A stretch of DNA of 64,000 nt, taken from positions 1 to 64,000 of the forward strand of contig PMSM01000010.1 of the NCBI GenBank assembly GCA_003168335.1, read 5' to 3'. This document shows positions 1 to 64,000 of the stretch, one piece after another. This DNA comes from Blastocatellia bacterium (GTDB taxonomy: Bacteria; Acidobacteriota; Blastocatellia; Pyrinomonadales; Pyrinomonadaceae). The notes beneath the pieces are model-generated. The model ran no database searches. It had not been told where the DNA came from and saw nothing but the letters and a program-made list of their open reading frames with translations. Within the stretch, counting starts at the first letter, position 1, and each line of letters begins with the position of its first letter. A program made the translations under genes and the position numbers.

Positions 1-2
1 CG

Positions 3-1505
3 CCCGCCCTGACCAGCGCCGAAGCTACTGTTTCGATCACGGTCAACGCTGTCAACGATGCGCCCTCATTCACCAAGGGCCCTGATCAGACCGCTAATGG
101 TCCGGTGGCGCAGACAGTCCCCAATTGGGCCACCAACATTTCGGCCGGCCCGCCGGACGAGTCCGGGCAGACGCTGACTTTCCTGGTCTCGAACAATAAC
201 AACGCGATCTTCTCAGTTCAGCCGAGCATCAGCCCATCAGGCACGCTCTTCTATACGCCGGCTTACGGCTTTGATGGTGTGGCGACTGTAACGGTGAAAC
301 TGCAAGACAATGGCGGGGTGGCCCTGGGAGGTGTCGACACTTCCGCGGCGCAGACATTTACTATCACCGTCCATGCCCTGAATAATCCGCCGACGCTCAA
401 TGCGCTCGGTAACGTGATCATTAATGAAGATGCTCCGCTGCAGACAGTGAATCTCTCGGGCATCACGGCGGGGCCGATTTACGAGAGCTCGCAAAACCTG
501 ACGGTGACGGCTGCTTCGAACAACACCGCAGTGATTCCAAATCCAACTGTTACCTACACCAGTCCGAATCCCACTGGCTCAATCAGTTTCACCCCCGTGC
601 CTAATGCCAATGGGTCGGCCATGATAACGGTGACGGTGAAGGATGATGGGGGCACGGCCAACGGCGGCGTAGACACTTTTGTGAGGACCTTCATCGTCAC
701 GGTCAATGCGATTAACGACGCGCCGGTGAATCACGTTCCCGGTAGTCAGACCGCGCCGCTCAACGGCACTCTCGTCTTCTCCGCAGCCAACTCTAACTTG
801 ATCTCTATCTCTGATGTGGATGCGGGCACGGATCCATTGCAGGTCACCTTGAAGGCCACTGACGGCACGCTTACCTTGAGCGGCACCAGCGGTCTGTCGT
901 TCATTGCCGGTGACGGCACTGGCGACGCCTTGATGACCTTTACGGGCAGCCTCGCAGACATCAACGCGGCGCTCAATGGGATGAGTAACCTGGCTTTCGG
1001 CTCGGGGGTGATCGAGATCACCACCAACGATCTGGGTCACAATGGTGCGGGCGGACCGCTTACTGATATCGACACAATCCAGGTGACGGTGATTGACAAC
1101 CTGGCGCCCCTGCTGCTGACTGCCGATGGTTCGGACCGAGCGATTGCGCTTGATTCGGTGACGCTATTGCGCGATCCGTTCGCGCTGTTGGCGGACCACA
1201 ATTTCAGTTCCGATCACCGCACCCGGATCACGCTCTTTGCGCTCCATGCGCAATTGAAGCCCGGCGAAACTTCCTCGGCCATTACCGCTGACGCCGACGT
1301 TTCGGGCACAATCATCCCGCTGACAGTTGAATCTGTCAGGACCATTCCGGGCTTTGACTGGCTGACTCAGGTGGTCGTCAAATTCCCCGACCAATTCTCG
1401 ACCGGCGGCGGTGGGGAAGTCGATGCCAGGATTAGTATTCACTTGCGCGGCGCCACCAGCAATCAAGCCGTCATTACCATTGTCCCTGTGCCACCAGGAC
1501 CTTGA
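3..1505 (+). CDS. Secreted cadherin-like/Ig-like repeat protein, 3' part
   Basis: The reading frame is open from the window edge, so the gene starts upstream; a GTG at 105 is only an internal codon. The visible 500 residues carry repeated beta-sandwich units of roughly 100-130 residues, each ending in a strand such as TVNAVNDAP or TVNAINDAP, as in cadherin-like/VCBS-type surface proteins. The last 130 residues differ: DSVTLLRDPF, a stretch around the words RTRITLF and LKPGE, then SIHLRGATSN. From memory this resembles the conserved C-terminal domain of large secreted acidobacterial proteins (TIGR03437-like). Likely role: cell-surface or secreted structural/adhesive protein; the ligand is unknown. 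The N-terminal signal lies outside the window. Confidence 0.8.
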   Translation, partial: PALTSAEATVSITVNAVNDAPSFTKGPDQTANGPVAQTVPNWATNISAGPPDESGQTLTFLVSNNNNAIFSVQPSISPSGTLFYTPAYGFDGVATVTVKLQDNGGVALGGVDTSAAQTFTITVHALNNPPTLNALGNVIINEDAPLQTVNLSGITAGPIYESSQNLTVTAASNNTAVIPNPTVTYTSPNPTGSISFTPVPNANGSAMITVTVKDDGGTANGGVDTFVRTFIVTVNAINDAPVNHVPGSQTAPLNGTLVFSAANSNLISISDVDAGTDPLQVTLKATDGTLTLSGTSGLSFIAGDGTGDALMTFTGSLADINAALNGMSNLAFGSGVIEITTNDLGHNGAGGPLTDIDTIQVTVIDNLAPLLLTADGSDRAIALDSVTLLRDPFALLADHNFSSDHRTRITLFALHAQLKPGETSSAITADADVSGTIIPLTVESVRTIPGFDWLTQVVVKFPDQFSTGGGGEVDARISIHLRGATSNQAVITIVPVPPGP

Positions 1506-1633
1506 CCGGCCCAGGAGAGATGTCGGTGTTGTCGTAATAGGCGGCCCAGTTTGAGATCGCTGCGCCGCCTGAGATGGCCGCCGATGTTCACGTCATAAAA
1601 ATGAGACGTGTTGTGACGGGGGAGTAAGGTAAG

Positions 1634-1742
1634 CACAAAACGGTTGAGTTGACCAAGCGCGGCGATTTCTAAACAACCTCGAAGCCCACCAATCAAGTTA
1701 AAGCACAGACTTCCCGCGCTCGGGTCGCACGAATTGTTGAGC
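1634..1742 (-). repeat. attC-like imperfect palindrome, copy 1 (degenerate)
   Basis: Read on the minus strand it begins with GCTCAAC (1742-1736, matching RYYYAAC), continues through a GC-rich arm (CGAGCGCGG) and shares the blocks TCGAGG, AATCGCCGCGC and GGTCAAC with copy 3. The distal box is GTTTTGT rather than the expected complement GTTGAGC, so this copy looks degenerate. It starts 24 bases after the stop codon of the nucleotidyltransferase gene, the same distance as between the M1 peptidase stop and copy 2. An integron recombination site is the best explanation, but no integrase is visible. Confidence 0.4.
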
Positions 1743-1766
1743 GGACTCTCCTCGCTAACAATCGCG

Positions 1767-2282
1767 TCAGACCTCTTTACGCCGCAGATGTGGGGGTAAT
1801 TCAACGCCGAAACGTGCTCGGAGCAGTTCCATATCTCGCAAGTCTTTCTCTGTCGGCACATACCCGTGGGCGTGGCAAAGCACCTGGACCTCTGGTGAAA
1901 GACAGCGGACACTGACGCCTTGAACGAAGCCCCGCCCGCTAAATCCCGCAGCCGGAAAGATCCAGTCTGATCCGTTTTCCATTCGATACACGCCGTTGCC
2001 GTCTCGGTCAAAGACGATAGTGTGAACATCGACCTCGAGCCCGGAGCGATCTGCAAGAACGAAGTTGGATTCCGTGCCGCCATTCCGAATCTCAAAGCCC
2101 CTGTTGGCCAGAGTGTCGCGCAGTTTTGGAAGGTCTGAGACGCGCAGGATTATGTCGACGTCCTTGTGTGGTCGTGTCTGAGCACCAAGAAGCGCATCTA
2201 CAGCCCAACCGCCATCGAGCCATATCTCGATCCCATCGCTCTCGAATAAGCGAAGAAGATCAACCAGGGCTTCAGGAGTCAT
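1767..2282 (-). CDS. Nucleotidyltransferase, lincosamide/aminoglycoside adenylyltransferase type
   Basis: A 171-residue protein with the nucleotidyltransferase signature near residues 23-44: LDGGWAVDALLG followed by RPHKDVDI, giving the GGW..D and DxD metal-binding acids. This arrangement is characteristic of LnuA/LinA-like lincosamide nucleotidyltransferases and related aminoglycoside adenylyltransferase-family proteins (PF10706-like). The reaction would be transfer of AMP from ATP to a hydroxyl of a small molecule; the substrate cannot be read from sequence, and many environmental members have no shown resistance activity. The gene sits alone between two attC-like palindromes, with 31 bases between the upstream palindrome and the ATG and 24 bases between the stop and the downstream palindrome, which is gene-cassette geometry. 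Confidence 0.75.
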   Translation of the reverse strand: MTPEALVDLLRLFESDGIEIWLDGGWAVDALLGAQTRPHKDVDIILRVSDLPKLRDTLANRGFEIRNGGTESNFVLADRSGLEVDVHTIVFDRDGNGVYRMENGSDWIFPAAGFSGRGFVQGVSVRCLSPEVQVLCHAHGYVPTEKDLRDMELLRARFGVELPPHLRRKEV

Positions 2283-2313
2283 TTCCGGTCTTCCGTGTTG
2301 TTCGCCGAACGAT

Positions 2314-2410
2314 CGAATTCACTGGGCGCGGGCGAACACCATTCAAGCCTCGCCGGATGAAGTTAGTTGATAAGCACGCGACCGCGCTCCGGTCCAACGA
2401 TTTGTTCGGC
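2314..2410 (-). repeat. attC-like imperfect palindrome, copy 2
   Basis: On the minus strand it runs from GCCGAAC (2410-2404) to GTTCGGC (2320-2314), perfectly complementary outer boxes. The inner arms are TTGGACCGGAGCGC on one side and CGCGCCCAGTG on the other, pairing imperfectly with unpaired bases, as expected of a folded attC site. The first arm is almost identical to that of copy 3. It begins 24 bases after the M1 peptidase stop and ends 31 bases before the nucleotidyltransferase ATG. The fourth base of the outer box (GTTC) departs from the strict GTTRRRY consensus. Confidence 0.5.
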
Positions 2411-2434
2411 TGCGACGTTGCCGGAATCATAATT

Positions 2435-4144
2435 TTATTGATTCAGTTCCAGGCTAAACGAGCGAGCTGCATTAGCCACAGCGCGATACTCTGGTGTCCA
2501 GCGCAGCACGAGATAGTGCGGGTCGAGCACAACCGATTCTACGCGGAAATTTATTGGAAAGGAAAATGACGTTTGCGCCGCGCCTAGTCGCACGTTGCGG
2601 ACAAGACGCTGGCCGCCCTTGTTTCCAGCCTCGATTTCCAGTGTGGCTTGATAGTGAGGTGATGTCTGTGTGATGCCCACGCGCAACCTTCGGCCTTCTT
2701 GTTTCCAGGAGAATTGAAAATCTGGCGCACCTGTCCGCTCGAACCATTGCTCATAGAACCATCGAAGATTTCTACCTGCGCCATTTTCTATCGCTCTCAG
2801 GAATCCATTCCACTCAACCCGCTGATTTGCGTGCTCTCGTAAGAAACTTTGAAGAGTGTGGCTGAACTGCCTCCGCCCAACTTCGCGCGAAAGCATGTCC
2901 CAAACGATAAAGCCTTTGCTGTTAGATAAGCGGCGAGACAAGTCACCGTCTTGCGCCAAATCGGACAGACGATGGTCTGTGCCTTTAGCTATTAAGGTGA
3001 AGTAGCCGAGAGCATTTTGGTCGGATATATAATCCGGGTAGCCTGTGCGCCGATACCGCTCGGCGGCAGCTGTTCCCTCGATGATTTCGACGGCGCGCAA
3101 TGAGCCGAACTGTGCCATCCCTTCCGACATCATCCAGCGCCCCTGAACGGTCTTACTTCGGATCAAGTTGCCCCACCATTGGTGGCTGATTTCATGTCCG
3201 AAGAATGCCGTGTTGAAGTCTTTATCAAGAAAATCTGTATTCGATAAGATGAAGCCTTCAAGGCTTGCTCCGCTGAATCCCGCCCGGTCTGCTTGTTCGC
3301 TTGGCACCTCAACAATCGCGAATTCGGGATGCGGGTAAGGTCCGAACTCACGCACTAGCGCATCAAGAACCTTCTCGGAGCCGGTTAAGTATGACTCGGC
3401 GTTGACTCGCGGCTTCAGAAGGTAGAGGGCACTCGGTATACGTCCATGCCCGGGTTGCACCTTGTACCTTCCGGCAGCAAAAGCGAAGAAGACCGGATCG
3501 CCGATGTTAAATCGGAATTCTCCGCGGGAGAGTTCCACCGGTTTACTCAATGACAGGCCCTGCGATTCAAGGACATAGCCTGGCGGTACGAAGAAGTTCA
3601 GAGAACCCGTCCCCCTCAAGCCCCTAAGCCTTCCGTCACTCTGCACTGGCCCATCTTCGATCTCCGGGTACCAGGCAGTGCCAATCCCGGCGCCAAAGCA
3701 GACCTCCGATTCAAGTGAGAAGATGAAGCTAGTGTGTGCGCCGCCACCCGTATAAGAAAATCGAAGGACGGTAGGCGTGCCGGCGTTGATCGGGTGTGGC
3801 AGGTGAACGCGCCAGGTTGCGGTTCCCCATCCGGGGCGTGAATATGGACGGACCGTAACCTTCTCCGTTATGGCACTGCCAGCGGCACTCGGGGGGCCCA
3901 CCACCTCCACGCGAAAATCGGTCATCAGTTCGCTTAGAGATAATTCAATACTGTCACGGGAAGACTTCGTGGCCGGCAGACGCATCGTGCCGGTCGCTTC
4001 AAGTCGGTGTGCGTCCGGCACTATGCGAATCGAAAGGTCATATCGAGGAAGTGAACCAGCGGCGAGGGTTGAGTAAGATTGATTGGGACAGCCACTAACC
4101 GAAAGAAGCAGCAGCCAAATAGTAATTGCGATGTATTTCTTCAT
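2435..4144 (-). CDS. M1-family zinc metallopeptidase, lipoprotein
   Basis: I start the protein at the ATG at 4144 (569 residues) because it opens with a lipoprotein signal: MKKY, a hydrophobic core LLLLSV and the lipobox SVSGC. An in-frame start at 4192 would add a non-signal-like 16 residues. The zinc site is HEISHQWWGN (about residues 317-326), with the third ligand glutamate in MMSEGMAQ about 20 residues on. Upstream, where M1 aminopeptidases carry GAMEN, this protein has GASLEGF, so the exopeptidase motif is not canonical and peptide specificity may differ. Likely an outer-membrane- or periplasm-anchored peptidase. It follows the AraC-type regulator by 64 bases on the same strand, and the pair lies between two attC-like palindromes, possibly as one large cassette. 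Confidence 0.8.
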   Translation of the reverse strand: MKKYIAITIWLLLLSVSGCPNQSYSTLAAGSLPRYDLSIRIVPDAHRLEATGTMRLPATKSSRDSIELSLSELMTDFRVEVVGPPSAAGSAITEKVTVRPYSRPGWGTATWRVHLPHPINAGTPTVLRFSYTGGGAHTSFIFSLESEVCFGAGIGTAWYPEIEDGPVQSDGRLRGLRGTGSLNFFVPPGYVLESQGLSLSKPVELSRGEFRFNIGDPVFFAFAAGRYKVQPGHGRIPSALYLLKPRVNAESYLTGSEKVLDALVREFGPYPHPEFAIVEVPSEQADRAGFSGASLEGFILSNTDFLDKDFNTAFFGHEISHQWWGNLIRSKTVQGRWMMSEGMAQFGSLRAVEIIEGTAAAERYRRTGYPDYISDQNALGYFTLIAKGTDHRLSDLAQDGDLSRRLSNSKGFIVWDMLSREVGRRQFSHTLQSFLREHANQRVEWNGFLRAIENGAGRNLRWFYEQWFERTGAPDFQFSWKQEGRRLRVGITQTSPHYQATLEIEAGNKGGQRLVRNVRLGAAQTSFSFPINFRVESVVLDPHYLVLRWTPEYRAVANAARSFSLELNQ

Positions 4145-4208
4145 GCGTGGTAATTCTACTACGCACCGATTGTCGAATCTTGCATGGTTCAAGCGCGCTG
4201 GTACTTGG

Positions 4209-5042
4209 TTAGCGCGGATGTAAAGCTGTCCGGTATTGGTTGGGAGTCATGCCCATGTGCGTTTTGAACGTTCTCGCAAAGTGGCTGTGATCGAAGAATC
4301 CGGCAGCCAGAGCAATGTCGCTGAGCGAAGCGTCTGAGGTAGAGATTTGACGGCAGGCAAACTCAATGCGGCGTTGACGGACATATTCACCGATGGTGCA
4401 GCGATAGAACCTGCGGAATTCGCGCGCCAGATGAACCGGATGCACATCAACTGATTCTGCCAGCGTAACCAGAGTGGAGCGTTCGCCGAGTTGCTCATGG
4501 AGAATATCTCTCACCTGCGCAAGCCAGTGTGGCGGCGTGCGTCCCCGCTCCTCTAGCGAGCACCGAGACGCCTCAGCTATGATTTCAAGCGCAAGTCCTT
4601 CGATGGCGAGCCCGGAAAACTCATCAAGCTCGCGGAATTCACGATAAAGCCGCGCCGCCAGATTTACCAATTGTCCGCCACAAAACTCAGCAGGAGTATT
4701 TATTATTCTCGAAGGCTGCTGCGCGCGCTCCAGCCAGCGAGTTGTCATCTGAATGTCAAAGCAACGCGAGGTAGTGTGGAAGTGATCGGAATGTGTTTCG
4801 CCTGCAGGATGAAAGATAAGGGTTGACGGGCGGCCCGAGCGCGAATGCTCACCATAGACTTCGGTGAAACTGCCTCCAAGAACGAAGCAAAAATAAGCCT
4901 GCTCGTGCGAATGCTTGGGAAGTTTGAGGCTTCGTACATAGGCTGTTTCCGTCAAAGTAAATCCAGCAATGGACGTGGTTCCCAAAATGTCACCGTCTAA
5001 GCATCCAGAAAGATGTTTCATAAAACCCATCCTGTTATACAT
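4209..5042 (-). CDS. AraC-family transcriptional regulator
   Basis: The N-terminal half looks like a cupin sensor (KLPKHSHEQAYFCFVLGG, then FHPAGETHSDHFH). The C-terminal 100 residues form the AraC/XylS double helix-turn-helix, with LAESVDVHPVHLAREFRR as the first and SDIALAAGFFDHSHFARTFK as the second motif, followed by GMTPNQYR. I chose the ATG at 5042 (277 residues); an in-frame start at 5111 would run into the attC-like palindrome, while ATGs at 5030 and 5021 are alternatives. The start at 5042 is 31 bases from the palindrome, exactly the spacing seen for the nucleotidyltransferase gene. The likely target is the M1 peptidase gene directly downstream, or its own promoter. Confidence 0.82.
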   Translation of the reverse strand: MYNRMGFMKHLSGCLDGDILGTTSIAGFTLTETAYVRSLKLPKHSHEQAYFCFVLGGSFTEVYGEHSRSGRPSTLIFHPAGETHSDHFHTTSRCFDIQMTTRWLERAQQPSRIINTPAEFCGGQLVNLAARLYREFRELDEFSGLAIEGLALEIIAEASRCSLEERGRTPPHWLAQVRDILHEQLGERSTLVTLAESVDVHPVHLAREFRRFYRCTIGEYVRQRRIEFACRQISTSDASLSDIALAAGFFDHSHFARTFKTHMGMTPNQYRTALHPR

Positions 5043-5073
5043 GCCCCCAAGTCTGCATACATCACCACGAAGC

Positions 5074-5158
5074 ACCGAACGTCTGGGTTGACCGGGCGCG
5101 GCGATTAGCAACAGCCTCGAATTAAAGACGCACTGCGCTCCGGTCCAACGTGTTCGGC
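5074..5158 (-). repeat. attC-like imperfect palindrome, copy 3
   Basis: On the minus strand: GCCGAAC (5158-5152), an arm TTGGACCGGAGCGC, a central region, the arm CGCGCCCGGTCAACC and finally GTTCGGT (5080-5074). The inner boxes TTGGACC and GGTCAACC pair with an extra base on one side, the asymmetry that attC sites use for strand recognition. The central block CGAGGCTGTT..AATCGCC is shared with copy 1. The gene upstream (stop at 5259) ends 100 bases away. Confidence 0.5.
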
Positions 5159-5258
5159 GTCGTGCTGTTGTTTTCTCGCTCTTTCCTCTATAAGAGACCC
5201 TCCAGACCCGGAAAAATCTCTATCCTGCCAGGCACGCCGCCGCCGGTGGTTCTGACGT

Positions 5259-6455
5259 TTACGGGCGTGCTCGATGCCTGGGGCGACGGCGTCGCTTTGG
5301 TTTGGGCTTGGTAGTGGGTGTGGACGTCGTCGTTGCTTCCGGTTTCTTTGGCTTTGTCTCTTCGCGGATGAAATCGGCAACGGCTTGTTGCGAGACTTCG
5401 GCTTGCACCAGCACTTCAGTCTCGGTGGGGGTAATCACCAGACTGCTCAATACCGCCTCTGCATTCTTATCCGTGGTCAAGCCGGTCGCTTGTTGCAGTA
5501 AACTCGAGAGCAAACTCTTGATGATCTTGGCGGTGTCGGGATTGTCGGCATTCATCGCGCCACGCAATTTGAACGACGTCCCATCCGTCGTGATAGCGGC
5601 ATAATAGTCGCCCAACTTTGAATCGCACTTCGAGGCGCGCGGATTGTTTTCCGTTCCCAGCAAAGCAAAGGTCTTGGCGAACGCAGTCCATGGTGATCCC
5701 GCGGCACTGGCCAGGGCGGTCGGGTCACGCATTAATGAACTGAGCAGATCGGGGCTGATGCGGCCTTTTCCTTCACCGGCATCAATCGCTGCTTTCACGT
5801 AAGCCGGCGTACCCACCGCAATCGTATTGCCATTCAGCATGACAATCGCCATCTCAGAAAGGGATTTGAGCAAAGGCGTTTTCTCCGCCTCCTTGGCGAT
5901 TTCGTCGATCGTTATTACTGAGAGCGTCTTTGAACCATAATTCTCATCGCGCATGTTTCCTTTCCCAGCTTCCTGCGCAAAGGCCATCAACGCCGCCGCT
6001 TTGAAATCTCCGCTGGCCACAACCATAAACTCAGGCAGAGAGAAGTTGAGGTCAGCCGTAGGCTTCTTAAAGCGGACCTGAAGCACGACGTAATCGATGC
6101 TAGAGGGATCAATCCCCGTCTCCGTCTTCATCTTGCTGAGGCCCTCACGCATCCCCGCGAGGTCCTTCTCCGGCAAAACGCGCGGCGCGGCATCGGCAAT
6201 GATCCGGTGCGGGCTGATGTAAATGAGCATGTCTGCTTCGGGAAGACCAGCGAGGGAAGTCAGAACGTTCTGCAGAGCTGCGCTCTCCTTTGCCGTTGGG
6301 ACGGGCGGCGCTGAGGTGGCTACAGGGTTCTTCGCTATCGACTGAACCCCTTGCGCCCTGGCCGTCGGACTGAGGGCCGGAGCCATCATGAGGAGGGCTA
6401 TTAAGAAAGTGCAGATGTATTTCCAGGTAAGCCGGATTAATTTGTCGTTGTTCAC
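5259..6455 (-). CDS. Exported hypothetical protein with basic C-terminal tail
   Basis: I place the start at a GTG at 6455 (398 residues), because GAGAGG lies 9 bases upstream and the protein then opens with a normal signal peptide (NNDKLIRLTWK, hydrophobic core, cleavage around PTARA-QG). The mature part has no family I recognise; it contains MLIYISPHR and repeated small alpha/beta stretches such as DFKAAALMAFAQEA. The C-terminus is a Pro/Thr linker followed by a very basic tail (KPKPKRRRRPRHRARP), which could bind cell-wall polymer or nucleic acid. It is the last gene of the long minus-strand block that begins with the WD40-caspase genes, 126 bases after the preceding gene; whether it shares their transcript is unknown. 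Confidence 0.6.
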   Translation of the reverse strand: MNNDKLIRLTWKYICTFLIALLMMAPALSPTARAQGVQSIAKNPVATSAPPVPTAKESAALQNVLTSLAGLPEADMLIYISPHRIIADAAPRVLPEKDLAGMREGLSKMKTETGIDPSSIDYVVLQVRFKKPTADLNFSLPEFMVVASGDFKAAALMAFAQEAGKGNMRDENYGSKTLSVITIDEIAKEAEKTPLLKSLSEMAIVMLNGNTIAVGTPAYVKAAIDAGEGKGRISPDLLSSLMRDPTALASAAGSPWTAFAKTFALLGTENNPRASKCDSKLGDYYAAITTDGTSFKLRGAMNADNPDTAKIIKSLLSSLLQQATGLTTDKNAEAVLSSLVITPTETEVLVQAEVSQQAVADFIREETKPKKPEATTTSTPTTKPKPKRRRRPRHRARP

Positions 6456-6581
6456 GTGTAGAATCCTCTCTGCCAAATTTTGCGTATCTTCCCACAAGAC
6501 TCGACCGTTCGCCAGATAATCTTCTAACTCTTTGGACGATGCTCTGCAGGCCGGGTAACAATAGTTTGGGATCGCAGCGTT

Positions 6582-7205
6582 TCAGCGCTGGATTCGAGTG
6601 CTTTCATATAATCGAGGCGTCGCGTACGTTCGATCTATGAAGCTCAGCGACGGATGTTGTTTGTCGGCAGTCAAATCGCTGACGCGCTGCGTGAGGTAGT
6701 CAACCAGGGACGCATAAGTTATGCGCCCGGTGTGAAAGGATTCGGCCGCCCCATTGACACCTTCGACAAGTGCCTTAGTGAAGGCCCCGTTATTCCCCAG
6801 CCGACGGATCATTCGGCCACTCTCGCGGTCAAAGAGATAGATGCAGTGTTCCTTTTCCGAAGCGAATCTGGTCCATCCACTCACCGCAATTGTATTGCCA
6901 TCCGGCGAGATGGCAGCGGCGTAAAGCTTGCCGGTATCGCCGTCTTCAATCGGCACGCGCAGAATCCGCATCAAGCGCCCGCTGGCCAACTCCCAAACCC
7001 GGGCCGTCTTATCGGCTGAAACAGTCACCAGGAATCTTCCAGCTCGATCAACGGCCACCCGATAGATCGGGGCAGAGTGCATGCCTGTCTCGATCCGCAG
7101 CATCGGCTGCCGCGAAGGATCGCTGGGCTGCGCTTCCCCGGTTTGCACCGGAAAAGACAACCAGGCGACTACCACGGCCAGAATAAGTTTTGAGAGGATC
7201 GACAT
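6582..7205 (-). CDS. Internally deleted WD40-caspase remnant
   Basis: 207 residues in one open frame. Residues 1-26 are a signal peptide (LILAVVVAWLSFPV, cleavage near GEAQ). Residues 36-137 hold two WD40-type blades (VSADKTARVWELASGR; ISPDGNTIAVSG ... IYLFDRESG). From about residue 138 the sequence abruptly becomes the C-terminal end of a caspase-like C14 domain: NNGAFTKALVEG, then GRITYASLVDYLTQRV and LTADKQHP, which resembles the end of bacterial caspase domains (GxFTxALxEG ... DYV..RV ... T.G.QHP). The rest of the propeller and the catalytic His and Cys blocks are missing. The simplest reading is an in-frame deletion of a full-length paralog. It probably has no protease activity, but the frame is intact. 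Confidence 0.6.
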   Translation of the reverse strand: MSILSKLILAVVVAWLSFPVQTGEAQPSDPSRQPMLRIETGMHSAPIYRVAVDRAGRFLVTVSADKTARVWELASGRLMRILRVPIEDGDTGKLYAAAISPDGNTIAVSGWTRFASEKEHCIYLFDRESGRMIRRLGNNGAFTKALVEGVNGAAESFHTGRITYASLVDYLTQRVSDLTADKQHPSLSFIDRTYATPRLYESTRIQR

Positions 7206-7275
7206 GCGGGATAACTCGGTCGCGTTTCGGCAACTGCCGAGGTCAGAATGTTTTCTCGCTGGGAAGAGTGCGAAT

Positions 7276-8295
7276 TCAGGGGGCAGCCTTGAATCGTAGA
7301 GGCAGGTTGACCAGTAACGGATTGCCCGGTTTGGTTGCCACCCGATAGATCGTCTGGCCGCCGACTTCTTCTTCGGTGGCTTCCTCGCCGTCCTGGTCGA
7401 TGCCTTTCGATTTAAGAACCTGGCCGATACTGTTCTCCATGTCGAACTGCTGCACTGCAGTCTTCCACTGGGCCAGCCACCCTTCGAACTCTCCCGGGTT
7501 CAAAGCGAGCTGTTTCTCACTGATCCGGGAACTATCAACCAAAGGTTTTGGAGAGACGATTATCGTCAGCACTTCGGTCGTTTGCACCTTTCTTGCTTCG
7601 CCTTCTTTCAATGCGCGCGGCTTGAATCTCCACACACTCGGATACGCGGGGACCTCAATGGGCGTCCAGGGCTCGAGCAAATTATTGCCCTTCCTCGTCC
7701 TCAAGGTTGGGAAAACTAAAGTAGCTGGTCCCAGCGACCCATCCGCGTACTGCTCCCGATCGACGATATAGAGGTAACCGCCCGTGGCAGGTTGAAGCCG
7801 CAGTCTAATGGTATCCCCATTTGTGTATGGAGCATTCGTATCCATTCGTTCAATGGTCTGTTCGGCGCCTTCCTGGTCCACCCCTTTACTCTGACCAGCG
7901 TCGACGCGCAAAATTGTTACCCCCACCTGCGCGAATTCGGTTCCGGCGGGGGCAGACCCGTTAACGAAACGCTTCGGCGTCCGCAGCGTGGTCGATCGCG
8001 TCGTTTTCTTGTGCTTTGGGTTGGTCTTGACGCCGGCTTCAGCAGGCCGCAACCCTTTCGAGCCCTCCTCGTCCTGCTGATCATCGTTCTTGCGCTCGAC
8101 GCTTCTACTTTGTTGTTGACTTTCGGTCTGGCGCTCAACGCCCTTCGATCCTTCCTGAGCGCTGGAGTTGTCATCTTTACGCTCTTTGCTGTTGCTAGGC
8201 TGAGCGTCAATGGCATTCAAGCCAACCAGGCACAGGATGATCACACATCCGATGAAGAACAACACAGCTCTTTGAGGTTTCGTCTTGGTGCGCAT
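7276..8295 (-). CDS. Exported DUF4384-like protein
   Basis: 339 residues. A signal peptide (PQRAVLFFIGCVIILCLVGL, cleavage near AIDAQ) is followed by a charged Ser/Gln/Lys/Glu-rich linker (residues 33-105) and then a globular domain with GGYLYIVDREQYADG and LVFPTLRTRKGNN. The pattern, a strand reading GYLY(I/V)x(D) followed by LFP and a basic loop, is that of DUF4384, a domain often found with bacterial caspases and Ser/Thr kinases. The start has AAGGGAAG just upstream. The gene begins 44 bases after the kinase stop, and the kinase itself ends in a related domain, so the two may share a ligand. A broken copy of the same domain lies at 26.5-26.8 kb on the other strand. Confidence 0.65.
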   Translation of the reverse strand: MRTKTKPQRAVLFFIGCVIILCLVGLNAIDAQPSNSKERKDDNSSAQEGSKGVERQTESQQQSRSVERKNDDQQDEEGSKGLRPAEAGVKTNPKHKKTTRSTTLRTPKRFVNGSAPAGTEFAQVGVTILRVDAGQSKGVDQEGAEQTIERMDTNAPYTNGDTIRLRLQPATGGYLYIVDREQYADGSLGPATLVFPTLRTRKGNNLLEPWTPIEVPAYPSVWRFKPRALKEGEARKVQTTEVLTIIVSPKPLVDSSRISEKQLALNPGEFEGWLAQWKTAVQQFDMENSIGQVLKSKGIDQDGEEATEEEVGGQTIYRVATKPGNPLLVNLPLRFKAAP

Positions 8296-8339
8296 AGCTT
8301 CCCTTTCACGAATAAGCCAATTGGTTTAGTAGCGACAAA

Positions 8340-11303
8340 TCAAAAATTCATGTGCTTGAGAACAAGTTCTTTACCTTTTTCTTTGCCCTGGTAAACGACG
8401 AGATCGCCCTGGCCTCTAACGGTGGTCTGTTTCCTGTCGCTGTCGGTTTCAGCCTTAGGCAGAGGCGATTCATGTTTCGTCAAAAACGACGAAATAGTTT
8501 CAATCTGGGCGGGGTTCTTGATTTCGAAATCAGTCCTGGCGGCGTCTTTACAGATCTTTTCGAGATCAGGAATCGGCTGTGCCGCCCAGATTATTGACAT
8601 ATATTCGGAACCTGGAGTGGTGTCAAATTTGATCTTGGCTTCCATTCTTTGATTAGCCCCGAGAGTAGATGACCCGGCATTGTTCTCTGGGGCTGGAAAC
8701 AAGACATACCAGCTGGTGCGATTGTTGGCGTCAACGCCCCTATCCAGCAGGTAAAGCGATCCTGATTGCTCTGGAGTCAAAACAAACAGGAACCTATCTC
8801 CATTGCGAAAACGTTCATTGCCCGTGAAGCGCTCATCTTCCGCGCTGTTACTCTTCCCAGCGGGTGTTAAGAAGTAGGTAAAGACACGTGGCGACGCGGC
8901 GGTGGCATCGCTAATTGAGTTCGTTTTCTTGATTGGCTCAACCTTGATGAAATTTCGAGCCAGGAAAAACCCGCCCGTCAGAACAACGACCAGGGCCGCG
9001 GCAACGGCGAGCCAGCGCACGGTTTTTCCGGATTGAGATTTCGTCCGGCCCAGCTTTGCCGGCACTTCAGCGTTGCCAATTTCGTCGTTGTAGAGGTTAT
9101 AGATGTGGACGCGATCGCCATGCTTGACGACAGCTTCGCCCAAGTCGTGCAGGTCTTTCTTCCAGCGGCCAAGTTGCCCAAGATCGTCGGCCACTCGCTT
9201 TGAAAGAAGGATGTGTCCCGCATCGCCACAATCCATGACGCGCTGGGCCATGTTGATGCCGCCACCAGATATGTTCAAGTTCTCGTTGACATCATTGATA
9301 CGATGGACGAGCCCGCTGTTCACGCCCATCCGCAGCTTGATGCCGGGATGTTCGCGGAGCGACCTACTAACTTCCACGGCGCAGCGCACTGGAGATTCGG
9401 GATCACGAAAAAAACTCAGAGCCATCCCGTCACCTGTAGGTAAGCTCAGCAACTCGCCGGCGCCTTGAGCGTTTTGAAACTCCTGCGTGCCGCGCACAAT
9501 GTCCTTTAGTTCCTTCAGACGATCGCTCTGTTCGTCGATCAGCATGCTCGAATAGCTCACGATATCCATGAACAGCACATGAGCAGTCTGCAGTGTCGGC
9601 GACTGAGCCGATTCCGGGGGCGTTTCCGGTCGCTGAAACTTTGCCGGCAACTCCGGGTTTCCGACTTCCTCCGTGTAAAGGTTGTATACGTGGACGCGAA
9701 CAAGATGTTTGACCTCGACTTCACCCAGATCGTGAAGAGCTGTCGACCATCGGCTCAACTGGCTGAGATCATCGGCGTCTCTCTTGGAAACGATTATGTG
9801 GCCCGCATCACCGCAGTCCATCACGCGCTGCGCCATGTTGATGCCGCCGCCGGCGACATTCATATTCGCGTTGATGTCCTCGATGCGATAGACCAACCCG
9901 CTATTCACCCCCATACGCAAACGGATCTTAGGATGAGTTTTCAGCTCTTTAGCGATCTCGACCGCACACCGAACGGGGGCTTCCGGATCGCCGAAGAAGC
10001 TCAGGGCCATGCCATCGCCGGTGGGCAAGCGCAGTAGTTGACCGGCCGCTTGCGCGCGTTGGAACTCCGGCGTATTGCGCACAATTTCCTGAAGCTCCAC
10101 GAGGCGTTCGCTTTGCTCGTCGATCAGCAGCTTTGAATAGCCGACGATATCCGAGAAAAGCACGTGGGCCGTTTCCAGCGAGGCCGGCTCCCCTTTGGCT
10201 CGTACTGGAATCGTTGGCGGCAACTGTTTCTTCCTGGAGGCGTCTGCCGCCTTCCCTTCAGGCATGTCTCTGGTGGTTACTTCGCCCGCGTCGTACTCGG
10301 CATTCAGCGCCCGGCCGAGCTGTTCTCCAAAGTCCTGTGCCCGTTGAAAGCGATCCTCGGGGTCAAAACTGAGCGCCTTGAGAATAATCTCCTGAGCTTC
10401 TTCCGGCAGGCTCGGCCGCAAATCCGCCGGCTTAACGCGCACACCTGCACGCTGCATATCGAGAAGCTGATATATCGAGTCGGGGGTAAACGGCTTCCGT
10501 CCCGTTACCATCTCATAAGCGATTACTCCGAGCGCATAAATATCACTCGTCGCAGTCAAGGGCCTCGCACTGAACTGTTCCGGAGACATATAGCCGATGG
10601 TGCCGGCGGTCATGCCCGTCGCGGTACTTTGCCCAGAGACCGAGTTCCTAACCTTCGCAATTCCAAAATCGATGATCTTTACCTGCCGCTCGCCCGATTT
10701 GGTCGTGCGCAGCATGATGTTTTCCGGCTTCAGATCGCGGTGCAGAATGCCAGAGTCATGCGCGGCAGTGACGCTGCGTCCGACTTGTCTAATGATGTCG
10801 GCGGCCTCTGCAAGGTCGATTCCCTCGGGCTTGATAAGAGCGCGCAATGTCGAGCCGTCAACATATTGCATGACGAGATAAGGAGAGCCATCGTCAAGCG
10901 TTCCGGCATCGAAAATTCCCACGATTCCTGGATCGTCGAGCCGAGTCATGGATTCAATTTCCCGCTGAAACCTCCCAATAACCAACTCGTTTCTCAGCCC
11001 CTCTTCCAGCAGCACTTTTACGACCACCGGCCGCGAATGCAACTCCGGTTTGTCGCGCGCCAGATACACTGCTCCCATTCCGCCACGTCCCAACTGGCGC
11101 TCAATCAGATAACGTCCTCCCAGCTTCATGCCGATCAAACTTGGCTTGGCCGGAGCTGTGGGCCGCGTTGGCTGTTTGGGTTGATCGCCGCCGGGGGGAT
11201 CGTGTTCGGCGTCCAGAGGCATGATTCGTCTGTAGGCTAACTTAGGATCAGGATTCGAGCGTCTTTGCGCGCAGAGTCTATGACAGATTTCCGTCTTTGT
11301 CAC
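8340..11303 (-). CDS. Transmembrane Ser/Thr protein kinase with two tandem class III cyclase-like domains and DUF4384-like outer domain
   Basis: 987 residues from a GTG that directly abuts the stop of the upstream caspase gene; an ATG at 11222 is an alternative and leaves all domains intact. Kinase domain about 62-335: glycine loop GRGGMGAVY, catalytic Lys96 (VVVKVL), HRDLKPEN (188-195), DFG (212-214), SPE (240-242). Two cyclase-like domains follow (about 378-545 and 573-745), about 70% alike by eye. Both keep the two metal aspartates (SDI/MDI at 385/580 and GDG at 430/625) and the Asn/Arg pair (INMAQR), but the usual substrate Lys before GDG is replaced by LPT. A membrane helix spans about 763-782, and residues 800-987 resemble DUF4384 (SLYLLDRG, VLFPAPENN). 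Topology would put kinase and cyclases inside and the last domain outside. Confidence 0.88.
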   Translation of the reverse strand: MTKTEICHRLCAQRRSNPDPKLAYRRIMPLDAEHDPPGGDQPKQPTRPTAPAKPSLIGMKLGGRYLIERQLGRGGMGAVYLARDKPELHSRPVVVKVLLEEGLRNELVIGRFQREIESMTRLDDPGIVGIFDAGTLDDGSPYLVMQYVDGSTLRALIKPEGIDLAEAADIIRQVGRSVTAAHDSGILHRDLKPENIMLRTTKSGERQVKIIDFGIAKVRNSVSGQSTATGMTAGTIGYMSPEQFSARPLTATSDIYALGVIAYEMVTGRKPFTPDSIYQLLDMQRAGVRVKPADLRPSLPEEAQEIILKALSFDPEDRFQRAQDFGEQLGRALNAEYDAGEVTTRDMPEGKAADASRKKQLPPTIPVRAKGEPASLETAHVLFSDIVGYSKLLIDEQSERLVELQEIVRNTPEFQRAQAAGQLLRLPTGDGMALSFFGDPEAPVRCAVEIAKELKTHPKIRLRMGVNSGLVYRIEDINANMNVAGGGINMAQRVMDCGDAGHIIVSKRDADDLSQLSRWSTALHDLGEVEVKHLVRVHVYNLYTEEVGNPELPAKFQRPETPPESAQSPTLQTAHVLFMDIVSYSSMLIDEQSDRLKELKDIVRGTQEFQNAQGAGELLSLPTGDGMALSFFRDPESPVRCAVEVSRSLREHPGIKLRMGVNSGLVHRINDVNENLNISGGGINMAQRVMDCGDAGHILLSKRVADDLGQLGRWKKDLHDLGEAVVKHGDRVHIYNLYNDEIGNAEVPAKLGRTKSQSGKTVRWLAVAAALVVVLTGGFFLARNFIKVEPIKKTNSISDATAASPRVFTYFLTPAGKSNSAEDERFTGNERFRNGDRFLFVLTPEQSGSLYLLDRGVDANNRTSWYVLFPAPENNAGSSTLGANQRMEAKIKFDTTPGSEYMSIIWAAQPIPDLEKICKDAARTDFEIKNPAQIETISSFLTKHESPLPKAETDSDRKQTTVRGQGDLVVYQGKEKGKELVLKHMNF

Positions 11304-14300
11304 TCACGGTTTCGCTACGATCAGAGGCTGAACGTCGGCCTCGCGGCGATAGAATACTCTCGGTTGCTGTACCTTTGCTTTCTCCGCAACTTCTACTTCC
11401 TCCAGCGCCTTGCCATGTTTCTTAGCCAGCTGCTCAACCTGCGCTTGTCTCAGTCGTGGCACCGCTTGCGTTGCGTAGTCGAACCATTCCCTAAGCAACA
11501 CCTGGCCATCTTTCGGCGCTTGATCTGCTGCTCCGGTTTTCAACCCCTCTTCGATCAACGCGTAAGTCAGATAGCTATGCTTTAAAGCCTCCGACTCATA
11601 AGCCAGCTCGACGTTTTGCGAGGCAGTGAGGACATACATTCCCTTCTCATATGCCAGTTGGGCCAGTCCCTTAGTGTTCATCGGGCCGCGCCGCTTCTCT
11701 TTCGCCTCTAAAGCCTGCCCGGAATTACAGGCGTCAATTACCAGCAGCAGTTGCCCGGCATCAATTCCGCGAAAAGCTTCCTCCAGCTCAAGGTCGGAAA
11801 CGCTGTGCGCCAGAATAATTTCTAACCCCGCCGCTCGAAGTTGCGCGCGCGCGCCCGTGAAACCCAGATCATGCGGGATGAGATAGAACCTGTCTTTCTG
11901 TGCCGTGCCGTGACCAGAGAAGTAGACGATCGCGCCGTCCTCAGGCTGTACCGCCCCGGCAAATGTTTTCAGCGCCGCAAGGATATTAGCTTTCGTCGCC
12001 TCTTGATCGAACAATCGAGTCACTTCAACGCGCTGATAACGACCAACCTTCTCCTGCTGGCGTTTGATTTCGTCGGCGAAGTCCTGGGCGTCACTAACTG
12101 TGTAATTGAGGTTGTACCGCGGATTGGCGTATTGGCCAACGCCGATTGCCAGGACATACAGTACGCCTGCTCGCTGCAAATTCTCAGCTCCGCTGAGGGT
12201 TAGCACGGCATCGCTGCTTTTGATGTTATCGCGATTGAATGCATAGGCCGTCAGACGATTCTCTCCCGCGACAATCGGAATCGTTGCCACCAAAGTCGCG
12301 CTCGATTTTCCTTGCAGCACATCGCCGCTCCAAACTTTCACCAGCGACCCGTTGCGAAACAACCGCACATCCTGCGCGCCGCTGTCTGTCCTCTGCCTTT
12401 CATTAGCGGGAGCGGCTGTGACTTCCACCTGAACCGTGATTTCACGTTGCGCAATGGCAGAATTTGGCGTGCCGGCGTTTGCCTCTGTCAGCCGGACGAC
12501 TGGCTGTCGAATGTCTTTGTGCGCGATGCTCACTTCAGACTGTGGATGCTCACCGGCCATGATTTCGGCGAGCAGATCAGGATGGTAGAAGTCGGAGAAG
12601 AAGGCTTCCACCGGTGCGACATCAGCCGTGTTTTGCGTAAAGCGCCAGAGCACTTGCGCCCATGCTCCCGCCGAACCGTCAAATAACCCGCCGGGCGCCA
12701 CCACTAACCAATCCCGTTCATCAACAGCGACCAGCCGGGCGAGTTCGTCACCCTTCGCCACGTCAAGAAGTTCAATCGAGTTGTTCTCTGCGCTCGCGAT
12801 CAAGACTTGTCCGTCGTGACTGAAAAAGCTGGAGCGCACCCAAACGCCGTGATCTTGTGCGATCGTGCGCAGTTCGGTTTTAGTCTCAATATCGAGTAGC
12901 TTGATGGCCCGTTGATTCTGTGCCACGGACAAGTTGATCGCCAGGGTGCTTCCATTCGGACTGAACACAATCGCCTCTGGAGAGTACCCGCGTTCGGTCT
13001 TAAGCTCCTGTGTTGTTCCCGTGTCGATGTTCCAGAGCCGAACCCTGACTCCCAATTCCTCTCCTTTTGCGGCAACAACTCGAGCTAGAGTTTTTCCATC
13101 GGAGCTGAAAGCGACGTGGTAAGAGTAGCTGCTGCTTCCTGGCGCGCCGCCGCCACCCTCAAGTCCGAAGTCATCGAAGTCGCGGATCTTTGCTGAGCCG
13201 TCGAACTGCCAAAGCTCAATTGTTTGCCCTTTCTCTCGCGCGACCGCTCGCGCGAAGGCGTTGCCCGCTGGACTGAAGACGATCCCCGGACGGCCTGAGA
13301 AAGTGTCGGCCTGGTTATGATCGCCTCCCAGGGAACGCAACGCGCGCCCTGTGGCAGCGTCCCAATATTTCAGGCCGCGTTTGCTATCAGGCACCAGTCC
13401 GGAACCATGCCAGGTCACGAGCATCTGCGCGTCGGCGCTGAAGGCAACTGCACTCACTTCCGAAAAGGCGTCGCCCTTGAAACCATATAGCCGCTGACCA
13501 GTCTCTATGTCCCAAACGGTAAGTTCACCTTCTGCCTCGTGACCACCGCCGGCCGCCAAACGCTGACTGTCAGGGCTGAAGGCTAGGCTGTGGACTCGCT
13601 GTTGGCCGTGATCAGGCAAAGCCAGCGGCTCTTTACCGGCGCTCAAATCCCACAACAGCACTTGTCCGGTGGTGCTGCCGGTGGCCAGATACTTCCCGTT
13701 GGGACTCACGGCCACAGCCGCGGCATCCTGTGACCGCTTGCGAAGTTCGCCGACTTGTCGCCCGGTCGCAACTTCCCAGAGATAGACCGTCGCACCCCAC
13801 GAGTTAGCCAACAATCGCCCATCGGCGCTGAACGCGACTTTCGACGAACCTCCCGGCAGACTTCGTATGACCCGACTCGTCGTTAGATCCCAAAGCGTGG
13901 TTTCGTTCCCCTCACTGCCGACGGCCAGCGTACGCCCGTCGGGGCTGAACGCTAACGACTCGCCACCAGTCTTGAGCGTGCGCAGAAGCTTTCCATTGCT
14001 TACGTCCCAGAGCTTAAGCGAATAGATGTCAGCGGTGGCAAGCGTCTGCCCGTCAGCAGTGAAAGCAATGACATTTGCCCCGAGATCATGTCCGCCGAGC
14101 ACTGCGCGCACTTTGCCGGTCTTAACTTCCCAGAGACGAACTCCAGGGTCCGAGCCTGCGTGCTTGCCTGTGGCGGCGGCTAAAACCGCTCCGTCAGGAC
14201 TGAAAGCAAGATGGTCCGGGATTTGGCCAGGGGCGCTGAGAACGCTGACGACCTGGCCGCTGTCTATGTCCAGCAGACTAATTTTGTCGAGTGTGAAACC

Positions 14301-14765
14301 GCTCACGAAAGCGAGCGTCTTACCGTCAGAAGTCAAAGTGGCGGCGCCCTCTGCCTCGGGAATCTTTATCGCCTGCCCCGTGTTGACGTCCCAGAGCCTG
14401 ACCCCTTTGGTGGAAGACAACAGCCTGCCATTAGCGCTTAAACTAATCGCGTTCTGATTAGCCAAGCTCCCCTTGTTCAGCAGAGAGCGGACCTGTCGGC
14501 CCGTTCTGACGTCCCACACCACCACCGGTCCGTCGCCGCCGCCGCTGACGACGTATCTGTCGTCGGCACTAAAAGCGACGGCGGCAACCGAATTGGCGTG
14601 ACCAGTTTGGACGATGAGTTCTGGCCTCTGCGCGAAGGTCAGATTAAGGGTGACTAAAACTAACAGGAATGTCGGTAGTAAAAGAACCGACCGAGAGCGC
14701 AGCAAGCGGCTCCATTCTCGCTTGGAAACATATGCTTCACGAATTCGCTTCATGAGACGTGACAT
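11304..14765 (-). CDS. Exported WD40-repeat caspase-like protease (peptidase C14)
   Basis: 1153 residues. An N-terminal hydrophobic segment (VLLLPTFLLVLVTLNLTFA) precedes LIVQTGHAN and about fourteen WD40 blades (up to about residue 690), enough for two seven-bladed propellers. A linker with VRLFRNGSLVKVW and NRLTAYAFNRDNIKS leads into a caspase-like domain (about 865-1095) with catalytic His952 in YFSGHGTA and Cys1013 in IDACNSGQAL. The end (PRVFYRREADVQPLIV) is shared with two paralogs here. The ATG overlaps the end of the cyclic-nucleotide-binding ORF by 29 bases, and the stop touches the GTG of the kinase gene, so the genes are probably translationally coupled. Substrates are unknown; caspase-like enzymes cut after Arg/Lys or Asp depending on family. 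Confidence 0.88.
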   Translation of the reverse strand: MSRLMKRIREAYVSKREWSRLLRSRSVLLLPTFLLVLVTLNLTFAQRPELIVQTGHANSVAAVAFSADDRYVVSGGGDGPVVVWDVRTGRQVRSLLNKGSLANQNAISLSANGRLLSSTKGVRLWDVNTGQAIKIPEAEGAATLTSDGKTLAFVSGFTLDKISLLDIDSGQVVSVLSAPGQIPDHLAFSPDGAVLAAATGKHAGSDPGVRLWEVKTGKVRAVLGGHDLGANVIAFTADGQTLATADIYSLKLWDVSNGKLLRTLKTGGESLAFSPDGRTLAVGSEGNETTLWDLTTSRVIRSLPGGSSKVAFSADGRLLANSWGATVYLWEVATGRQVGELRKRSQDAAAVAVSPNGKYLATGSTTGQVLLWDLSAGKEPLALPDHGQQRVHSLAFSPDSQRLAAGGGHEAEGELTVWDIETGQRLYGFKGDAFSEVSAVAFSADAQMLVTWHGSGLVPDSKRGLKYWDAATGRALRSLGGDHNQADTFSGRPGIVFSPAGNAFARAVAREKGQTIELWQFDGSAKIRDFDDFGLEGGGGAPGSSSYSYHVAFSSDGKTLARVVAAKGEELGVRVRLWNIDTGTTQELKTERGYSPEAIVFSPNGSTLAINLSVAQNQRAIKLLDIETKTELRTIAQDHGVWVRSSFFSHDGQVLIASAENNSIELLDVAKGDELARLVAVDERDWLVVAPGGLFDGSAGAWAQVLWRFTQNTADVAPVEAFFSDFYHPDLLAEIMAGEHPQSEVSIAHKDIRQPVVRLTEANAGTPNSAIAQREITVQVEVTAAPANERQRTDSGAQDVRLFRNGSLVKVWSGDVLQGKSSATLVATIPIVAGENRLTAYAFNRDNIKSSDAVLTLSGAENLQRAGVLYVLAIGVGQYANPRYNLNYTVSDAQDFADEIKRQQEKVGRYQRVEVTRLFDQEATKANILAALKTFAGAVQPEDGAIVYFSGHGTAQKDRFYLIPHDLGFTGARAQLRAAGLEIILAHSVSDLELEEAFRGIDAGQLLLVIDACNSGQALEAKEKRRGPMNTKGLAQLAYEKGMYVLTASQNVELAYESEALKHSYLTYALIEEGLKTGAADQAPKDGQVLLREWFDYATQAVPRLRQAQVEQLAKKHGKALEEVEVAEKAKVQQPRVFYRREADVQPLIVAKP

Positions 14766-15054
14766 TCGTCAGCTTCTCCACGACGTCTGTGCTAATAACT
14801 TTCTGCAGAGCAAAACTCATGCTCGGATTACTCTTTAGTAGTTGTTTCAAGTTCGCCTTTGACCATATCAGATATTTTGTTGGCTCAGTTGCTCTGACCG
14901 TAGCCGTCGCAACCCCTCCCTTTATGAAACTGATCTCGCCGATAAAGTCTCCGTCCTTTAGTTCAGTTATCTTTCGGCCGCCCGCTTCCACACCGGCAAT
15001 CCCGTTATAGATCAACATCACCGGATCCGTCTCCTCTTTTTCGCGGATGAGCAC
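14737..15054 (-). CDS. Cyclic-nucleotide-binding-domain protein (start uncertain)
   Basis: From a GTG at 15054 this gives 105 residues with a cNMP-binding fold: GEVLIREKEETDPVMLIYNG, then GRKITELKDGDFIGEISFI, then ATATVRATEPTKYL and a C-terminal helix. DGDFIGEISF is the phosphate-binding cassette region; the usual Arg-Thr/Ala pair is not clear. The first strand and helix of the domain (IKIFFSVAVIDRRQW) are encoded further upstream in the same frame, to about 15120, but that stretch has no ATG, GTG or TTG and overlaps the end of the preceding caspase gene in another frame; the frame closes at 15151-15153. So either a short form starts at 15054, or a -1 frameshift joins it to the caspase, or the gene is damaged. 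It may sense a nucleotide made by the downstream kinase/cyclase protein. Confidence 0.6.
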   Translation of the reverse strand: MLIREKEETDPVMLIYNGIAGVEAGGRKITELKDGDFIGEISFIKGGVATATVRATEPTKYLIWSKANLKQLLKSNPSMSFALQKVISTDVVEKLTNVTSHEANS

Positions 15055-15092
15055 TTCGCCTTTGTCGGCCGCGGCCCATTGCCGCCGGTCTA

Positions 15093-18000
15093 TTACGGCG
15101 ACGCTGAAGAATATCTTGATAACACAACTTCCGGCTTCTTCCTGGTAAAGTCAAAAAGCGACGGCTGCTGAGTCGCGCGAGATTTGTTGTCTTGCTCAAC
15201 CAGAACTTCTTCCAGTTCTTTCCGGCCCGTTGCGCGTCCGCATTCCTTTGCGGTGAGCGTTAGTTTGGGTTGCACTTCCGGCTTCACTCCGAATGTCTGC
15301 ACCGAGTTCGTCAGCACTTCCTGATATAACTTCGGCACTCGTTCTAACCCGTAACCCAACCATTCCGCCAACGTGATCGCGTTGTCCTTGTTGTGGTCTG
15401 CCTGCCGGGCTTCGATGCCGTCCCTCAATAACGCGTAGGTCAACACTCCCTGCTTCAACGTTGGATATTCCCAGGCCACATTGTCGGACTGGGTCGCCGT
15501 CAGGATTCTCATTCCTTTGTCGTATGACAACTGGCCCAGACCACGACTACCCATCGGTCCGGGCTTGAAGTCCTGACCGGTAATCGCCGCCGCTGAATGA
15601 CACGCGTCTACGATCATCACCATCTCGCCCGCATCGACATCGCGCAGCCACAATGAGAGCTCTTCGCTCGAGATGCTGTGCTGGCGGACGGTTTCGGTAA
15701 ACACCTTCCCCTTACCTGAGCCAGTGTCATAAGGAATGAAGTAGAAGTTGCCCGCGCGATCAGCATAGCCGTGACTGGAGTACATGATGAGCACTAAGTC
15801 GTCAGGGCTAGCTTTCTGTAATTGGTTCGCATTCTCAACTCCATCAAGCAATTTGCGATTCGTGTTGTTACCAGCCAGGAGTTCAAGCACGGTTCGAAAG
15901 TTGTCCTTGGTTGCCTGCTTTGCCGTCGGTACTTTTTGGCAATCCCTTGTTTCGTAATCTGATACCAGTGTGACCGGCACTACCTGCTCATACTGTCCGC
16001 CGGCTTTCAGTTGTGCTGAGATGACTGTAGACATTCGCCGCGCGTCATCGGCCGCAAATTCCAGATCGAAGTCTGCGTTCTCGTAAGCGTTCACGCCAAC
16101 CGCGATTATGTAAGCCCGGGGCTTAACGGGCTGCGCTTTTGGCAGTTTCGCAATCACCTCGCTGGGCCATTCCCATTTGGCCGTCTGGCTCTTGATGCGG
16201 TCTTCGTTGAATGCGTAGGCGCTGAACTCAATCTGTGAAGCGTCTTTGCCACGCGGCAACTTCACACGAAAAGGAGGCAGCGTCATCATGCCTGTCTTCG
16301 GATCAATCTTCACACCGGTATCTGTCTTCACTGCCGTCACCTGCTGCCAATCCTGCAGTTCTTTTGTGAGCCGCTTTTCGCTTGCCAACCTTTCATTCGA
16401 CGCAAAATCTTTCGATGTCTGTTGCAGCAACTTCCCTGCCCCATCACTCGGCCAACTGCCGACCATCTGCCCATCGCGGAACAACCGAACATCGTAAACA
16501 CCAGTCGTGCGCATGCTCTCCTTGCCATTAACCAGATACTTGCCTTCGCCTCTGCCGACTTCGACCGTGACGTTGACGCACCCTTCAGCATCAGGCAATG
16601 ACACGTTCGAGATCTTCACCGGCGGCTGGACGCGATTGAGCTTTGAGATGTCGCGAACCGGCTTGAACTCCTGGTCGCAGTTATTCAGCTTGTTGCATTT
16701 GAGCAGGCGTGGAAGCAACTGCGGCTCGTAGTAATCGCGCATGAAAACCTCGAGAGGGATGGGTTTGAGTGGGTCATCGGAAACAACCCAATGAAGACCT
16801 TGAGAGTCTTCGATCCTGTTGGTATCAAAGCGACCGTCGGGCGTAGTAACGACCCAATCGCTTTCATCAAGCGCGATCAAGCTACAAATCTCTTTGCCGG
16901 TTGCCACATTCCAGATCTTTGTCTTTCCGTCACTGCTGCCACTCGCTAGCGCTTTTCCATCTGCACTAAACGACACTGAAGTCACGCCGGCTATGTGCCC
17001 CGTAAGAGTTTCTATTTCTGCTCCGCTTGCCGCGTTCCAAAGCTTGATGGTGTTATCCACGCTTCCCGACGCCAGCGTCTTTCCGTCCGGGCTGAACGTC
17101 ACTGACGAGACACCTGAAGAGTGACCCGTCAGAGTTCTTAGTTCTTTTCCAGTTGTTGCGCTCCAAATCGTGATTGAATTGGCATCGCTTCCCGACGCTA
17201 GCGTCCTGCCATCCGGGCTGAACGCCATCGACTCGATCGGATCATAAGATACCTCTTTCGCTTTAAGACGTAATTTCCTGCCAGTTATTGTGTTCCAAAT
17301 AGTGATCATGGCGCTCTCATCGCCGCTTCCGACTGCTAATTTCGTACCATCCCCGCTGAAGGCGAGCGACCCAAAGGCAAAAGATGTCTCCGTGAAAGTT
17401 CTTAACACTGTTCCACGTATGGTGTTCCAAAGCTTGATCGAATTGTCTCCGCTAGCCGATGCCAAAGTTTTTCCATCCGCACTGAAGGCCAGCGACACTA
17501 CAGAATCAGAATGCCCGCGCAGAGTTTCTATTTCCTTGCCGCTTTCCAGGTTCCAAAGCTTGATTGTGTTTTCCGGACCTTCGGTGGCCATGGTCTTTCC
17601 GTCCGGACTGTAGACAAATACCATCTCAGAGGAAGTCTGGCCGGTGATGAGAGTTCGCAATTCCTTTCCGCCGTCGATGTTCCAAATCTTAAGCGCGGGA
17701 ACCTCGTCGCCGTTTCGCAATGACAGCGTCTGTCCATCCGGGCTGAAGGCGACCGAGCCAACGCCCGATGAATGCCCTCTGAGCAGACTCAATGCTTTTC
17801 CGCTTTCCGTGTTCCACACCCTGATCTCATTGTCAGCGCTTCCCGATGCGAAGGTCTTTCCATCCCGACTGAGGGCGAGACACTTCGCAGGACGAGGTTC
17901 CCAGCTTAGATTTCTCAATGCCTGACCACTGCCCGTGTTCCAGGTTTTCATCGCATTGTCGAAACCCGCTGATGTTAGGACCTTGCCATCTGAGTTGAAT

Positions 18001-18797
18001 AAAAGTGACCCAACTGAAGAAGCATGCCCCGTGAGAGTCACTATTTCTTTGCCACTATCGGTGTCCCAAATCTTGATCGTATTGTCATCGCTTCCCGACG
18101 CCAGAGTCTGGCCATCGGCGGCGAATGCAACGGACCGGATTCCGGAAGAATGTCCCGCGAGCGTTCTTAGTTCTGCCCCACTTTCAATGTTCAAAATCTT
18201 GATCAAATTGTCGTTTGTCCCAGCCGCGATAGTCTTTCCATCCGGGCTGAAGGCGAAGGACTCGACACTATGAGGATGCAAGATTCCGGTGCCAACGGAA
18301 TGCCACGTGAGGGTCCTGATTTCTTTTCCGGTCGCTATGTTCCAAAGCTTGATTGCGCTGCCCGGGCCTCCGGACGCTAACGTCATTCCATCTGGGCTGA
18401 ATCCGAGCAACTCCACAAAATTAAAAGACCCGGGCGGTCCCGCGAGGGTTCGTAATTCCTTTCCAGTTTCTATGTTCCAAAGTTTGATCGTATTGCTCAT
18501 GTCTCCCGACGCCAAAGTCTTGCCGTTCGGGCTGAACGCAACTGACCAGACGCGATCAGAATGTCCCGTGAGAGTCCGCAGTTCTCTTCCGCTTTCTGTG
18601 TTCCAAAGCTTGATTGTCTTGTCGTCGCTTGCTGACGCCAGCGTCCTGCCATCCGGGCTCAAGGCGATTGCGGTGACCGCATCGGAATGGCCCGTCTGTA
18701 CGACGAGGTCAGCTTTTTGCGCTTTTGTGTTGATTGCTTTCCCGGCAAGTAACGACAGCAAAACAGCGAGAGTGATCCCGAAATTCTTAATCTTCAT
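15093..18797 (-). CDS. Exported WD40-repeat caspase-like protease (peptidase C14), divergent member
   Basis: 1234 residues with a signal peptide (MKIKNFGITLAVLLSLLAG, cleavage near NTKAQ), then LVVQTGHSDAV and about fifteen WD40 blades with strongly repeated text (LTGHSSGVSSVTFSPDGKT type). The caspase-like domain lies at about 915-1150, with catalytic His1009 in MYSSHGYA and Cys1066 in VDACHSAAA. It differs from its neighbours in lacking the FYRRE..QPLIV tail, in the linker (a Cys-rich KCNKLNNCDQE stretch near residue 740), and in visibly more A+T-rich DNA, so it may have a separate origin. The ATG immediately follows the stop of the upstream paralog. Its end overlaps the open frame of the cyclic-nucleotide-binding ORF. 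Confidence 0.88.
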   Translation of the reverse strand: MKIKNFGITLAVLLSLLAGKAINTKAQKADLVVQTGHSDAVTAIALSPDGRTLASASDDKTIKLWNTESGRELRTLTGHSDRVWSVAFSPNGKTLASGDMSNTIKLWNIETGKELRTLAGPPGSFNFVELLGFSPDGMTLASGGPGSAIKLWNIATGKEIRTLTWHSVGTGILHPHSVESFAFSPDGKTIAAGTNDNLIKILNIESGAELRTLAGHSSGIRSVAFAADGQTLASGSDDNTIKIWDTDSGKEIVTLTGHASSVGSLLFNSDGKVLTSAGFDNAMKTWNTGSGQALRNLSWEPRPAKCLALSRDGKTFASGSADNEIRVWNTESGKALSLLRGHSSGVGSVAFSPDGQTLSLRNGDEVPALKIWNIDGGKELRTLITGQTSSEMVFVYSPDGKTMATEGPENTIKLWNLESGKEIETLRGHSDSVVSLAFSADGKTLASASGDNSIKLWNTIRGTVLRTFTETSFAFGSLAFSGDGTKLAVGSGDESAMITIWNTITGRKLRLKAKEVSYDPIESMAFSPDGRTLASGSDANSITIWSATTGKELRTLTGHSSGVSSVTFSPDGKTLASGSVDNTIKLWNAASGAEIETLTGHIAGVTSVSFSADGKALASGSSDGKTKIWNVATGKEICSLIALDESDWVVTTPDGRFDTNRIEDSQGLHWVVSDDPLKPIPLEVFMRDYYEPQLLPRLLKCNKLNNCDQEFKPVRDISKLNRVQPPVKISNVSLPDAEGCVNVTVEVGRGEGKYLVNGKESMRTTGVYDVRLFRDGQMVGSWPSDGAGKLLQQTSKDFASNERLASEKRLTKELQDWQQVTAVKTDTGVKIDPKTGMMTLPPFRVKLPRGKDASQIEFSAYAFNEDRIKSQTAKWEWPSEVIAKLPKAQPVKPRAYIIAVGVNAYENADFDLEFAADDARRMSTVISAQLKAGGQYEQVVPVTLVSDYETRDCQKVPTAKQATKDNFRTVLELLAGNNTNRKLLDGVENANQLQKASPDDLVLIMYSSHGYADRAGNFYFIPYDTGSGKGKVFTETVRQHSISSEELSLWLRDVDAGEMVMIVDACHSAAAITGQDFKPGPMGSRGLGQLSYDKGMRILTATQSDNVAWEYPTLKQGVLTYALLRDGIEARQADHNKDNAITLAEWLGYGLERVPKLYQEVLTNSVQTFGVKPEVQPKLTLTAKECGRATGRKELEEVLVEQDNKSRATQQPSLFDFTRKKPEVVLSRYSSASP

Positions 18798-21700
18798 CTA
18801 TCTCCTGTCGCGTTCCTTTGCTGCTATCGGTTGTACTGTCGCGACGATCAGCGGTTGTGCGTCGGGCTCGCGGCGATAAAAGACCCGCGGAGTCTGACTC
18901 TTCTGATTCTTGACTGCCGCTTTCCTCGCCGGATTGACCTCTTCCAGAGACTTGCTCTGCAGCGTTTCTTCTCTCAGCTTCGGCACGCGGGCCAACGCAT
19001 AATCAAACCATTCCCGCAAAGTGACTTCACCATTGTGATCGGCGTCTGCGGCTTTCGTCTTCAAGCCTTCCTCGACCAGGGCATAGGTCAGGTAACTGTG
19101 CTTCAACTTCTCGGAAACAAAAGCCTCCTCGACATTCTGGGAAGCGGTCATTATGTACATGCCTTTTTCGTAGGCCAGCTGCGCTAAGCCACGCGTGTTC
19201 ATCGGGCCTCGCCGCGGTTCGTCTTTGTTCTCCAGCGCTTGTCCGCTGTTGCAGGCATCGATGATCATGAACATCTGTCCGGCATCGATACCGCGAAATG
19301 CTTCCTCTAACTCCAAATCAGAGATTGAGTGTGTGAGTATTTGCTGCAGGCCTTCCGCCGACAACTCGTCGCGAGACCCTGAATACCCCAAGTCATGTGG
19401 AACAAGATAGAAGTGATCGCCGCTAGCTTTTCCGTGTCCTGAGAAGTAAACAACCACTCCATCCTCGGGTTGCACGCTGGCAGCGAGCTTCTTTAACTCT
19501 GCGAGGATGTTCTCCTTGGTAGCACTCTCATTCAAAAGCGTCTTGATTTCCACTGACTCGTACCGACCCAGCTTCTCCTGTTGCAACTTCAACTGACCGG
19601 CCAAAGATGCGGCGTCGTCGGTTGTGTAGTTAAGGTTATACTCCCGGTTCGCGTACTGGCTCACTCCGACAGCCAGAATGTGCAGCGTGCCTTTGCGCTT
19701 CAGCGAATCAGCGCCCGTAACGGTCAGCGCAGCATCGCTGCTCTTGATGTTGTCGTGATTGAAAGCGTAGGCGGTGAACTTGTTTTCACCGGCGACAATC
19801 GGAATAGTCGCCTCAAACGTGACGCCGCTTTGTCCCTTCAACACATCGCCGCGCCACACCTTTACGAGAGACCCGTTGCGGAACAAGCGCACGTCCTCCG
19901 CTCCGCTTCCCGTTTTGTGGTCTTTGTCGGCGGCTAGCTCTGCGACATCAAGCCTCACCGCCACATTGCGCGTCGTCAGCGTCGCATTAGAGAGCGGATC
20001 AGGTAGCGTTAGTTTTAGCTGCGGCTGGCGACGGTCTTTCTGTGAAATATCCGATGCCGCTTTGAGCTGCTTACCGGCAAAGACATCGGTGAGCAGACCT
20101 GGATAGTAGAAATCGCCGAAGAACGCTTCAACGGGCGCATGGTCAAAAGTATGGTTGTTGAAGCGCCAGAGGATCTTGTTCCATGCGGTGGACGTGCCGT
20201 CGAAAAGACCATCGGGCGTAACTACCAGCCAGTCGTTTTGATCAAGAGCAATCAACGCGGCGAGTTCCTGGCCGGAACCGACGTCCCAGATTTTGAGCGA
20301 GGAATCCGAATTTCCACTGACTAAGTACTTATTATTCGGACTGAAGGCAATTGAGTTGACAGAAGCAGAGCCGCCCGTGAAAGTGCGCAATTCGATGCCG
20401 CTCTGCACATCCGAGAGTGCCAGGCTACCGTTCCAACTGCCACCGGCGAGCATTCTTCCGTCGCTACTGAACGCGATTGGGGAACCGAGCCCTTTTAGTG
20501 TCCGCAACTCTCTGCCGCTCGAGAAATCCCAGAGTTTTACAGTACTCTTAACATCTCCCCTGCCGATACTCGCAGTGGCGAGAGTCTTGCCATCAGGACT
20601 GAAAGCAAGATCCTCGACGAGACCACCTTCGGGATGTATTTTGAGAGGTAGCAAATCAGTACCTGTCGAAATATTCCGGAGTCTTACCGTACCACCCTCA
20701 CCGTAGGCAAGTGTCTTGCTGTCCGGGCTAAAGGCGATCGAACTGCCGAAGCCCATGAGAGTTTGTAACTCTGCGCCTTTCTCGACATCCCAAAGCTTAA
20801 GAGTACTGGAGTACATACTTCCACTGGCGAGAATCTTCCCATCAGGACTGAAGACAACTGATGCGATACCAGCAGGACGATCATGAACTGGGTCGAGACT
20901 GCGCAACTGTCGGCCGGTCGAGACCTGCCAAAGCTTGACGGTACCGTCGACCCCGCCTCCGCTCGCGAGAACCGTGCCTTCAGGGCTGAACGCAACTGAC
21001 GAAACAACTCCGGAATGACCTTTGACAGTCCGCAACCCGCCTGTCGAGACGTCCCACATCCTCACCGTACCATCACCACTTCCGGCAGCAAGCGTTTTGC
21101 CATCGTTGCTGAAAGCAGCCGCCTCGACAAATTCAGAATGCCCCTTCAAAGCTCCCACGTCTGATCTGGTCGTGAGATCCCAAAGCTTAATCGTGCTGTC
21201 CGCACTTCCGGTGGCGAGTGTCCTGCCATCGGGACTGAAGGCGACTGGGCTGAAATATCCATTGAGAACAGCAAGGCCGGCGCCCGTCGAAACATCCCAG
21301 AGTTTCACACTATTCTGCCGGCCCCCGCTCGCGAGTATCTTTCCATCAGGACTGAAGGCAACTGAATTAACTGCAGTAACTGAACCACTCCCGGCTTCGA
21401 TCCGGCGCAACTCTGCCCCCGTCGAAACGTCCCAAAGCCTGATGGGGCCGTTCATGCCGGCGCCCGCGAGCAGTTTCCCGTTCGGGCTAAAGGCAACACA
21501 GGAGACATGGCTAGCTTTCATACTGCCTAACTCTGTCCCCGTCGAGACGTCCCATAGCTTAACGATGCCCTCCCACCAGTCTCCGCTGGCGAGAAGTTTC
21601 CCGTCGGGGCTGAACGCAGCCGAATCAAAATGAGAATGAGCTGTGGGGTCAAGCATACGCAGTCGGGCGCCCGTTGAGGTGTCCCAGAGAAAATTATCGC

Positions 21701-22124
21701 CGGCGATAATTCTTCCGTTCGGACTCAACGCAACCGCGGTGACAGAAAAATTGAGATCGCGCAACTTTGCGCCGCTCGAAACGTCCCAAACAGCCAGGCG
21801 AATCATGTCCCCGCCGACGATAATTTTCCCTTCAGGCCCGAAAGCCAGCAAACCGCCTGCGTCTTCGATAGTGCGCAACTGTTCACCTGTCGCGAAATTC
21901 CAGAACTTGATCGTCCTGTCTTCACCGCTGCTGGCGAGAGTTTTTCCATCCGGACTGAAGGCTAGCGAGCTGACCTTGCCAGAATGTCCGGTCTGCACAA
22001 CGAGTTCCGGAGGGTTCGAGGAGGATGGAGCTTTCTGGGCCCAGCAAAGCGTACTTGCAAAGATCAGCAAGCCCAGTGAAGCCCAACCCGGATGATTCTT
22101 AATCTTCAACACTCCGTCTTTCAT
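18798..22124 (-). CDS. Exported WD40-repeat caspase-like protease (peptidase C14)
   Basis: 1108 residues: a signal segment (ASLGLLIFASTLCWAQ), LVVQTGHSGKV, about fourteen WD40 blades, then the caspase-like domain with His897 in YFSGHGKA and Cys958 in IDACNSGQAL. A calcium-type loop DADHNGEVT near residue 1030 recalls an EF-hand-like turn in the C-terminal half of the domain. The tail PRVFYRREPDAQPLIV matches the paralogs at 11304 and 22393. Its TAG stop is directly followed by the ATG of the next caspase gene, a zero-base junction that argues for co-translation. Confidence 0.88.
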   Translation of the reverse strand: MKDGVLKIKNHPGWASLGLLIFASTLCWAQKAPSSSNPPELVVQTGHSGKVSSLAFSPDGKTLASSGEDRTIKFWNFATGEQLRTIEDAGGLLAFGPEGKIIVGGDMIRLAVWDVSSGAKLRDLNFSVTAVALSPNGRIIAGDNFLWDTSTGARLRMLDPTAHSHFDSAAFSPDGKLLASGDWWEGIVKLWDVSTGTELGSMKASHVSCVAFSPNGKLLAGAGMNGPIRLWDVSTGAELRRIEAGSGSVTAVNSVAFSPDGKILASGGRQNSVKLWDVSTGAGLAVLNGYFSPVAFSPDGRTLATGSADSTIKLWDLTTRSDVGALKGHSEFVEAAAFSNDGKTLAAGSGDGTVRMWDVSTGGLRTVKGHSGVVSSVAFSPEGTVLASGGGVDGTVKLWQVSTGRQLRSLDPVHDRPAGIASVVFSPDGKILASGSMYSSTLKLWDVEKGAELQTLMGFGSSIAFSPDSKTLAYGEGGTVRLRNISTGTDLLPLKIHPEGGLVEDLAFSPDGKTLATASIGRGDVKSTVKLWDFSSGRELRTLKGLGSPIAFSSDGRMLAGGSWNGSLALSDVQSGIELRTFTGGSASVNSIAFSPNNKYLVSGNSDSSLKIWDVGSGQELAALIALDQNDWLVVTPDGLFDGTSTAWNKILWRFNNHTFDHAPVEAFFGDFYYPGLLTDVFAGKQLKAASDISQKDRRQPQLKLTLPDPLSNATLTTRNVAVRLDVAELAADKDHKTGSGAEDVRLFRNGSLVKVWRGDVLKGQSGVTFEATIPIVAGENKFTAYAFNHDNIKSSDAALTVTGADSLKRKGTLHILAVGVSQYANREYNLNYTTDDAASLAGQLKLQQEKLGRYESVEIKTLLNESATKENILAELKKLAASVQPEDGVVVYFSGHGKASGDHFYLVPHDLGYSGSRDELSAEGLQQILTHSISDLELEEAFRGIDAGQMFMIIDACNSGQALENKDEPRRGPMNTRGLAQLAYEKGMYIMTASQNVEEAFVSEKLKHSYLTYALVEEGLKTKAADADHNGEVTLREWFDYALARVPKLREETLQSKSLEEVNPARKAAVKNQKSQTPRVFYRREPDAQPLIVATVQPIAAKERDRR

Positions 22125-22126
22125 TC

Positions 22127-22312
22127 TTAGCTGCTGTCGGCGACGTCGTCTACCGCCCGAGCGGTTACCGGCAAATCGTCGATGCGTTGAAAGGTTAACC
22201 TGCTTTTTTGCTTAGTTCTTGGTGTTTGACCCGCAGGATTCAGGTAGACAATGAGTATCAGAAGAACAGCAGCCCTGATTATTTTATGGTGATACCAGAC
22301 AACCTGTTTCAT
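22127..22312 (-). CDS. Possible small membrane or exported protein
   Basis: 61 residues, MKQVVWYHHK followed by a hydrophobic run IIRAAVLLILIVYL and a polar C-terminus. The TAA stop is two bases from the ATG of the following WD40-caspase gene. The N-terminus looks like the signal segments of the neighbouring caspase proteins, so this could be the leftover 5' end of another family member rather than a working gene. I see no family match. Confidence 0.3.
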   Translation of the reverse strand: MKQVVWYHHKIIRAAVLLILIVYLNPAGQTPRTKQKSRLTFQRIDDLPVTARAVDDVADSS

Positions 22313-22392
22313 CCTATTTATCCACCGCGAGCCTCTTGGGATGCTTGTCGAAGCATGACTCGTTGAATGGTGTAGTTTTAGACCAGTGAATG

Positions 22393-25300
22393 CTACTTGG
22401 TGACGCCTACCCTTGCAACAACCATCGGCTTGGCGTCAGGCTCGCGGCGATAGAAGACACGCGGGCGCTGGATGTTTCGCTTTGCGGGGTCTTTGATATT
22501 CTCATCGCCTTCGACAAAGACCATCTCCAACTCTCTGCCTTGCCGGTCCTTGAGCCCCGACGTCGCTTTCATCTTTTCTTCCTGCATCCGGGGCACTTGG
22601 TCGGTCGCATAGTTGAGCCACTCGCGCAAAACTATCGCACCATCCTTGGGCTCATCGTCGGCGGCGCCGTGTTTCAGTCCCTGTTCAATGAGCGCGTAGG
22701 TCAAATATCCGTGCCCTAGTCTTGACGCTTCCCATGCCGCCTGATAACTCTGCGCGGCGGTCAGAATGTACATTCCTTTTTCGTAAGCAAGCTGCGCCAG
22801 ACCTTTTGAGTTCATCGGCCCTCGCCGCTTTTCTTCCGAGTCGAGCGCCTGTCCCGAGTTGCACGCATCAATCACCATCAGCATTTGCCCCGCATCAATC
22901 TTCACGAACGCCGCTTCCAACTCCCTGTCAGAGATGCTGTGCTGAAGAATAGCCTGCAGGTCCGGCTCTGAGAGTTTCGTGCGCGGACCCCGATAACCCA
23001 GATCATACGGAATGAGATAGAAACGCTGCTGCTGAGCTGTGCCGTGTCCTGAGAAATAGACAACCACGGCGTCCTCCGGCTGCGCCTGCTCAGCCAACCG
23101 AGAGAGTGCCTGAAGAATATTCGCCTTCGTGGCATCTTTGTCATACAAAGGCACGACCTCGACGCGCGCATAGTTTTTCAGCGTTTCTTGTTGGCGCTTA
23201 ATCTCTGCTGAGAAATCTTCAGCATCAGGTACAGCGTATTTCAGATCATATTGCGAATTGCTGTAACTGTTGACTCCGACAGCGAGGACGTAAGCTATGC
23301 CTTGGCGCTGCAAACTCTCGGCGCCGTTGACTACCAGTTTTGCATCCTGACTCTTGATATTGTCTTTGTTGAAGGCGTAAGCGGTGAAGTTGTTCACCCC
23401 GGCCACAATCGGCACGGTCACGGTGCAGATGCTGCGCCGCGCTTCGAGGTTTGAACTCCGTTGTAGTATGCAACCTTCCTTTTCCGTTATAGCGAACAGA
23501 TCTCCTTCCCAGAATTTTACCAGCGAGCCATTGCGAAACAGGCGGACATCGCGGGCCCCGCTCTCAGGCCACCAAGGTACCGCCAATCTGACACCGAACT
23601 CTGGTGCCTCCTCAATCTCAATCTGCAGCTGAACCGTGCGCGCGGCCACAGGTGTCTGCGGATCACTATTTTTTACTGTTGTCAGCTTGACTGGAATTTG
23701 CCGCCGGTCCTTCCCTTCCAGGAACGTCCCTGCAGTGGGACGCTTGCCGGCCATGATGTCAGCGAGCAGACCGGGATAGTAGAACTCGGTAAAGTAGGCT
23801 TCAACCGGAGTGACCTCGAACGGGTTCCGCGGGTATGTCCAGGCAATCCTGTCCCAGGCTGCGGGAGACCCATCGAAAAGTCCGTCGGGCGTGATCACAG
23901 TCCAATCCTGATCGTCCAGAGCAATCAACGTGGCCAACTCCTGGCCGCTGGCTGCCTCCCAAATCTTGATCGTCAGGTCATCGCTGGAACTAATCAGAAG
24001 CTTCCCGTCAGCCGGGAATGCGACCGACAGGACGTGACCAGAGTGACCAGTAAGCGTGCGCAGTTCTTTTCCGGTGTCGAGATTCCACAGCCTGATCGTG
24101 TTGTCGTCACTGCCAGACGCCATCGTCTTCCCGTCAGGGCTGAAAGCGATATTGCAGTCACCGGAGGCGTGGCCCGGGAGCGTGCGCAGTTCAGCGCCGC
24201 TGCTAGCGTCCCACTGCGTGATCCCCGCAGTCATCACTTGATCGATGAATTTCAGAGTGCGACCCCAGATCGTTTTGCCATCGGGACTGAAGGTAAAATT
24301 ATCACCGCCGCCACCTTTCAGGGTGTGAAGTCTCGTGGCCGTCGCGACGTCCCACACAAAGAGTTCGTTCATGCTGTCGGTAACCAGGGTCTTGCTATCT
24401 GGACTAAAGACAATTGCGTGCACGATGTTCGCGTGATCTGCGAGCGTGTGTAGTTCGATACCCGATGCCACATCCCATAGTTTGACTTCCTTGAACCCTC
24501 CGGCGGCAAGAATCTTACCGTCCGGACTGAAGGCGATCGAGCCGACTCCGCTACTAGGGCGTTCAAGCGTGCGAAGTTTTGTGCCGCTCGCCACGTCGTA
24601 GAGTTCAATGCGATCATCGTTGTCCTCGCCCGCGAGAATTTTTCCATCCGGGCTGAAGGCTTTGGGAATGGGTACGTCGCTCCTTACTGAAAGCCAAGGG
24701 AGTCTATGAAGTTCGCTGCCCGTGCTGACTTCCCAAATCCTTACGGGATCTTGGGCGCCGCTGGTGACGAAGAACTGACCGTCAGGACTGAAGGTAAGCG
24801 AAAGAAACTCCGCGACGTGTGGCGCAATCGTGCGGAGCAGAGCGTCTCGACTGGAGAGGTCCCAAAGTTTTACAGTGCGGTCGGTGCTGCCCGCCAAAAT
24901 AATCTTACCCGCGCGGCTGAACTGATTCGTAAAGATACCGCCGGAATGGCCCTCAAAAGTGCGCTGCACAACGCCGCTGCCGACATCCCACACCTTGATC
25001 GTCCGGTCGCTGCTGCCACTCACCAGCGTCCGACCGTCTGGACTGAACGCGACACTCAACACCTCGCTTGCATGTCCGCTGAGCGTTCTTTCCGCACCGC
25101 TCTTTAAGTCCAGCAAAGTGATCGTCCCGCGATAGTTTGCGCTCGCCAGGGTGAGGCCGTCCGGACTGATGGTAAACGCGTCGATCCGGCCGGCCGTTGC
25201 CGGAAGGCGCCGCAACACCTGGCCGGTGTGGACATCCCAGACCGTGATCTCGTTGTCAGATGCGCTAAGTATAGTTTGACCATCGCGACTGAAAGCGACG

Positions 25301-26064
25301 GTATTTACCTCGTAAGAAGGACCTTTCAGATTGTGAATCACCGTGCCGGTGCTCACGTCCCACAACTTCATTGTGTTTTCAGTACCGCCGCTTACCAGCA
25401 GCCTGCCGTCAGGACTGAAGGCGATCGAATTTACATTCGGCGGATGCAGTTGCCCGGGGAGTCGAGGTTCAATGACGTTAGCAAGACTGCGCAGTTCCCG
25501 ACCCGAAGAGACGCTCCACACCTTAATGAGACCATCGACGCTGCCGCTGGCCAGAGTCCCGCCATCCGGACTGAATGCTACTGAGGTGACCGGACCGCTA
25601 TGGCCGCTCAGCGTGCGCCACAGTTTGCCTGTCGCGGGGTCCCACAGCTTGACCAGGTTATCCCCGCCGCCGCTGGCGAGAAAAGATCTATTCGGATCGA
25701 AGGCGATGGCAAGGACGCTGTAGGTATGTCCCTTGAGCGTGCGAAGTTCGGCGCCGGTGGCGACGTTCCAAAGTTTTACGGTCTGATCACTGCTGCCGCT
25801 GGCGAAAATCTTTCCGTCGGGGCTAAAGGCGACGGTGTGAATCCAGCCGGAGTGGCCCGTTTGGATTACGAGCTCTGGTTTTTGACCATGGGTCGCGGCT
25901 GAACAAGCCAGCAAGAGGATGCCGATAGCGTGCACACGGAAAACAGCTTGCCCCGCAGCGTTTGGTTTGCGCGCGAGGCGAGTGAGTAAACAGCGAAGGC
26001 CACGCAAATTTCGCATAACCGCATTTGCCTTATTGAACCCGAGCGGACGACCAGGAAACCTCAA
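22393..26064 (-). CDS. Exported WD40-repeat caspase-like protease (peptidase C14)
   Basis: Up to 1223 residues. The best signal-peptide core (VHAIGILLLACSAATHG) begins near residue 44, so the real start may be an ATG at 26016 or a GTG at 25935 rather than 26064. After LVIQTGHSGWI come about fifteen WD40 blades, then a linker with VRLFRNGSLVKFWEG and the caspase-like domain with His1007 in YFSGHGTA and Cys1068 in IDACNSGQAL (numbering from 26064). The tail PRVFYRREPDAKPMVV is shared with two paralogs. This is the first gene of the array; a 269-base gap with the small ORF separates it from the tightly packed rest, so it may have its own promoter. Confidence 0.86.
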   Translation of the reverse strand: MRFPGRPLGFNKANAVMRNLRGLRCLLTRLARKPNAAGQAVFRVHAIGILLLACSAATHGQKPELVIQTGHSGWIHTVAFSPDGKIFASGSSDQTVKLWNVATGAELRTLKGHTYSVLAIAFDPNRSFLASGGGDNLVKLWDPATGKLWRTLSGHSGPVTSVAFSPDGGTLASGSVDGLIKVWSVSSGRELRSLANVIEPRLPGQLHPPNVNSIAFSPDGRLLVSGGTENTMKLWDVSTGTVIHNLKGPSYEVNTVAFSRDGQTILSASDNEITVWDVHTGQVLRRLPATAGRIDAFTISPDGLTLASANYRGTITLLDLKSGAERTLSGHASEVLSVAFSPDGRTLVSGSSDRTIKVWDVGSGVVQRTFEGHSGGIFTNQFSRAGKIILAGSTDRTVKLWDLSSRDALLRTIAPHVAEFLSLTFSPDGQFFVTSGAQDPVRIWEVSTGSELHRLPWLSVRSDVPIPKAFSPDGKILAGEDNDDRIELYDVASGTKLRTLERPSSGVGSIAFSPDGKILAAGGFKEVKLWDVASGIELHTLADHANIVHAIVFSPDSKTLVTDSMNELFVWDVATATRLHTLKGGGGDNFTFSPDGKTIWGRTLKFIDQVMTAGITQWDASSGAELRTLPGHASGDCNIAFSPDGKTMASGSDDNTIRLWNLDTGKELRTLTGHSGHVLSVAFPADGKLLISSSDDLTIKIWEAASGQELATLIALDDQDWTVITPDGLFDGSPAAWDRIAWTYPRNPFEVTPVEAYFTEFYYPGLLADIMAGKRPTAGTFLEGKDRRQIPVKLTTVKNSDPQTPVAARTVQLQIEIEEAPEFGVRLAVPWWPESGARDVRLFRNGSLVKFWEGDLFAITEKEGCILQRSSNLEARRSICTVTVPIVAGVNNFTAYAFNKDNIKSQDAKLVVNGAESLQRQGIAYVLAVGVNSYSNSQYDLKYAVPDAEDFSAEIKRQQETLKNYARVEVVPLYDKDATKANILQALSRLAEQAQPEDAVVVYFSGHGTAQQQRFYLIPYDLGYRGPRTKLSEPDLQAILQHSISDRELEAAFVKIDAGQMLMVIDACNSGQALDSEEKRRGPMNSKGLAQLAYEKGMYILTAAQSYQAAWEASRLGHGYLTYALIEQGLKHGAADDEPKDGAIVLREWLNYATDQVPRMQEEKMKATSGLKDRQGRELEMVFVEGDENIKDPAKRNIQRPRVFYRREPDAKPMVVARVGVTK

Positions 26065-26227
26065 AAAAGTGCGCCGAGAGAAAAACGAAAGAGTCGCAGG
26101 CGGGTAGGTTTTTGATTCTTACTGGCCGGCGAACTGATCAACCGCAATAGCCGCGCTGGGCCGAACGGTTAGCCGTGGATGCCTCTGGGATCCAGGTTGC
26201 ACTAATCTGGGCCAACATCGAGCACGC

Positions 26228-26473
26228 TTAATTGCACGAAGCCCAATAGTACACCCACCAGCACCCGTACGGGTTGCACGAAAGTTGGCGGTAGACGCAG
26301 ATGTCACTATATGACTCTACTTCGCCCAGGCTCTCAGCATTACTCATCTTGGTAGGGTTCATTGCTCCGGTGCTTCTGGGGATATCGGCGCCCGACTTCT
26401 TCTGGCGCTCGGGAAACATCTGCGCTGCTTTCTCGCCCGTAATTGCGTATTGCGAAAGCACGCTATCGGGCAC
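26228..26473 (-). other. Unassigned small ORF with Cys/Trp-rich C-terminus
   Basis: An 81-codon frame from a GTG (a 39-residue version could start at an internal ATG, MSNAESLGE). The last 25 residues are unlike a random frame: ICVYRQLSCNPYGCWWVYYW ending in ASCN, with four cysteines. A small secreted peptide or ribosomal-peptide precursor is conceivable, but no ribosome-binding site is convincing and no modifying enzyme is adjacent. The 900-base region 26065-26965 otherwise holds no intact gene apart from the DUF4384 remnant. Confidence 0.2.
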
Positions 26474-26824
26474 TTAAAATATACTTACCTTATTGTCCTC
26501 GTCGGGATCTGTGGTCAAGATGAGGCAGCGCGCACTGGCTACCTTTACGTTGTGGACCAGGAGATTTATGCAGACGGCTCAAAGGGCGAACCGTATTTGA
26601 TCTTTCCCACCAGCCGCACGCGCGGCGGAGATAACTCGGTCAAAGCCGGGCGTGTGATCGAGATTCCCGCACAGGACGACACTCCGCCTTACTTCACCTT
26701 GAAACGAACTCGTGCCGATCATGTTGGCGAGAATGTGATTGTGCTGGTGACGCCGACTGCAATTGAGAGCTCAAATCCCCAAACTGACAAGTTTCCATTA
26801 CTTGGTGTCTATTTTCCTGCGTAG
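26450..26824 (+). pseudogene. DUF4384-like domain fragment
   Basis: From about 26530 the frame reads TGYLYVVDQEIYADGSKGEP, then LIFPTSRTRGGDNSVKAG and VIVLVTPT, closely matching residues 165-250 of the exported DUF4384-like protein at 7276-8295. The upstream residues do not match, there is no signal peptide, and the frame ends soon after SSNPQTDKFPL, where the intact protein continues for about 100 residues. It lies on the opposite strand, so it is a both-ends-truncated copy left by rearrangement at the edge of the WD40-caspase array. Confidence 0.6.
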
Positions 26825-26965
26825 TTCCTCCCGCCTCCTGGCCTCTTCTTCCAGAGTATGTTGTGGCCAAGGAGTGGTTGGTGTCTATATACAGTGTGGG
26901 TGCCGAATTCCAAGTTCGGCACCAAATGCACACTACTGAGTTGATTGAAGTTACAAGGTTGATTT

Positions 26966-27046
26966 GCCGAAGGGGGGACTCGAACCCCCACGAGTTACCT
27001 CACACGCCCCTCAAACGTGCGCGTCTACCAGTTCCGCCACTTCGGC
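26966..27046 (-). tRNA. tRNA-Leu (anticodon GAG)
   Basis: Read on the minus strand it starts GCCGAAGTGGCGGAACTGG and ends GTTCGAGTCCCCCCTTCGGC. The acceptor arms GCCGAAG and CTTCGGC pair fully, the T loop is GTTCGAGTC, and the anticodon stem CACGT/GCGTG closes a TTGAGGG loop with GAG at the anticodon position. The 81-base length without CCA suits a class II tRNA. It follows secG by about 95 bases on the same strand. Confidence 0.93.
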
Positions 27047-27141
27047 TCGTTAGGGAAGGATGTTTGTTCTCCGATGAGCTCTAGCTCGTCGTTCGAGGGC
27101 CAAACTGAAACTTGTCGGACATTTGCTTTCAACGCCCCGGG

Positions 27142-27525
27142 TTATTTCTTCTGCGTAGGCGCGGGCGACGGCGTTAGTATCGTCGAGGTCGGTACCGCCG
27201 CCGGCGCTGCCGGTGTCGGCGTTGATGGCGCCGCGGGAGTCGCTGTCGGCGCCGGCGCCTGCTCAGGAACTCCCGATTGCAGGACTGAACGCGTGCCCGT
27301 GATTGCCGGCAGCGACAGTATCAAAGCAAACAACATAAAACCGGCCGCCGCGCCAATCGTAATTTTCGCCAGCAGTGTCTGTGTGCCTCGGGGTCCGAAC
27401 GCCGTGCTCGAAACCGAACTGGAAAACAGCGCTCCCGCGTCAGACTTTCCTGGCTGCAGCAAGATCGTCACGACCAGGATGATGCACGATAAAATAAACA
27501 GTCCGTAAAAAAGGTAAGTAAGCAA
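27142..27525 (-). CDS. secG: Preprotein translocase subunit SecG
   Basis: 127 residues. Two membrane helices (LFYGLFILSCIILVVTILLQ and about residues 52-75) flank the conserved cytoplasmic loop PGKSDAGALFSSS ... FGPRGTQT, the SecG signature. The C-terminus is a Pro/Ala/Thr-rich tail (from about 85), a common lineage-specific extension. SecG assists SecYE in membrane translocation. It ends the gap-pgk-tpiA-secG run, a common order in bacteria. Confidence 0.93.
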   Translation of the reverse strand: MLTYLFYGLFILSCIILVVTILLQPGKSDAGALFSSSVSSTAFGPRGTQTLLAKITIGAAAGFMLFALILSLPAITGTRSVLQSGVPEQAPAPTATPAAPSTPTPAAPAAVPTSTILTPSPAPTQKK

Positions 27526-27536
27526 TTCAATTCTCC

Positions 27537-27668
27537 AGTTAGTAGTCAGTTGCTAATTGTTAGTAGTCAGTGGTCTGTTGTTAGCACCTTCCGACGTGCT
27601 GGCTTGCTCAATCATGGCTTTCCGATGCGGGTGAAACAACTGACTACTGACGACTAACCACTGACTAT
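27537..27668. repeat. Inverted repeat in the tpiA-secG spacer
   Basis: The left part carries TTAGTAGTCAGTGG twice in variant form followed by TGTTGTT, and the right part carries its complement AACAACTGACTACTGACGA. The TAG stop of tpiA (27665-27667) is inside the right arm. It belongs to the type of AGTAGTCAGT repeat scattered in many environmental genomes and may fold in the mRNA. Confidence 0.6.
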
Positions 27669-28420
27669 TTATAGTTAACAATCTGCGCGAAACTCTCGGC
27701 ATTCAAACTCGCACCGCCAACCAGTCCACCATCGATATCCGGCTGTTTCATCAAGCCGGCCATGTTATCGGGCTTGACTGAGCCACCGTACAAAATTCTC
27801 AGCTCGGCGGCGGCGGCGGGCGAATGCCTTTCCGCGAAAACGCGCCGGATAAACGCGTGCATTTCCTGCGCTTGCTCCGGCGTCGCAGTGCGCCCGGTCC
27901 CGATGGCCCAGACAGGTTCGTAAGCAACGATGATACGGTCGAGATCTGACGCTGTCAACCCGCTCAATCCGCCAACTAATTGCTCGCTGACAACACGTTC
28001 CGCGTTTCCCTGATCGCGCTGTTCCAGCGTCTCGCCCACGCAAACGATCACTCTTAATCCCGCCGCGAGGCCGGCCTGGGTCTTGCGGCTGACCATCTCG
28101 TCAGTTTCAAAAAAGTATTGCCGCCTTTCCGAATGCCCGACGATCACGTGCGAACATCCGGCGTCACGCACCATAAAGGCCGCCACTTCGCCCGTGAACG
28201 CGCCTTCCTTTTGTTCAGCCGCGCAGTTCTGGGCCGCGACCCGAATGTTCGATCCTTCCAGGCGATCGGCGACACTCTTCAGCGCCGTAAAGACCGGCGC
28301 TATAACCACCTCACAATGATTCGCGTTGGCAACCAGTGGTTTTAGAGCCAGGGCAGTGGCCAGAGACTCGCCCAGCGTCTTGAACATTTTCCAGTTTCCT
28401 GCGATTACGGGTTTGCGCAT
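27665..28420 (-). CDS. tpiA: Triosephosphate isomerase
   Basis: 251 residues from the ATG at 28420; an ORF start at 28477 adds residues that fall inside an inverted repeat and is unlikely. [14 protein letters not shown] carries the catalytic Asn/Lys, HSERR the catalytic His (about residue 96), [11 protein letters not shown] the catalytic Glu (about 167), and [10 protein letters not shown] the phosphate-binding loop. It interconverts dihydroxyacetone phosphate and glyceraldehyde 3-phosphate in glycolysis. Neighbours are pgk and secG on the same strand. Confidence 0.97.
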
Positions 28421-28432
28421 AGTCAACCAATG

Positions 28433-28503
28433 ATAACCACGAAGGCACGAAGACCACAAAGACTCTCCCTTAACCACTCTGTGACTTCGTGTCTTTGTGG
28501 TTA
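28433..28503. repeat. Inverted repeat in the pgk-tpiA spacer
   Basis: Arms TAACCACGAAGGCACGAAGACCAC (28433-28456) and the near-complement of it (28480-28503) can form a hairpin of about 23 pairs with a few mismatches. The right arm contains the TAA stop of pgk. The sequence AACCACAAAGACACGAAG is a widely scattered bacterial repeat motif. Confidence 0.7.
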
Positions 28504-29712
28504 AGTCCGATCAGTCAGCGCCGCTACCCCCGGTAATTCCTTCCCTGCCAGAAACTCCAGCGTAGCCCCGCCGCCGGTTGAAATATGCGTAATGTGATCT
28601 GCGACGCCGGCCTGGGTGACTGCGGCCACCGAGTCACCGCCACCTACGATAACAATCGCGCCACGATCCGCGGCTTCGGCAACTGCGTGGGCAATGCCGA
28701 TCGTTCCCTGATTGAAGGGCGGCTCTTCAAAGACACCCATCGGACCATTCCAGATAATTGTCTTCGCGTCCTTCAGCGCGCTTGAGAAACGTGCCACAGT
28801 CTCGATGCCAATGTCCATGCCCGCGTGGCCCGCATTGGTGAACTCGATCGGGATCGTCTTGGCCAGGACCTGCCCGCCTTTGATCGGCTCGTAACTGTCG
28901 ACGATCTGGTGGTCTGTGGGCAGCAGCAGCTCGACACCCGATGCTTCGCAACGCTGCTTGATTTGCAGAGCCGTCCCCAGCATATCGTTTTCAACCAGAG
29001 ACTTCCCGACGGTAAAGCCTTCGGCTTTCAGAAACGTGTAAGCCATAGCTCCACCAACTAGCAACTTGTCGACGTTGCGATCGATGAGCGCGTTAATGAC
29101 CGGTATCTTGTCAGAGACTTTGGCTCCGCCGAGGATCGCCACAAACGGGTGCTCGGGATTGCTTATGACGCGGCCGAGGTACTCGAGTTCTTTCTCCATC
29201 AAGAGACCCGCCGCGGCCTGCTTCACAAACTTTGTAATGCCAACGGTCGAGGCATGCGCGCGATGTGCGGCGCCAAAGGCATCGTTCACGTAAAGATCGC
29301 ATAACGAAGCAAGCTGCTGCGCAAACACTTCGTCGTTCTTCTCTTCTTCAGGATGAAAACGGAGGTTTTCGAGTAGTACGATTTCGCCGTCATTCAGCGC
29401 ATCAACTTTTGCCCGGGCGGCTTCACCGACACAGTCCTCAGCAAACGCTACCGGCTTCCCAAGCAACTTCGAAAGATGTTCCGCCACCGACCGCAGGCTG
29501 TACTTGTCCACGCGCTGGCCCTTCGGCCGGCCCAGGTGCGACGCCAGGATCACTCGCGCGCCATGTTCGATCGCATAGTTAATGGTGGGAATCGCCGCGC
29601 GAATCCGCGTGTCGTCTTCCACTTCGCCGTCTTTGATGGGCACGTTAAAATCTACGCGGATGAAGGCGCGTTTGCCGGAAAGATCTAAATCTCGAATGGA
29701 GAGTTTTCGCAT
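28501..29712 (-). CDS. pgk: Phosphoglycerate kinase
   Basis: 403 residues. [20 protein letters not shown] (substrate-binding Asp/Asn), [10 protein letters not shown] (Arg), [30 protein letters not shown] (nucleotide/hinge region) and GGGDSVAAV with the STGGGATLE motif near the end are all present at standard positions. It transfers phosphate from 1,3-bisphosphoglycerate to ADP. It lies between gap and tpiA, with palindromic repeats in both spacers. Confidence 0.97.
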
Positions 29713-29731
29713 TAATTGTACTCGGCTGGCC

Positions 29732-29809
29732 GTGCTTTGAGCTTAGTACTTTGAACTTTGACGCTCCCACCGATGGATGTCCAAGTTCAAAGTACTAAGT
29801 ACAAAGCAC
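29732..29809. repeat. Inverted repeat in the gap-pgk spacer
   Basis: Arms of about 28 bases (29732-29760 and 29782-29809) reading GTGCTTTGAGCTTAGTACTT.. and its near-perfect complement, separated by about 21 bases. It can form a strong hairpin in the gap-pgk transcript. A further partial copy (AGTACTAAATCG) continues to about 29830. Confidence 0.7.
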
Positions 29810-29851
29810 CAGGAACCAAGTACTAAATCGAAAGATCAGAAATCCAAGATC

Positions 29852-30859
29852 TCACAGACCCTTCTGGGCAATGTACTTCACCAGGTCGCGCACGCGGCAC
29901 GAATAGCCCCACTCGTTGTCGTACCAGGAAAGTATTTTGATCATGTGACCGCCAATTACTTTGGTGTATTCGGCATCGACGATCGACGAGTTCGAGTTGC
30001 CCTTGAAGTCTGATGAGACCAGCGGCTCTTCGCAGAATCCGAGAATGCCGCGCAACTCGCCGTTGGCTGCATCCTTCAGAGCCTTATTAACTTCTTCGCT
30101 ATTCGTCTCCTTTTCGACGTCAATCACCACGTCGACCAGCGACACATTAGGCGTCGGCACACGCACACTGATGCCGTCAAACTTCCCTTTCAATTCCGGC
30201 AGCACTAGCGAGACGGCTTTCGCGGCGCCGGTTGAAGTAGGAATCATGTTTAAGGCGGCGGCGCGAGCCCGGCGCAAATCCTTGTGTGGCAGATCGAGCA
30301 ATTGCTGGTCATTCGTATACGAGTGAATCGTAGTCATCTGGGCCGTGCGAATGCCAAAATTCTCATGAATGACTTTGGCGACGGGCGCCAGACAGTTAGT
30401 GGTGCAGGAAGCATTTGAGATCACGTGATGGGTTGCCGCATTGTATTTGTCTCCATTTACGCCCAGCACGATGGTGATGTCTTCGTTCTTGGCCGGCGCT
30501 GAAATAATCACTTTCTTGACGCTGCCGCGCAGGTGCTTCCTGGCATCTTCCGCTTTGGTAAACAGACCGGTCGATTCGATTACGATTTCCGCGCCCACGG
30601 ACTCCCAGGGAATGACCGCCGGATCGCGCTCAGAGAACACTCTGAATTCCTCGCCCTCCACCGTAATTCCGTTTTCAGACGCAGAGATGTCATGGTCAAG
30701 ATTCCCGAGCACCGAATCGTATTTCAGCAGGTGCGCCAACGTCCTGGTATCGGTTATGTCATTAACTGCGACGAATTCTATATCCCTGTCGCCCAGTGCC
30801 GTGCGAAAGATGTTTCGGCCAATGCGACCGAACCCATTGATGCCAACTTTAACTGCCAT
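29852..30859 (-). CDS. gap: Glyceraldehyde-3-phosphate dehydrogenase, type I
   Basis: 335 residues. KVGINGFGRIGRNIFR forms the NAD-binding start, VIISAPAKNEDITIV and ISNASCTTNCLAP hold the catalytic Cys (about 153), HSYTNDQQLLDLPHKDLRRARAA the next conserved block, and WYDNEWGYS the C-terminal motif. The oxidising phosphorylation of glyceraldehyde 3-phosphate opens the lower half of glycolysis. It is the first gene of the gap-pgk-tpiA-secG run and diverges from the TolC-like gene. Confidence 0.97.
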   Translation of the reverse strand: MAVKVGINGFGRIGRNIFRTALGDRDIEFVAVNDITDTRTLAHLLKYDSVLGNLDHDISASENGITVEGEEFRVFSERDPAVIPWESVGAEIVIESTGLFTKAEDARKHLRGSVKKVIISAPAKNEDITIVLGVNGDKYNAATHHVISNASCTTNCLAPVAKVIHENFGIRTAQMTTIHSYTNDQQLLDLPHKDLRRARAAALNMIPTSTGAAKAVSLVLPELKGKFDGISVRVPTPNVSLVDVVIDVEKETNSEEVNKALKDAANGELRGILGFCEEPLVSSDFKGNSNSSIVDAEYTKVIGGHMIKILSWYDNEWGYSCRVRDLVKYIAQKGL

Positions 30860-31001
30860 TATTTACCCAGACCTCCCAGTCATTCTCATAATGATTACAC
30901 ACGTCAACCGCGGCAGTTGTGGAAAGCTGTAACTGAAGACGGTTGAGCTTTGAAGAAATTGCAAGATAATGCCCGCTTGGTAGTAGTGTCAAGCTGAGGA
31001 T

Positions 31002-31030
31002 TTGTTAAGCTTTTTGAAACCGCGTACAGT
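31002..31030 (+). promoter_or_regulatory. Possible sigma-70 promoter for the TolC-like gene
   Basis: TTGTTA (31002-31007) and TACAGT (31025-31030) are separated by 17 bases, each matching four of six consensus bases. The downstream gene has GAGGAG 8 bases before its ATG. The 270-base divergent spacer (30860-31129) between gap and this gene shows nothing else I can assign. Confidence 0.3.
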
Positions 31031-31129
31031 CTAATGACGTAGTATGGAATGACTTGGCGCTATCTGTCTGCTCGAAAACAAGGGCGCCGGTTTGGAAATT
31101 AACAGTTCATTTTTTGAGGAGCACCTTCG

Positions 31130-32965
31130 ATGTCGAATCAGTTGCCTCGGGCTTTTACCAGAGCGCTAGTCCTGGCGCTTTTTGTTTTGGCGTGTTTCAG
31201 CGCGGCCGTGGCCCAAACGCCGAGTCCCACGCCGGTGAATCCGGCGACCCAGCCTCCGGGCCAGGAGCAGCTTCCGCCGGCTACGGCGCCACCGGGCCTG
31301 CCACAAACATCGCCGCAAACGCCGCCGGGAACTAATGTCGTCCCTACTGCCCAACCAACTCCAGTGAGTCCGGCTATGCAACAGCCGCGGCAGCCGAATT
31401 TTCCGGACGTTCAGCAGCAGCCTGTGCCGCCCTTGCCCGATCTGACCCGCGTCGGAGTCGAGAGTGGCAACGTGCTGACGCTTTCGTTGAACGACGCGAT
31501 TCGCGCGGCGCTGCAGAACAACAATGACATCGAAGTAGCCCGCGATGACGTGCGCTACAACGAACAAGTACTGAACTCGCTCGAGGGCGTCTATCAGCCG
31601 GTCTTCGCCATCACGCCGGAGATGATCAGGAGTGTAACTCCCCAAACGAGTTCCCTTGGGGGCGCAGGCGCAGCCGGGACAACCAGCAACACCACGCTCA
31701 ATCTCAGTCCGAGCCTCAGCAAAACGTTCGCAACCGGCGGCGGCAACTACACGTTGAGCTTTGCCAATTCGCGCAACAGCACGAGTTCGACCCGTAGCTC
31801 GCTTACTCCGTTCTACTCGTCAAATCTGTCGCTCCAGTTTACTCAACCGCTGCTGCGAAACAGATCGATCGACGCTAACCGGCACTCAATCAGGGTCCAG
31901 AGAAAACACCTGGAACAAACCGATGCTGACTTTCGCGCGCGCACCATTACGATCATATCGCAGGTGCAAGCCGCTTATTGGAATCTCGTGTTTGCGCTAC
32001 GCAACCAGCAAAACCAACTCGACAGCTTGAAGCTGTCACGAGAGAACATGCGCAGCATCGAGATCCAGATCTCAGCTGGAGCAAAAGCGCCACTCGATCG
32101 TGCTCAAGTGGAAACCGACATCGCGACGCGAGAGACGAATCTTTTCCTGGCCACGCAAAACGTGTCGATCGCGGAGAACTCGCTCAAACAGCTATTGCTG
32201 CGGGACACCTCTTCTCGGCAATGGTCGGCACAGATCACGCCGACGGATTCACCTACGTTCGATGAAGGGCCCGTTAACCTGACTGCATCACTTGATGAGG
32301 CCCGGAAGAGCCGGCCTGAACTGAAAAGGCTGAACTTGCAGAAGGAAATCACGGGGCTGGACATTCAGTATTTCAAGAATCAGACAAAACCCCAGGCGGA
32401 TTTGACCGGTACCATAGCAACCACCGGTTTGGCGGGAGCTGCCTGCAATACGACTACAAATCCGCTGTGCATCGCGCCTCCGACAAATCTGGTCGGCGGT
32501 TACGGAAAGGACCTCAGCAATCTCGCGGGTCTTAGTACGAACAACATTACAGTAGGAGTGACAATTTCCTTCCCTCTCCACAACCAGACGGCCGAGGCTA
32601 ATCTCGCAGGCGCCCGCATTCAGCAGGAACAGCTTCAGGCGTCGTACCGCTCGCAGGATCAAGCGATTGAGATGGACGTGCGCAATGCCGCCCAGGCTGT
32701 GGACACGGCGCAGAAACGAGTCGTCACGTCGCGGCATGCGCGCGAGAGTGCGGAGCAGCAACTCACCGGCGAGCAGAAGCTTTACGAAGTCGGGCGCTCG
32801 ACGACGTTTCTCTTACTGCAGCGACAGAACGAACTGACTGTTGCTCGGACGAACGAACTACAGGCCCAGACCGACTACAACAAAGCGCTGGCTGACTTGC
32901 AACGCGCGACCGCGGCGACGCTTAGAATCAACAACGTGGTCGTCCAGGATCCTACCAAGCCTTGA
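31130..32965 (+). CDS. TolC-family outer membrane efflux protein
   Basis: 611 residues. Signal peptide (RALVLALFVLACFSAAVA, cleavage after VAQ), a Pro/Gln-rich linker to about residue 100, then two outer-membrane-efflux repeats: LSLNDAIRAALQNNNDIEVA starts the first, followed by long coiled-coil stretches (ARTITIISQVQAAYWNLVFA; LSRENMRSIEIQISAG), and VGVTISFPLHNQTAEANLAG with EVGRSTTFLLLQRQNEL marks the second. The product would form a trimeric channel across the outer membrane. No inner-membrane pump or adaptor gene is next to it, so its partner is elsewhere. Longer than E. coli TolC because of the linker. Confidence 0.9.
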   Translation: MSNQLPRAFTRALVLALFVLACFSAAVAQTPSPTPVNPATQPPGQEQLPPATAPPGLPQTSPQTPPGTNVVPTAQPTPVSPAMQQPRQPNFPDVQQQPVPPLPDLTRVGVESGNVLTLSLNDAIRAALQNNNDIEVARDDVRYNEQVLNSLEGVYQPVFAITPEMIRSVTPQTSSLGGAGAAGTTSNTTLNLSPSLSKTFATGGGNYTLSFANSRNSTSSTRSSLTPFYSSNLSLQFTQPLLRNRSIDANRHSIRVQRKHLEQTDADFRARTITIISQVQAAYWNLVFALRNQQNQLDSLKLSRENMRSIEIQISAGAKAPLDRAQVETDIATRETNLFLATQNVSIAENSLKQLLLRDTSSRQWSAQITPTDSPTFDEGPVNLTASLDEARKSRPELKRLNLQKEITGLDIQYFKNQTKPQADLTGTIATTGLAGAACNTTTNPLCIAPPTNLVGGYGKDLSNLAGLSTNNITVGVTISFPLHNQTAEANLAGARIQQEQLQASYRSQDQAIEMDVRNAAQAVDTAQKRVVTSRHARESAEQQLTGEQKLYEVGRSTTFLLLQRQNELTVARTNELQAQTDYNKALADLQRATAATLRINNVVVQDPTKP

Positions 32966-33029
32966 GATCTGAGATTGCCGGTTGCCGATTTGAGCCGTGT
33001 ATACTTGAGTACGCGCGCAGGAATTGGCA

Positions 33030-33803
33030 ATGAAAATCACGGCTACAATCATCACTCTTAACGAGGCTGAAAATATTCGCGAGGCCTGCGAGTCCGTCGC
33101 CTGGGCCGACGAGATTCTGTTAGTCGACTCGGAATCGGCCGACTCAACCCGTGAAATAGCCGCCGAGTGCGGCGCGCGAGTGATCGTAAACGCGTGGCCT
33201 GGCTTTGCTGCACAGAAGCAGTTCGGCGTCGACTCCGCCAGCCATGATTGGATCTTCAGTCTGGACGCCGACGAACGCGTTTCACCTGAATTGCAGTCCT
33301 CGATTGCAGCGCTGTGCAGCCTACCTGAGTCGAAGCTGCTGGACGGATATCGCGTGGCCCGACGCGCCTTTTATATGGGTCGCTGGATTCGAGGGGGCGG
33401 GTGGTATCCCGACTATCAGCTTCGCTTTTTTAACCGCGCGCGCGGGCATTGGGGCGAACGCCTGATTCATGAATCGGTTTCCATGGACGAGGGCGCGCGC
33501 GTCGGAACTCTCGATGGCGATCTCCTGCATTACTCGATGCGCGATACAACTCATCACCGGAAAATGATAGAAGAACGCTATGCGCCGCTCGGCGCGCGGC
33601 AGATGTGGCGAGATGGCAAGCGCACCTCCGTCTGGCGGACTGCTATCGCCGGACCAGCCGCTTTTCTGCGCAGCTTTCTGTTGAAGGGTGGCTTTCGCGA
33701 CGGGCGGGCTGGCCTTACCATCGCGAATTTTGCCTGGCACCATGCCTCTCTGAAACACACCATCCTCGCTGACCTCCAAAACCAGAGGCAAGAAAAGAAG
33801 TAG
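33030..33803 (+). CDS. Family 2 glycosyltransferase, WaaE/KdtX-like
   Basis: About 257 residues from the ATG at 33030 (a TTG six bases upstream is possible). KITATIITLNEAENI is the GT-A start, LLVDSESADSTREIA follows, and FSLDADERV supplies the DxD-like metal site (about residue 80). The later block GGWYPDYQLRFFNR and HESV match the LPS core beta-1,4-glucosyltransferase subgroup. Likely adds a sugar to lipopolysaccharide or another envelope glycan on the cytoplasmic face. It is followed by the prepilin peptidase gene 37 bases on. Confidence 0.85.
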   Translation: MKITATIITLNEAENIREACESVAWADEILLVDSESADSTREIAAECGARVIVNAWPGFAAQKQFGVDSASHDWIFSLDADERVSPELQSSIAALCSLPESKLLDGYRVARRAFYMGRWIRGGGWYPDYQLRFFNRARGHWGERLIHESVSMDEGARVGTLDGDLLHYSMRDTTHHRKMIEERYAPLGARQMWRDGKRTSVWRTAIAGPAAFLRSFLLKGGFRDGRAGLTIANFAWHHASLKHTILADLQNQRQEKK

Positions 33804-33840
33804 GCAGCCAGATCAGAGCCGCGCTACAATGCTCTCCTGA

Positions 33841-34722
33841 ATGAACCTGTCGATTGAGAACGCACTCGTTCCACCACTGCCGGTCGCTTGCGCGTTGATG
33901 GGCGTCCTCGGGGCCATGATTGGCAGCTTCCTCAACGTCGTGATTCACCGGCTACCGCGTGAGCAATCGATCGTCTTCCCAAATTCCACTTGTCCCAGGT
34001 GCAGCGCCCGGATCAAAGCCTATGACAACATTCCGATTTTGAGCTTTCTGATTCTGCGCGGGCAATGCCGCGCGTGCAGCGCGCCAATCTCGCCACGCTA
34101 TCCCGCGGTCGAGGCGCTTACTGCCGTATTGTTTGCGGCAGTCACGTGGCATGACGGTTTGTCGTTTGCGCTGCCTTTCGATCTCGCCTTCACCGCTTCG
34201 ATGCTGGCGCTCCTTTTTATCGACGCCGAGCACATGATTTTGCCGAACGCGATTACCTACCCGGGAATTCTCTTCGCCCTAATCACTCGCGCGGTCATCC
34301 CCTATTTGGCGGGACCATCCCACTTCGACGACTTGCCGCAATTAATTACATTTTTTCCTCCGGCCTGGCCGGTTCCGCTCGTTTCATTAATTGGCGCGGT
34401 GATTGGAGCCCTCGCCGGCGGCGGATCGCTCTGGCTGATGGGGTTCCTGTGGAAAAAGTTACGCAGCGTCGAAGCCATGGGTTTGGGCGACGTAAAAATG
34501 ATGTTCATGGTCGGGGCCTATCTCGGTTGGCGGCTAACGCTCCTCACCATTCTCATCGGCGCGCTCAGCGGCTCGTTGATTGGGATTTCCCTGATGTTAC
34601 GGCGCGGCAGTCGCAACCTGCAGATGATGTTGCCCTTCGGAATTTTCCTCGGCATTGGATCAATCGTCTCGTTGTTAATCGGCGCGCGGATGATCGCGTG
34701 GTACGCTTCGCAATTTCGCTAG
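33841..34722 (+). CDS. Prepilin peptidase (A24 family)
   Basis: 293 residues with about eight membrane helices. GSFLNVVIHRLP is the N-terminal signature of the methyltransferase part, CPRCSARIKAYDNIP and CRACSAPIS give the two CxxC pairs, and the catalytic aspartates lie in FIDAEHMILPN and GLGDVKMM. It cleaves and N-methylates type IV prepilins or pseudopilins in the inner membrane (PilD/GspO). No pilin gene is adjacent. Confidence 0.93.
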   Translation: MNLSIENALVPPLPVACALMGVLGAMIGSFLNVVIHRLPREQSIVFPNSTCPRCSARIKAYDNIPILSFLILRGQCRACSAPISPRYPAVEALTAVLFAAVTWHDGLSFALPFDLAFTASMLALLFIDAEHMILPNAITYPGILFALITRAVIPYLAGPSHFDDLPQLITFFPPAWPVPLVSLIGAVIGALAGGGSLWLMGFLWKKLRSVEAMGLGDVKMMFMVGAYLGWRLTLLTILIGALSGSLIGISLMLRRGSRNLQMMLPFGIFLGIGSIVSLLIGARMIAWYASQFR

Positions 34723-34730
34723 CTTGAATT

Positions 34731-36245
34731 ATGCAAGCCAGTCGCCTTCAAATCCTGCTTACCATTTTTGCCGGCATCTTCCTGCTGGGCACGGTACTCA
34801 TCTTCGCCATCTTCGCGCTGGCCCCCGGCACGGCGGTTGTCTATCGCCCATTTCTGCTTACGGCTTTTGTCGTTACGCTTTTTATCAGTCTGGTCTGCAT
34901 CGCCTGGCTGCTGCGTGGCTTGCTCCGTCCTTACAGTCAACTGGTAGGCGAGGCCCGGCGCGCACCCGTCGCGCATTCGGGCAAGACGCAAAACGAAGCC
35001 GCGTTCGTCCTCGAGACCTTTCAATCGGTCATCGCCCAGCTTCAGGAGCAACAGCACGAACTCAAGCGCCTCAGTGATCAGGCGAGCCAGCGCGCGGATT
35101 CCGCCGAGCGCTTCAGCGATCGCATCGTGGCCAGCATGCCTACCGGCCTGATCGCTTTCGATTCAGCGGGCAACGCCACGGTCATGAATGGGCCCGCGCG
35201 CGGTCTGCTGGCCAATGAACTGAGCGCCTCAGGCGAAAACTTCCGGGCGATCTTCCGAAGCGTTCCGGCACTGGCGGAAATGGTCGATGCTTGTCTGGCG
35301 AGCGGGCGTATTTTCCGGCGCGAAGAGATCCTAGCTACCAACGGAGGAACCGGACAGGTCAAACGATTCGGCGCGACCGTCGCGCCAATTGATCCTACGT
35401 CAGCGTCAGGCTCACGCGGCGCGCTTTGCCTGATCACCGACATCACTGAAGTCATGCGCCTGCGCGAACAGGTCGCGCTAAAACGAAACCTGGAAAGTCT
35501 CGGCGAAATGTCCGCCGGCCTGGCCCACGAATTTAAGAATGCCATGGCCGCCCTCCACGGCTATGCGCAGTTTCTCCAGAGCATCGATCACGATGATCAG
35601 GGCAGAGCGGCCGCGGATGCGCTGTTGCAGGAAGTCCGCAGCCTCTCAGAGATGATCACGGCGTTTCTCAACTTTGCCCGGCCGCAACCGCTACAGTTGG
35701 AAGAAGTCTATCTCGACGAGTTGATCGGAGAGTGCGCGCGCGAGTTGCAGCCGCTATTTGAGAGACAACGGGTGGAACTGATTCTTGAAAGAGTTTTCTC
35801 TGCGCCATCTCAGCGACCTCTGCGTCTCGGCGGTGAATCGACGAACGAGAGAGTTCACCGCAGAGACGCAGAGAACGCAGGGGAATCGCAGAGGATTGGA
35901 ATCCAAGCCGACACCCGCATGTTGCGCCAGGTGCTTCTTAATCTGCTGCGCAACGCTGCCGAGGCAATTCCAGATGATAAATCCGATCGGAGAGTCACGG
36001 TTCGCAGTTCAATTGAAAACGAGCAAGGTAAGCAGTGGGCGACAATTTCCATTCAGGACACGGGCGTTGGGATTGCCACGGCCGACTTGCAAAAGATCTT
36101 CATCCCCTTCTTCACGACCAAGTCCGGAGGGCACGGCATCGGTCTGGCCTTAGCCCATCGAGTGATCACTGAACATGGCGGCACGCTTAACGTGGCGAAT
36201 GTTTCCGAGGGCGGCGCGGTCTTTACGATTCGGCTGCCGCAATGA
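34731..36245 (+). CDS. Membrane PAS sensor histidine kinase (orphan)
   Basis: 504 residues. Two N-terminal membrane helices (about 8-30 and 38-62), a linker coiled coil, a PAS-like domain (MPTGLIAFDSAGNATVMNGP onward), the phosphoacceptor helix GLAHEFKNAMAALHGYAQFL, and an ATPase domain with N-box NLLRNAAEAIP, G1 DTGVGIA and G2 GHGIGLALAHRV. No response regulator gene is next to it. Oddly, about 32 codons between the phosphoacceptor and ATPase domains are made of a palindromic repeat (35798-35894), which keeps the frame. Only 8 bases separate it from the prepilin peptidase gene, so it is probably co-transcribed. Confidence 0.9.
   Translation: MQASRLQILLTIFAGIFLLGTVLIFAIFALAPGTAVVYRPFLLTAFVVTLFISLVCIAWLLRGLLRPYSQLVGEARRAPVAHSGKTQNEAAFVLETFQSVIAQLQEQQHELKRLSDQASQRADSAERFSDRIVASMPTGLIAFDSAGNATVMNGPARGLLANELSASGENFRAIFRSVPALAEMVDACLASGRIFRREEILATNGGTGQVKRFGATVAPIDPTSASGSRGALCLITDITEVMRLREQVALKRNLESLGEMSAGLAHEFKNAMAALHGYAQFLQSIDHDDQGRAAADALLQEVRSLSEMITAFLNFARPQPLQLEEVYLDELIGECARELQPLFERQRVELILERVFSAPSQRPLRLGGESTNERVHRRDAENAGESQRIGIQADTRMLRQVLLNLLRNAAEAIPDDKSDRRVTVRSSIENEQGKQWATISIQDTGVGIATADLQKIFIPFFTTKSGGHGIGLALAHRVITEHGGTLNVANVSEGGAVFTIRLPQ
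35798..35894. repeat. Palindromic repeat inside the histidine kinase gene
   Basis: Arm CCTCTGCGTCTCGGCGGTGAA (35818-35838) and its complement TTCACCGCAGAGACGCAGA (35855-35873) form a hairpin with one mismatch; the outer parts (TCTCTGCG.. and ..CGCAGAG) extend the symmetry. CACCGCAGAGACGCAGAG is a repeat usually found between genes. Confidence 0.75.
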
Positions 36246-36252
36246 AAGGGGC

Positions 36253-36375
36253 TTAGAGTACCGACTCCAGTCGGGCAGTATCAGAAGCCCGCGCGTAAGC
36301 AAGGGCTCCGATGATGATCGAGCCCTCCCTGACGGTCGGGCTTCTGACACACTTCAGTCGGGCTTTCTACAGAGG
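36253..36375. repeat. Composite palindromic repeats after the histidine kinase gene
   Basis: A 67-base palindrome (36281-36347) starts TCAGAAGCCCGCGCGTAAGC and ends GGTCGGGCTTCTGA; the same element in the opposite orientation lies at 43661-43729. It is nested between halves of a second palindrome, ACCGACTCCAGTCGGGC (from 36260) and ACTTCAGTCGGGC (to 36364), which recurs at 60999-61055. The arrangement suggests one repeat inserted into another. Confidence 0.7.
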
Positions 36376-36507
36376 AACAACTCCCGTGCCCCCACGAACG
36401 CGCGCGTCAACTTTGACCTCGGCATCGCCGCGCAGACAGTAGCGCCGGGATCTCAACTCGCTTCCCTGGAAAACGATTTCAATCAGATAAACAACATCCT
36501 GGGCAGC

Positions 36508-36834
36508 ATGATAATAAAAGTGCGTTCAGACATTGAAGAGGTCTCGCCATGGATCAAGTTGCTCGATCGCTACGCCTCGCAAACTGAAGACCAGATGATC
36601 AACTTCAGCCTTGGCAAGGCACGAGCGAGCGCGTGGCTGGTGGCTCAGATGGTCAATTCTACGCCGGCGAACCAACTGGCGCGTGAGTTGAGTATTCTTG
36701 ATGATGGCGTAGCCATGCTCGGCGCGTTGATTGGCAGTCCAAAGGAATGGCTGATCAGCCTCGGGCTGCACGTGATTCGCTTCCGCGAGCGCAACGACGT
36801 CCCGCAGGTCATCGATGTGCTGAATCAGATGTAG
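36508..36834 (+). CDS. Hypothetical helical protein, N-terminus uncertain
   Basis: 108 residues from the ATG at 36508; the frame is open much further upstream (to 36175), but that part runs through palindromic repeats and the end of the histidine kinase gene. Protein-like text begins near 36410 (VNFDLGIAAQ) without a usual start codon, so the original 5' end may have been displaced by the repeat. The body (SDIEEVSPWIKLLDRYASQT, SILDDGVAMLGALIGSP) is helical and has no family I know. It ends 5 bases before the methyltransferase gene, suggesting a shared transcript. Confidence 0.4.
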   Translation: MIIKVRSDIEEVSPWIKLLDRYASQTEDQMINFSLGKARASAWLVAQMVNSTPANQLARELSILDDGVAMLGALIGSPKEWLISLGLHVIRFRERNDVPQVIDVLNQM

Positions 36835-36839
36835 TCGTA

Positions 36840-37490
36840 ATGCAAAATCTCGATCACCAGCTCGACTATTGGAACCGGATGGGTCCGGGGAAACCATTCA
36901 GCAATCCGGTGAACTTCGAGCGCCTCAGTCAATGGCTAACTCCGGACAGCCGCATTCTCGATATCGGTTGTGGCTATGGCCGGGCGCTGGGACTCTTGTT
37001 TGACCGGGGCTTCCACAACTTGATTGGCTTCGATCCAGCCGCGGCGATGGTCGCGGTGGCTCGCGAGCGTTTCCCGGCAATTACTTTTGAAGAGCTGGTG
37101 TCTCCGCCTCACCTCGATCTTCCCGATCTTTCTGTGGACGCCGTCCTGTTGTTTTCCATTCTCACTTGCGTGCCAACCGACGACGGCCAGCGCGCGATCG
37201 CCCGAGAAGCCGAACGGGTCCTGCGGCCCGGTGGTCTCATATACATCAGCGACCTCTGGCTGCAAACGGACGAGCGGAACAGGGAGCGATACATTCACGG
37301 AGAGCGAAAGTATGGGACGCACGGAGTGTTCGATCTGCCGGAAGGAGTGACCGTTCGGCACCACGACCCCCGCTGGATCGAAGAACTCACGCGGGACTTT
37401 GATGAGCTGGCGCTGGACACGATCGACGTCAAGACCATGAACGGCAATCCCGCGAAAGGCTTTCAGTGGTTTGGATTGAAACGAAAGTGA
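36840..37490 (+). CDS. Class I SAM-dependent methyltransferase
   Basis: 216 residues from the ATG at 36840. SRILDIGCGYGRALGLL (about 36-52) is motif I, GFDPAAAMVAVAR motif II with the acidic residue that binds the ribose, and EAERVLRPGGLIYISDLW motif post-II/III. It resembles the small Methyltransf_11/25 group. The substrate cannot be told. An earlier in-frame start at 36747 would overlap the preceding gene. Confidence 0.85.
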   Translation: MQNLDHQLDYWNRMGPGKPFSNPVNFERLSQWLTPDSRILDIGCGYGRALGLLFDRGFHNLIGFDPAAAMVAVARERFPAITFEELVSPPHLDLPDLSVDAVLLFSILTCVPTDDGQRAIAREAERVLRPGGLIYISDLWLQTDERNRERYIHGERKYGTHGVFDLPEGVTVRHHDPRWIEELTRDFDELALDTIDVKTMNGNPAKGFQWFGLKRK

Positions 37491-37506
37491 TCTGAAGAGC
37501 GAAAAG

Positions 37507-38451
37507 TTAGTTGATCGTCAGAATCACAATCTCTGGCGTAACCCGAAACCGGATCGGAAAAATGCTGGTGCCGATTCCGGTCGTCACGAACAAATGATGG
37601 CCGTTCTCGAACACGTGGCCGGCGCTGTATTTTTGACCAAAGTCGGAGGGAACAACCGGTGTGCCAATCAAAGGAAGATTAACTTGCCCGCCGTGCGTGT
37701 GCGCAGCGAGCAGCAATGGCACGTTCCGGGGAATGCGTGGAAAGATATCAGGATTGTGCGTCAAGGCGATGATGGTTGAATCGGACGAAACTTTCGCGAT
37801 GGTCTCACCAATGTGTTGGGGCCGAGTCCAGAGGTCAGCCAGGCCAACCAGCCATAAAGATTTGTCACGCCACTTAACCTCAGCCACTTCATCTTCCATC
37901 ACGTGTATCCCGTTCTGTTCAAGAGCGCGCCGGACCTTCTCGCCGCTGTACCACCAATCGTGATTGCCAAGAATCGAGTAAACGCCCAATGGTGCCCTGA
38001 GATTCTTCAAAGCGGCGGCTGTTACTTCCGGCTCGACCCGATGACTGTGCCAACTGTTCGGCGACATGTAATCGCCGAGCAGTATGATGAGATCCGGATT
38101 CTGTTGGTTTGTTAAGGCGACAATCTGTTGCAGCTTCTGGTCGTTGATGAATGGCCCGCCAGTGTGCACGTCCGCGATGAGTGCAATGCGCAGGCCGTTG
38201 AGTTCTTTCGGCCAATTGTCGATCTGGATGGTTTCCTGATGGACGATCAGGCGGTTGGGCTCAATCAGGATCCCCCAGATGGCAATGCAAACAACAATCA
38301 ACGAAAGGACGACGAGGGCAACCCGAATCCTCTTCCGCCACACCGGACGCTTGCCCCATCTCATCGGGCCCGGCGACCGTCTTACCTCGCGAATCAGGAA
38401 GAGAATTAGCCCGAGAACAACAGCAATGGCAATGACGAACCGAATACTCAT
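37507..38451 (-). CDS. Membrane-anchored metallophosphoesterase
   Basis: 314 residues from the ATG at 38451. Two N-terminal hydrophobic helices (FVIAIAVVLGLILFLI and about 42-62) precede the calcineurin-like domain: IADVHTGG, LLGDYMSP, ILGNHDWWYSGE, LTHNPDIF and LAAHTHGGQVN, giving the full set of metal ligands. This is the YaeI/YkuE-like subgroup, whose tested members hydrolyse phosphodiesters or UDP-sugar lipids at the membrane. The gene converges on the methyltransferase gene, and a dispersed palindrome lies just upstream. Confidence 0.88.
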   Translation of the reverse strand: MSIRFVIAIAVVLGLILFLIREVRRSPGPMRWGKRPVWRKRIRVALVVLSLIVVCIAIWGILIEPNRLIVHQETIQIDNWPKELNGLRIALIADVHTGGPFINDQKLQQIVALTNQQNPDLIILLGDYMSPNSWHSHRVEPEVTAAALKNLRAPLGVYSILGNHDWWYSGEKVRRALEQNGIHVMEDEVAEVKWRDKSLWLVGLADLWTRPQHIGETIAKVSSDSTIIALTHNPDIFPRIPRNVPLLLAAHTHGGQVNLPLIGTPVVPSDFGQKYSAGHVFENGHHLFVTTGIGTSIFPIRFRVTPEIVILTIN

Positions 38452-38499
38452 AGAAACTCTCTGTGGAGTGCGCCGGCATAGGCGGAGCGGCAACTTGTG

Positions 38500-38603
38500 C
38501 TGGGAGCGCGGACGTCTCGTCCGCATTGAGGGCGAAGCGCGAAGAGCATTTCAATAAACTAAGCGCCTGCGGCGCTGTGCGGACGGGACGTCCGCGCTCC
38601 CAG
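38500..38603. repeat. Dispersed palindrome, type B, copy 1
   Basis: It begins CTGGGAGCGCGGACGTCTCG and ends with the near-complement CGGGACGTCCGCGCTCCCAG, around a 50-base centre. A second copy lies at 53764-53892. It sits between the metallophosphoesterase and UbiD-like genes. Confidence 0.8.
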
Positions 38604-38629
38604 TACTAGTCACCCCACTTCTAAACTTC

Positions 38630-40387
38630 CTACAGCTCATGCGGAAAATATTCACGCCAGCGCCGATCGACCAACTTCGCAATGTCATCGCGCACGATCA
38701 ATTCATCAGGCAGACTGGGTTTCTTGCGTGCGTCGATCACGATTGGTCCGCGATAAGCGAGATGATGCCGAATGACATTTGTCTCGGCAGCGTAGATATC
38801 TCCGGCCGGTTCGAAGCGCGTCCAGGTTGACCATAAAAAGTCTATAGCCGAACGGGCGACGCCGGCATCATCATGCAGGATCACCAGAGGCCATTCAGCG
38901 AATACTTTTTCGCGCGCCAGACGCGCTGCCTGGTCCGGCTCGTCCAAGTACGGCGCGCCTTCCACCACCAGACAGCCACCACAGAAACTTTCGGCCCGGG
39001 TGATTCCGCGCGGGAGTTCGTCGCGAAATTCCTTTGGCAAATCACGAATCGCTTCACCGAGGCCCATCAGGATTGCCTTACTGCCTTCATTCACTTTCCC
39101 ACTGGTGTAATCCAGAGTGTCCATCGACGTATTCGCGAAGATGAAGAAATCCGTCTCCCAACGCACGCGCGCGAGCACGTGCTCCAGCACACGCGGAAAA
39201 TCATGCAGGTCTACGGAAGTGTCAGTGAGAATCAGAAACTTCGTCAGCGCCAGTTGCCCTTCGCCGAGGATTCGGAAGCCGGCCACCAGGGCTTCGCGCG
39301 GATATCGTTCGCGCACCACGGCCGCGGCGAGAGCATGGAAACCAGTCTCGCCATACGACCACAAGTCACGCACGCTCGGCATCACCAGCGGAAACAGCGG
39401 CGCCAAAAGCGTCTGCAAATAATCGCCGATGAAAAAATCTTCCTGCCGTGGCTTGCCTACGACTGTCGCCGGGTAAATCGCGTCGCGACGATGAGCGATC
39501 GCCTCGCAGTGAAAAACCGGATAGTCATGTTGCAGCGAGTAATAGCCATAATGATCACCAAACGGTCCTTCTGCTCGACGCTCATGCGGTTGCGCATGGC
39601 CAATAAGTGCAAATTCACTTTCTGCAACGAGCCGATGCGCGCCCGCAGGGCTCTTCGCCATTCTGAGTTTCTCTCCGCCGAGGAGAGACGCAAGGATTAA
39701 TTCAGGCACATCTTCAGGCAACGGCGCTATCGCCGAAATGATCAGCGCCGGTGGTCCGCCCAGGAAAACCGTCACCGGCAGAGGCTGGTTCATCTCTTCC
39801 GCTGCGTGATAGTGAAAGCCTCCGCCTTTCTGGATCTGCCAATGCAGCCCGGCGGACTGTCCGTCGTAAACCTGCATGCGATAAATGCCCAGATTGTGTT
39901 TCTTCGTGATTGGATTTTCGGTGTAGACCAGCGGTAGCGTGATGAAGGGCCCGCCATCTTCCTGCCACGTCGTGAGCACGGGCAATTCATCCAGGTGTCC
40001 CGGCCGATCGATGACTTCGGTTACCGGTCCGCGCGACATCGTTCGCGTTCCGAGTTTGAAAAACTCGCGAACCAACGAACGATGCTTCCAAAGCTCCGCC
40101 CGATTAGGAGGGAGCAGGGCTTCGGCCACGCTTACCAACTCTTTGACGAACTTTTCGGGCTTTGGCCCAAAGGCGAGTTCAATTCGCTTCGCCGTACCGA
40201 ACAGATTGGTGACGACCGGGTAACGACTTCCCTTCACCCGGTTGAAAAGGATCGCCGGGCCGCCGCGATCGATCACCCGGCGATGGACTTCAGCGAGTTC
40301 GAGATAGGGATCTACTTCAGTGTCGATGGTAACGAGATCTTTTTCGCGGCGCAGGAGATCGAGGAAGGAACGAAGATTTGCGTGCAT
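38630..40387 (-). CDS. UbiD-family prenylated-FMN decarboxylase
   Basis: 585 residues. The order RSFLDLLRREKDLVTIDTEV (N-terminal), SRYPVVTNLFG, EGPFGDHYGYYS (the active-site acid motif near residue 285) and FHCEAIAHRRDAIYPATVVG is the UbiD pattern. Members decarboxylate aromatic or unsaturated acids, including ubiquinone and menaquinone precursors, using prFMN made by a UbiX partner; no ubiX-like gene is adjacent. Longer than E. coli UbiD (497), in line with the subgroup found in menaquinone-using bacteria. The exact substrate is open. Confidence 0.9.
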   Translation of the reverse strand: MHANLRSFLDLLRREKDLVTIDTEVDPYLELAEVHRRVIDRGGPAILFNRVKGSRYPVVTNLFGTAKRIELAFGPKPEKFVKELVSVAEALLPPNRAELWKHRSLVREFFKLGTRTMSRGPVTEVIDRPGHLDELPVLTTWQEDGGPFITLPLVYTENPITKKHNLGIYRMQVYDGQSAGLHWQIQKGGGFHYHAAEEMNQPLPVTVFLGGPPALIISAIAPLPEDVPELILASLLGGEKLRMAKSPAGAHRLVAESEFALIGHAQPHERRAEGPFGDHYGYYSLQHDYPVFHCEAIAHRRDAIYPATVVGKPRQEDFFIGDYLQTLLAPLFPLVMPSVRDLWSYGETGFHALAAAVVRERYPREALVAGFRILGEGQLALTKFLILTDTSVDLHDFPRVLEHVLARVRWETDFFIFANTSMDTLDYTSGKVNEGSKAILMGLGEAIRDLPKEFRDELPRGITRAESFCGGCLVVEGAPYLDEPDQAARLAREKVFAEWPLVILHDDAGVARSAIDFLWSTWTRFEPAGDIYAAETNVIRHHLAYRGPIVIDARKKPSLPDELIVRDDIAKLVDRRWREYFPHEL

Positions 40388-40477
40388 CTTGTAACTCGAA
40401 GTCGCTTTTTACTTGGCCAACGCGTAGTCCACATCAAGAAACCGAGCGTCGAGCCCGCGAAGCGGGCCGCAGATTAA

Positions 40478-40625
40478 TAGCCCCGGACGTGAGCCCGGGG
40501 TATCAAAGTATTTATGAAAACTCGAAAGCCCCGGAAGGGGCGGCAGAAGTTTCTGTCGCCCTCTTCGAGGGCTGGAATCTCAATGAATTCCTAAACCCCA
40601 GGGCTTACGCCCGGGGCTATTAATC
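40478..40625. repeat. Palindromic repeat (CCCCGGGC type)
   Basis: ATAGCCCCGGACGTGAGCCCGGGG at the left is mirrored by CCCCAGGGCTTACGCCCGGGGCTAT at the right; the middle carries an internal palindrome (AGCCCCGGAAGGGGC .. CGCCCTCTTCGAGGGC). It fills the spacer between the UbiD-like and M16 genes. Confidence 0.75.
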
Positions 40626-40705
40626 TGCCGCCATCTACGATGGCTCATCGAAGGGTTTCCTTGTAGGGGCCTGAGCCTCAAGAAGCATTCGCGCCCAATC
40701 TTCAG

Positions 40706-42190
40706 CTAATTTTTGCTCGCAGGTTTTCTCAAGCTGGCGCTATTCAGATCGAGCTCACCTACCGGAATCACTTCGACTTGCGGAAAAGCTTTTTGCAGCG
40801 CCGGCAGAAACTCCCTGGCGTCGCCCACCACGATGACGCTCGTGCTATCGACGTTCAGATGCGTCGCGGCAAAGCCCTTTACATCCGAAGCTTTAACGGC
40901 CTCCACGCTGCCGACGAACTGATTAATCTGATCGAAGTTGACCCCATAGATTGCCAGCGAACTCACCTGGGCAACCAGGCCCCCGGTTGTTTCCAAGCCA
41001 CGTGCAAAGCCTCCGTTCAGGCTTGCTTTGCGCGTTGTAAGCTCAGTGTCCAGCAGATCTCCCGACGCAAGTTTGGAGATTTCCGCGAGCGTGAGAGACG
41101 CTACTTCAGCTCCTGACTTGTTCTTGGTCTGCGCAGTCGCGCTGAACGATCCGGCCCAGCGGCGCGTATCGAGCGAGCTGCCCGCGCCGTAACTCAGTCC
41201 GCGCTTGACGCGAATCTCCCAATTCAGACGGCCAGAATAACCGTTCAGAATCGAGTTGGAAACTATGCCGCGAAAATAATCCGGACTGCCGCGATTGATC
41301 GAGCTGCGCACAGCCAGCACCGCCGCCTGTCCCGCGCCCGGCATATCAATGACCAGGATGCGGCGATTCCCCGGCTCGCTCGCCGGAGTTGTTAACGCGA
41401 GCCGCGGCAGATCAGTTGCCGGCTTTTGCCAGTCACCAAAATATTTCTGTGCTATGGCAAATCCGTTTTCCGGACTGATGTCACCACCGATGACGAGGAT
41501 GGCGTTGTCCGGACGATAGAACATGCTGTGCAGCTTGGCGATGTCATCGCGCTTGATCCGCGGCAAAGACTCCGGCGTCCCTGAAAGTGGATGACCGTAA
41601 GGCGCATCGCGGTAAACCAGCCGTGCGGCCGCCAGGCGAGCGATCGCGCCTGGTTGACCCAAAGACACTTTCAAATTATTAAGATACTGCCGCCGCAGCC
41701 GGTCGATCTCTTCGTCCTTGAACGCTGGATTGCGCACCACATCGGCGAGAATTTCCATCGCCGGTCCAATCCGTGACGACATGACATCGGTACTAACGGC
41801 CGACGAATCCCAGCGCGCGCCCGAGTTGATTGAGCCTCCCAGGGCTTCGATGGCTTCGGCTATCTGAGTCGCGCTGCGGGTCGTTGTTCCTCTGGTCAAA
41901 AGCGCGCCGGTCATGTCCGCTGCGCCCGACAAGTCAGCCGGATCAACTTCGCCGCCGCTCTTGATTAAGAGCTGAGCACTCACCAGCGGCATCTCCGATC
42001 TTTGCACCACCACCACACGCAAACCGTTTGGCAGCGTCTTCTCAACCGGCTTCGGAAACTGAACCATGCGGGGCGCGGTCGGAGGCGGCGGAGTTGCTTG
42101 CGGCGCTTGCGCCGACGCGTAAACCGCACACGAGAGAATCGCCAGTGCCGGCAGCGTGAGCGCCCTTAGTCTGGTAATAGTAACTTTCAT
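40706..42190 (-). CDS. M16-family peptidase homolog, non-catalytic subunit
   Basis: 494 residues with a signal peptide (cleavage near ASAQAP). It has the M16 fold (LPNGLRVVVVQRSEMPLVSA ... SGRLNWEIRVKRGLSYGAGS), but the zinc-site position reads GAADMTGALLTRG instead of HxxEH, so it cannot bind the metal itself. Such members pair with an active partner, as alpha subunits do in processing peptidases. Its start overlaps the stop of the active M16 gene by four bases (ATGA), so both are made together. Confidence 0.9.
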   Translation of the reverse strand: MKVTITRLRALTLPALAILSCAVYASAQAPQATPPPPTAPRMVQFPKPVEKTLPNGLRVVVVQRSEMPLVSAQLLIKSGGEVDPADLSGAADMTGALLTRGTTTRSATQIAEAIEALGGSINSGARWDSSAVSTDVMSSRIGPAMEILADVVRNPAFKDEEIDRLRRQYLNNLKVSLGQPGAIARLAAARLVYRDAPYGHPLSGTPESLPRIKRDDIAKLHSMFYRPDNAILVIGGDISPENGFAIAQKYFGDWQKPATDLPRLALTTPASEPGNRRILVIDMPGAGQAAVLAVRSSINRGSPDYFRGIVSNSILNGYSGRLNWEIRVKRGLSYGAGSSLDTRRWAGSFSATAQTKNKSGAEVASLTLAEISKLASGDLLDTELTTRKASLNGGFARGLETTGGLVAQVSSLAIYGVNFDQINQFVGSVEAVKASDVKGFAATHLNVDSTSVIVVGDAREFLPALQKAFPQVEVIPVGELDLNSASLRKPASKN

Positions 42191-43602
42191 TTCAGGTACG
42201 CTCCTTTCGCTCCGTTACTGGACTCGCGACTCTGCGGCATCTTGTTTACTCCTGAAGCCGGACGCATCGCCTCCGGCAGGTAGAAGAAGACATAACGGTT
42301 CTTATCGGTGAAGTACTTATTAGCGATTCGCTGTACGTCGGCAGCGGTTACTGCCTGAAGCTTTTCCAACGCAGTATTAACTCGATTCGCATCGCCCAGC
42401 AGGACCGCGGCCCGACCCAACGCATTCGCCTTGCCATTATTGGTTTCGCGCTGGCGCAACTGGCTGGTGATGATCTGGTTCTTTGCCTTCTCGAGCTCAG
42501 CGGCGGAAACCGGTGTGTCCTGCAACTTCTTTATCTCAGCCCGCAAAGCAGCTTCGGCGTCCTCGGGCTTCTTGCCGGCAGCGACAATGGCCGTCAATTG
42601 GAACAGGCCCGCGTCTTCCTTAAGATCCGCGTTCGCGTTCGTGCTCTGGGCAATTTGCTGCTGGTAGACCAGGGACTGGTAAAGTCTCGACGAGCGGCCC
42701 TGCGAAAGGATGATGTCAGCCATCGTCAAGGCCGGGGCATCTTCGCTTTTCTCTGAAGGGACCAGGTAATTAATGCCAACGGCGGACAATGGCACGTTGG
42801 CGCCATATTCGGTGAAGCGCTTTTCGCCGGTGCGTTCGCCTTCTTTCGTCTGCACGCGCGGCAAAGGCAGATCCGGTTTTTGGATCGATCCAAAATATTT
42901 ATCGACCCAGGCATCGAATTGCCTGGGATCGAAATCGCCGACCACCAGCAACGTCGCGTTGTCGGGCCGGTAGTAAGTCGTGTGAAACTTCTGCACGTTT
43001 TCCACAGTTGCGGCGTCCAGGTCTGCTATGCTGCCGATTCCCGGCCGCTGGTACGGGTGTGAGACAAACGATTTCTGCTGCATTGTGTAGGAGAACTTGC
43101 CGTAAGGCGGCGCCAGGATGCTCTGGCGAAACTCTTCTTCGACAACCGCGCGTTCGGAATGAAAGCTCTCTTCGTCCACGGTCAAGCCAGAGAGGCGGTC
43201 GGCTTCGGCCCATAACAAAGTCTCGAGATAGTTGGACGGCACAATTTCGAAATAGACGGTCACGTCGTCCGCGGTAAACGCATTGTTGTTTCCGCCCACG
43301 TCTTCAGTGAGGCGATCCATCATCTCGGCTTTCATGTTTTTGGTGGACTTGAACATGAGGTGCTCGAACAGGTGAGCAAAGCCGCTGCGCTGATCTGGAT
43401 CGTCCTTCGACCCGACGTGGTACCAAACGTTTATGGCCACGGTCGGGCTGGACTTGTCCACAACGCTGAGTACGCGCATGCCGTTGGGCAGCGTGCGCTC
43501 ACGAAACTTCATCTGGGGCATCTTCGTCTGCGCGCTACTGCCGATGGCCCCGGCTAGAATCACTGCGCAGGCAATTAGAGTTAAGAGAGAACGTCGTCGC
43601 AT
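42187..43602 (-). CDS. M16-family zinc metallopeptidase, catalytic subunit
   Basis: 471 residues; signal peptide RRRSLLTLIACAVILAGAIG. The inverted zinc motif is HLFEH (in GFAHLFEHLMFKST), and the third ligand lies in the ERAVVEEEF block about 75 residues later. LPNGMRVLSVVDKSSPTVAI and the C-terminal half-domain are complete. Together with the downstream non-catalytic partner it probably forms a periplasmic heterodimer degrading short peptides. Confidence 0.93.
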   Translation of the reverse strand: MRRRSLLTLIACAVILAGAIGSSAQTKMPQMKFRERTLPNGMRVLSVVDKSSPTVAINVWYHVGSKDDPDQRSGFAHLFEHLMFKSTKNMKAEMMDRLTEDVGGNNNAFTADDVTVYFEIVPSNYLETLLWAEADRLSGLTVDEESFHSERAVVEEEFRQSILAPPYGKFSYTMQQKSFVSHPYQRPGIGSIADLDAATVENVQKFHTTYYRPDNATLLVVGDFDPRQFDAWVDKYFGSIQKPDLPLPRVQTKEGERTGEKRFTEYGANVPLSAVGINYLVPSEKSEDAPALTMADIILSQGRSSRLYQSLVYQQQIAQSTNANADLKEDAGLFQLTAIVAAGKKPEDAEAALRAEIKKLQDTPVSAAELEKAKNQIITSQLRQRETNNGKANALGRAAVLLGDANRVNTALEKLQAVTAADVQRIANKYFTDKNRYVFFYLPEAMRPASGVNKMPQSRESSNGAKGAYLK

Positions 43603-43660
43603 ACTTCGTAGGCTCCTATCTGCAGTTCCCTCCCCGGGGGCGGGTTTTGGGGGCGACCGT

Positions 43661-43729
43661 GTCAGAAGCCCGACCGTCAGGGAGGGCTAGTGGCGGTACT
43701 GAGCCCTTGCTTACGCGCGGGCTTCTGAC
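43661..43729. repeat. Dispersed palindrome, type A, copy 2
   Basis: GTCAGAAGCCCGACCGTCAGG .. CGCGCGGGCTTCTGAC, the reverse orientation of the element at 36281-36347, including the asymmetric halves CCGACCGTCAGGGAGGGCT and GAGCCCTTGCTTACGCGCGGG. Confidence 0.8.
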
Positions 43730-43777
43730 GGGCGCGTGAAATTCAGGCGCGGGTGCAAGCTGACAGCCTGCGCTACT

Positions 43778-44071
43778 TCAATCCAAATCGAGAGGGTTCC
43801 GATAAATCTTTGTGTCTTTTTCTGCTTTCTTCTTCGCTTCCTGAAACTTCTCTTCCAAAAGCCGCCCGCGGTCCTTATGAGAACTCATCTCTTGGGCGAA
43901 TATCTGTTCGCGCGTCTGCTTCTGCTTGTCGAGGTCCTTGACCATGTCTTCAAACGAACCCACCGCCTTGTGCTTCTCCTCGGTGGAGATCAACGCGCCG
44001 GTATCTGCATCAATTGTCAGGGTCGCCTCGCAGCAGGGACAGATGATGGTAAAACGGCTTGAGTCATTCAT
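43778..44071 (-). CDS. Small zinc-ribbon-like protein with coiled coil
   Basis: 97 residues. CPCCEATLTIDADTG near the N-terminus gives a CxxC knuckle (a single pair, so the metal would need other ligands or a dimer). The rest is charged and helical (QKQTREQIFAQEMSSHKDRG, then LEEKFQEAKKKAEKD). I know similar short proteins only as hypothetical. It may share a transcript with the M16 pair downstream, separated by the type A palindrome. Confidence 0.65.
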   Translation of the reverse strand: MNDSSRFTIICPCCEATLTIDADTGALISTEEKHKAVGSFEDMVKDLDKQKQTREQIFAQEMSSHKDRGRLLEEKFQEAKKKAEKDTKIYRNPLDLD

Positions 44072-44176
44072 AAGCTTCGAATCCTGATCGCTGAGATGCG
44101 GCGTTGGCTCTTGAGACGTGAATGATAACAGCGAGAGGTGCGGGGAATCCAGTCAGGTGCGGAGCATATGAGATCA

Positions 44177-44235
44177 GTACCACCCGAGTTGGCGGGTGGG
44201 TCGGGGCAGTAGCCCGACCGTTAGGGAGGGCTCGT
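44177..44235. repeat. Partial dispersed palindromes, type A and a second type
   Basis: GTACCACCCGAGTTGGCGGGTGG is a short palindrome followed by AGCCCGACCGTTAGGGAGGGCTC, the half-element of type A. A near-identical half is found inside the NRPS gene at 63751-63785. Confidence 0.6.
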
Positions 44236-44259
44236 CTCAGGGGAGGTGCTGGGCTCTCA

Positions 44260-45579
44260 TCAATGAGCTAGAGTATCTCTAATAAGGTGTCTTAAGACAT
44301 CTTCTGCATCAACATTTACCGTGGTCTTCTGAGCTCTTGTTTCCTTCTGCTGCTCTCTTTCAAAATAGGTGGCCGCGTAAGCGCGATATATGTTTTCAGA
44401 AAAGGAGTACCTGGCAGACGCTGGATCATATCGTATTAGTTCGCCGCGATCTGGGGACTGAAGGTGTCTCAGAAAGTTAGTTAGAGTTGGCATTTTGTAC
44501 TCTGGCTGTTTTCTCTTGATCTTTGCAAGAATTTCCTCTTTAGTGGCCCCCTCCTGATTGTATTTGAGTAATGCTCTTAGGATAACCTTGCCATCATTAA
44601 GTGTCTGACCATGTGATTGTCTAAACGCCTGGTCGAAGGCCCCCTTAAGCGTATCCGCGGACTCTTCTACGTATAGCTCAAGTGCCTTGTCAAGAACATC
44701 CTGGTTTATCTCTATGTTAGCTTCGATGGTTCTTCTAATTTCAGCCGCAAAGCAAATATTCAAACATAGCTGATGGCAAATGGAAGCGAGGCCGTCCGAG
44801 AATCTAACAACCTGATTCTTTATGGCAGGCGGAAGGGAGAAATTGAGCAACTTCTCTCCCTGGTCAGGTATTTCACGTATTTCAGCTTCTGTCATCAGAG
44901 GAACAAAAACTTCTGAGACTCGATTGTCCATTTCCCGATCAAACTGTATGACTTGCCGAGCGGTATCGACGGCTCCAATCGCTATGATCCTCAATTCGGG
45001 ATAGGTATCAGCCATGTCCACAAACAGCTTCATGACTTGAGCCATCTTCACCTTTTCCCTTGAGTCTATTTTATGGAAATCATCAAGCACCCAACAGCAG
45101 TGAGTCTCGCCAAGAAAAATCGCCAGATTTTGGGGTGTCAATTGCGGCGGTAGTACTCGGAGTTGTTTTGTTTGATCTTGTCTTGCTGAGTCGCCCGCCA
45201 TCTGACCTTTTATCCCCAGGTAGTTCATTTGGATGGAAGAAGAGACTTTGTTTGTCTTGGTATGCGTCCTTTCAGAATCGTAAAACGGCGCTAGCCTGTC
45301 GAATGCGTCCAACATCAATTGCTCGAAGGTAAGGCCTGAGTAGCATCTCGTCGTTATGTGATTCTCATAGAGTTGGTGAAGCTTATTGACTAAAAGGGTC
45401 GTCTTGCCACAACCCGAATAACCATATACGACGATTTGCTTTCCTGGGGTTTCCAACGCGGCGACTAGCCTGTCATTTACTGATTGCCGTTCAACAAAGG
45501 TGGAGCGGGCTGGCCTAGTTGGCGTGAAGACGTCCTGCACTTCGTATGATCGCGTAACGGTCATGTTGGAGTCCTTCAC
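44260..45579 (-). CDS. P-loop AAA/STAND-type ATPase
   Basis: 439 residues from a GTG (an ATG 15 bases later is possible). Walker A is GYSGCGKTTLL (about 54-64) and Walker B CCWVLDDFHKI (about 163-173); IIAIGAVDTARQ looks like sensor 1. The C-terminal 140 residues read as a winged-helix region (GATKEEILAKIKRKQPEYKM). The layout is like ORC/Cdc6-type or STAND regulatory ATPases with no enzymatic effector domain. The start overlaps the YgiT-type gene by four bases (GTGA). The DNA is visibly more A+T-rich than its neighbours, which fits horizontal acquisition. Function unknown; a role with the preceding toxin/antitoxin-like pair is inferred only from gene overlap. Confidence 0.75.
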   Translation of the reverse strand: MKDSNMTVTRSYEVQDVFTPTRPARSTFVERQSVNDRLVAALETPGKQIVVYGYSGCGKTTLLVNKLHQLYENHITTRCYSGLTFEQLMLDAFDRLAPFYDSERTHTKTNKVSSSIQMNYLGIKGQMAGDSARQDQTKQLRVLPPQLTPQNLAIFLGETHCCWVLDDFHKIDSREKVKMAQVMKLFVDMADTYPELRIIAIGAVDTARQVIQFDREMDNRVSEVFVPLMTEAEIREIPDQGEKLLNFSLPPAIKNQVVRFSDGLASICHQLCLNICFAAEIRRTIEANIEINQDVLDKALELYVEESADTLKGAFDQAFRQSHGQTLNDGKVILRALLKYNQEGATKEEILAKIKRKQPEYKMPTLTNFLRHLQSPDRGELIRYDPASARYSFSENIYRAYAATYFEREQQKETRAQKTTVNVDAEDVLRHLIRDTLAH

Positions 45580-45848
45580 GCGACTTCTTTCGCGAATCGA
45601 ACGACGGGCACGGTTATCGTCTTTCGCTTTGGCAAGCGCCTGAGGTTTTTGATGAGAGTTGCAAGTTGACGACCAACGTCGGCCTTAACGATCTTCTCGC
45701 CACATTGCGGGCAGACGCCGGCGGGAACGGACTCGATAACGATCAGCTTTCCCTTAAGCCAGAAGTCCTGATTGATTCTTTTCTCGTTCATCTGCTCGCC
45801 GCAGACGTGACATTCTCCGTAGTCGTAAGTTGATTTGTTATTGCTCAT
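45576..45848 (-). CDS. YgiT-type zinc-finger protein (MqsA N-domain-like)
   Basis: 90 residues. Two CxxC pairs, CHVCGEQM and CPQCGEKI, separated by a strand-rich insertion (WLKGKLIVIESVPAGV), match the YgiT/MqsA zinc-binding domain. The helix-turn-helix half of MqsA is absent; the C-terminus is short and basic. Such proteins are often encoded directly after DUF4258 proteins as presumed antitoxins. It lies 4 bases after the DUF4258 gene and overlaps the ATPase gene. Confidence 0.8.
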   Translation of the reverse strand: MSNNKSTYDYGECHVCGEQMNEKRINQDFWLKGKLIVIESVPAGVCPQCGEKIVKADVGRQLATLIKNLRRLPKRKTITVPVVRFAKEVA

Positions 45849-45852
45849 GCTC

Positions 45853-46131
45853 TTACTCCAACACGTAGGTGGTTATGAACAGTAGTTTGCCAGTTTCTTT
45901 TAGGCGGCAGATCACCGCAATCTCACGTTCGTCAGTAGCGGCTCCAACTATCTCGTATCGGGCGCCTCGCGGGTCTCGTGTGAACCGGCGGCGGATGCGA
46001 CCCGTGGCAATTACTGTTTCGATATCGGCAAAGACTAAATCATCGGTCGCCATCTCCTCGAAGAAGTGCGGGATAGCAAACTCATATTCGCCATTCCGCA
46101 CCTTCTCTCGTATGACATCGATGATAGCCAG
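45853..46131 (-). CDS. DUF4258 protein (toxin-like)
   Basis: I extend the gene to a CTG at 46131 (92 residues), because the usual N-terminal DUF4258 helix (IIDVIREKVRNGEYEFAIPH) is encoded upstream of the first GTG (46101), no ATG/GTG/TTG precedes it, and GAGAGGAAG lies 7 bases before the CTG. A core HFFEEMATDDLVFADIETVI .. RYEIVGAATDEREIAVICRL follows. DUF4258 is thought to have a RelE/BrnT-like ribonuclease fold; no activity is shown for this one. It starts three bases after the stop of a truncated PIN-domain ORF. Confidence 0.65.
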   Translation of the reverse strand: MAIIDVIREKVRNGEYEFAIPHFFEEMATDDLVFADIETVIATGRIRRRFTRDPRGARYEIVGAATDEREIAVICRLKETGKLLFITTYVLE

Positions 46132-46134
46132 TGG

Positions 46135-46263
46135 TTATCTTCCTCTCAAGCTTTCTTGGTAAATCTCCGCTCCGGCGAAAGTGCCCCTCATTGTTACAGC
46201 AGCGTTCTTTCGCATCAGCAATGAAAGGATATCGGTGTCGAGAATGAATTGCAGCGAACTCAT
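46135..46263 (-). pseudogene. Truncated PIN-domain (VapC-like) fragment
   Basis: 42 residues: MSSLQFILDTDILSLLMRKN matches the first strand and first catalytic Asp of PIN-domain toxins, but the protein stops after about 40 residues instead of about 130, and the last 15 (TFAGAEIYQESLRGR) may be from another part of the domain. The ATG overlaps the stop of the antitoxin-like ORF in the usual vapBC manner. Confidence 0.55.
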
Positions 46264-46502
46264 GAGGTCGGTCTATCGTGGAAGAAACTGCTGCGCTCCA
46301 AAGCGATGCTTTCTACTTCATCAATGTCTTTGTCTGAGAGACCCTCATACACCTTTCCCGCCGACCCGAGTAAGTCGTCTTGCGTTTCGGCGGGAACGTC
46401 CACGGTAAGTTTCACTCGCTGGCCCTCCGAGAAAGGCAGAGAACCATTGTTCACCGGCTTGAAGCTACCATCCTCAAAAACTGCATCCAGGGTTTGGGTG
46501 AT
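46260..46502 (-). pseudogene. VapB-like antitoxin, start damaged
   Basis: In frame from an ATC at 46502 the text is ITQTLDAVFEDGSFKPVNNG, the typical N-terminus of AF2212/DUF104-type antitoxins, then LPFSEGQRVKLTV and a helical tail GKVYEGLSDKDIDEVESIAL. An ATG lies just upstream but in another frame (ATG, two bases, ATC), consistent with a one-base loss right after the start. A shorter protein from GTG 46454 would lack the conserved N-terminus. Confidence 0.5.
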
Positions 46503-46565
46503 GACATACCCCTTAATTCGTTTCTCAAGTCCTGCGCACCGATCGCGCGAATCAGCTCGGTAGAA

Positions 46566-47333
46566 CTATCGGTGAAAATAGCCGCCGCTAAAATACCGCT
46601 GCCAGTCCTGGTAGCCTTCCTCGTAGCCGCGCAGAAAACCGTCATGATATGCCTGCTCGTAAGAGCCGCGGCCGCCGAAGATCGAAAGGAAACCAGAAGC
46701 GCCGTGCCGGTAGAAGTGCGAGCGTTCCGGATCGAAGCTCTGACCACGTCGCCCATCGCTGGCGCCGGTCAACAAGCCATCCTGGTAACCCCTCTCATAG
46801 GCGTCGGAGCTGTACCGATAGTTGCCATAGTTTGAGGAGTTGTAAACCCTCGTGTTTTCGTAGACGCGGTTGCGGTTCCGATCTCGGTTGCGATCTCGAT
46901 TCCGGGCCTCGTCTCCCTTGCGATCGCGGTTCCGGTCATGATGGCGACCACGGTCACGGTCCTTGTCGCCATCCCGATCACGATCCCGGTTGCGACTCGA
47001 TGTCCGTGAGCTGTTATTAGCGCCGTTGCTAGTCGAACTACTGCCGCTGCTCCGGCTACTCGAACTACTGCCGCTGCTCCGGCTACTCGAACTACTACCG
47101 CTGTTCCGGCTACTCGAACTACTACCGCTGCTCCGGCTACTCGAACTACTACCGCTGCTCCGGCTGCTCGAACTGCTGCCGCTGCTCCTGCTACTCGAAC
47201 TGCTGCTTTTGCTCTCGCCGCCACCGCCCCGCCGGTCTTGCGCCAGGACGTTCGACGCTGCTATCGCCGCGGGAAGTAATGAACTTGCCAATACAAGTGT
47301 ACCCAGCCGGTTCATTAACCTGTGTGCTTTCAT
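46566..47333 (-). CDS. Exported Ser-rich and Arg/Asp-rich low-complexity protein
   Basis: 255 residues from the ATG at 47333, which has AAGGAGGCGGC directly upstream. A signal peptide (LGTLVLASSLLPAAIAA, cleavage near VLAQD) is followed by about six copies of a nine-residue unit RSSGSSSSS, then an Arg/Asp/Asn region (NRDRDRDGDKDRDRGRHHD) and a C-terminal part with paired motifs (AYERGYQDGLLTGASDG; AYHDGFLRGYEEGYQDW). The last motifs, glycine-aromatic helices with YxxGYxDG, occur in other exported proteins of unknown role. Probably a cell-surface or matrix protein. Confidence 0.6.
   Translation of the reverse strand: MKAHRLMNRLGTLVLASSLLPAAIAASNVLAQDRRGGGGESKSSSSSSRSSGSSSSSRSSGSSSSSRSSGSSSSSRNSGSSSSSRSSGSSSSSRSSGSSSTSNGANNSSRTSSRNRDRDRDGDKDRDRGRHHDRNRDRKGDEARNRDRNRDRNRNRVYENTRVYNSSNYGNYRYSSDAYERGYQDGLLTGASDGRRGQSFDPERSHFYRHGASGFLSIFGGRGSYEQAYHDGFLRGYEEGYQDWQRYFSGGYFHR
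47030..47205. repeat. 27-base tandem repeat (about six units)
   Basis: Units close to CTACTCGAACTACTGCCGCT plus GCTCCGG recur head to tail with few changes, encoding the RSSGSSSSS peptide on the minus strand. Such arrays change copy number by slippage. Confidence 0.85.
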
Positions 47334-47477
47334 GCCGCCTCCTTGTGCGCTGTCCAACCAAGCGCTCACGAAACAGAAGGGTTGCCGATTTATAGCGGCA
47401 GTATACGCCACTCTACCTTAAAGGAACATTAAGAAAAATCGTGTCTGAGGGCCACACAAGCTGACCACCTGCCTCAC

Positions 47478-47510
47478 AAAAAAGAGAGAGCGGCCCGATG
47501 CCGCTCTCTT
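47478..47510 (-). terminator. Rho-independent terminator
   Basis: AGAGAGCGGC and GCCGCTCTCT form a perfect 10-pair stem with a five-base loop. On the minus strand it is followed by TTTTTTGTG, so it ends transcription of the lipoprotein gene whose stop is at 47553. Confidence 0.85.
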
Positions 47511-47552
47511 CTATCCAGTCCAATTAATTTGGCCAGTCCAATTAGCTTGAGA

Positions 47553-48161
47553 CTATGGCGATGGCGTTACGACTTTTTTGATCGCTCTCCCTGTTTTCTT
47601 TGCGCCTTGTTTGGTCTTGTCGACGACCGTCTCAGTTGTGTCGACCGTCTTATCGCCGACTTTCTTCGCGCCTTCTTTAGTTTTGTCAACGACCGTCTTG
47701 GTGGTGTCGACCGTCTTGTCGGCTACCTTCTCCGTGCCTTCTTTGGTTTTGTCGTACGCGGTTACCGATTTATCTTTGACCCACCCTGCCGCATCGGCGA
47801 TGGCGTCACCGGTTGCGTGAAGCACGTCTGGCGGTTCGTTCTGGCTTACGTCTTTTTGTTCGCCGCTGGCTGAGTAGACAGCCACCGTGCGATTTCCACT
47901 GCGCGTGGTCACCACCACTTTTGAAACCCGCGGATTGTCTTTAAAGGTTCGCGTCTCAGTCTTGACGCCATTGCTATCCGTGGTTGTGGTTATTTCTGAA
48001 TTGTCGGGCCCGGTTGTCGTCATGCTTGTACTGGCTGTATCGCTCGTGTTCGTATTTGCGGCTGCGTTCGTGTTTCCATTCGATTCATTTGCCTGGCTGC
48101 ACGCCGTGGCCAGGATCGCCAGTGCGGCAATCATGATTCCGATCAAGATTTCTTTTCTCAC
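47553..48161 (-). CDS. Lipoprotein with Lys/Thr-rich repeats
   Basis: 202 residues from the GTG at 48161, preceded by AAGGAGGGAAGTA (a strong ribosome-binding site); the ORF start at 48188 overlaps that site. Signal GIMIAALAILATACSQ with lipobox ATAC, then an Asn/Thr-rich linker and a small domain (VKTETRTFKDNPRVSKVVV). The C-terminal third repeats a 20-residue unit (DKTKEGAKKVGDKTVDTTET), amphipathic and YtxH/late-embryogenesis-like, three times. It probably sits on a membrane as a stress-type or envelope protein. A terminator follows. Confidence 0.75.
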   Translation of the reverse strand: MRKEILIGIMIAALAILATACSQANESNGNTNAAANTNTSDTASTSMTTTGPDNSEITTTTDSNGVKTETRTFKDNPRVSKVVVTTRSGNRTVAVYSASGEQKDVSQNEPPDVLHATGDAIADAAGWVKDKSVTAYDKTKEGTEKVADKTVDTTKTVVDKTKEGAKKVGDKTVDTTETVVDKTKQGAKKTGRAIKKVVTPSP

Positions 48162-48419
48162 TACTTCCCTCCTTCGAAAAAGTCCCAAGCCTGACTCTAT
48201 CCGGCAACCAGTGTGCCACGTAGCGCAAGCTGTCCGCTCTGGCGCGCAAACTAACAGTTTGCGCTACAAAAAGTAAAGGCAAGCGATTCAGCCCGGCTGT
48301 GTTGGATGAAAAGACTGTATGCGAGAGCGTCAGCCGACGGGAAATGAGTACGGAAACCAAACGGGTGACGAACGTTCGGTTTGCCTCGGGAGCAACTCAG
48401 TCACCGATGCGCCGGTCAG

Positions 48420-49742
48420 TCACTTCATCCGCTCAATATAAACAGGCGCGGTCGAAACTTCGATTGAAACTCCTTGTGGGCTGGCTGAAGCTGGGCCGAC
48501 ACTTTCACCTGTATGCCGGATGACCAGGAATCCACCCTCAGGCATTGGAATACCAGGGGTAATCTTGTCCATACTAATGTTGAGGCGATGAGTAGAGCCG
48601 GTGGTCCAGGCCGCTACCCGACGATCTCCACCTTTAGCAAAAACCAAAACGTAATCGTCCGCCGCACCGACTGCCAGTCGCTGTTCGAAAACATAGCCGT
48701 TGAAGTATTTACTGAGCGTCTTTGCCGCATGATAAGCAGGCTTGGGCTCGTAAACCTGATCGCGTCCTGATTGGTAAGTATTCCTGACTAGTCCGAAGTG
48801 ATCTTCCGGGTCTTTCGGATCAGATCCATCGTCGCGCCAGTCATACCAGATCGACAGGGGAATTTCGTTAGCGACATTCGTCAGCATCTCGCGGGCAAAT
48901 AGCGCGCCCTGCTTTTCTTCGCTCATGCCACGCCAGGCGGCTGAATAGCCCCATTCGCCGGAGATGATCGGAATTACTCCGTCACCACCGCGAGCGCTAC
49001 CGTACTGCTTAATCATTTCTCGCAGCCGGCAATACTCAACCGCCGCTCCTTCCGGATCCGAGCGCAGATAAGGATGGACGGACACGGCAGACCAGTAATC
49101 GAGCAAGCCTCCTTTGAAACACGCTTCGAGAAACGAAAAGTCCATTTCCGACACGGCTGGGCCGATCAGTTTTTCACCTGGCGCCTCAGATCGAAACGCT
49201 TGGCCCACGGCCAGGGCCAACTGGATGTATTCGTTTGCATTCGGCCGCGGCGGCCAGAATGCGTCGTGGTTCGGCTCGTTGTAAATTTCCCAGATCACCC
49301 CCCGATTCGAAAAGTGCTTTGCCACGGCGACTGCCCAACGCGCAAATGCTTGTCGCGTCTCCGGCGTGCGCGGTGGCGCGCCATTGTCGTAAAGCGGGTT
49401 ACCGTAGTCGAGGATGAACAGCGCGTGAATCTTTGACTCGTCAAGGGCGGACATCAATCGATCGTATTCCGCGAAATCGTATTGGCCGCGCTGGCGCTCT
49501 GTCGCGTCCCACTTGAAATCCATTCTCACCCAGCGAAAGCCCGCGGCGGCGATCATCTTTACTTCGCCGGGTTGCGGGTCGGTGAAATGAATATTCACGC
49601 CCAGTCCCTGCGGGATGAAGGACTCTCTCGCGGGAGCACCGCCAAACTTACAGTTGGGATCAGCGGTGCAACCGCTCAGGAGAGTGATCAGAAAGACAAG
49701 CGGCAGGAACATCCGAAGTCCATTAGAATTCGATCGGTTCAC
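48420..49742 (-). CDS. Glycoside hydrolase lipoprotein (clan GH-A, cellulase-like)
   Basis: 440 residues. The N-terminus MFLPLVFLITLLSGCTAD is a lipoprotein signal. The TIM-barrel clan A catalytic pair is visible: the acid/base Glu in WEIYNEPNHDAFW (about residue 156) and the nucleophile Glu in PIISGEWGYSAAW (about 268). GVNIHFTDPQPGEVKMIAAA and WVRMDFKWDATERQRGQYDF match GH5/GH39-like enzymes. Probably trims the exopolysaccharide made by the cluster. The gene overlaps the upstream FemAB/GNAT-like gene by four bases. Confidence 0.82.
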   Translation of the reverse strand: MNRSNSNGLRMFLPLVFLITLLSGCTADPNCKFGGAPARESFIPQGLGVNIHFTDPQPGEVKMIAAAGFRWVRMDFKWDATERQRGQYDFAEYDRLMSALDESKIHALFILDYGNPLYDNGAPPRTPETRQAFARWAVAVAKHFSNRGVIWEIYNEPNHDAFWPPRPNANEYIQLALAVGQAFRSEAPGEKLIGPAVSEMDFSFLEACFKGGLLDYWSAVSVHPYLRSDPEGAAVEYCRLREMIKQYGSARGGDGVIPIISGEWGYSAAWRGMSEEKQGALFAREMLTNVANEIPLSIWYDWRDDGSDPKDPEDHFGLVRNTYQSGRDQVYEPKPAYHAAKTLSKYFNGYVFEQRLAVGAADDYVLVFAKGGDRRVAAWTTGSTHRLNISMDKITPGIPMPEGGFLVIRHTGESVGPASASPQGVSIEVSTAPVYIERMK

Positions 49743-50878
49743 AACTTTCCGGCGGCGGCATGCAAAGGCGCGCCGACGAACTCAGCGCGTACCGGAGGTG
49801 CAGCCGGATCAACGGCGGAGACGTGCGTCGTTGATGGGACCTTGGCGGGACGAGATTTCTTCAGGGCGGCCTCAACTTGTTTGATCCCGCTCCGTCGCGC
49901 GATCGCCCAATTGCCCAGCCAGCGCATCCAGGGACGACTGGCCCAGTCCCACTCGCCCAGGTACTCGAGCGGAAGGGCGCCCGTGTCTCGCTTGAAGCGA
50001 TAGACGCCATGGTTTTGGATTGGGTCGATGCCGGCGAGATCGCAAGACTCAACGTTGAGTTTCAAACAATGCTGCACCAGCGCCCAGAAAATTGCGTGCG
50101 ACGCTTGTAACTTACGACCGGCCTCGCTGGTAGCCCAGAGCACGGCCCACGCGCGCTTGCCGAGGACTACCCAACCCAAAAGGCTGACCAACTCTCCGCT
50201 CTCATCATCGCAGCGATAGAGGACGAGCTGTTGCTTGAAGTGCTTCAAGAGCTGTTCGATTTCCTCAAGCGATTGCTGTTCTTCCAAACCTTTCACGTTC
50301 TGCATGGAGGCATAGACCGCCAGCACTTCTTCGGCGCCCGGGTTGATCCATTGACGAACCGAAACGCTGGATTCGTTGGCCCGCCTAAGATTTCGGCGCC
50401 AGTTACGATCACAGGCAGCCAGCACGCGGTCTTCTTCGCGGTTTAGATCCAGGCTCATTGAAAAGTTGGTCGTGAGGTTAAACCACGTACGGCTCCAGCC
50501 CTGCGAGTTCAGCCTTAAGACGTCTTCAATTCGGCGCGCGCGATCGCAGCGAAAACGGACGTAGAGTCGTTTCACGCCGGTCGTCTGTCGCACGGCTTGC
50601 TGCAAACTGTCATCGCAAACCGAGAGATCTCCCACCGGTCCGCCCTCACTCCATATCAAGCCAAAACCAAGCGGATACCGGCGCAATTGACCCGCCATCA
50701 TGGCGACGATTTCGCCGCCCTCGTTGAACGCGGCCCAGCGACAGGGCTCCCACCCCAGCGCCCGCCGGTATTCACCCCAGGCATAGCTCTGAAAAGGTGT
50801 GTAGTCGTCGAGACGCAACAGCGCTTCGTCCCAAATTTCAATCGCGGCTTCATCGGTCAGCAGCTTCCAGATAACCAT
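49739..50878 (-). CDS. FemAB/GNAT-like transferase
   Basis: 379 residues from the ATG at 50878, with GAGGAG upstream. The two-lobed GNAT pattern is visible: FQSYAWGEYRRALGWEPCRW, NWRRNLRRANESSVSVR (the FemAB/BioF2 signature), LWATSEAGRKLQASHAIFWA and DLAGIDPIQNHGVYRFKRDT. Families with this end include FemX-type aminoacyl transferases and acyltransferases of exopolysaccharide (PEP-CTERM/XrtA) clusters. The last 40 residues are Pro/Ala-rich. Its role would be acylation or aminoacylation of a cell-surface polymer. Confidence 0.8.
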   Translation of the reverse strand: MVIWKLLTDEAAIEIWDEALLRLDDYTPFQSYAWGEYRRALGWEPCRWAAFNEGGEIVAMMAGQLRRYPLGFGLIWSEGGPVGDLSVCDDSLQQAVRQTTGVKRLYVRFRCDRARRIEDVLRLNSQGWSRTWFNLTTNFSMSLDLNREEDRVLAACDRNWRRNLRRANESSVSVRQWINPGAEEVLAVYASMQNVKGLEEQQSLEEIEQLLKHFKQQLVLYRCDDESGELVSLLGWVVLGKRAWAVLWATSEAGRKLQASHAIFWALVQHCLKLNVESCDLAGIDPIQNHGVYRFKRDTGALPLEYLGEWDWASRPWMRWLGNWAIARRSGIKQVEAALKKSRPAKVPSTTHVSAVDPAAPPVRAEFVGAPLHAAAGKL

Positions 50879-50950
50879 AGAATCAGACTCCTCTCGGGTT
50901 CGCGGCGCGGCACGCTGACGCACGTCATCGTTCTTTCGCGGCCGAACTGT

Positions 50951-52309
50951 CTATTCAAGCGCCGTAATCAGTGCTTCCCCGGTTTGCCGAGGTGTCGATC
51001 GCGGAGTGCGCCGCAAAAGTCGATCCAGCAAAGTTGCCGGCATGAAACTGTGCGGGATGTCCGCCCAACGCGGGCGCAAGCATTCCCACAAAGTAACCTG
51101 CCGGCATTTTAGCAGCCAGAATAACGCCACCAGGAACATCACGCTGTAGCCGGTAATCGATGCCAGCGCTGCTCCCTGGATGCCCCTTGACGGAAGCCAG
51201 ATGCGCAACGCCGTGACCATCACCAGCGCAGCCGCCATTCTGGCGATGGCACTCAAGCCCGGATGCCCTAATCCATTTAGTCCGCTGATGACGATCGCGC
51301 CGGCGCTCCAGATAACTGAAGCGACCATCAGCAGGCGCAAGACGTTGGTGACCGGTAGAAAATTTACGCCATACGCAAAGCGGAGTATGTAAGGCGCGGC
51401 AATCCAGAGCGGCATTAAAATCAGCAGGTGCGCCGCGAGCGTGAGGCGCAAACTCCTCGTGACGACCCGCGTTGCTTCATCAGCTTTTTCCGCTGCTGCT
51501 ACTTCCGGCATCAATGCATCGCCCACGGACGAGGCCATGGTGCTGGTAATATCGGCCAGGCGAAGCGCGACTGCGTAGAGCCCGAGCGAGGTGCTCGACG
51601 CCACCCCCACCAGCATCATCAGGTCGAGTCTCCAATTTACGAACTCGGTTAAGACACCCGGATAGTCGCGAATACCGTAACGCAGAGTCGTTCCCAATTC
51701 TGAGAGCTCCGGCCTCCAATGTGGATGGAGCTCGCGCCAAACGGCAACGCCGGACATTAGCAGCGAGGCCCCTACCGCAGCGACCATTGTGTAGCATGCA
51801 TTGGCGACCGTTAGTCGACCGATCAGCCAGAGTATGATGAAGCTCCCCAACTGCACGCCGAACAGGATCAACCGCAAGACTCCAACCCAGGTAAAGCGCC
51901 GCGCTCCTTCCAACAATCCGCGCAGGAGGTCGGTCAGCATTAGTATCGGAATCACCAGTGAATAGATTCGCGCGAGTCGCACGACCTCCGGGCTGCGGTG
52001 GCCAATCAGGTGGGGGATCAGTAATTGGGCCACGCCCAGAGTGATCAAGCCCATCACCAATGTGAAAATTACCGCGTTGGAGAATAGCGCTGAGACGCAT
52101 TCAGGCCGCTTCGCAGTCCAGAAACGATATGCCGACGGTAGACCGATCTGCGCGACCATTGAAAAAATGGCGGGCCACATGAGCACGATGATTAGGTCAC
52201 CACGACCTGCGGGACCGAGCGCCCAGGCGCTGAGCAGGCTGGTCACTACGCCTGAACTCAACATCAGGGCGTTGGTGCTAAAGACTAATTTGATATTACG
52301 TTTCAGCAT
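50951..52309 (-). CDS. Polysaccharide flippase (Wzx/MATE superfamily)
   Basis: 452 residues with about twelve to fourteen membrane helices; the N-terminus (NIKLVFSTNALMLSSGVVTS, then LGPAGRGDLIIV) and the midpoint GLYAVALRLADITSTMASSV match O-antigen/lipid-linked oligosaccharide flippases. It would move lipid-linked repeat units across the inner membrane. It lies within a same-strand run of glycosyltransferase genes. Confidence 0.88.
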   Translation of the reverse strand: MLKRNIKLVFSTNALMLSSGVVTSLLSAWALGPAGRGDLIIVLMWPAIFSMVAQIGLPSAYRFWTAKRPECVSALFSNAVIFTLVMGLITLGVAQLLIPHLIGHRSPEVVRLARIYSLVIPILMLTDLLRGLLEGARRFTWVGVLRLILFGVQLGSFIILWLIGRLTVANACYTMVAAVGASLLMSGVAVWRELHPHWRPELSELGTTLRYGIRDYPGVLTEFVNWRLDLMMLVGVASSTSLGLYAVALRLADITSTMASSVGDALMPEVAAAEKADEATRVVTRSLRLTLAAHLLILMPLWIAAPYILRFAYGVNFLPVTNVLRLLMVASVIWSAGAIVISGLNGLGHPGLSAIARMAAALVMVTALRIWLPSRGIQGAALASITGYSVMFLVALFWLLKCRQVTLWECLRPRWADIPHSFMPATLLDRLLRRTPRSTPRQTGEALITALE

Positions 52310-52441
52310 TTACAAATGTCCGCCAGGCTTTAGCTTGGGCTAATACTTTCGGCTTGTTTAGAGTCGGGCTAACGTCCGACCAAGCGGGCGGTAGCCGGCT
52401 GCTAAGCCCAAGACACTACAAACTGTGAAGTTCGTCGGACC

Positions 52442-53647
52442 CTAACTTCTCAAATAACCAGTTCCAAAACGCTCATCATCACGCAGCTGATAGTTACCAA
52501 CTGCGCCCGCGCGTTTCAGTGCCGTCGCTTCTCTGCTTTTCAACACCTGGCGAAACAGCTCGTACGTTTTTTCCGCGACTCGCTCCCACGAGTACCGTTT
52601 GACTCGCTCCAGCCCGGCTACCACCAGGCGCGCTCGCAAGTATTCATCTGAGAGCATCCGTCGCAACTCTCCCGCGAGCGCATCGGCGTCGCCCTCTGTG
52701 AAAACCAGTCCCGCGTCCCCAATGACCTCGGGAATCGCACCGCACGTCGAGCCAATTACCGGAATGCCACTCGCCATCGCCTCCACCAGCACGCGTCCAA
52801 ATTGTTCACGCATGCGTTTCGTTGTCTCAGTCGGTAGCACCAGCATGTCCATCTGGTGGAAATACGCAGGGACCAGATCAAAATTGATCGCACCGGTGAA
52901 TACAGCCCGGCCACTGAAACCAGCCGCAGTCAGTCTTTGCTCAAATTCCTTGCACTCCGATCCATCACCCACGACCAGCAATCGCCACTCTTCCGACTTC
53001 AGCTTTTCCAGGGCAGCGGCCAGGATATTGAGTCCCTTCCCGGGCAACATTCGGCCGACAAAACCGATTGTCAGCGGTCCATCGGATCGCTTGCTGCCAG
53101 CCGGCCGGGGACGAAACGCTTCCGTGCTTACTCCAAATGGAACGATTGGCGCCGGCTTGGTAAATCCTTTCGCGCGCAAAACCTCAACCACTGTCTCACT
53201 GCAGGCATAAGCGCCGGCCACTCTTCTAAAGGCCCGTTGCTCGAACCAACTAAATGGCGGCGGATAGTTGTGATGAATGTTCTGGGCCGTCTGCATGACA
53301 ATGGGCACGTTGGGCGCGAACCAGCCACACAAAGTCAGCAGCTCGGCACAGGCCACGCTATATGGCTCGTGGTTAAGGTCTATCAAATGAGGTCGATGAG
53401 TTTGCAACGCCTTGATGATCGGCCGCGGATCGTAAGCGAACAACTGAATATGCTTTGAAAGATAAGGTCGGGCAGTCCATACCGGAAATAGATCATCGGG
53501 CGCCGCGTCAACTTCTACCTCGGCCTCGCGCCACCGTTCGGTCGTCACCACTTCGAGATCCACGTCGGGATAGCACCGGGCCAGCGCCCGCTCGCGGTGG
53601 CGCAGGGCAGGGGTCAAGCTTGAATGGGCGACGCGCAACACTCGCAT
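52442..53647 (-). CDS. Family 4 glycosyltransferase
   Basis: 401 residues from the ATG at 53647, with GGAGGCGAGAAG upstream (an in-frame start at 53740 is unlikely). GT-B fold: RVLRVAHSSLTPALRHRERA at the start, VPFGVSTEAFRP, GFVGRMLPGKGLNILAAALE (donor-binding Gly-Lys) and VEAMASGIPVIGSTCGAIPE with the EX7E acids. It adds a sugar from a nucleotide or lipid donor in exopolysaccharide assembly; specificity unknown. Confidence 0.9.
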   Translation of the reverse strand: MRVLRVAHSSLTPALRHRERALARCYPDVDLEVVTTERWREAEVEVDAAPDDLFPVWTARPYLSKHIQLFAYDPRPIIKALQTHRPHLIDLNHEPYSVACAELLTLCGWFAPNVPIVMQTAQNIHHNYPPPFSWFEQRAFRRVAGAYACSETVVEVLRAKGFTKPAPIVPFGVSTEAFRPRPAGSKRSDGPLTIGFVGRMLPGKGLNILAAALEKLKSEEWRLLVVGDGSECKEFEQRLTAAGFSGRAVFTGAINFDLVPAYFHQMDMLVLPTETTKRMREQFGRVLVEAMASGIPVIGSTCGAIPEVIGDAGLVFTEGDADALAGELRRMLSDEYLRARLVVAGLERVKRYSWERVAEKTYELFRQVLKSREATALKRAGAVGNYQLRDDERFGTGYLRS

Positions 53648-53763
53648 CTTCTCGCCTCCATTTTTGTGATCGCTTTTCGCTGCCATGTTCATCCTCAGAC
53701 GGAAATACTCGGGTTCGATGCTGGAAGAGCGCTGGTTCAATTCAGACTACAAGTCCAGGTTTT

Positions 53764-53892
53764 GCTGGGAGCGCGGACGTCCCGTCCGCACTGAGCGCCC
53801 AGCGCGAATCGGTTTCAGTTTAAGGCTGACGGTGCTCAAAAAGCATAAGCGAACTTCGTTCGCTGTGCGGACCGGACGTCCGCGCTCCCAGC
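53764..53892. repeat. Dispersed palindrome, type B, copy 2
   Basis: GCTGGGAGCGCGGACGTCCCG .. CGGACGTCCGCGCTCCCAGC with a centre longer than in copy 1 (38500-38603). Positions 53820-53892 are also the 3' end of the adjacent glycosyltransferase gene. Confidence 0.8.
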
Positions 53893-55118
53893 AATAGGTT
53901 GAGCTCTTGTGATCCCCCAGCCCATAAAGGCTGGCCCGCCGGGTTCCCCGAGCCTTGTGTTCGCTCTGCGATCAACTCATCAAAGAGAGTCAAATACTGT
54001 TGGGCGATATTCTTCCACTCATAGTTTTGGGCGGTGGCAATCCCTGCTTCGCGCAGTCTCGCATGCAGTTCGCGATCGTTGAGCAGTCGATCCAGCTTCG
54101 CGGCGATCTCTGTCGCATCGCGTTGAACGTGCAGTCCATTCACGTCGTCGTGCAGATAGTCTTCGATTCCTCCGACCGGTGAAGCCAGCACCGGGAGACC
54201 GGAAGCCATCGCCTCGAGGCAAACCAGCGCGAACGTTTCGTAGAGCGTGGGCAGCACGAACGCATCAGCCGCTGGATAAATCGTTGGCAGATCGCTGCGA
54301 GCGCCGGCAAAGATCACCCGATCGCTGACGCCTAACTGTTCCGCAAGTCGCTTGAAAGGCGCCGCCACATCAGCACCAACAACCAGCAGGATCGCTTTTG
54401 TCTCCATCTCAACCAGGGCCCTGATGGCAAACTCCAATCCTTTTAGCCGATATTGGCTGCCCACGAAAAGCACCAACGGTACGTCATCGGCAACGCCAAA
54501 GCCTTGTCGCACCGCCTCCCTTGATCGAGCATTCCCGGTATTAAAGCGAGCGAGATTGATGCCGTTGGGAATGGTTACAATCCGTTCGTCCGGGACGTTG
54601 TAATACTGCTTTAACTGCTGGCGCACACGCTCTGAGATTGCCACTATTCTGCGATAACGTCCGCCGCCGAGCATCCACCAGTCGCGCCACGCCACCCACA
54701 GATTGCTGGGATCCAGAAGCCAGCCGTAATATCCTGTGCGTCGTTTCTCTGCCAGGCTCGCGCGGTTTACCGCGTGCACCACGCACACATCGCCGATGAG
54801 CGAATCACCGTGGCTCAAGACAATCTTTGATCCACCGATTCGCTTTACCCGCCAGCTCGCTGCCAGTGTGAATAAGGGGACGGTGACGAACGACGCCAGA
54901 TGCCGCCAGCGCGAATGTAGGCCAAGATGCATTAGCCAGGGCGTCACAAAGCTGATTCCCTGTCGCGCTTCGGGTTCGGTCGCGTGGCTCGTCACGGCGC
55001 GCGTATCGATACCCAGCGCCTGCCAGGCGCGGTGCAACTCAAAGGCGACGCACTCGCTGCCGCCTCCAAAACCCATCTCGAGCGAAATCTGCAAAATAAA
55101 TAGTGGATCCATTTCCAT
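53820..55118 (-). CDS. Family 4 glycosyltransferase with repeat-derived C-terminus
   Basis: 432 residues. FILQISLEMGFGGGSECVAF is the N-terminal GT-B start, IPNGINLARFNTGNA, LFVGSQYRLKGLEFAIRALV and LEAMASGLPVLASPVGGIED are the GT4 motifs. The conserved fold ends near residue 395; the last 24 residues (GARTSGPHSERSSLMLFEHR and on) are encoded by a copy of the type B palindrome, so the natural stop was replaced by one inside the repeat. Only five bases separate its ATG from the stop of the preceding glycosyltransferase gene. Confidence 0.9.
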   Translation of the reverse strand: MEMDPLFILQISLEMGFGGGSECVAFELHRAWQALGIDTRAVTSHATEPEARQGISFVTPWLMHLGLHSRWRHLASFVTVPLFTLAASWRVKRIGGSKIVLSHGDSLIGDVCVVHAVNRASLAEKRRTGYYGWLLDPSNLWVAWRDWWMLGGGRYRRIVAISERVRQQLKQYYNVPDERIVTIPNGINLARFNTGNARSREAVRQGFGVADDVPLVLFVGSQYRLKGLEFAIRALVEMETKAILLVVGADVAAPFKRLAEQLGVSDRVIFAGARSDLPTIYPAADAFVLPTLYETFALVCLEAMASGLPVLASPVGGIEDYLHDDVNGLHVQRDATEIAAKLDRLLNDRELHARLREAGIATAQNYEWKNIAQQYLTLFDELIAERTQGSGNPAGQPLWAGGSQELNLLLGARTSGPHSERSSLMLFEHRQP

Positions 55119-55123
55119 AAAGA

Positions 55124-56359
55124 CTACTGCTCAGCCAACTCAACGAACTTCGTTGTCTCTCCCGATTTGATGGTTGACTCTGTGGCATTGGCTTTTGACT
55201 TCGACGCGCCGCGGCCCTCATAAGCGCTCTCCAGCTCGCTCATGTAGCGATCTAGTAAGAACCTGGTCGCTACTGTTTTCTTCCCTGCTTGCGCCAGCCG
55301 CGCGCGTAACTCGGACGAACGGCTGAGCTCCAGAATCGCGGCCACCAGTTCGGCTTCGTTACCCGGTGTGACCAGCCACCCGTCAACTCCATGCTCAATC
55401 ATCTCCACAAACCCATCGAGCGCGGGCGCCAAAACCGGCGTACCAGAGGCCATACCTTCCAAGGCAACCAAACCGAAAGGCTCCGCCGCAGAGTTGACCA
55501 CGAGCAAGTCGAGCGCCTGCATAACAGCCCCCACGTCATCCCGCGCACCTAAGAGACGTACCTGCTCGGATATGCCGAGCTTACGCGACGTGTCTCTCAA
55601 GAGTTGCTCGTATTCGTGGTCTCGGTTGAATAGCGGCGCACCCGCTACCAGCAACACCGCTTTCGGGCTTTCTGCCAAAACCTTTGCAAAGGCGCGAATC
55701 AATTCAAGCTGTCCTTTGCGGGGCGTCAATTGCCCGACGATGCCAATGACCGGATGACGCTCACCCAGGTTCAATTCATCGAGTACCTGTTGCCGGGCAA
55801 TTTGATTCGACTGAAACCTTTCCAGATCGATCGCATTGAGGATGACGGTTATTCGATTCTTCAATCCAGCGCGCGCCCCGCCAAAGTTTTCCGCAACGGC
55901 GCGTGACACTGCAATCATTCGCGTGCGCGCGCAAAGGAATGCCAAGACCCGAACTCCGGTGCTCAGCGGATGGCGCGGAAGAATATCGTGCAGATGCCAC
56001 ACTACTCTGGTTTCCAGCCCGAGTGTGGCCGCCGTGGCCACCAATCCCGCGCGAATGCTGTTAGCATGGATCAGATCGGGCTTGATCTGGATGACTTTTC
56101 GTCGCAGTTGTCTGATGACTAGAAAGAAAGACCGCAGGTAACGCAGCAGGCGATCTACGCGCCAGGTGAAGCGCGCATCGAGCCCGGGCAAACTCTGAAC
56201 AGGCACGCCCAAACTCGTCGCCATACTCAGCAACGGCCCTTCCTCAGGACAGATCACCACCGGATCGAAACGACGATGATCCAACCGCGCCAGGATCATT
56301 AACAGCACGCGCTCAGCGCCGCTAACTTGACCCGTGTGGTTGTAGAACAGGATTTTCAT
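55124..56359 (-). CDS. Family 4 glycosyltransferase
   Basis: 411 residues from the ATG at 56359; the open frame runs to 56608, but that part overlaps the deacetylase gene and is not protein-like for this family. KILFYNHTGQVSGAERVLL is the acceptor-side start, HANSIRAGLVATAATLG and VVWHLHDILP follow, then VILNAIDLERFQ, GIVGQLTPRKGQLELIRAFA and LEGMASGTPVLAPALDGFVE. It belongs to the exopolysaccharide run and lies 40 bases after the deacetylase gene. Confidence 0.9.
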   Translation of the reverse strand: MKILFYNHTGQVSGAERVLLMILARLDHRRFDPVVICPEEGPLLSMATSLGVPVQSLPGLDARFTWRVDRLLRYLRSFFLVIRQLRRKVIQIKPDLIHANSIRAGLVATAATLGLETRVVWHLHDILPRHPLSTGVRVLAFLCARTRMIAVSRAVAENFGGARAGLKNRITVILNAIDLERFQSNQIARQQVLDELNLGERHPVIGIVGQLTPRKGQLELIRAFAKVLAESPKAVLLVAGAPLFNRDHEYEQLLRDTSRKLGISEQVRLLGARDDVGAVMQALDLLVVNSAAEPFGLVALEGMASGTPVLAPALDGFVEMIEHGVDGWLVTPGNEAELVAAILELSRSSELRARLAQAGKKTVATRFLLDRYMSELESAYEGRGASKSKANATESTIKSGETTKFVELAEQ

Positions 56360-56399
56360 CAGGAACTTCTTTTGAGTGCGGCAACTGGTTGCCGCTTTT

Positions 56400-57122
56400 T
56401 CAAAGCACCGACAAGTCGGCGCACTCCAAAGTTTTGTCTCCGCTTCTGATTCGTGCCAACTTCTGCTCCAGAAACTTTGTGGGGAGATATGCGCCGGAAA
56501 CTTTCGCGATGAACCGGGCCATGTTGTCCCGGCGTCCCAGCGGCACGCGCCAGCGCGAATAAGTTGAATTTGTTCCCTTCCATACAGACCATGCCGCGCG
56601 ATAGCCACATTCTTCGCTTAAGCGTTCCAGACCGGCGTCGCATTCACCGTACGGCCAGGCCATCAAATCGATTTTCCGACCGGTGATATTTTTCAGCAGG
56701 CTTCGTGATTCGCGGAGTTCCAGCCGGGCTTCATCATTTGAGAGGCGCGTGAAATGTCGGTGCCAAAGACCGTGTGCACCAATCGTTACCAGCGGATGCC
56801 GCGCAATCTCGCGCAGTTCGTCCGCTGAAAGATAGTTGTCCTGTCCAACAAGACCGGCAGCCACGAACAAAGTGATCGGCAAGCGAAACTTTTCCAGCAG
56901 CGGCAACGCCACCGTCAGGTTGTCGCGAAACCCATCGTCAAACGTTATGGCCACGCCGCGCGCTCGGGAGTCACTCCCCAGCGTTTCATCGAGTGTGACT
57001 ACCCGATGCCAGCTTGAGAGCCAGCGCAACTGTCGGTCGAACTTCTCAGGAGAGATATCAATGTCACCCGGCAGCGGTTCGGCCGGAGAGCTGATGGTGT
57101 GGTAAACGAGAATTGAGTGCAT
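56400..57122 (-). CDS. Polysaccharide deacetylase (NodB/CE4 family)
   Basis: 240 residues from the ATG at 57122. AITFDDGFRDNLTVALPLLE (motif 1, catalytic base Asp and metal Asp), IGAHGLWHRHFTRLS (motif 2, HxxxH metal ligands) and AWPYGECDAGLERL (motif 3) are present. It removes acetyl groups from N-acetylhexosamines of the polymer. No signal peptide is visible in this start, unlike many CE4 enzymes, so it may act on lipid-linked intermediates or depend on another start. It is the first gene of the minus-strand polysaccharide cluster. Confidence 0.88.
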   Translation of the reverse strand: MHSILVYHTISSPAEPLPGDIDISPEKFDRQLRWLSSWHRVVTLDETLGSDSRARGVAITFDDGFRDNLTVALPLLEKFRLPITLFVAAGLVGQDNYLSADELREIARHPLVTIGAHGLWHRHFTRLSNDEARLELRESRSLLKNITGRKIDLMAWPYGECDAGLERLSEECGYRAAWSVWKGTNSTYSRWRVPLGRRDNMARFIAKVSGAYLPTKFLEQKLARIRSGDKTLECADLSVL

Positions 57123-57462
57123 AAGATTTATCGGGCCTCGCCCAGTGGGAGAGGGTCGGGGGAGAGGGCTGGGCACCGAACCCGCCCATCATCAGCTGTC
57201 CGCTCTTCCCGCAGTCCTTCTCCCATGGAAGAAGGGAGACCTAACTCACTCAGAGGAACAGCGGTTTGCCGAATCCGGCAGTCCGGCCCTTACCCTTCAG
57301 AGTTTGATTCTCCGAGGGTTCTAAACTCCGAATCGACGCCTAATTTCAACGATTGCCGCGTTTTAAGTTCTTAAGACCGCGCTCGCAAGTGCCTCGCTGC
57401 GCAATTGGGCGAAACCATTGAGTAGAGGGGAAATACCTTCCTATTGAGCCTTTATTTAGCTC

Positions 57463-57517
57463 TCAAGGGAAACTAGTTCCCTGAGGCATCATGCAGTTCT
57501 TAACCATTGTTCCCTGA
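57463..57517 (+). promoter_or_regulatory. Possible operator upstream of the NRPS cluster
   Basis: TCAAGGGAAACTAGTTCCCTGA (57463-57484) is an imperfect palindrome, and its half-site GTTCCCTGA recurs at 57509-57517, 33 bases further, close to three helical turns. This lies 31-85 bases before the first NRPS start, where a regulator could bind. The rest of the 425-base divergent spacer 57123-57547 holds fragments of palindromic repeats (for example GGGAGAGGGTC .. CTTCTCCC) and no gene. Confidence 0.35.
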
Positions 57518-57547
57518 AACGCCAGATTGATAGTCATCTGATTAACC

Positions 57548-59488
57548 ATGTCCACACTACTTTCTTCCATCCCCAGTTCGTTTGCGCCACGCACTCGCCT
57601 AACTGCGAAGACTGCGGCGCATACGCCCGCTGTGCCCAATAGCAACGAGTACCTCCGTCTGCTTCAAGGCCAATGTGTTCCGCAACTTGTGGCCGCGCGA
57701 GCCGCCTCGGCGCCTCACGCGCCGGCGCTTACGGCTGGGAACGAAGTGATGACCTATCGAGAACTCGATAACCGGGCTAATCAGCTGGCACATTACCTGA
57801 TCGAGGTCGGCGGAGGAGCCGATTACCGGAACAACCTCGTGGGGCTGTGCCTCGACCGTTCCCTGACGTCCGTGGTTTGTGCTTTGGCGATCCTCAAAGC
57901 GGGCGCGGCATATCTGCCGCTCGATCCAGGTTATCCATCGGAACGTCTTGCTTTCATGTTGAGCGATGCTCAGCCTCGTGTGCTTATCACGCGACAAGAA
58001 TTGGCTGAGCAGCTTCCCGCCGGCCCATGGCAAGTAATCGCGGTTGATCGAGACGAGGCGAAGATTGCAAGCCAATCGACTGACTCTCCAGTTAGCGACA
58101 TAACTCCTGAGCACTTGGCATACGTCATTTACACTTCAGGTTCCACGGGCCAGCCAAAAGGAGTTGAGATCACGCACGCCAGCTTGATGAACCTTGTGTC
58201 CTGGCATCAGAGCGCATTCGAGGTCACGACCGGCGATCGCGCAAGCTTGTTAGCGGGAGTGGGTTTCGATGCGGCCGTGTGGGAAACGTGGCCCTATCTA
58301 ACCGCCGGAGCGAGCCTTCATCTGCCCGATGAGGGCACCCGTCTTGCGCCCGATCTTCTTCGTGATTGGCTGGTGGCGGAAGAGATTACGGTTAGCTTTC
58401 TTCCTACTGCCCTGGCTGAGCGCGTAATGAGTCTCGACTGGCCGTTGAACACCGCTCTGCGCATATTGTTGACCGGCGCCGAAACCCTGCGCCGCTTCCC
58501 TGCAAAGAACCTGCCTTTCCAACTCATCAACAACTACGGTCCGACTGAGTGCACCGTAGTTGCCACTTCGGGTTTTGTTTCGCCGGATTCAAGCAGTAAC
58601 GCGTTGCCGACAATCGGTCGCGCAATCGCAAACACACAAATCTATATCCTGGATGCGAACCTGCAACAGGTGCCTGTTGGATCAGCCGGAGAACTGCACA
58701 TCGGTGGCGCCGGCGTAGCGCGCGGTTATCTAAATCGGCCTGAACTGACGGCCGAAAAGTTCATCCGGAATCCCTTCAGCACTGACGACTCTGAGCGGGC
58801 TCCATGCCTGTACAAAACCGGGGACCGGGCCTGCTATCTGGAGAATGGTGAGATTGCATACCTTGGGCGGATCGATGATCAAGTAAAGATCCTCGGGCAC
58901 CGGATCGAGCCCAACGAGATCGTTACGGTGCTCGATCGCCACAGAGGCGTACAGGCAAGCCTCGTCGTTGCGCGTGAGGACGCCGGCAGCGAAAAACACC
59001 TGGTGGCTTATGTCGTGCCGACCCCTGAATCGCAACTTTCGGTCGCTGACTTACGCAGCTTCCTCCGAAATGAACTGCCGGAGTACATGGTGCCGGGTGT
59101 GTTTGTGGAGATCGAAAACCTGCCGCTGACGGCAAATGGTAAGCTGGATCGGGCGGCCCTGCCCGCGCCTAATGCCGAGAATACTTTGCGGGATGAAGAG
59201 TTCATTGCCCCACGCACGCCGATCGAAAAGCGGCTGGCGGTGATGCTCTCTCCTCTTCTGGGATTGGATCAGGTTGGCGTCACCGACAACTTCTTCATGC
59301 TGGGCGGGCACTCTCTGCTGGGCACGCAACTCATCTCTCACATTCGCGGTGCGTTTGAGGTTGAACTTGCACTACGTACACTGTTTGACGCGCCAACCAT
59401 CGAACAACTATCGCTTGAGATTGAGCGACTGGTATTGGCTCGAGTTGAAGCAATGAGCGAAGAAGAGGTTCTGCGGTTGCTGGCATGA
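57548..59488 (+). CDS. Stand-alone NRPS adenylation-PCP protein, leucine code
   Basis: 646 residues. An N-terminal extension (1-45), an adenylation domain (about 46-540: YVIYTSGSTGQPKGVEITH, INNYGPTECTVVA, GELHIGGAGVARGYLNRPEL, YKTGDRACY, GRIDDQVKILGHRIEPNEI) and a carrier domain (about 550-625) with the phosphopantetheine Ser in MLGGHSLLG. Aligned by eye to GrsA, the selectivity residues read D-A-W-F-L-G-N-V-V-K, a published leucine code. No condensation domain is present, so it loads an amino acid onto its own carrier. With the P450 next door this is the layout used to hydroxylate a carrier-bound amino acid. Confidence 0.93.
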   Translation: MSTLLSSIPSSFAPRTRLTAKTAAHTPAVPNSNEYLRLLQGQCVPQLVAARAASAPHAPALTAGNEVMTYRELDNRANQLAHYLIEVGGGADYRNNLVGLCLDRSLTSVVCALAILKAGAAYLPLDPGYPSERLAFMLSDAQPRVLITRQELAEQLPAGPWQVIAVDRDEAKIASQSTDSPVSDITPEHLAYVIYTSGSTGQPKGVEITHASLMNLVSWHQSAFEVTTGDRASLLAGVGFDAAVWETWPYLTAGASLHLPDEGTRLAPDLLRDWLVAEEITVSFLPTALAERVMSLDWPLNTALRILLTGAETLRRFPAKNLPFQLINNYGPTECTVVATSGFVSPDSSSNALPTIGRAIANTQIYILDANLQQVPVGSAGELHIGGAGVARGYLNRPELTAEKFIRNPFSTDDSERAPCLYKTGDRACYLENGEIAYLGRIDDQVKILGHRIEPNEIVTVLDRHRGVQASLVVAREDAGSEKHLVAYVVPTPESQLSVADLRSFLRNELPEYMVPGVFVEIENLPLTANGKLDRAALPAPNAENTLRDEEFIAPRTPIEKRLAVMLSPLLGLDQVGVTDNFFMLGGHSLLGTQLISHIRGAFEVELALRTLFDAPTIEQLSLEIERLVLARVEAMSEEEVLRLLA

Positions 59489-59536
59489 AGCCGGAGCCAT
59501 TTTCCATTTCTCACTTCGCAAAGCCTGGATTTATTT

Positions 59537-59629
59537 CGCGTTGCTTCGTGTGATTTTCGTGGATCGTTCGCTTGACTGAGAAATGAAGAACGATCCACGA
59601 AATCACACAAAGGAAAAAGAAGCGCAACG
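59537..59629. repeat. Inverted repeat between the A-PCP and P450 genes
   Basis: CGCGTTGCTTCGTGTGATTT..GATCGTTC (59537-59569) pairs with GAACGATCCACGAAATCACA .. AGCGCAACG (59588-59629) with a few unpaired bases. It can form a long hairpin in the transcript and could trim translation or expression between the two genes. Copies of CCACGAAATCACACAAAG are common dispersed repeats. Confidence 0.75.
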
Positions 59630-59678
59630 ACAAATGAAAATTGAAGAATGACAAATCGAAAATGATCACTAACAGACT

Positions 59679-60986
59679 ATGACCACCACCACCAGAAGCA
59701 AATCGACCCCGACTCTCAGCTTGTATCAACTATTGGATCCCGAGGTCCTGGCTAATCCATATCCGCTTTACCAGCGCCTGCGCACCGAGGCTCCGGTTTA
59801 TTGGGACCCTTACCTGCATGCGTGGGTGGTCACCCGCTATGCGGACGTGATTACCGTGCTTCACCACTTTTCCGCCAACCGCACGCCTTCTCCTGAACAG
59901 CTCGCGGCCATCGGCCTGGCAGAGCTGGCGCCGCTCGCGCAAGTAATGGTCAAGCAGATGCTCTTCATGGACGCGCCCGATCACACGCGCCTGCGCGGTC
60001 TCGCTTCTACGGCCTTTACGCCGGCAAGAGTCGAAGCTCTGCGATCGCATATTCGAGAAATCCTTGACGACCTGCTCGCGCCCGTGCTCGCGGCCGGACG
60101 CATGGATGTGATCGCCGACCTGGCCGCACCTTTGCCCGCGATTGTCACTGCCGAAATGATGGGCGTGCCCACCTCGGATGCCGATCAGTTGAAAGAGTGG
60201 TCGGCGGACTTTGCCGAAGTGCTCGGCAATTTTCAGCACAACCCTGACCGCGCTGCACGCACTCTGAAATGCGTGGAAGAGATGACTTCCTACTTCCGCG
60301 ACGCAATTCAGAGTCAGCGAGGTCAACCGCGCGACGGCTTAATAAACGCGCTGCTGACAGCAGAGATCGATGGCGATCGTTTGACTGAAGAAGAGATTAT
60401 CGCCAACTGCATCGTGACGATGGTCGGCGGCCAGGAAACTACAACTAATCTGATCGGCAACGGAATGCTGACGCTGTTGCGCCACCCGAACGAGCTTGAG
60501 CGTTTGAGAAATGATCTGACCCTCATCCCGTCGGCGGTAGAAGAGTTGCTGCGTTACGAAAGCCCGAGCCAGCACACGGCGCGCATTTGTCCCGAAGATA
60601 CCGAACTGGGCGGCCAGAAGATTCGCAAAGGTCAGGCGGTGATCGCGGTGATGGGCGCCGGCAATCGCGACCCGGAACGCTTTCATGATCCCGACCGGCT
60701 CGATCTTGGTCGCCCGGACAATCGCCACCTGGCCTTCGGCTGGGCCAGCCATTTCTGTTTTGGGGCGCCGCTCGCGCGGATGGAAGGCCAGCTTGTCTTT
60801 GCGGCAATAGCGCGCCGCATGTCGAATCTAAAGCTTGAGCCCGGCCCAATCGTTTGGCGAGACAACCTCGGTTTGCGCGGCCTGACTTCCCTGCCGGTTA
60901 CGTTCGACGAGGCTAAGCCTACCGGCCCGAACCCCGCGCCAATCGCGCATACGGAAAACGGCTGCCCATTTCATGGATCAGCTTGA
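59679..60986 (+). CDS. Cytochrome P450 monooxygenase
   Basis: 435 residues. I-helix VGGQETTTNLIGNG (about 250, where the usual AG(x)xTT is replaced by GGQETT), the ExxR motif EELLRYE (about 288-294) and the haem ligand loop FGWASHFCFGAPLARMEG (Cys about 356) are complete; FMDAPDHTRLRGLASTAFTP is the C-helix block. It resembles bacterial class I P450s that take electrons from ferredoxin; no redox partner is adjacent. Its place between an A-PCP protein and an NRPS suggests it hydroxylates the carrier-bound amino acid, probably leucine. A Cys near the C-terminus (NGCPFHG) is a common end in this group. Confidence 0.93.
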   Translation: MTTTTRSKSTPTLSLYQLLDPEVLANPYPLYQRLRTEAPVYWDPYLHAWVVTRYADVITVLHHFSANRTPSPEQLAAIGLAELAPLAQVMVKQMLFMDAPDHTRLRGLASTAFTPARVEALRSHIREILDDLLAPVLAAGRMDVIADLAAPLPAIVTAEMMGVPTSDADQLKEWSADFAEVLGNFQHNPDRAARTLKCVEEMTSYFRDAIQSQRGQPRDGLINALLTAEIDGDRLTEEEIIANCIVTMVGGQETTTNLIGNGMLTLLRHPNELERLRNDLTLIPSAVEELLRYESPSQHTARICPEDTELGGQKIRKGQAVIAVMGAGNRDPERFHDPDRLDLGRPDNRHLAFGWASHFCFGAPLARMEGQLVFAAIARRMSNLKLEPGPIVWRDNLGLRGLTSLPVTFDEAKPTGPNPAPIAHTENGCPFHGSA

Positions 60987-60998
60987 GGACCGCATTTA

Positions 60999-61055
60999 GT
61001 ACCAACTTCAGTTGGGCTTTTGTTTCTTTAGAAAAGGCCCGACTGAAGTCGGTAC
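60999..61055. repeat. Inverted repeat / possible terminator after the P450 gene
   Basis: GTACCAACTTCAGTTGGGCTTTT pairs with AAAAGGCCCGACTGAAGTCGGTAC. The inner CCAAC-TTCA-GTTGG stem followed by GCTTTTGTTTCTTT could act as a weak terminator. The ACTGAAGTCGGTAC text also occurs around 36260, so this is a dispersed repeat. Confidence 0.6.
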
Positions 61056-61079
61056 CCTCAACACCCGTTAACAGACATC

Positions 61080-64000
61080 GTGCAAGAACACGTTCCATCA
61101 ACCACGACAAACCCTAGTTTGGCCAACATGTCAGCGGCCAAACGCGACCTGCTGGAAAAATATCTCCGCGGCGACGTTAAGCAGCAGCCAAACGCGTCTC
61201 GCACCATCGCGCCACGGCCGCCTAACGCGGTTCGTCAACTTTCATTCGCACAAGAACGACTGTGGTTCCTCAATCAGTTGAATCCGGGGTCAGCCGTTTT
61301 TAACGTCCCGCTCGCAGTCAGATTGTCAGGGCCGATTGATCCCGGCACACTTGAGCGGAGTATTAATGAGATAGTCCGCCGGCACGACGCTTTGCGGACC
61401 ACCTTCGCCACCGTCGACGGACAAGCGGTCCCGGTTTCTGCTTCAGAGCTCCAGGTTAGGCTGCGAGTTATCGATCTCACTGGTGATGAGGAGCGCGCCG
61501 CAAGGTCCGACGTACTGCTGCGCGAGGAAGCGGGCGCACCATTTGATCTCGCTGCAGGGCCGCTGATCCGCGGCACACTGCTCAGACTGGGCCAGGAACA
61601 GCACGTCTTCCTCGTCGTGATGCATCACATCGTGAGCGATGGCTGGTCGTTGGTTCTGTTTTTCCAGGAGCTGTCGGCTATTTACGATGCTTTCTCTCGC
61701 GGCGAACAATCTCCCCTGGCCGGCATCCCGATGCAGTACGCGGACTACGCAGCCTGGCAGCGAGAATGGCTCCAGGGCGAATTGGTTGAGAAGCAACTCT
61801 CTTACTGGCAGAAACAACTTGGCGGCGAACTTCCCATCCTGGAATTACCAACCTACAGACCGCGGCCTGCGGTGCGGACATTCAATGGCGCGCGCGAGTG
61901 GCTCGTGTTATCGGAACAACTCACCGATTCCGTAATGGCCCTGGCTCAACGCGAGGGCGCCACGCTGTTCATGGCCTTGCTCGCGGCCTTCAAGGTTTTG
62001 CTTTGCCGATACACCGGACAGGAAGATGTCATCGTCGGCTCGCCCATCTCAAATCGCCCGCAGACAGAAACCGAGTCAATTATTGGTTTCTTTCTTAACA
62101 ACCTGGCCCTGCGCACGGACCTTGCCGGAGATCCGAGTTTTCGCGAAGCGCTGGCCCGCGTAAGAAAAACAGCGTTGGACGCCTACGCTCACCAGGATGT
62201 GCCGATTGAAAAGCTGATCGAAGTCTTGAAGCCCGAACGCGATCTAAGTCGCACGCCGATCTTTCAAATCTATTTCAATCTCTTCAACTTCGGCTCTGAG
62301 GTCAGGGTACCGGGCAGCGATAAAACAGTCTCGTTCATAGAAGCGTGGGAACAGACTGATGAGAAGTTCTCGAAGCTTGATCTGACCCTCTATGCCGGGC
62401 TGCAAGGCCGAAACCTTAAATTGGCATTCGTCTACAACACCGACCTCTTTGATGCGCAGTCAGTCGCGCTGATGCTCGCCCACTTCAGGGCTTTGCTCGC
62501 AGCCATTGTTGCCGATCCCGGACAACGTATCTCGAAGCTGTCGCTGCATCATCAGGCGGGATTTGATCAGGAGTCGTTGCCATCGAGTCCCGTTCGCCCC
62601 GGCAATACGTTTACCGAATTTCGCAGAGAAGAGATCGAACAGTCGATTGCCGCACGGTTTGCCAGCCAGGTTGCGCAGTACCCCGAAAGGCTTGCGATCA
62701 AGAGTACGAATCACCAATGGACTTATCAAGACCTGGATGCCACATCTACTCAGGTAGCTCAGTCCATTCTGCGACTCCGTGGAGACGGAGAAGAACGCAT
62801 CGCTCTTCTGTTCGAGCATGATGCGCCCATGATTGCCGGAATGCTTGGTGCTTTGCAGGCCGGAAAAACTTATGTCCCGTTGGATCCTCATCATCCCGCG
62901 GAGCGTCTGAGGCAGATCGTCGAACACTCAGAAGCCACCGCGCTTTTGACCAACAGCAAGAATCTTGCACTGGCCCGGGAGTTAGCGATTGATGGCGTAC
63001 AGCTAATCAACATCGACGTTGTTGATGCGTCTGCGGCGCACATCGCTCTACCGGCAATCGAGCCTGACAGGCTCGCGTATATCCTCTACACCTCGGGTTC
63101 GACCGGACAGCCGAAGGGCGTCATGCAGAACCATCGCAATGTATTGCATTACATCCGGGTCTACACCAACAACCTGCATCTCAACGCCGATGATCGGCTG
63201 ACGCTGCTTTCTTCCTATTGCTTCGATGCCGCAGTTATGGACATCTACGGCGCGCTGCTCAACGGCGCCACCCTCTGCCCCATCGACATCAAGGAAGATG
63301 GACTGGCTGATCAGCGGCTAATCGATGAAGAGATCACTGTCTATCATTCCACGCCCACGGTCTATCGCTATTTTGTCAACACGCTGAATGGCCACACGGA
63401 CTTTCCTCGCGTTCGTCTGATCGTGCTGGGCGGCGAAGAAGTAAAACGAACCGACGTTGAGCTGTATAAGAAACATTTTTCCGACAATTGCCTCTTCGTC
63501 AATGGTCTGGGCCCGACGGAAGCGACCGTCAGCCTGCAGAATTTTATCGATAAGCAAACAGCGGTCTCGTCCGAAAGTGTCCCGGTTGGTTTCCCCGTGG
63601 CAGATACTGAACTGTTGTTGCTAAACGAAGCCGGTCAGCCTTCGGAAATCTTTGGTGAGATTGCCATCAAGTCCGCGCACGTAGCGGTAGGGTACTGGCG
63701 AAACACCGAAGCGACGGCGGCGGCGTTCAGCACTAGCCCGATGGCCCTGGGTCGGAGCCTTAGCCCGACCGTTAGCGAGGGCTCAAACGTTCACCGGATC
63801 TATCGCACCGGCGACATGGGGCGCCGACTTCCCGACGGCAGCATCAAGTTCGAAGGCCGCAAGGATTTCCAAATCAAGATCAGAGGCTTCCGGGTCGAGT
63901 TAGGCGAGATCGAATCCGCCCTCGCCCAACACGCGCACGTTCGCGAGAGCGTAGTCGTGGCGAAAGAGAATGGAACTGGCGACAAAAGGCTGATCGCCTA
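61080..64000 (+). CDS. Nonribosomal peptide synthetase, C-A start, runs off window
   Basis: At least 973 residues from a GTG at 61080 (an ATG at 61128 is equally plausible). The condensation domain (about 50-480) has LSFAQERLWFLNQLNPG, the active-site VMHHIVSDGWS (HHxxxDG), PMQYADYAAWQREWLQG and GSPISNRPQTETESIIGFFL; the pattern fits an LCL domain. An adenylation domain follows (from about 520: YILYTSGSTGQPKGVMQ, NGLGPTEATVS, YRTGDMGRRL, IKIRGFRVELGEIE). Eye-aligned selectivity residues are D-A-M-H-V-G-G-V-S, which I do not recognise. A half palindromic repeat sits within the coding sequence (63751-63785). The gene continues past the window; carrier and later modules are not seen. Confidence 0.93.
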   Translation, partial: MQEHVPSTTTNPSLANMSAAKRDLLEKYLRGDVKQQPNASRTIAPRPPNAVRQLSFAQERLWFLNQLNPGSAVFNVPLAVRLSGPIDPGTLERSINEIVRRHDALRTTFATVDGQAVPVSASELQVRLRVIDLTGDEERAARSDVLLREEAGAPFDLAAGPLIRGTLLRLGQEQHVFLVVMHHIVSDGWSLVLFFQELSAIYDAFSRGEQSPLAGIPMQYADYAAWQREWLQGELVEKQLSYWQKQLGGELPILELPTYRPRPAVRTFNGAREWLVLSEQLTDSVMALAQREGATLFMALLAAFKVLLCRYTGQEDVIVGSPISNRPQTETESIIGFFLNNLALRTDLAGDPSFREALARVRKTALDAYAHQDVPIEKLIEVLKPERDLSRTPIFQIYFNLFNFGSEVRVPGSDKTVSFIEAWEQTDEKFSKLDLTLYAGLQGRNLKLAFVYNTDLFDAQSVALMLAHFRALLAAIVADPGQRISKLSLHHQAGFDQESLPSSPVRPGNTFTEFRREEIEQSIAARFASQVAQYPERLAIKSTNHQWTYQDLDATSTQVAQSILRLRGDGEERIALLFEHDAPMIAGMLGALQAGKTYVPLDPHHPAERLRQIVEHSEATALLTNSKNLALARELAIDGVQLINIDVVDASAAHIALPAIEPDRLAYILYTSGSTGQPKGVMQNHRNVLHYIRVYTNNLHLNADDRLTLLSSYCFDAAVMDIYGALLNGATLCPIDIKEDGLADQRLIDEEITVYHSTPTVYRYFVNTLNGHTDFPRVRLIVLGGEEVKRTDVELYKKHFSDNCLFVNGLGPTEATVSLQNFIDKQTAVSSESVPVGFPVADTELLLLNEAGQPSEIFGEIAIKSAHVAVGYWRNTEATAAAFSTSPMALGRSLSPTVSEGSNVHRIYRTGDMGRRLPDGSIKFEGRKDFQIKIRGFRVELGEIESALAQHAHVRESVVVAKENGTGDKRLIA
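63751..63785. repeat. Type A half-palindrome inside the NRPS gene
   Basis: GTCGGAGCCTTAGCCCGACC..TTAGCGAGGGCTC matches the half-element at 44205-44235 and the outer parts of the type A palindromes. In the protein it encodes LGRSLSPTVSEGS, an extra loop between the strands before YRTGD, where other adenylation domains are shorter. Confidence 0.6.

What the first reader, a model, noticed from the sequence alone, without database searches (positions are those of the whole stretch)
7276..26064. Tandem exported WD40-caspase array with a cyclase-like kinase and a cyclic-nucleotide-binding ORF in one tightly coupled block
Four full-length proteins of about 1110-1230 residues share a signal segment, about fourteen to fifteen WD40 blades and a C14 caspase-like domain with intact His and Cys. 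Between 22124 and 7276 the genes lie end to end: zero-base junction at 18797/18798, 29-base overlap at 14737-14765, zero-base junction at 11303/11304, then a 44-base gap to a DUF4384-like gene. The embedded partners are a cyclic-nucleotide-binding ORF and a Ser/Thr kinase carrying two class III cyclase-like domains and a DUF4384-like outer domain. This suggests one pathway: outer signal, kinase/cyclase, nucleotide sensor, caspases. I know of caspase-WD40 and kinase-cyclase proteins separately, but not of this ordered set. The set as a pathway is inference.
Basis: partly seen in the sequence, partly recalled or inferred. Interest (0 to 1): 0.8.

Follow-up and report, generated by a model that had tools for sequence, protein, structure and literature searches.

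The report
Kinase, DUF4384 and caspase/CHAT envelope module
An unnamed acidobacterium carries four exported caspase-like proteins next to a membrane kinase; relatives show that this kind of kinase, a small exported partner protein and a caspase-family protein form a recurring gene set, while the cyclic-nucleotide "sensor" here looks like a broken fragment.

Summary
The proposed pathway is only partly right.

Supported and widened: kinase-TM-DUF4384, an exported DUF4384 protein and a caspase-family protein recur together in Acidobacteriota. Of 23 loci with this kinase, 18 hold a caspase or CHAT gene, against 0 of 29 loci with other kinases. In a named scan seeded with the exported DUF4384 protein, 40 of 54 loci hold a caspase or CHAT gene and 35 of 54 the kinase. 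The window's order, caspase, kinase/cyclase, DUF4384, recurs in three other genomes.

Not supported: the cyclic-nucleotide ORF is a 5'-truncated fragment; intact relatives lie away from module genes in 6 of 6 loci checked. The cyclase is optional and in one module has lost catalytic residues. The caspases look exported, so a cytosolic nucleotide sensor could hardly act on them directly.

Best reading: an envelope receptor module in which exported caspase-fold proteins report through DUF4384 to a transmembrane Ser/Thr kinase. Direction of signalling is inference.

The parts
22393..26064 (-). exported WD40-caspase 1 (1223 aa from TTG; export segment about 44-61 residues in, so the true start is probably internal)
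18798..22124 (-). exported WD40-caspase 2 (1108 aa)
15093..18797 (-). exported WD40-caspase 3 (1234 aa), of a different caspase lineage (28-31% identical to the other three over linker+caspase)
14737..15054 (-). cyclic-nucleotide-binding ORF: 5'-truncated fragment of a longer cNMP-binding protein; homology starts near 15078, upstream of the GTG
11304..14765 (-). exported WD40-caspase 4 (1153 aa); groups with the caspases that sit next to kinase/cyclase genes in three relatives
8340..11303 (-). Ser/Thr kinase - two class III cyclase-like domains - one TM (about residues 764-782) - DUF4384-like C-terminal domain (987 aa from GTG)
7276..8295 (-). exported DUF4384-like protein (339 aa)
6582..7205 (-). 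short WD40 protein with an N-terminal export segment and a weakly caspase-like tail (Peptidase_C14 E 0.19, below cut-off): possible remnant
26450..26824 (+). fragment of an exported DUF4384 gene, on the other strand

Best explanation
The block is an enlarged copy of a recurring Acidobacteriota envelope-signalling module. Shown by sequence: a kinase with one TM helix and a DUF4384 domain at its far end, a separate exported DUF4384 protein, and one or more caspase-family proteins with export segments (WD40-caspase, other caspase, or TPR-CHAT) are encoded together, often with short gaps or overlaps. Inferred: outside the cytoplasmic membrane the WD40 or TPR part binds a target, the caspase-fold part cuts or rearranges, the free DUF4384 protein is the substrate or go-between, and it acts on the kinase's own DUF4384 ectodomain, switching the cytosolic kinase and, where present, its cyclase. 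In this genome the module has three further caspases, from more than one lineage, and a second cyclase domain. The cNMP ORF is probably debris and not a step.
For: Caspase or CHAT gene in 18 of 23 loci with the DUF4384 kinase (16 of the 22 in the first set on the kinase's strand) against 0 of 29 loci with other kinases (Fisher p 8e-10). Other seed (exported DUF4384 protein, 54 loci, 45 assemblies by accession prefix): 35 with the kinase, 40 with caspase or CHAT (36 on the seed's strand), 27 with both; about 2 matches expected from the density in 36 genomes, 119 caspase and 360 CHAT matches. Many junctions are tens of bases or overlaps. Eight of eight proteins upstream of the DUF4384 gene that I sent to Pfam are TPR-CHAT, E 4e-64 or better. 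Order caspase-kinase/cyclase-DUF4384 in L045, L050 and L173, whose caspases group with two of the window's (100/99). N-terminal hydrophobic segments: 23/26 WD40-caspases, 22/23 other caspases, 23/33 CHAT, 52/59 DUF4384 proteins, 0/48 DUF4384 kinases. TM between kinase and DUF4384 in 42/48. Catalytic His and Cys in 51 of 52 aligned caspases, the last cut off at a contig end. DUF4384 at E up to 0.01 in 17/24 kinase tails and 14/16 free proteins; the two profiles match, probability 97.9%.
Against: No experiment. 5 of 23 kinase loci show no caspase or CHAT gene (L046, L061, L077, L078, L183; some at contig ends), nor do 14 of 54 in the other set, among them three kinase/cyclase loci. In two of the 18 the CHAT gene lies on the other strand. 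Six of 48 kinases had no clear TM by my rule. My export rule is loose: 247 of 553 unlabelled ORFs pass. Several caspases and many CHAT genes in these genomes stand away from the kinase, and linkage to the kinase is not clustered on the caspase tree. Related genomes were counted as independent. DUF4384 has no confident structural match in the PDB, so its role is inference.
Confidence: 0.6

Rival explanations
1. One reading: outer signal, kinase/cyclase makes a cyclic nucleotide, the cNMP protein senses it and drives the caspases.
For: cNMP domain is clear (1.6e-11) with an open frame of 105 codons; both window cyclase domains keep two metal Asp and the Asn/Arg pair.
Against: cNMP ORF lacks its 5' part and its family was found in no other kinase locus labelled; cyclase optional and decayed in L045; caspases look exported.
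Confidence: 0.05
2. The kinase controls an exported or surface attack system: the caspase-fold proteins are effectors that act on other cells or on foreign proteins, and the DUF4384 protein is a chaperone or anchor.
For: Number and kind of the proteases vary while kinase and DUF4384 stay; an ECF sigma gene lies directly upstream of the kinase in 8 loci.
Against: The kinase carries the same kind of domain outside the membrane as the free partner, which fits a receptor better (inference). Delivery genes were not searched for.
Confidence: 0.2
3. Genomic clustering only: gain and duplication of caspases beside a kinase without shared function.
For: Block has a DUF4384 fragment at one end and a possible caspase remnant at the other; paralogous caspases occur alone elsewhere in the genome (L041-L043).
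Against: Linkage recurs in many genomes with different protease types and tight junctions; 0 of 29 other-kinase loci.
Confidence: 0.1

Closest known systems
Bacterial caspase homologues (metacaspases/orthocaspases) with WD40 or TPR, incl. operons surveyed in PMC3501461
   Same: Peptidase_C14 with WD40; N-terminal helix possibly a signal peptide; multi-caspase operons; sigma-factor operons in Myxococcus (abstract, passages and section 13 read)
   Different: that survey (2012) reports at most three caspases per operon and names no Acidobacteria among groups with multi-caspase operons; the parts read name no kinase-DUF4384 partner
DUF4384 proteins
   Same: accessory domain of cyanobacterial orthocaspases (PMC7475262, PMC8283722, passages) and said to co-occur often with N-terminal kinase domains (PMC6426788, passage)
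   Different: there described as part of the caspase protein; here on a TM kinase and on a free exported protein that neighbours the caspase
TPR-CHAT proteins (Pfam CHAT)
   Same: TPR plus CHAT domain fill the protease slot in many modules
   Different: with export segment in 23 of 33 and linked to the kinase; many CHAT genes in these genomes are elsewhere
EACC1-caspase two-gene membrane system (PMC7159879, passages)
   Same: caspase plus membrane partner
   Different: caspases score 52-70 bits against a cut-off of 140; partner is a kinase and DUF4384
TOMM kinase/cyclase fusion (TIGR03903)
   Same: kinase plus cyclase
   Different: 143 bits against cut-off 706, only the kinase part matched

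Membership tests
Peptidase_C14 caspase homologues | caspase p20-like domain above Pfam cut-off | tested here: met
   all four
Peptidase_C14 caspase homologues | His and Cys present | tested here: met
   read; by alignment in 51 of 52 caspases of the labelled loci, the last cut off. A first pattern test matched both motifs in 23 of 26 WD40-caspases and 0 of 23 others; the alignment shows that pattern was too narrow
Peptidase_C14 caspase homologues | proteolytic activity | not testable with these tools
   needs assay
EACC1-associated caspase (NF047832) | score over curated cut-off | tested here: not met
EACC1-associated caspase (NF047832) | EACC1 gene 5' of the caspase | not tested
   no EACC1 model searched
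TOMM kinase/cyclase (TIGR03903) | score over curated cut-off | tested here: not met
Pycsar anti-phage system | cyclase linked to an effector with cNMP-binding and TM or TIR domain (definition recalled) | tested here: not met
   cNMP part is truncated, without TM or TIR; PADLOC hits cover only the cNMP domain; intact relatives have no cyclase match beside them
Class III nucleotidyl cyclase | two metal Asp, transition-state Asn and Arg | tested here: met
   both window domains, alignment; residue roles are recalled
Class III nucleotidyl cyclase | usual substrate-choosing residues | tested here: inconclusive
   not the common Lys pattern by eye (recalled motif)
DUF4384 (PF14326) | score over cut-off in the window's proteins | tested here: not met
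   17.7 against 27 for 7276-8295, no match for the kinase tail
DUF4384 (PF14326) | family-level match of the aligned relatives (E up to 0.01) | tested here: met
   17 of 24 and 14 of 16, profiles match each other

The most novel reading that the evidence does not exclude
A bacterial receptor pathway in which exported caspase-fold proteases (caspase or CHAT, interchangeable) sense or cut in the envelope and pass the signal through a shared DUF4384 partner to a transmembrane Ser/Thr kinase: an outside-in counterpart to the bacterial caspase systems described in the papers I looked at.
Probability: 0.35. Interest if true: 0.8.

Novelty: new variant of a known kind. Interest (0 to 1): 0.6.

Why it matters
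Bacterial caspase and CHAT proteins are, as I recall, mostly discussed as intracellular cell-death or defence enzymes. A module that repeatedly ties exported caspase-fold proteins to a membrane kinase through one shared domain would give a function to DUF4384, explain why these proteins carry export segments, and offer a small, testable three-gene system. It also corrects a tempting nucleotide-signalling story.

Tried and rejected
Rejected: cNMP ORF as a working sensor; Pycsar, EACC1 and TOMM membership. Led nowhere: Foldseek against PDB for both DUF4384 models gave no match at E 0.001 or better; phmmer of the C-terminal 293 residues of 11304-14765 against PDB gave none, and for a TPR-CHAT protein the 52 hits lie in its TPR part; a plasmid search with the DUF4384 protein gave none; promoter and terminator scans were at shuffle level, so co-transcription is untested. 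PADLOC kinase hits (PD-T4-6 and others) I take to reflect the kinase domain only. The caspase tree (24 rows) has 10 open forks and one very long row (L068_977), and linkage to the kinase is not clustered on it (107 of 500 shuffles as low). Short WD40 ORF 6582-7205 as an internally deleted caspase: only E 0.19 for the tail, left open. A first motif pattern for caspase residues was too narrow and was replaced by an alignment. Literature: six searches on related terms (one search found no paper) and one on Popeye domains (listing only). DUF4384 occurs in 5 held papers, of which I looked at passages of three. A paper outside this open library may describe the module.

Full report
Observation. The ORFs lie where stated. 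Four large minus-strand ORFs have WD40 repeats and a Peptidase_C14 domain over cut-off; the export segments and the His and Cys motifs can be read in the translations. The 8340-11303 protein is a kinase (1.2e-45) with a class III cyclase domain (5e-12), a second copy 70.7% identical to the first, one TM segment and a C-terminal domain. The 7276-8295 protein is exported by appearance and DUF4384-like below Pfam's cut-off. Junctions are as described, with the reservation that the kinase may start 27 codons further in.

The cNMP ORF. Stop to stop, its frame runs 14737-15150 and has no ATG, GTG or TTG before the GTG at 15054, yet homology to the cNMP family begins upstream of that codon. The closest relatives, including one elsewhere in the same genome (C10, 54% identical), sit in frames of 232-268 aa whose N-terminal hydrophobic part is absent here. 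They look like bacterial Popeye-type proteins (name recalled, not tested). The six loci with intact relatives (4-11 kb each) hold no kinase, cyclase, caspase, CHAT or DUF4384 match. A model of the family, run over the ORFs labelled, finds those six, the window and one weak hit in L042, a locus of the own genome with a lone caspase (E 7e-4). It is best read as a 5'-truncated fragment, although its frame is still open and a shortened product cannot be excluded.

The recurring module. I searched 60 genomes (the own and 59 relatives) with the kinase, fetched 40 stretches and labelled them with models grown from window sequences (CHAT model from eight Pfam-confirmed proteins). Of the 40, L041-L044 were chosen for own-genome caspases, and L040, L063, L064 and L075 hold a cyclase domain without the kinase; these eight were left out, as was the window. 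Of the remaining 32, 22 hold a kinase with the DUF4384 tail; 18 of these also hold a caspase or CHAT gene, 16 on the kinase's strand. The four without are L046, L061, L077 and L078. Ten loci hold only other kinases; none has a caspase or CHAT gene. As control I fetched 20 consecutive kinase rows (the own-genome row among them skipped): one (L183) proved to be a DUF4384 kinase with a DUF4384 neighbour but no caspase or CHAT gene; the other 19 have none of these. Together 18 of 23 against 0 of 29 (p 8e-10). Related genomes are counted as if independent.

A second, named scan used the exported DUF4384 protein as seed: 54 loci from 45 assemblies by accession prefix; 53 titles name acidobacterial groups and one Acidimicrobiia (grouping of names recalled). 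Of 54 loci, 35 hold the DUF4384 kinase, 40 a caspase or CHAT gene on either strand (12 caspase, 29 CHAT; 36 on the seed's strand), 27 both, 5 a kinase with cyclase and DUF4384. Fourteen have neither caspase nor CHAT. In 36 genomes (own included) caspase matches number 119 and CHAT matches 360, the latter a lower bound in two genomes, over about 191 million bases, so about 2 matches would be expected in the 0.83 million bases of these loci. These 36 genomes are not the same set as the 45 assemblies. Eight of eight proteins upstream of the DUF4384 gene that I sent to Pfam, seven of them downstream of the kinase and one in a locus without it (L137), are TPR-CHAT. In a sample of 199 genomes of the phylum 13 hold the exported DUF4384 family at E 1e-10.

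Same order as here. Their caspases fall with window caspases 2 and 4 in a set of seven (100/99), which also holds L065 and the lone own-genome L042. Window caspase 3 groups with L053 and L066. So the four-gene run is a mixture of lineages. A run of four WD40-caspases was not seen elsewhere in the labelled loci, but L053 has four caspases and a CHAT gene on one strand, and L054 three caspases in a row.

Cyclase. Besides the window, nine distinct loci have the kinase/cyclase with DUF4384 (L045, L046, L050, L059, L071, L156, L158, L168, L173). Four of these hold a caspase, one a CHAT gene (L071), four neither. In L045 a metal Asp reads Asn and the transition-state Asn reads Ser (roles recalled). 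Nucleotide output is therefore probably not needed by every module.

Compartment. N-terminal hydrophobic segments: DUF4384 proteins 52/59, WD40-caspases 23/26, other caspases 22/23, CHAT 23/33, DUF4384 kinases 0/48, unlabelled ORFs 247/553 (a loose rule; ORFs under 200 aa, near-copies and those starting at a locus edge dropped). The kinases have a TM between kinase and DUF4384 in 42 of 48; 29 of these 42 have more Lys/Arg before than after it. Kinase motifs HRDxKPxN and DFG are both present in 52 of 56. DUF4384 of kinase tails and of free proteins are related: Pfam in 17 of 24 and 14 of 16, profile match 97.9%, E 4.7e-13 over 87 columns. The kinase tail models well (pLDDT 88.6), the free protein in part (70.0), without a confident PDB match.

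Mechanism. Shared domain, shared compartment and linkage suggest that free DUF4384, the kinase ectodomain and the caspase-fold protein work together outside the membrane. I favour outside-in signalling (inference). Control of exported effectors is the main rival.

Literature. In this library DUF4384 occurs in five papers. I read passages of PMC7475262, PMC8283722, PMC6426788, PMC7159879 and PMC8195603, and passages, abstract and section 13 of PMC3501461. None of what I read names this module; PMC6426788 remarks that DUF4384 often co-occurs with N-terminal kinase domains.

Noticed in passing
L039, L053, L143 and others: Exported DUF4384 proteins carry a short conserved peptide just after the signal segment, roughly R-[QGKR]-[IL]-x-x-[DE]-x-[FV]-x-x-x-R-P: 30 of 59 by a strict pattern, many others with variants by eye; the window copy is degenerate. 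It could be a docking or cleavage site.
   Followed up: partly
window 26450-26824 (+): Fragment of an exported DUF4384 gene on the opposite strand at the far end of the block (E 3.5e-37 to the family model).
   Followed up: partly
window 6582-7205 (-): Short WD40 protein with an export segment and a tail weakly like the end of a caspase domain (E 0.19).
   Followed up: partly
L146, L147, L148, L153, L157, L159, L161, L165: An ECF-type sigma factor gene lies directly upstream of the DUF4384 kinase in these eight loci.
   Followed up: partly
L039 (G000:C13:392000-411000): The same genome has two more modules facing each other: kinase-DUF4384-CHAT and caspase-kinase-DUF4384.
   Followed up: partly
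36 genomes: CHAT genes are very common in these relatives, 48 and 49 matches in two genomes of one family, most of them away from the module.
   Followed up: no
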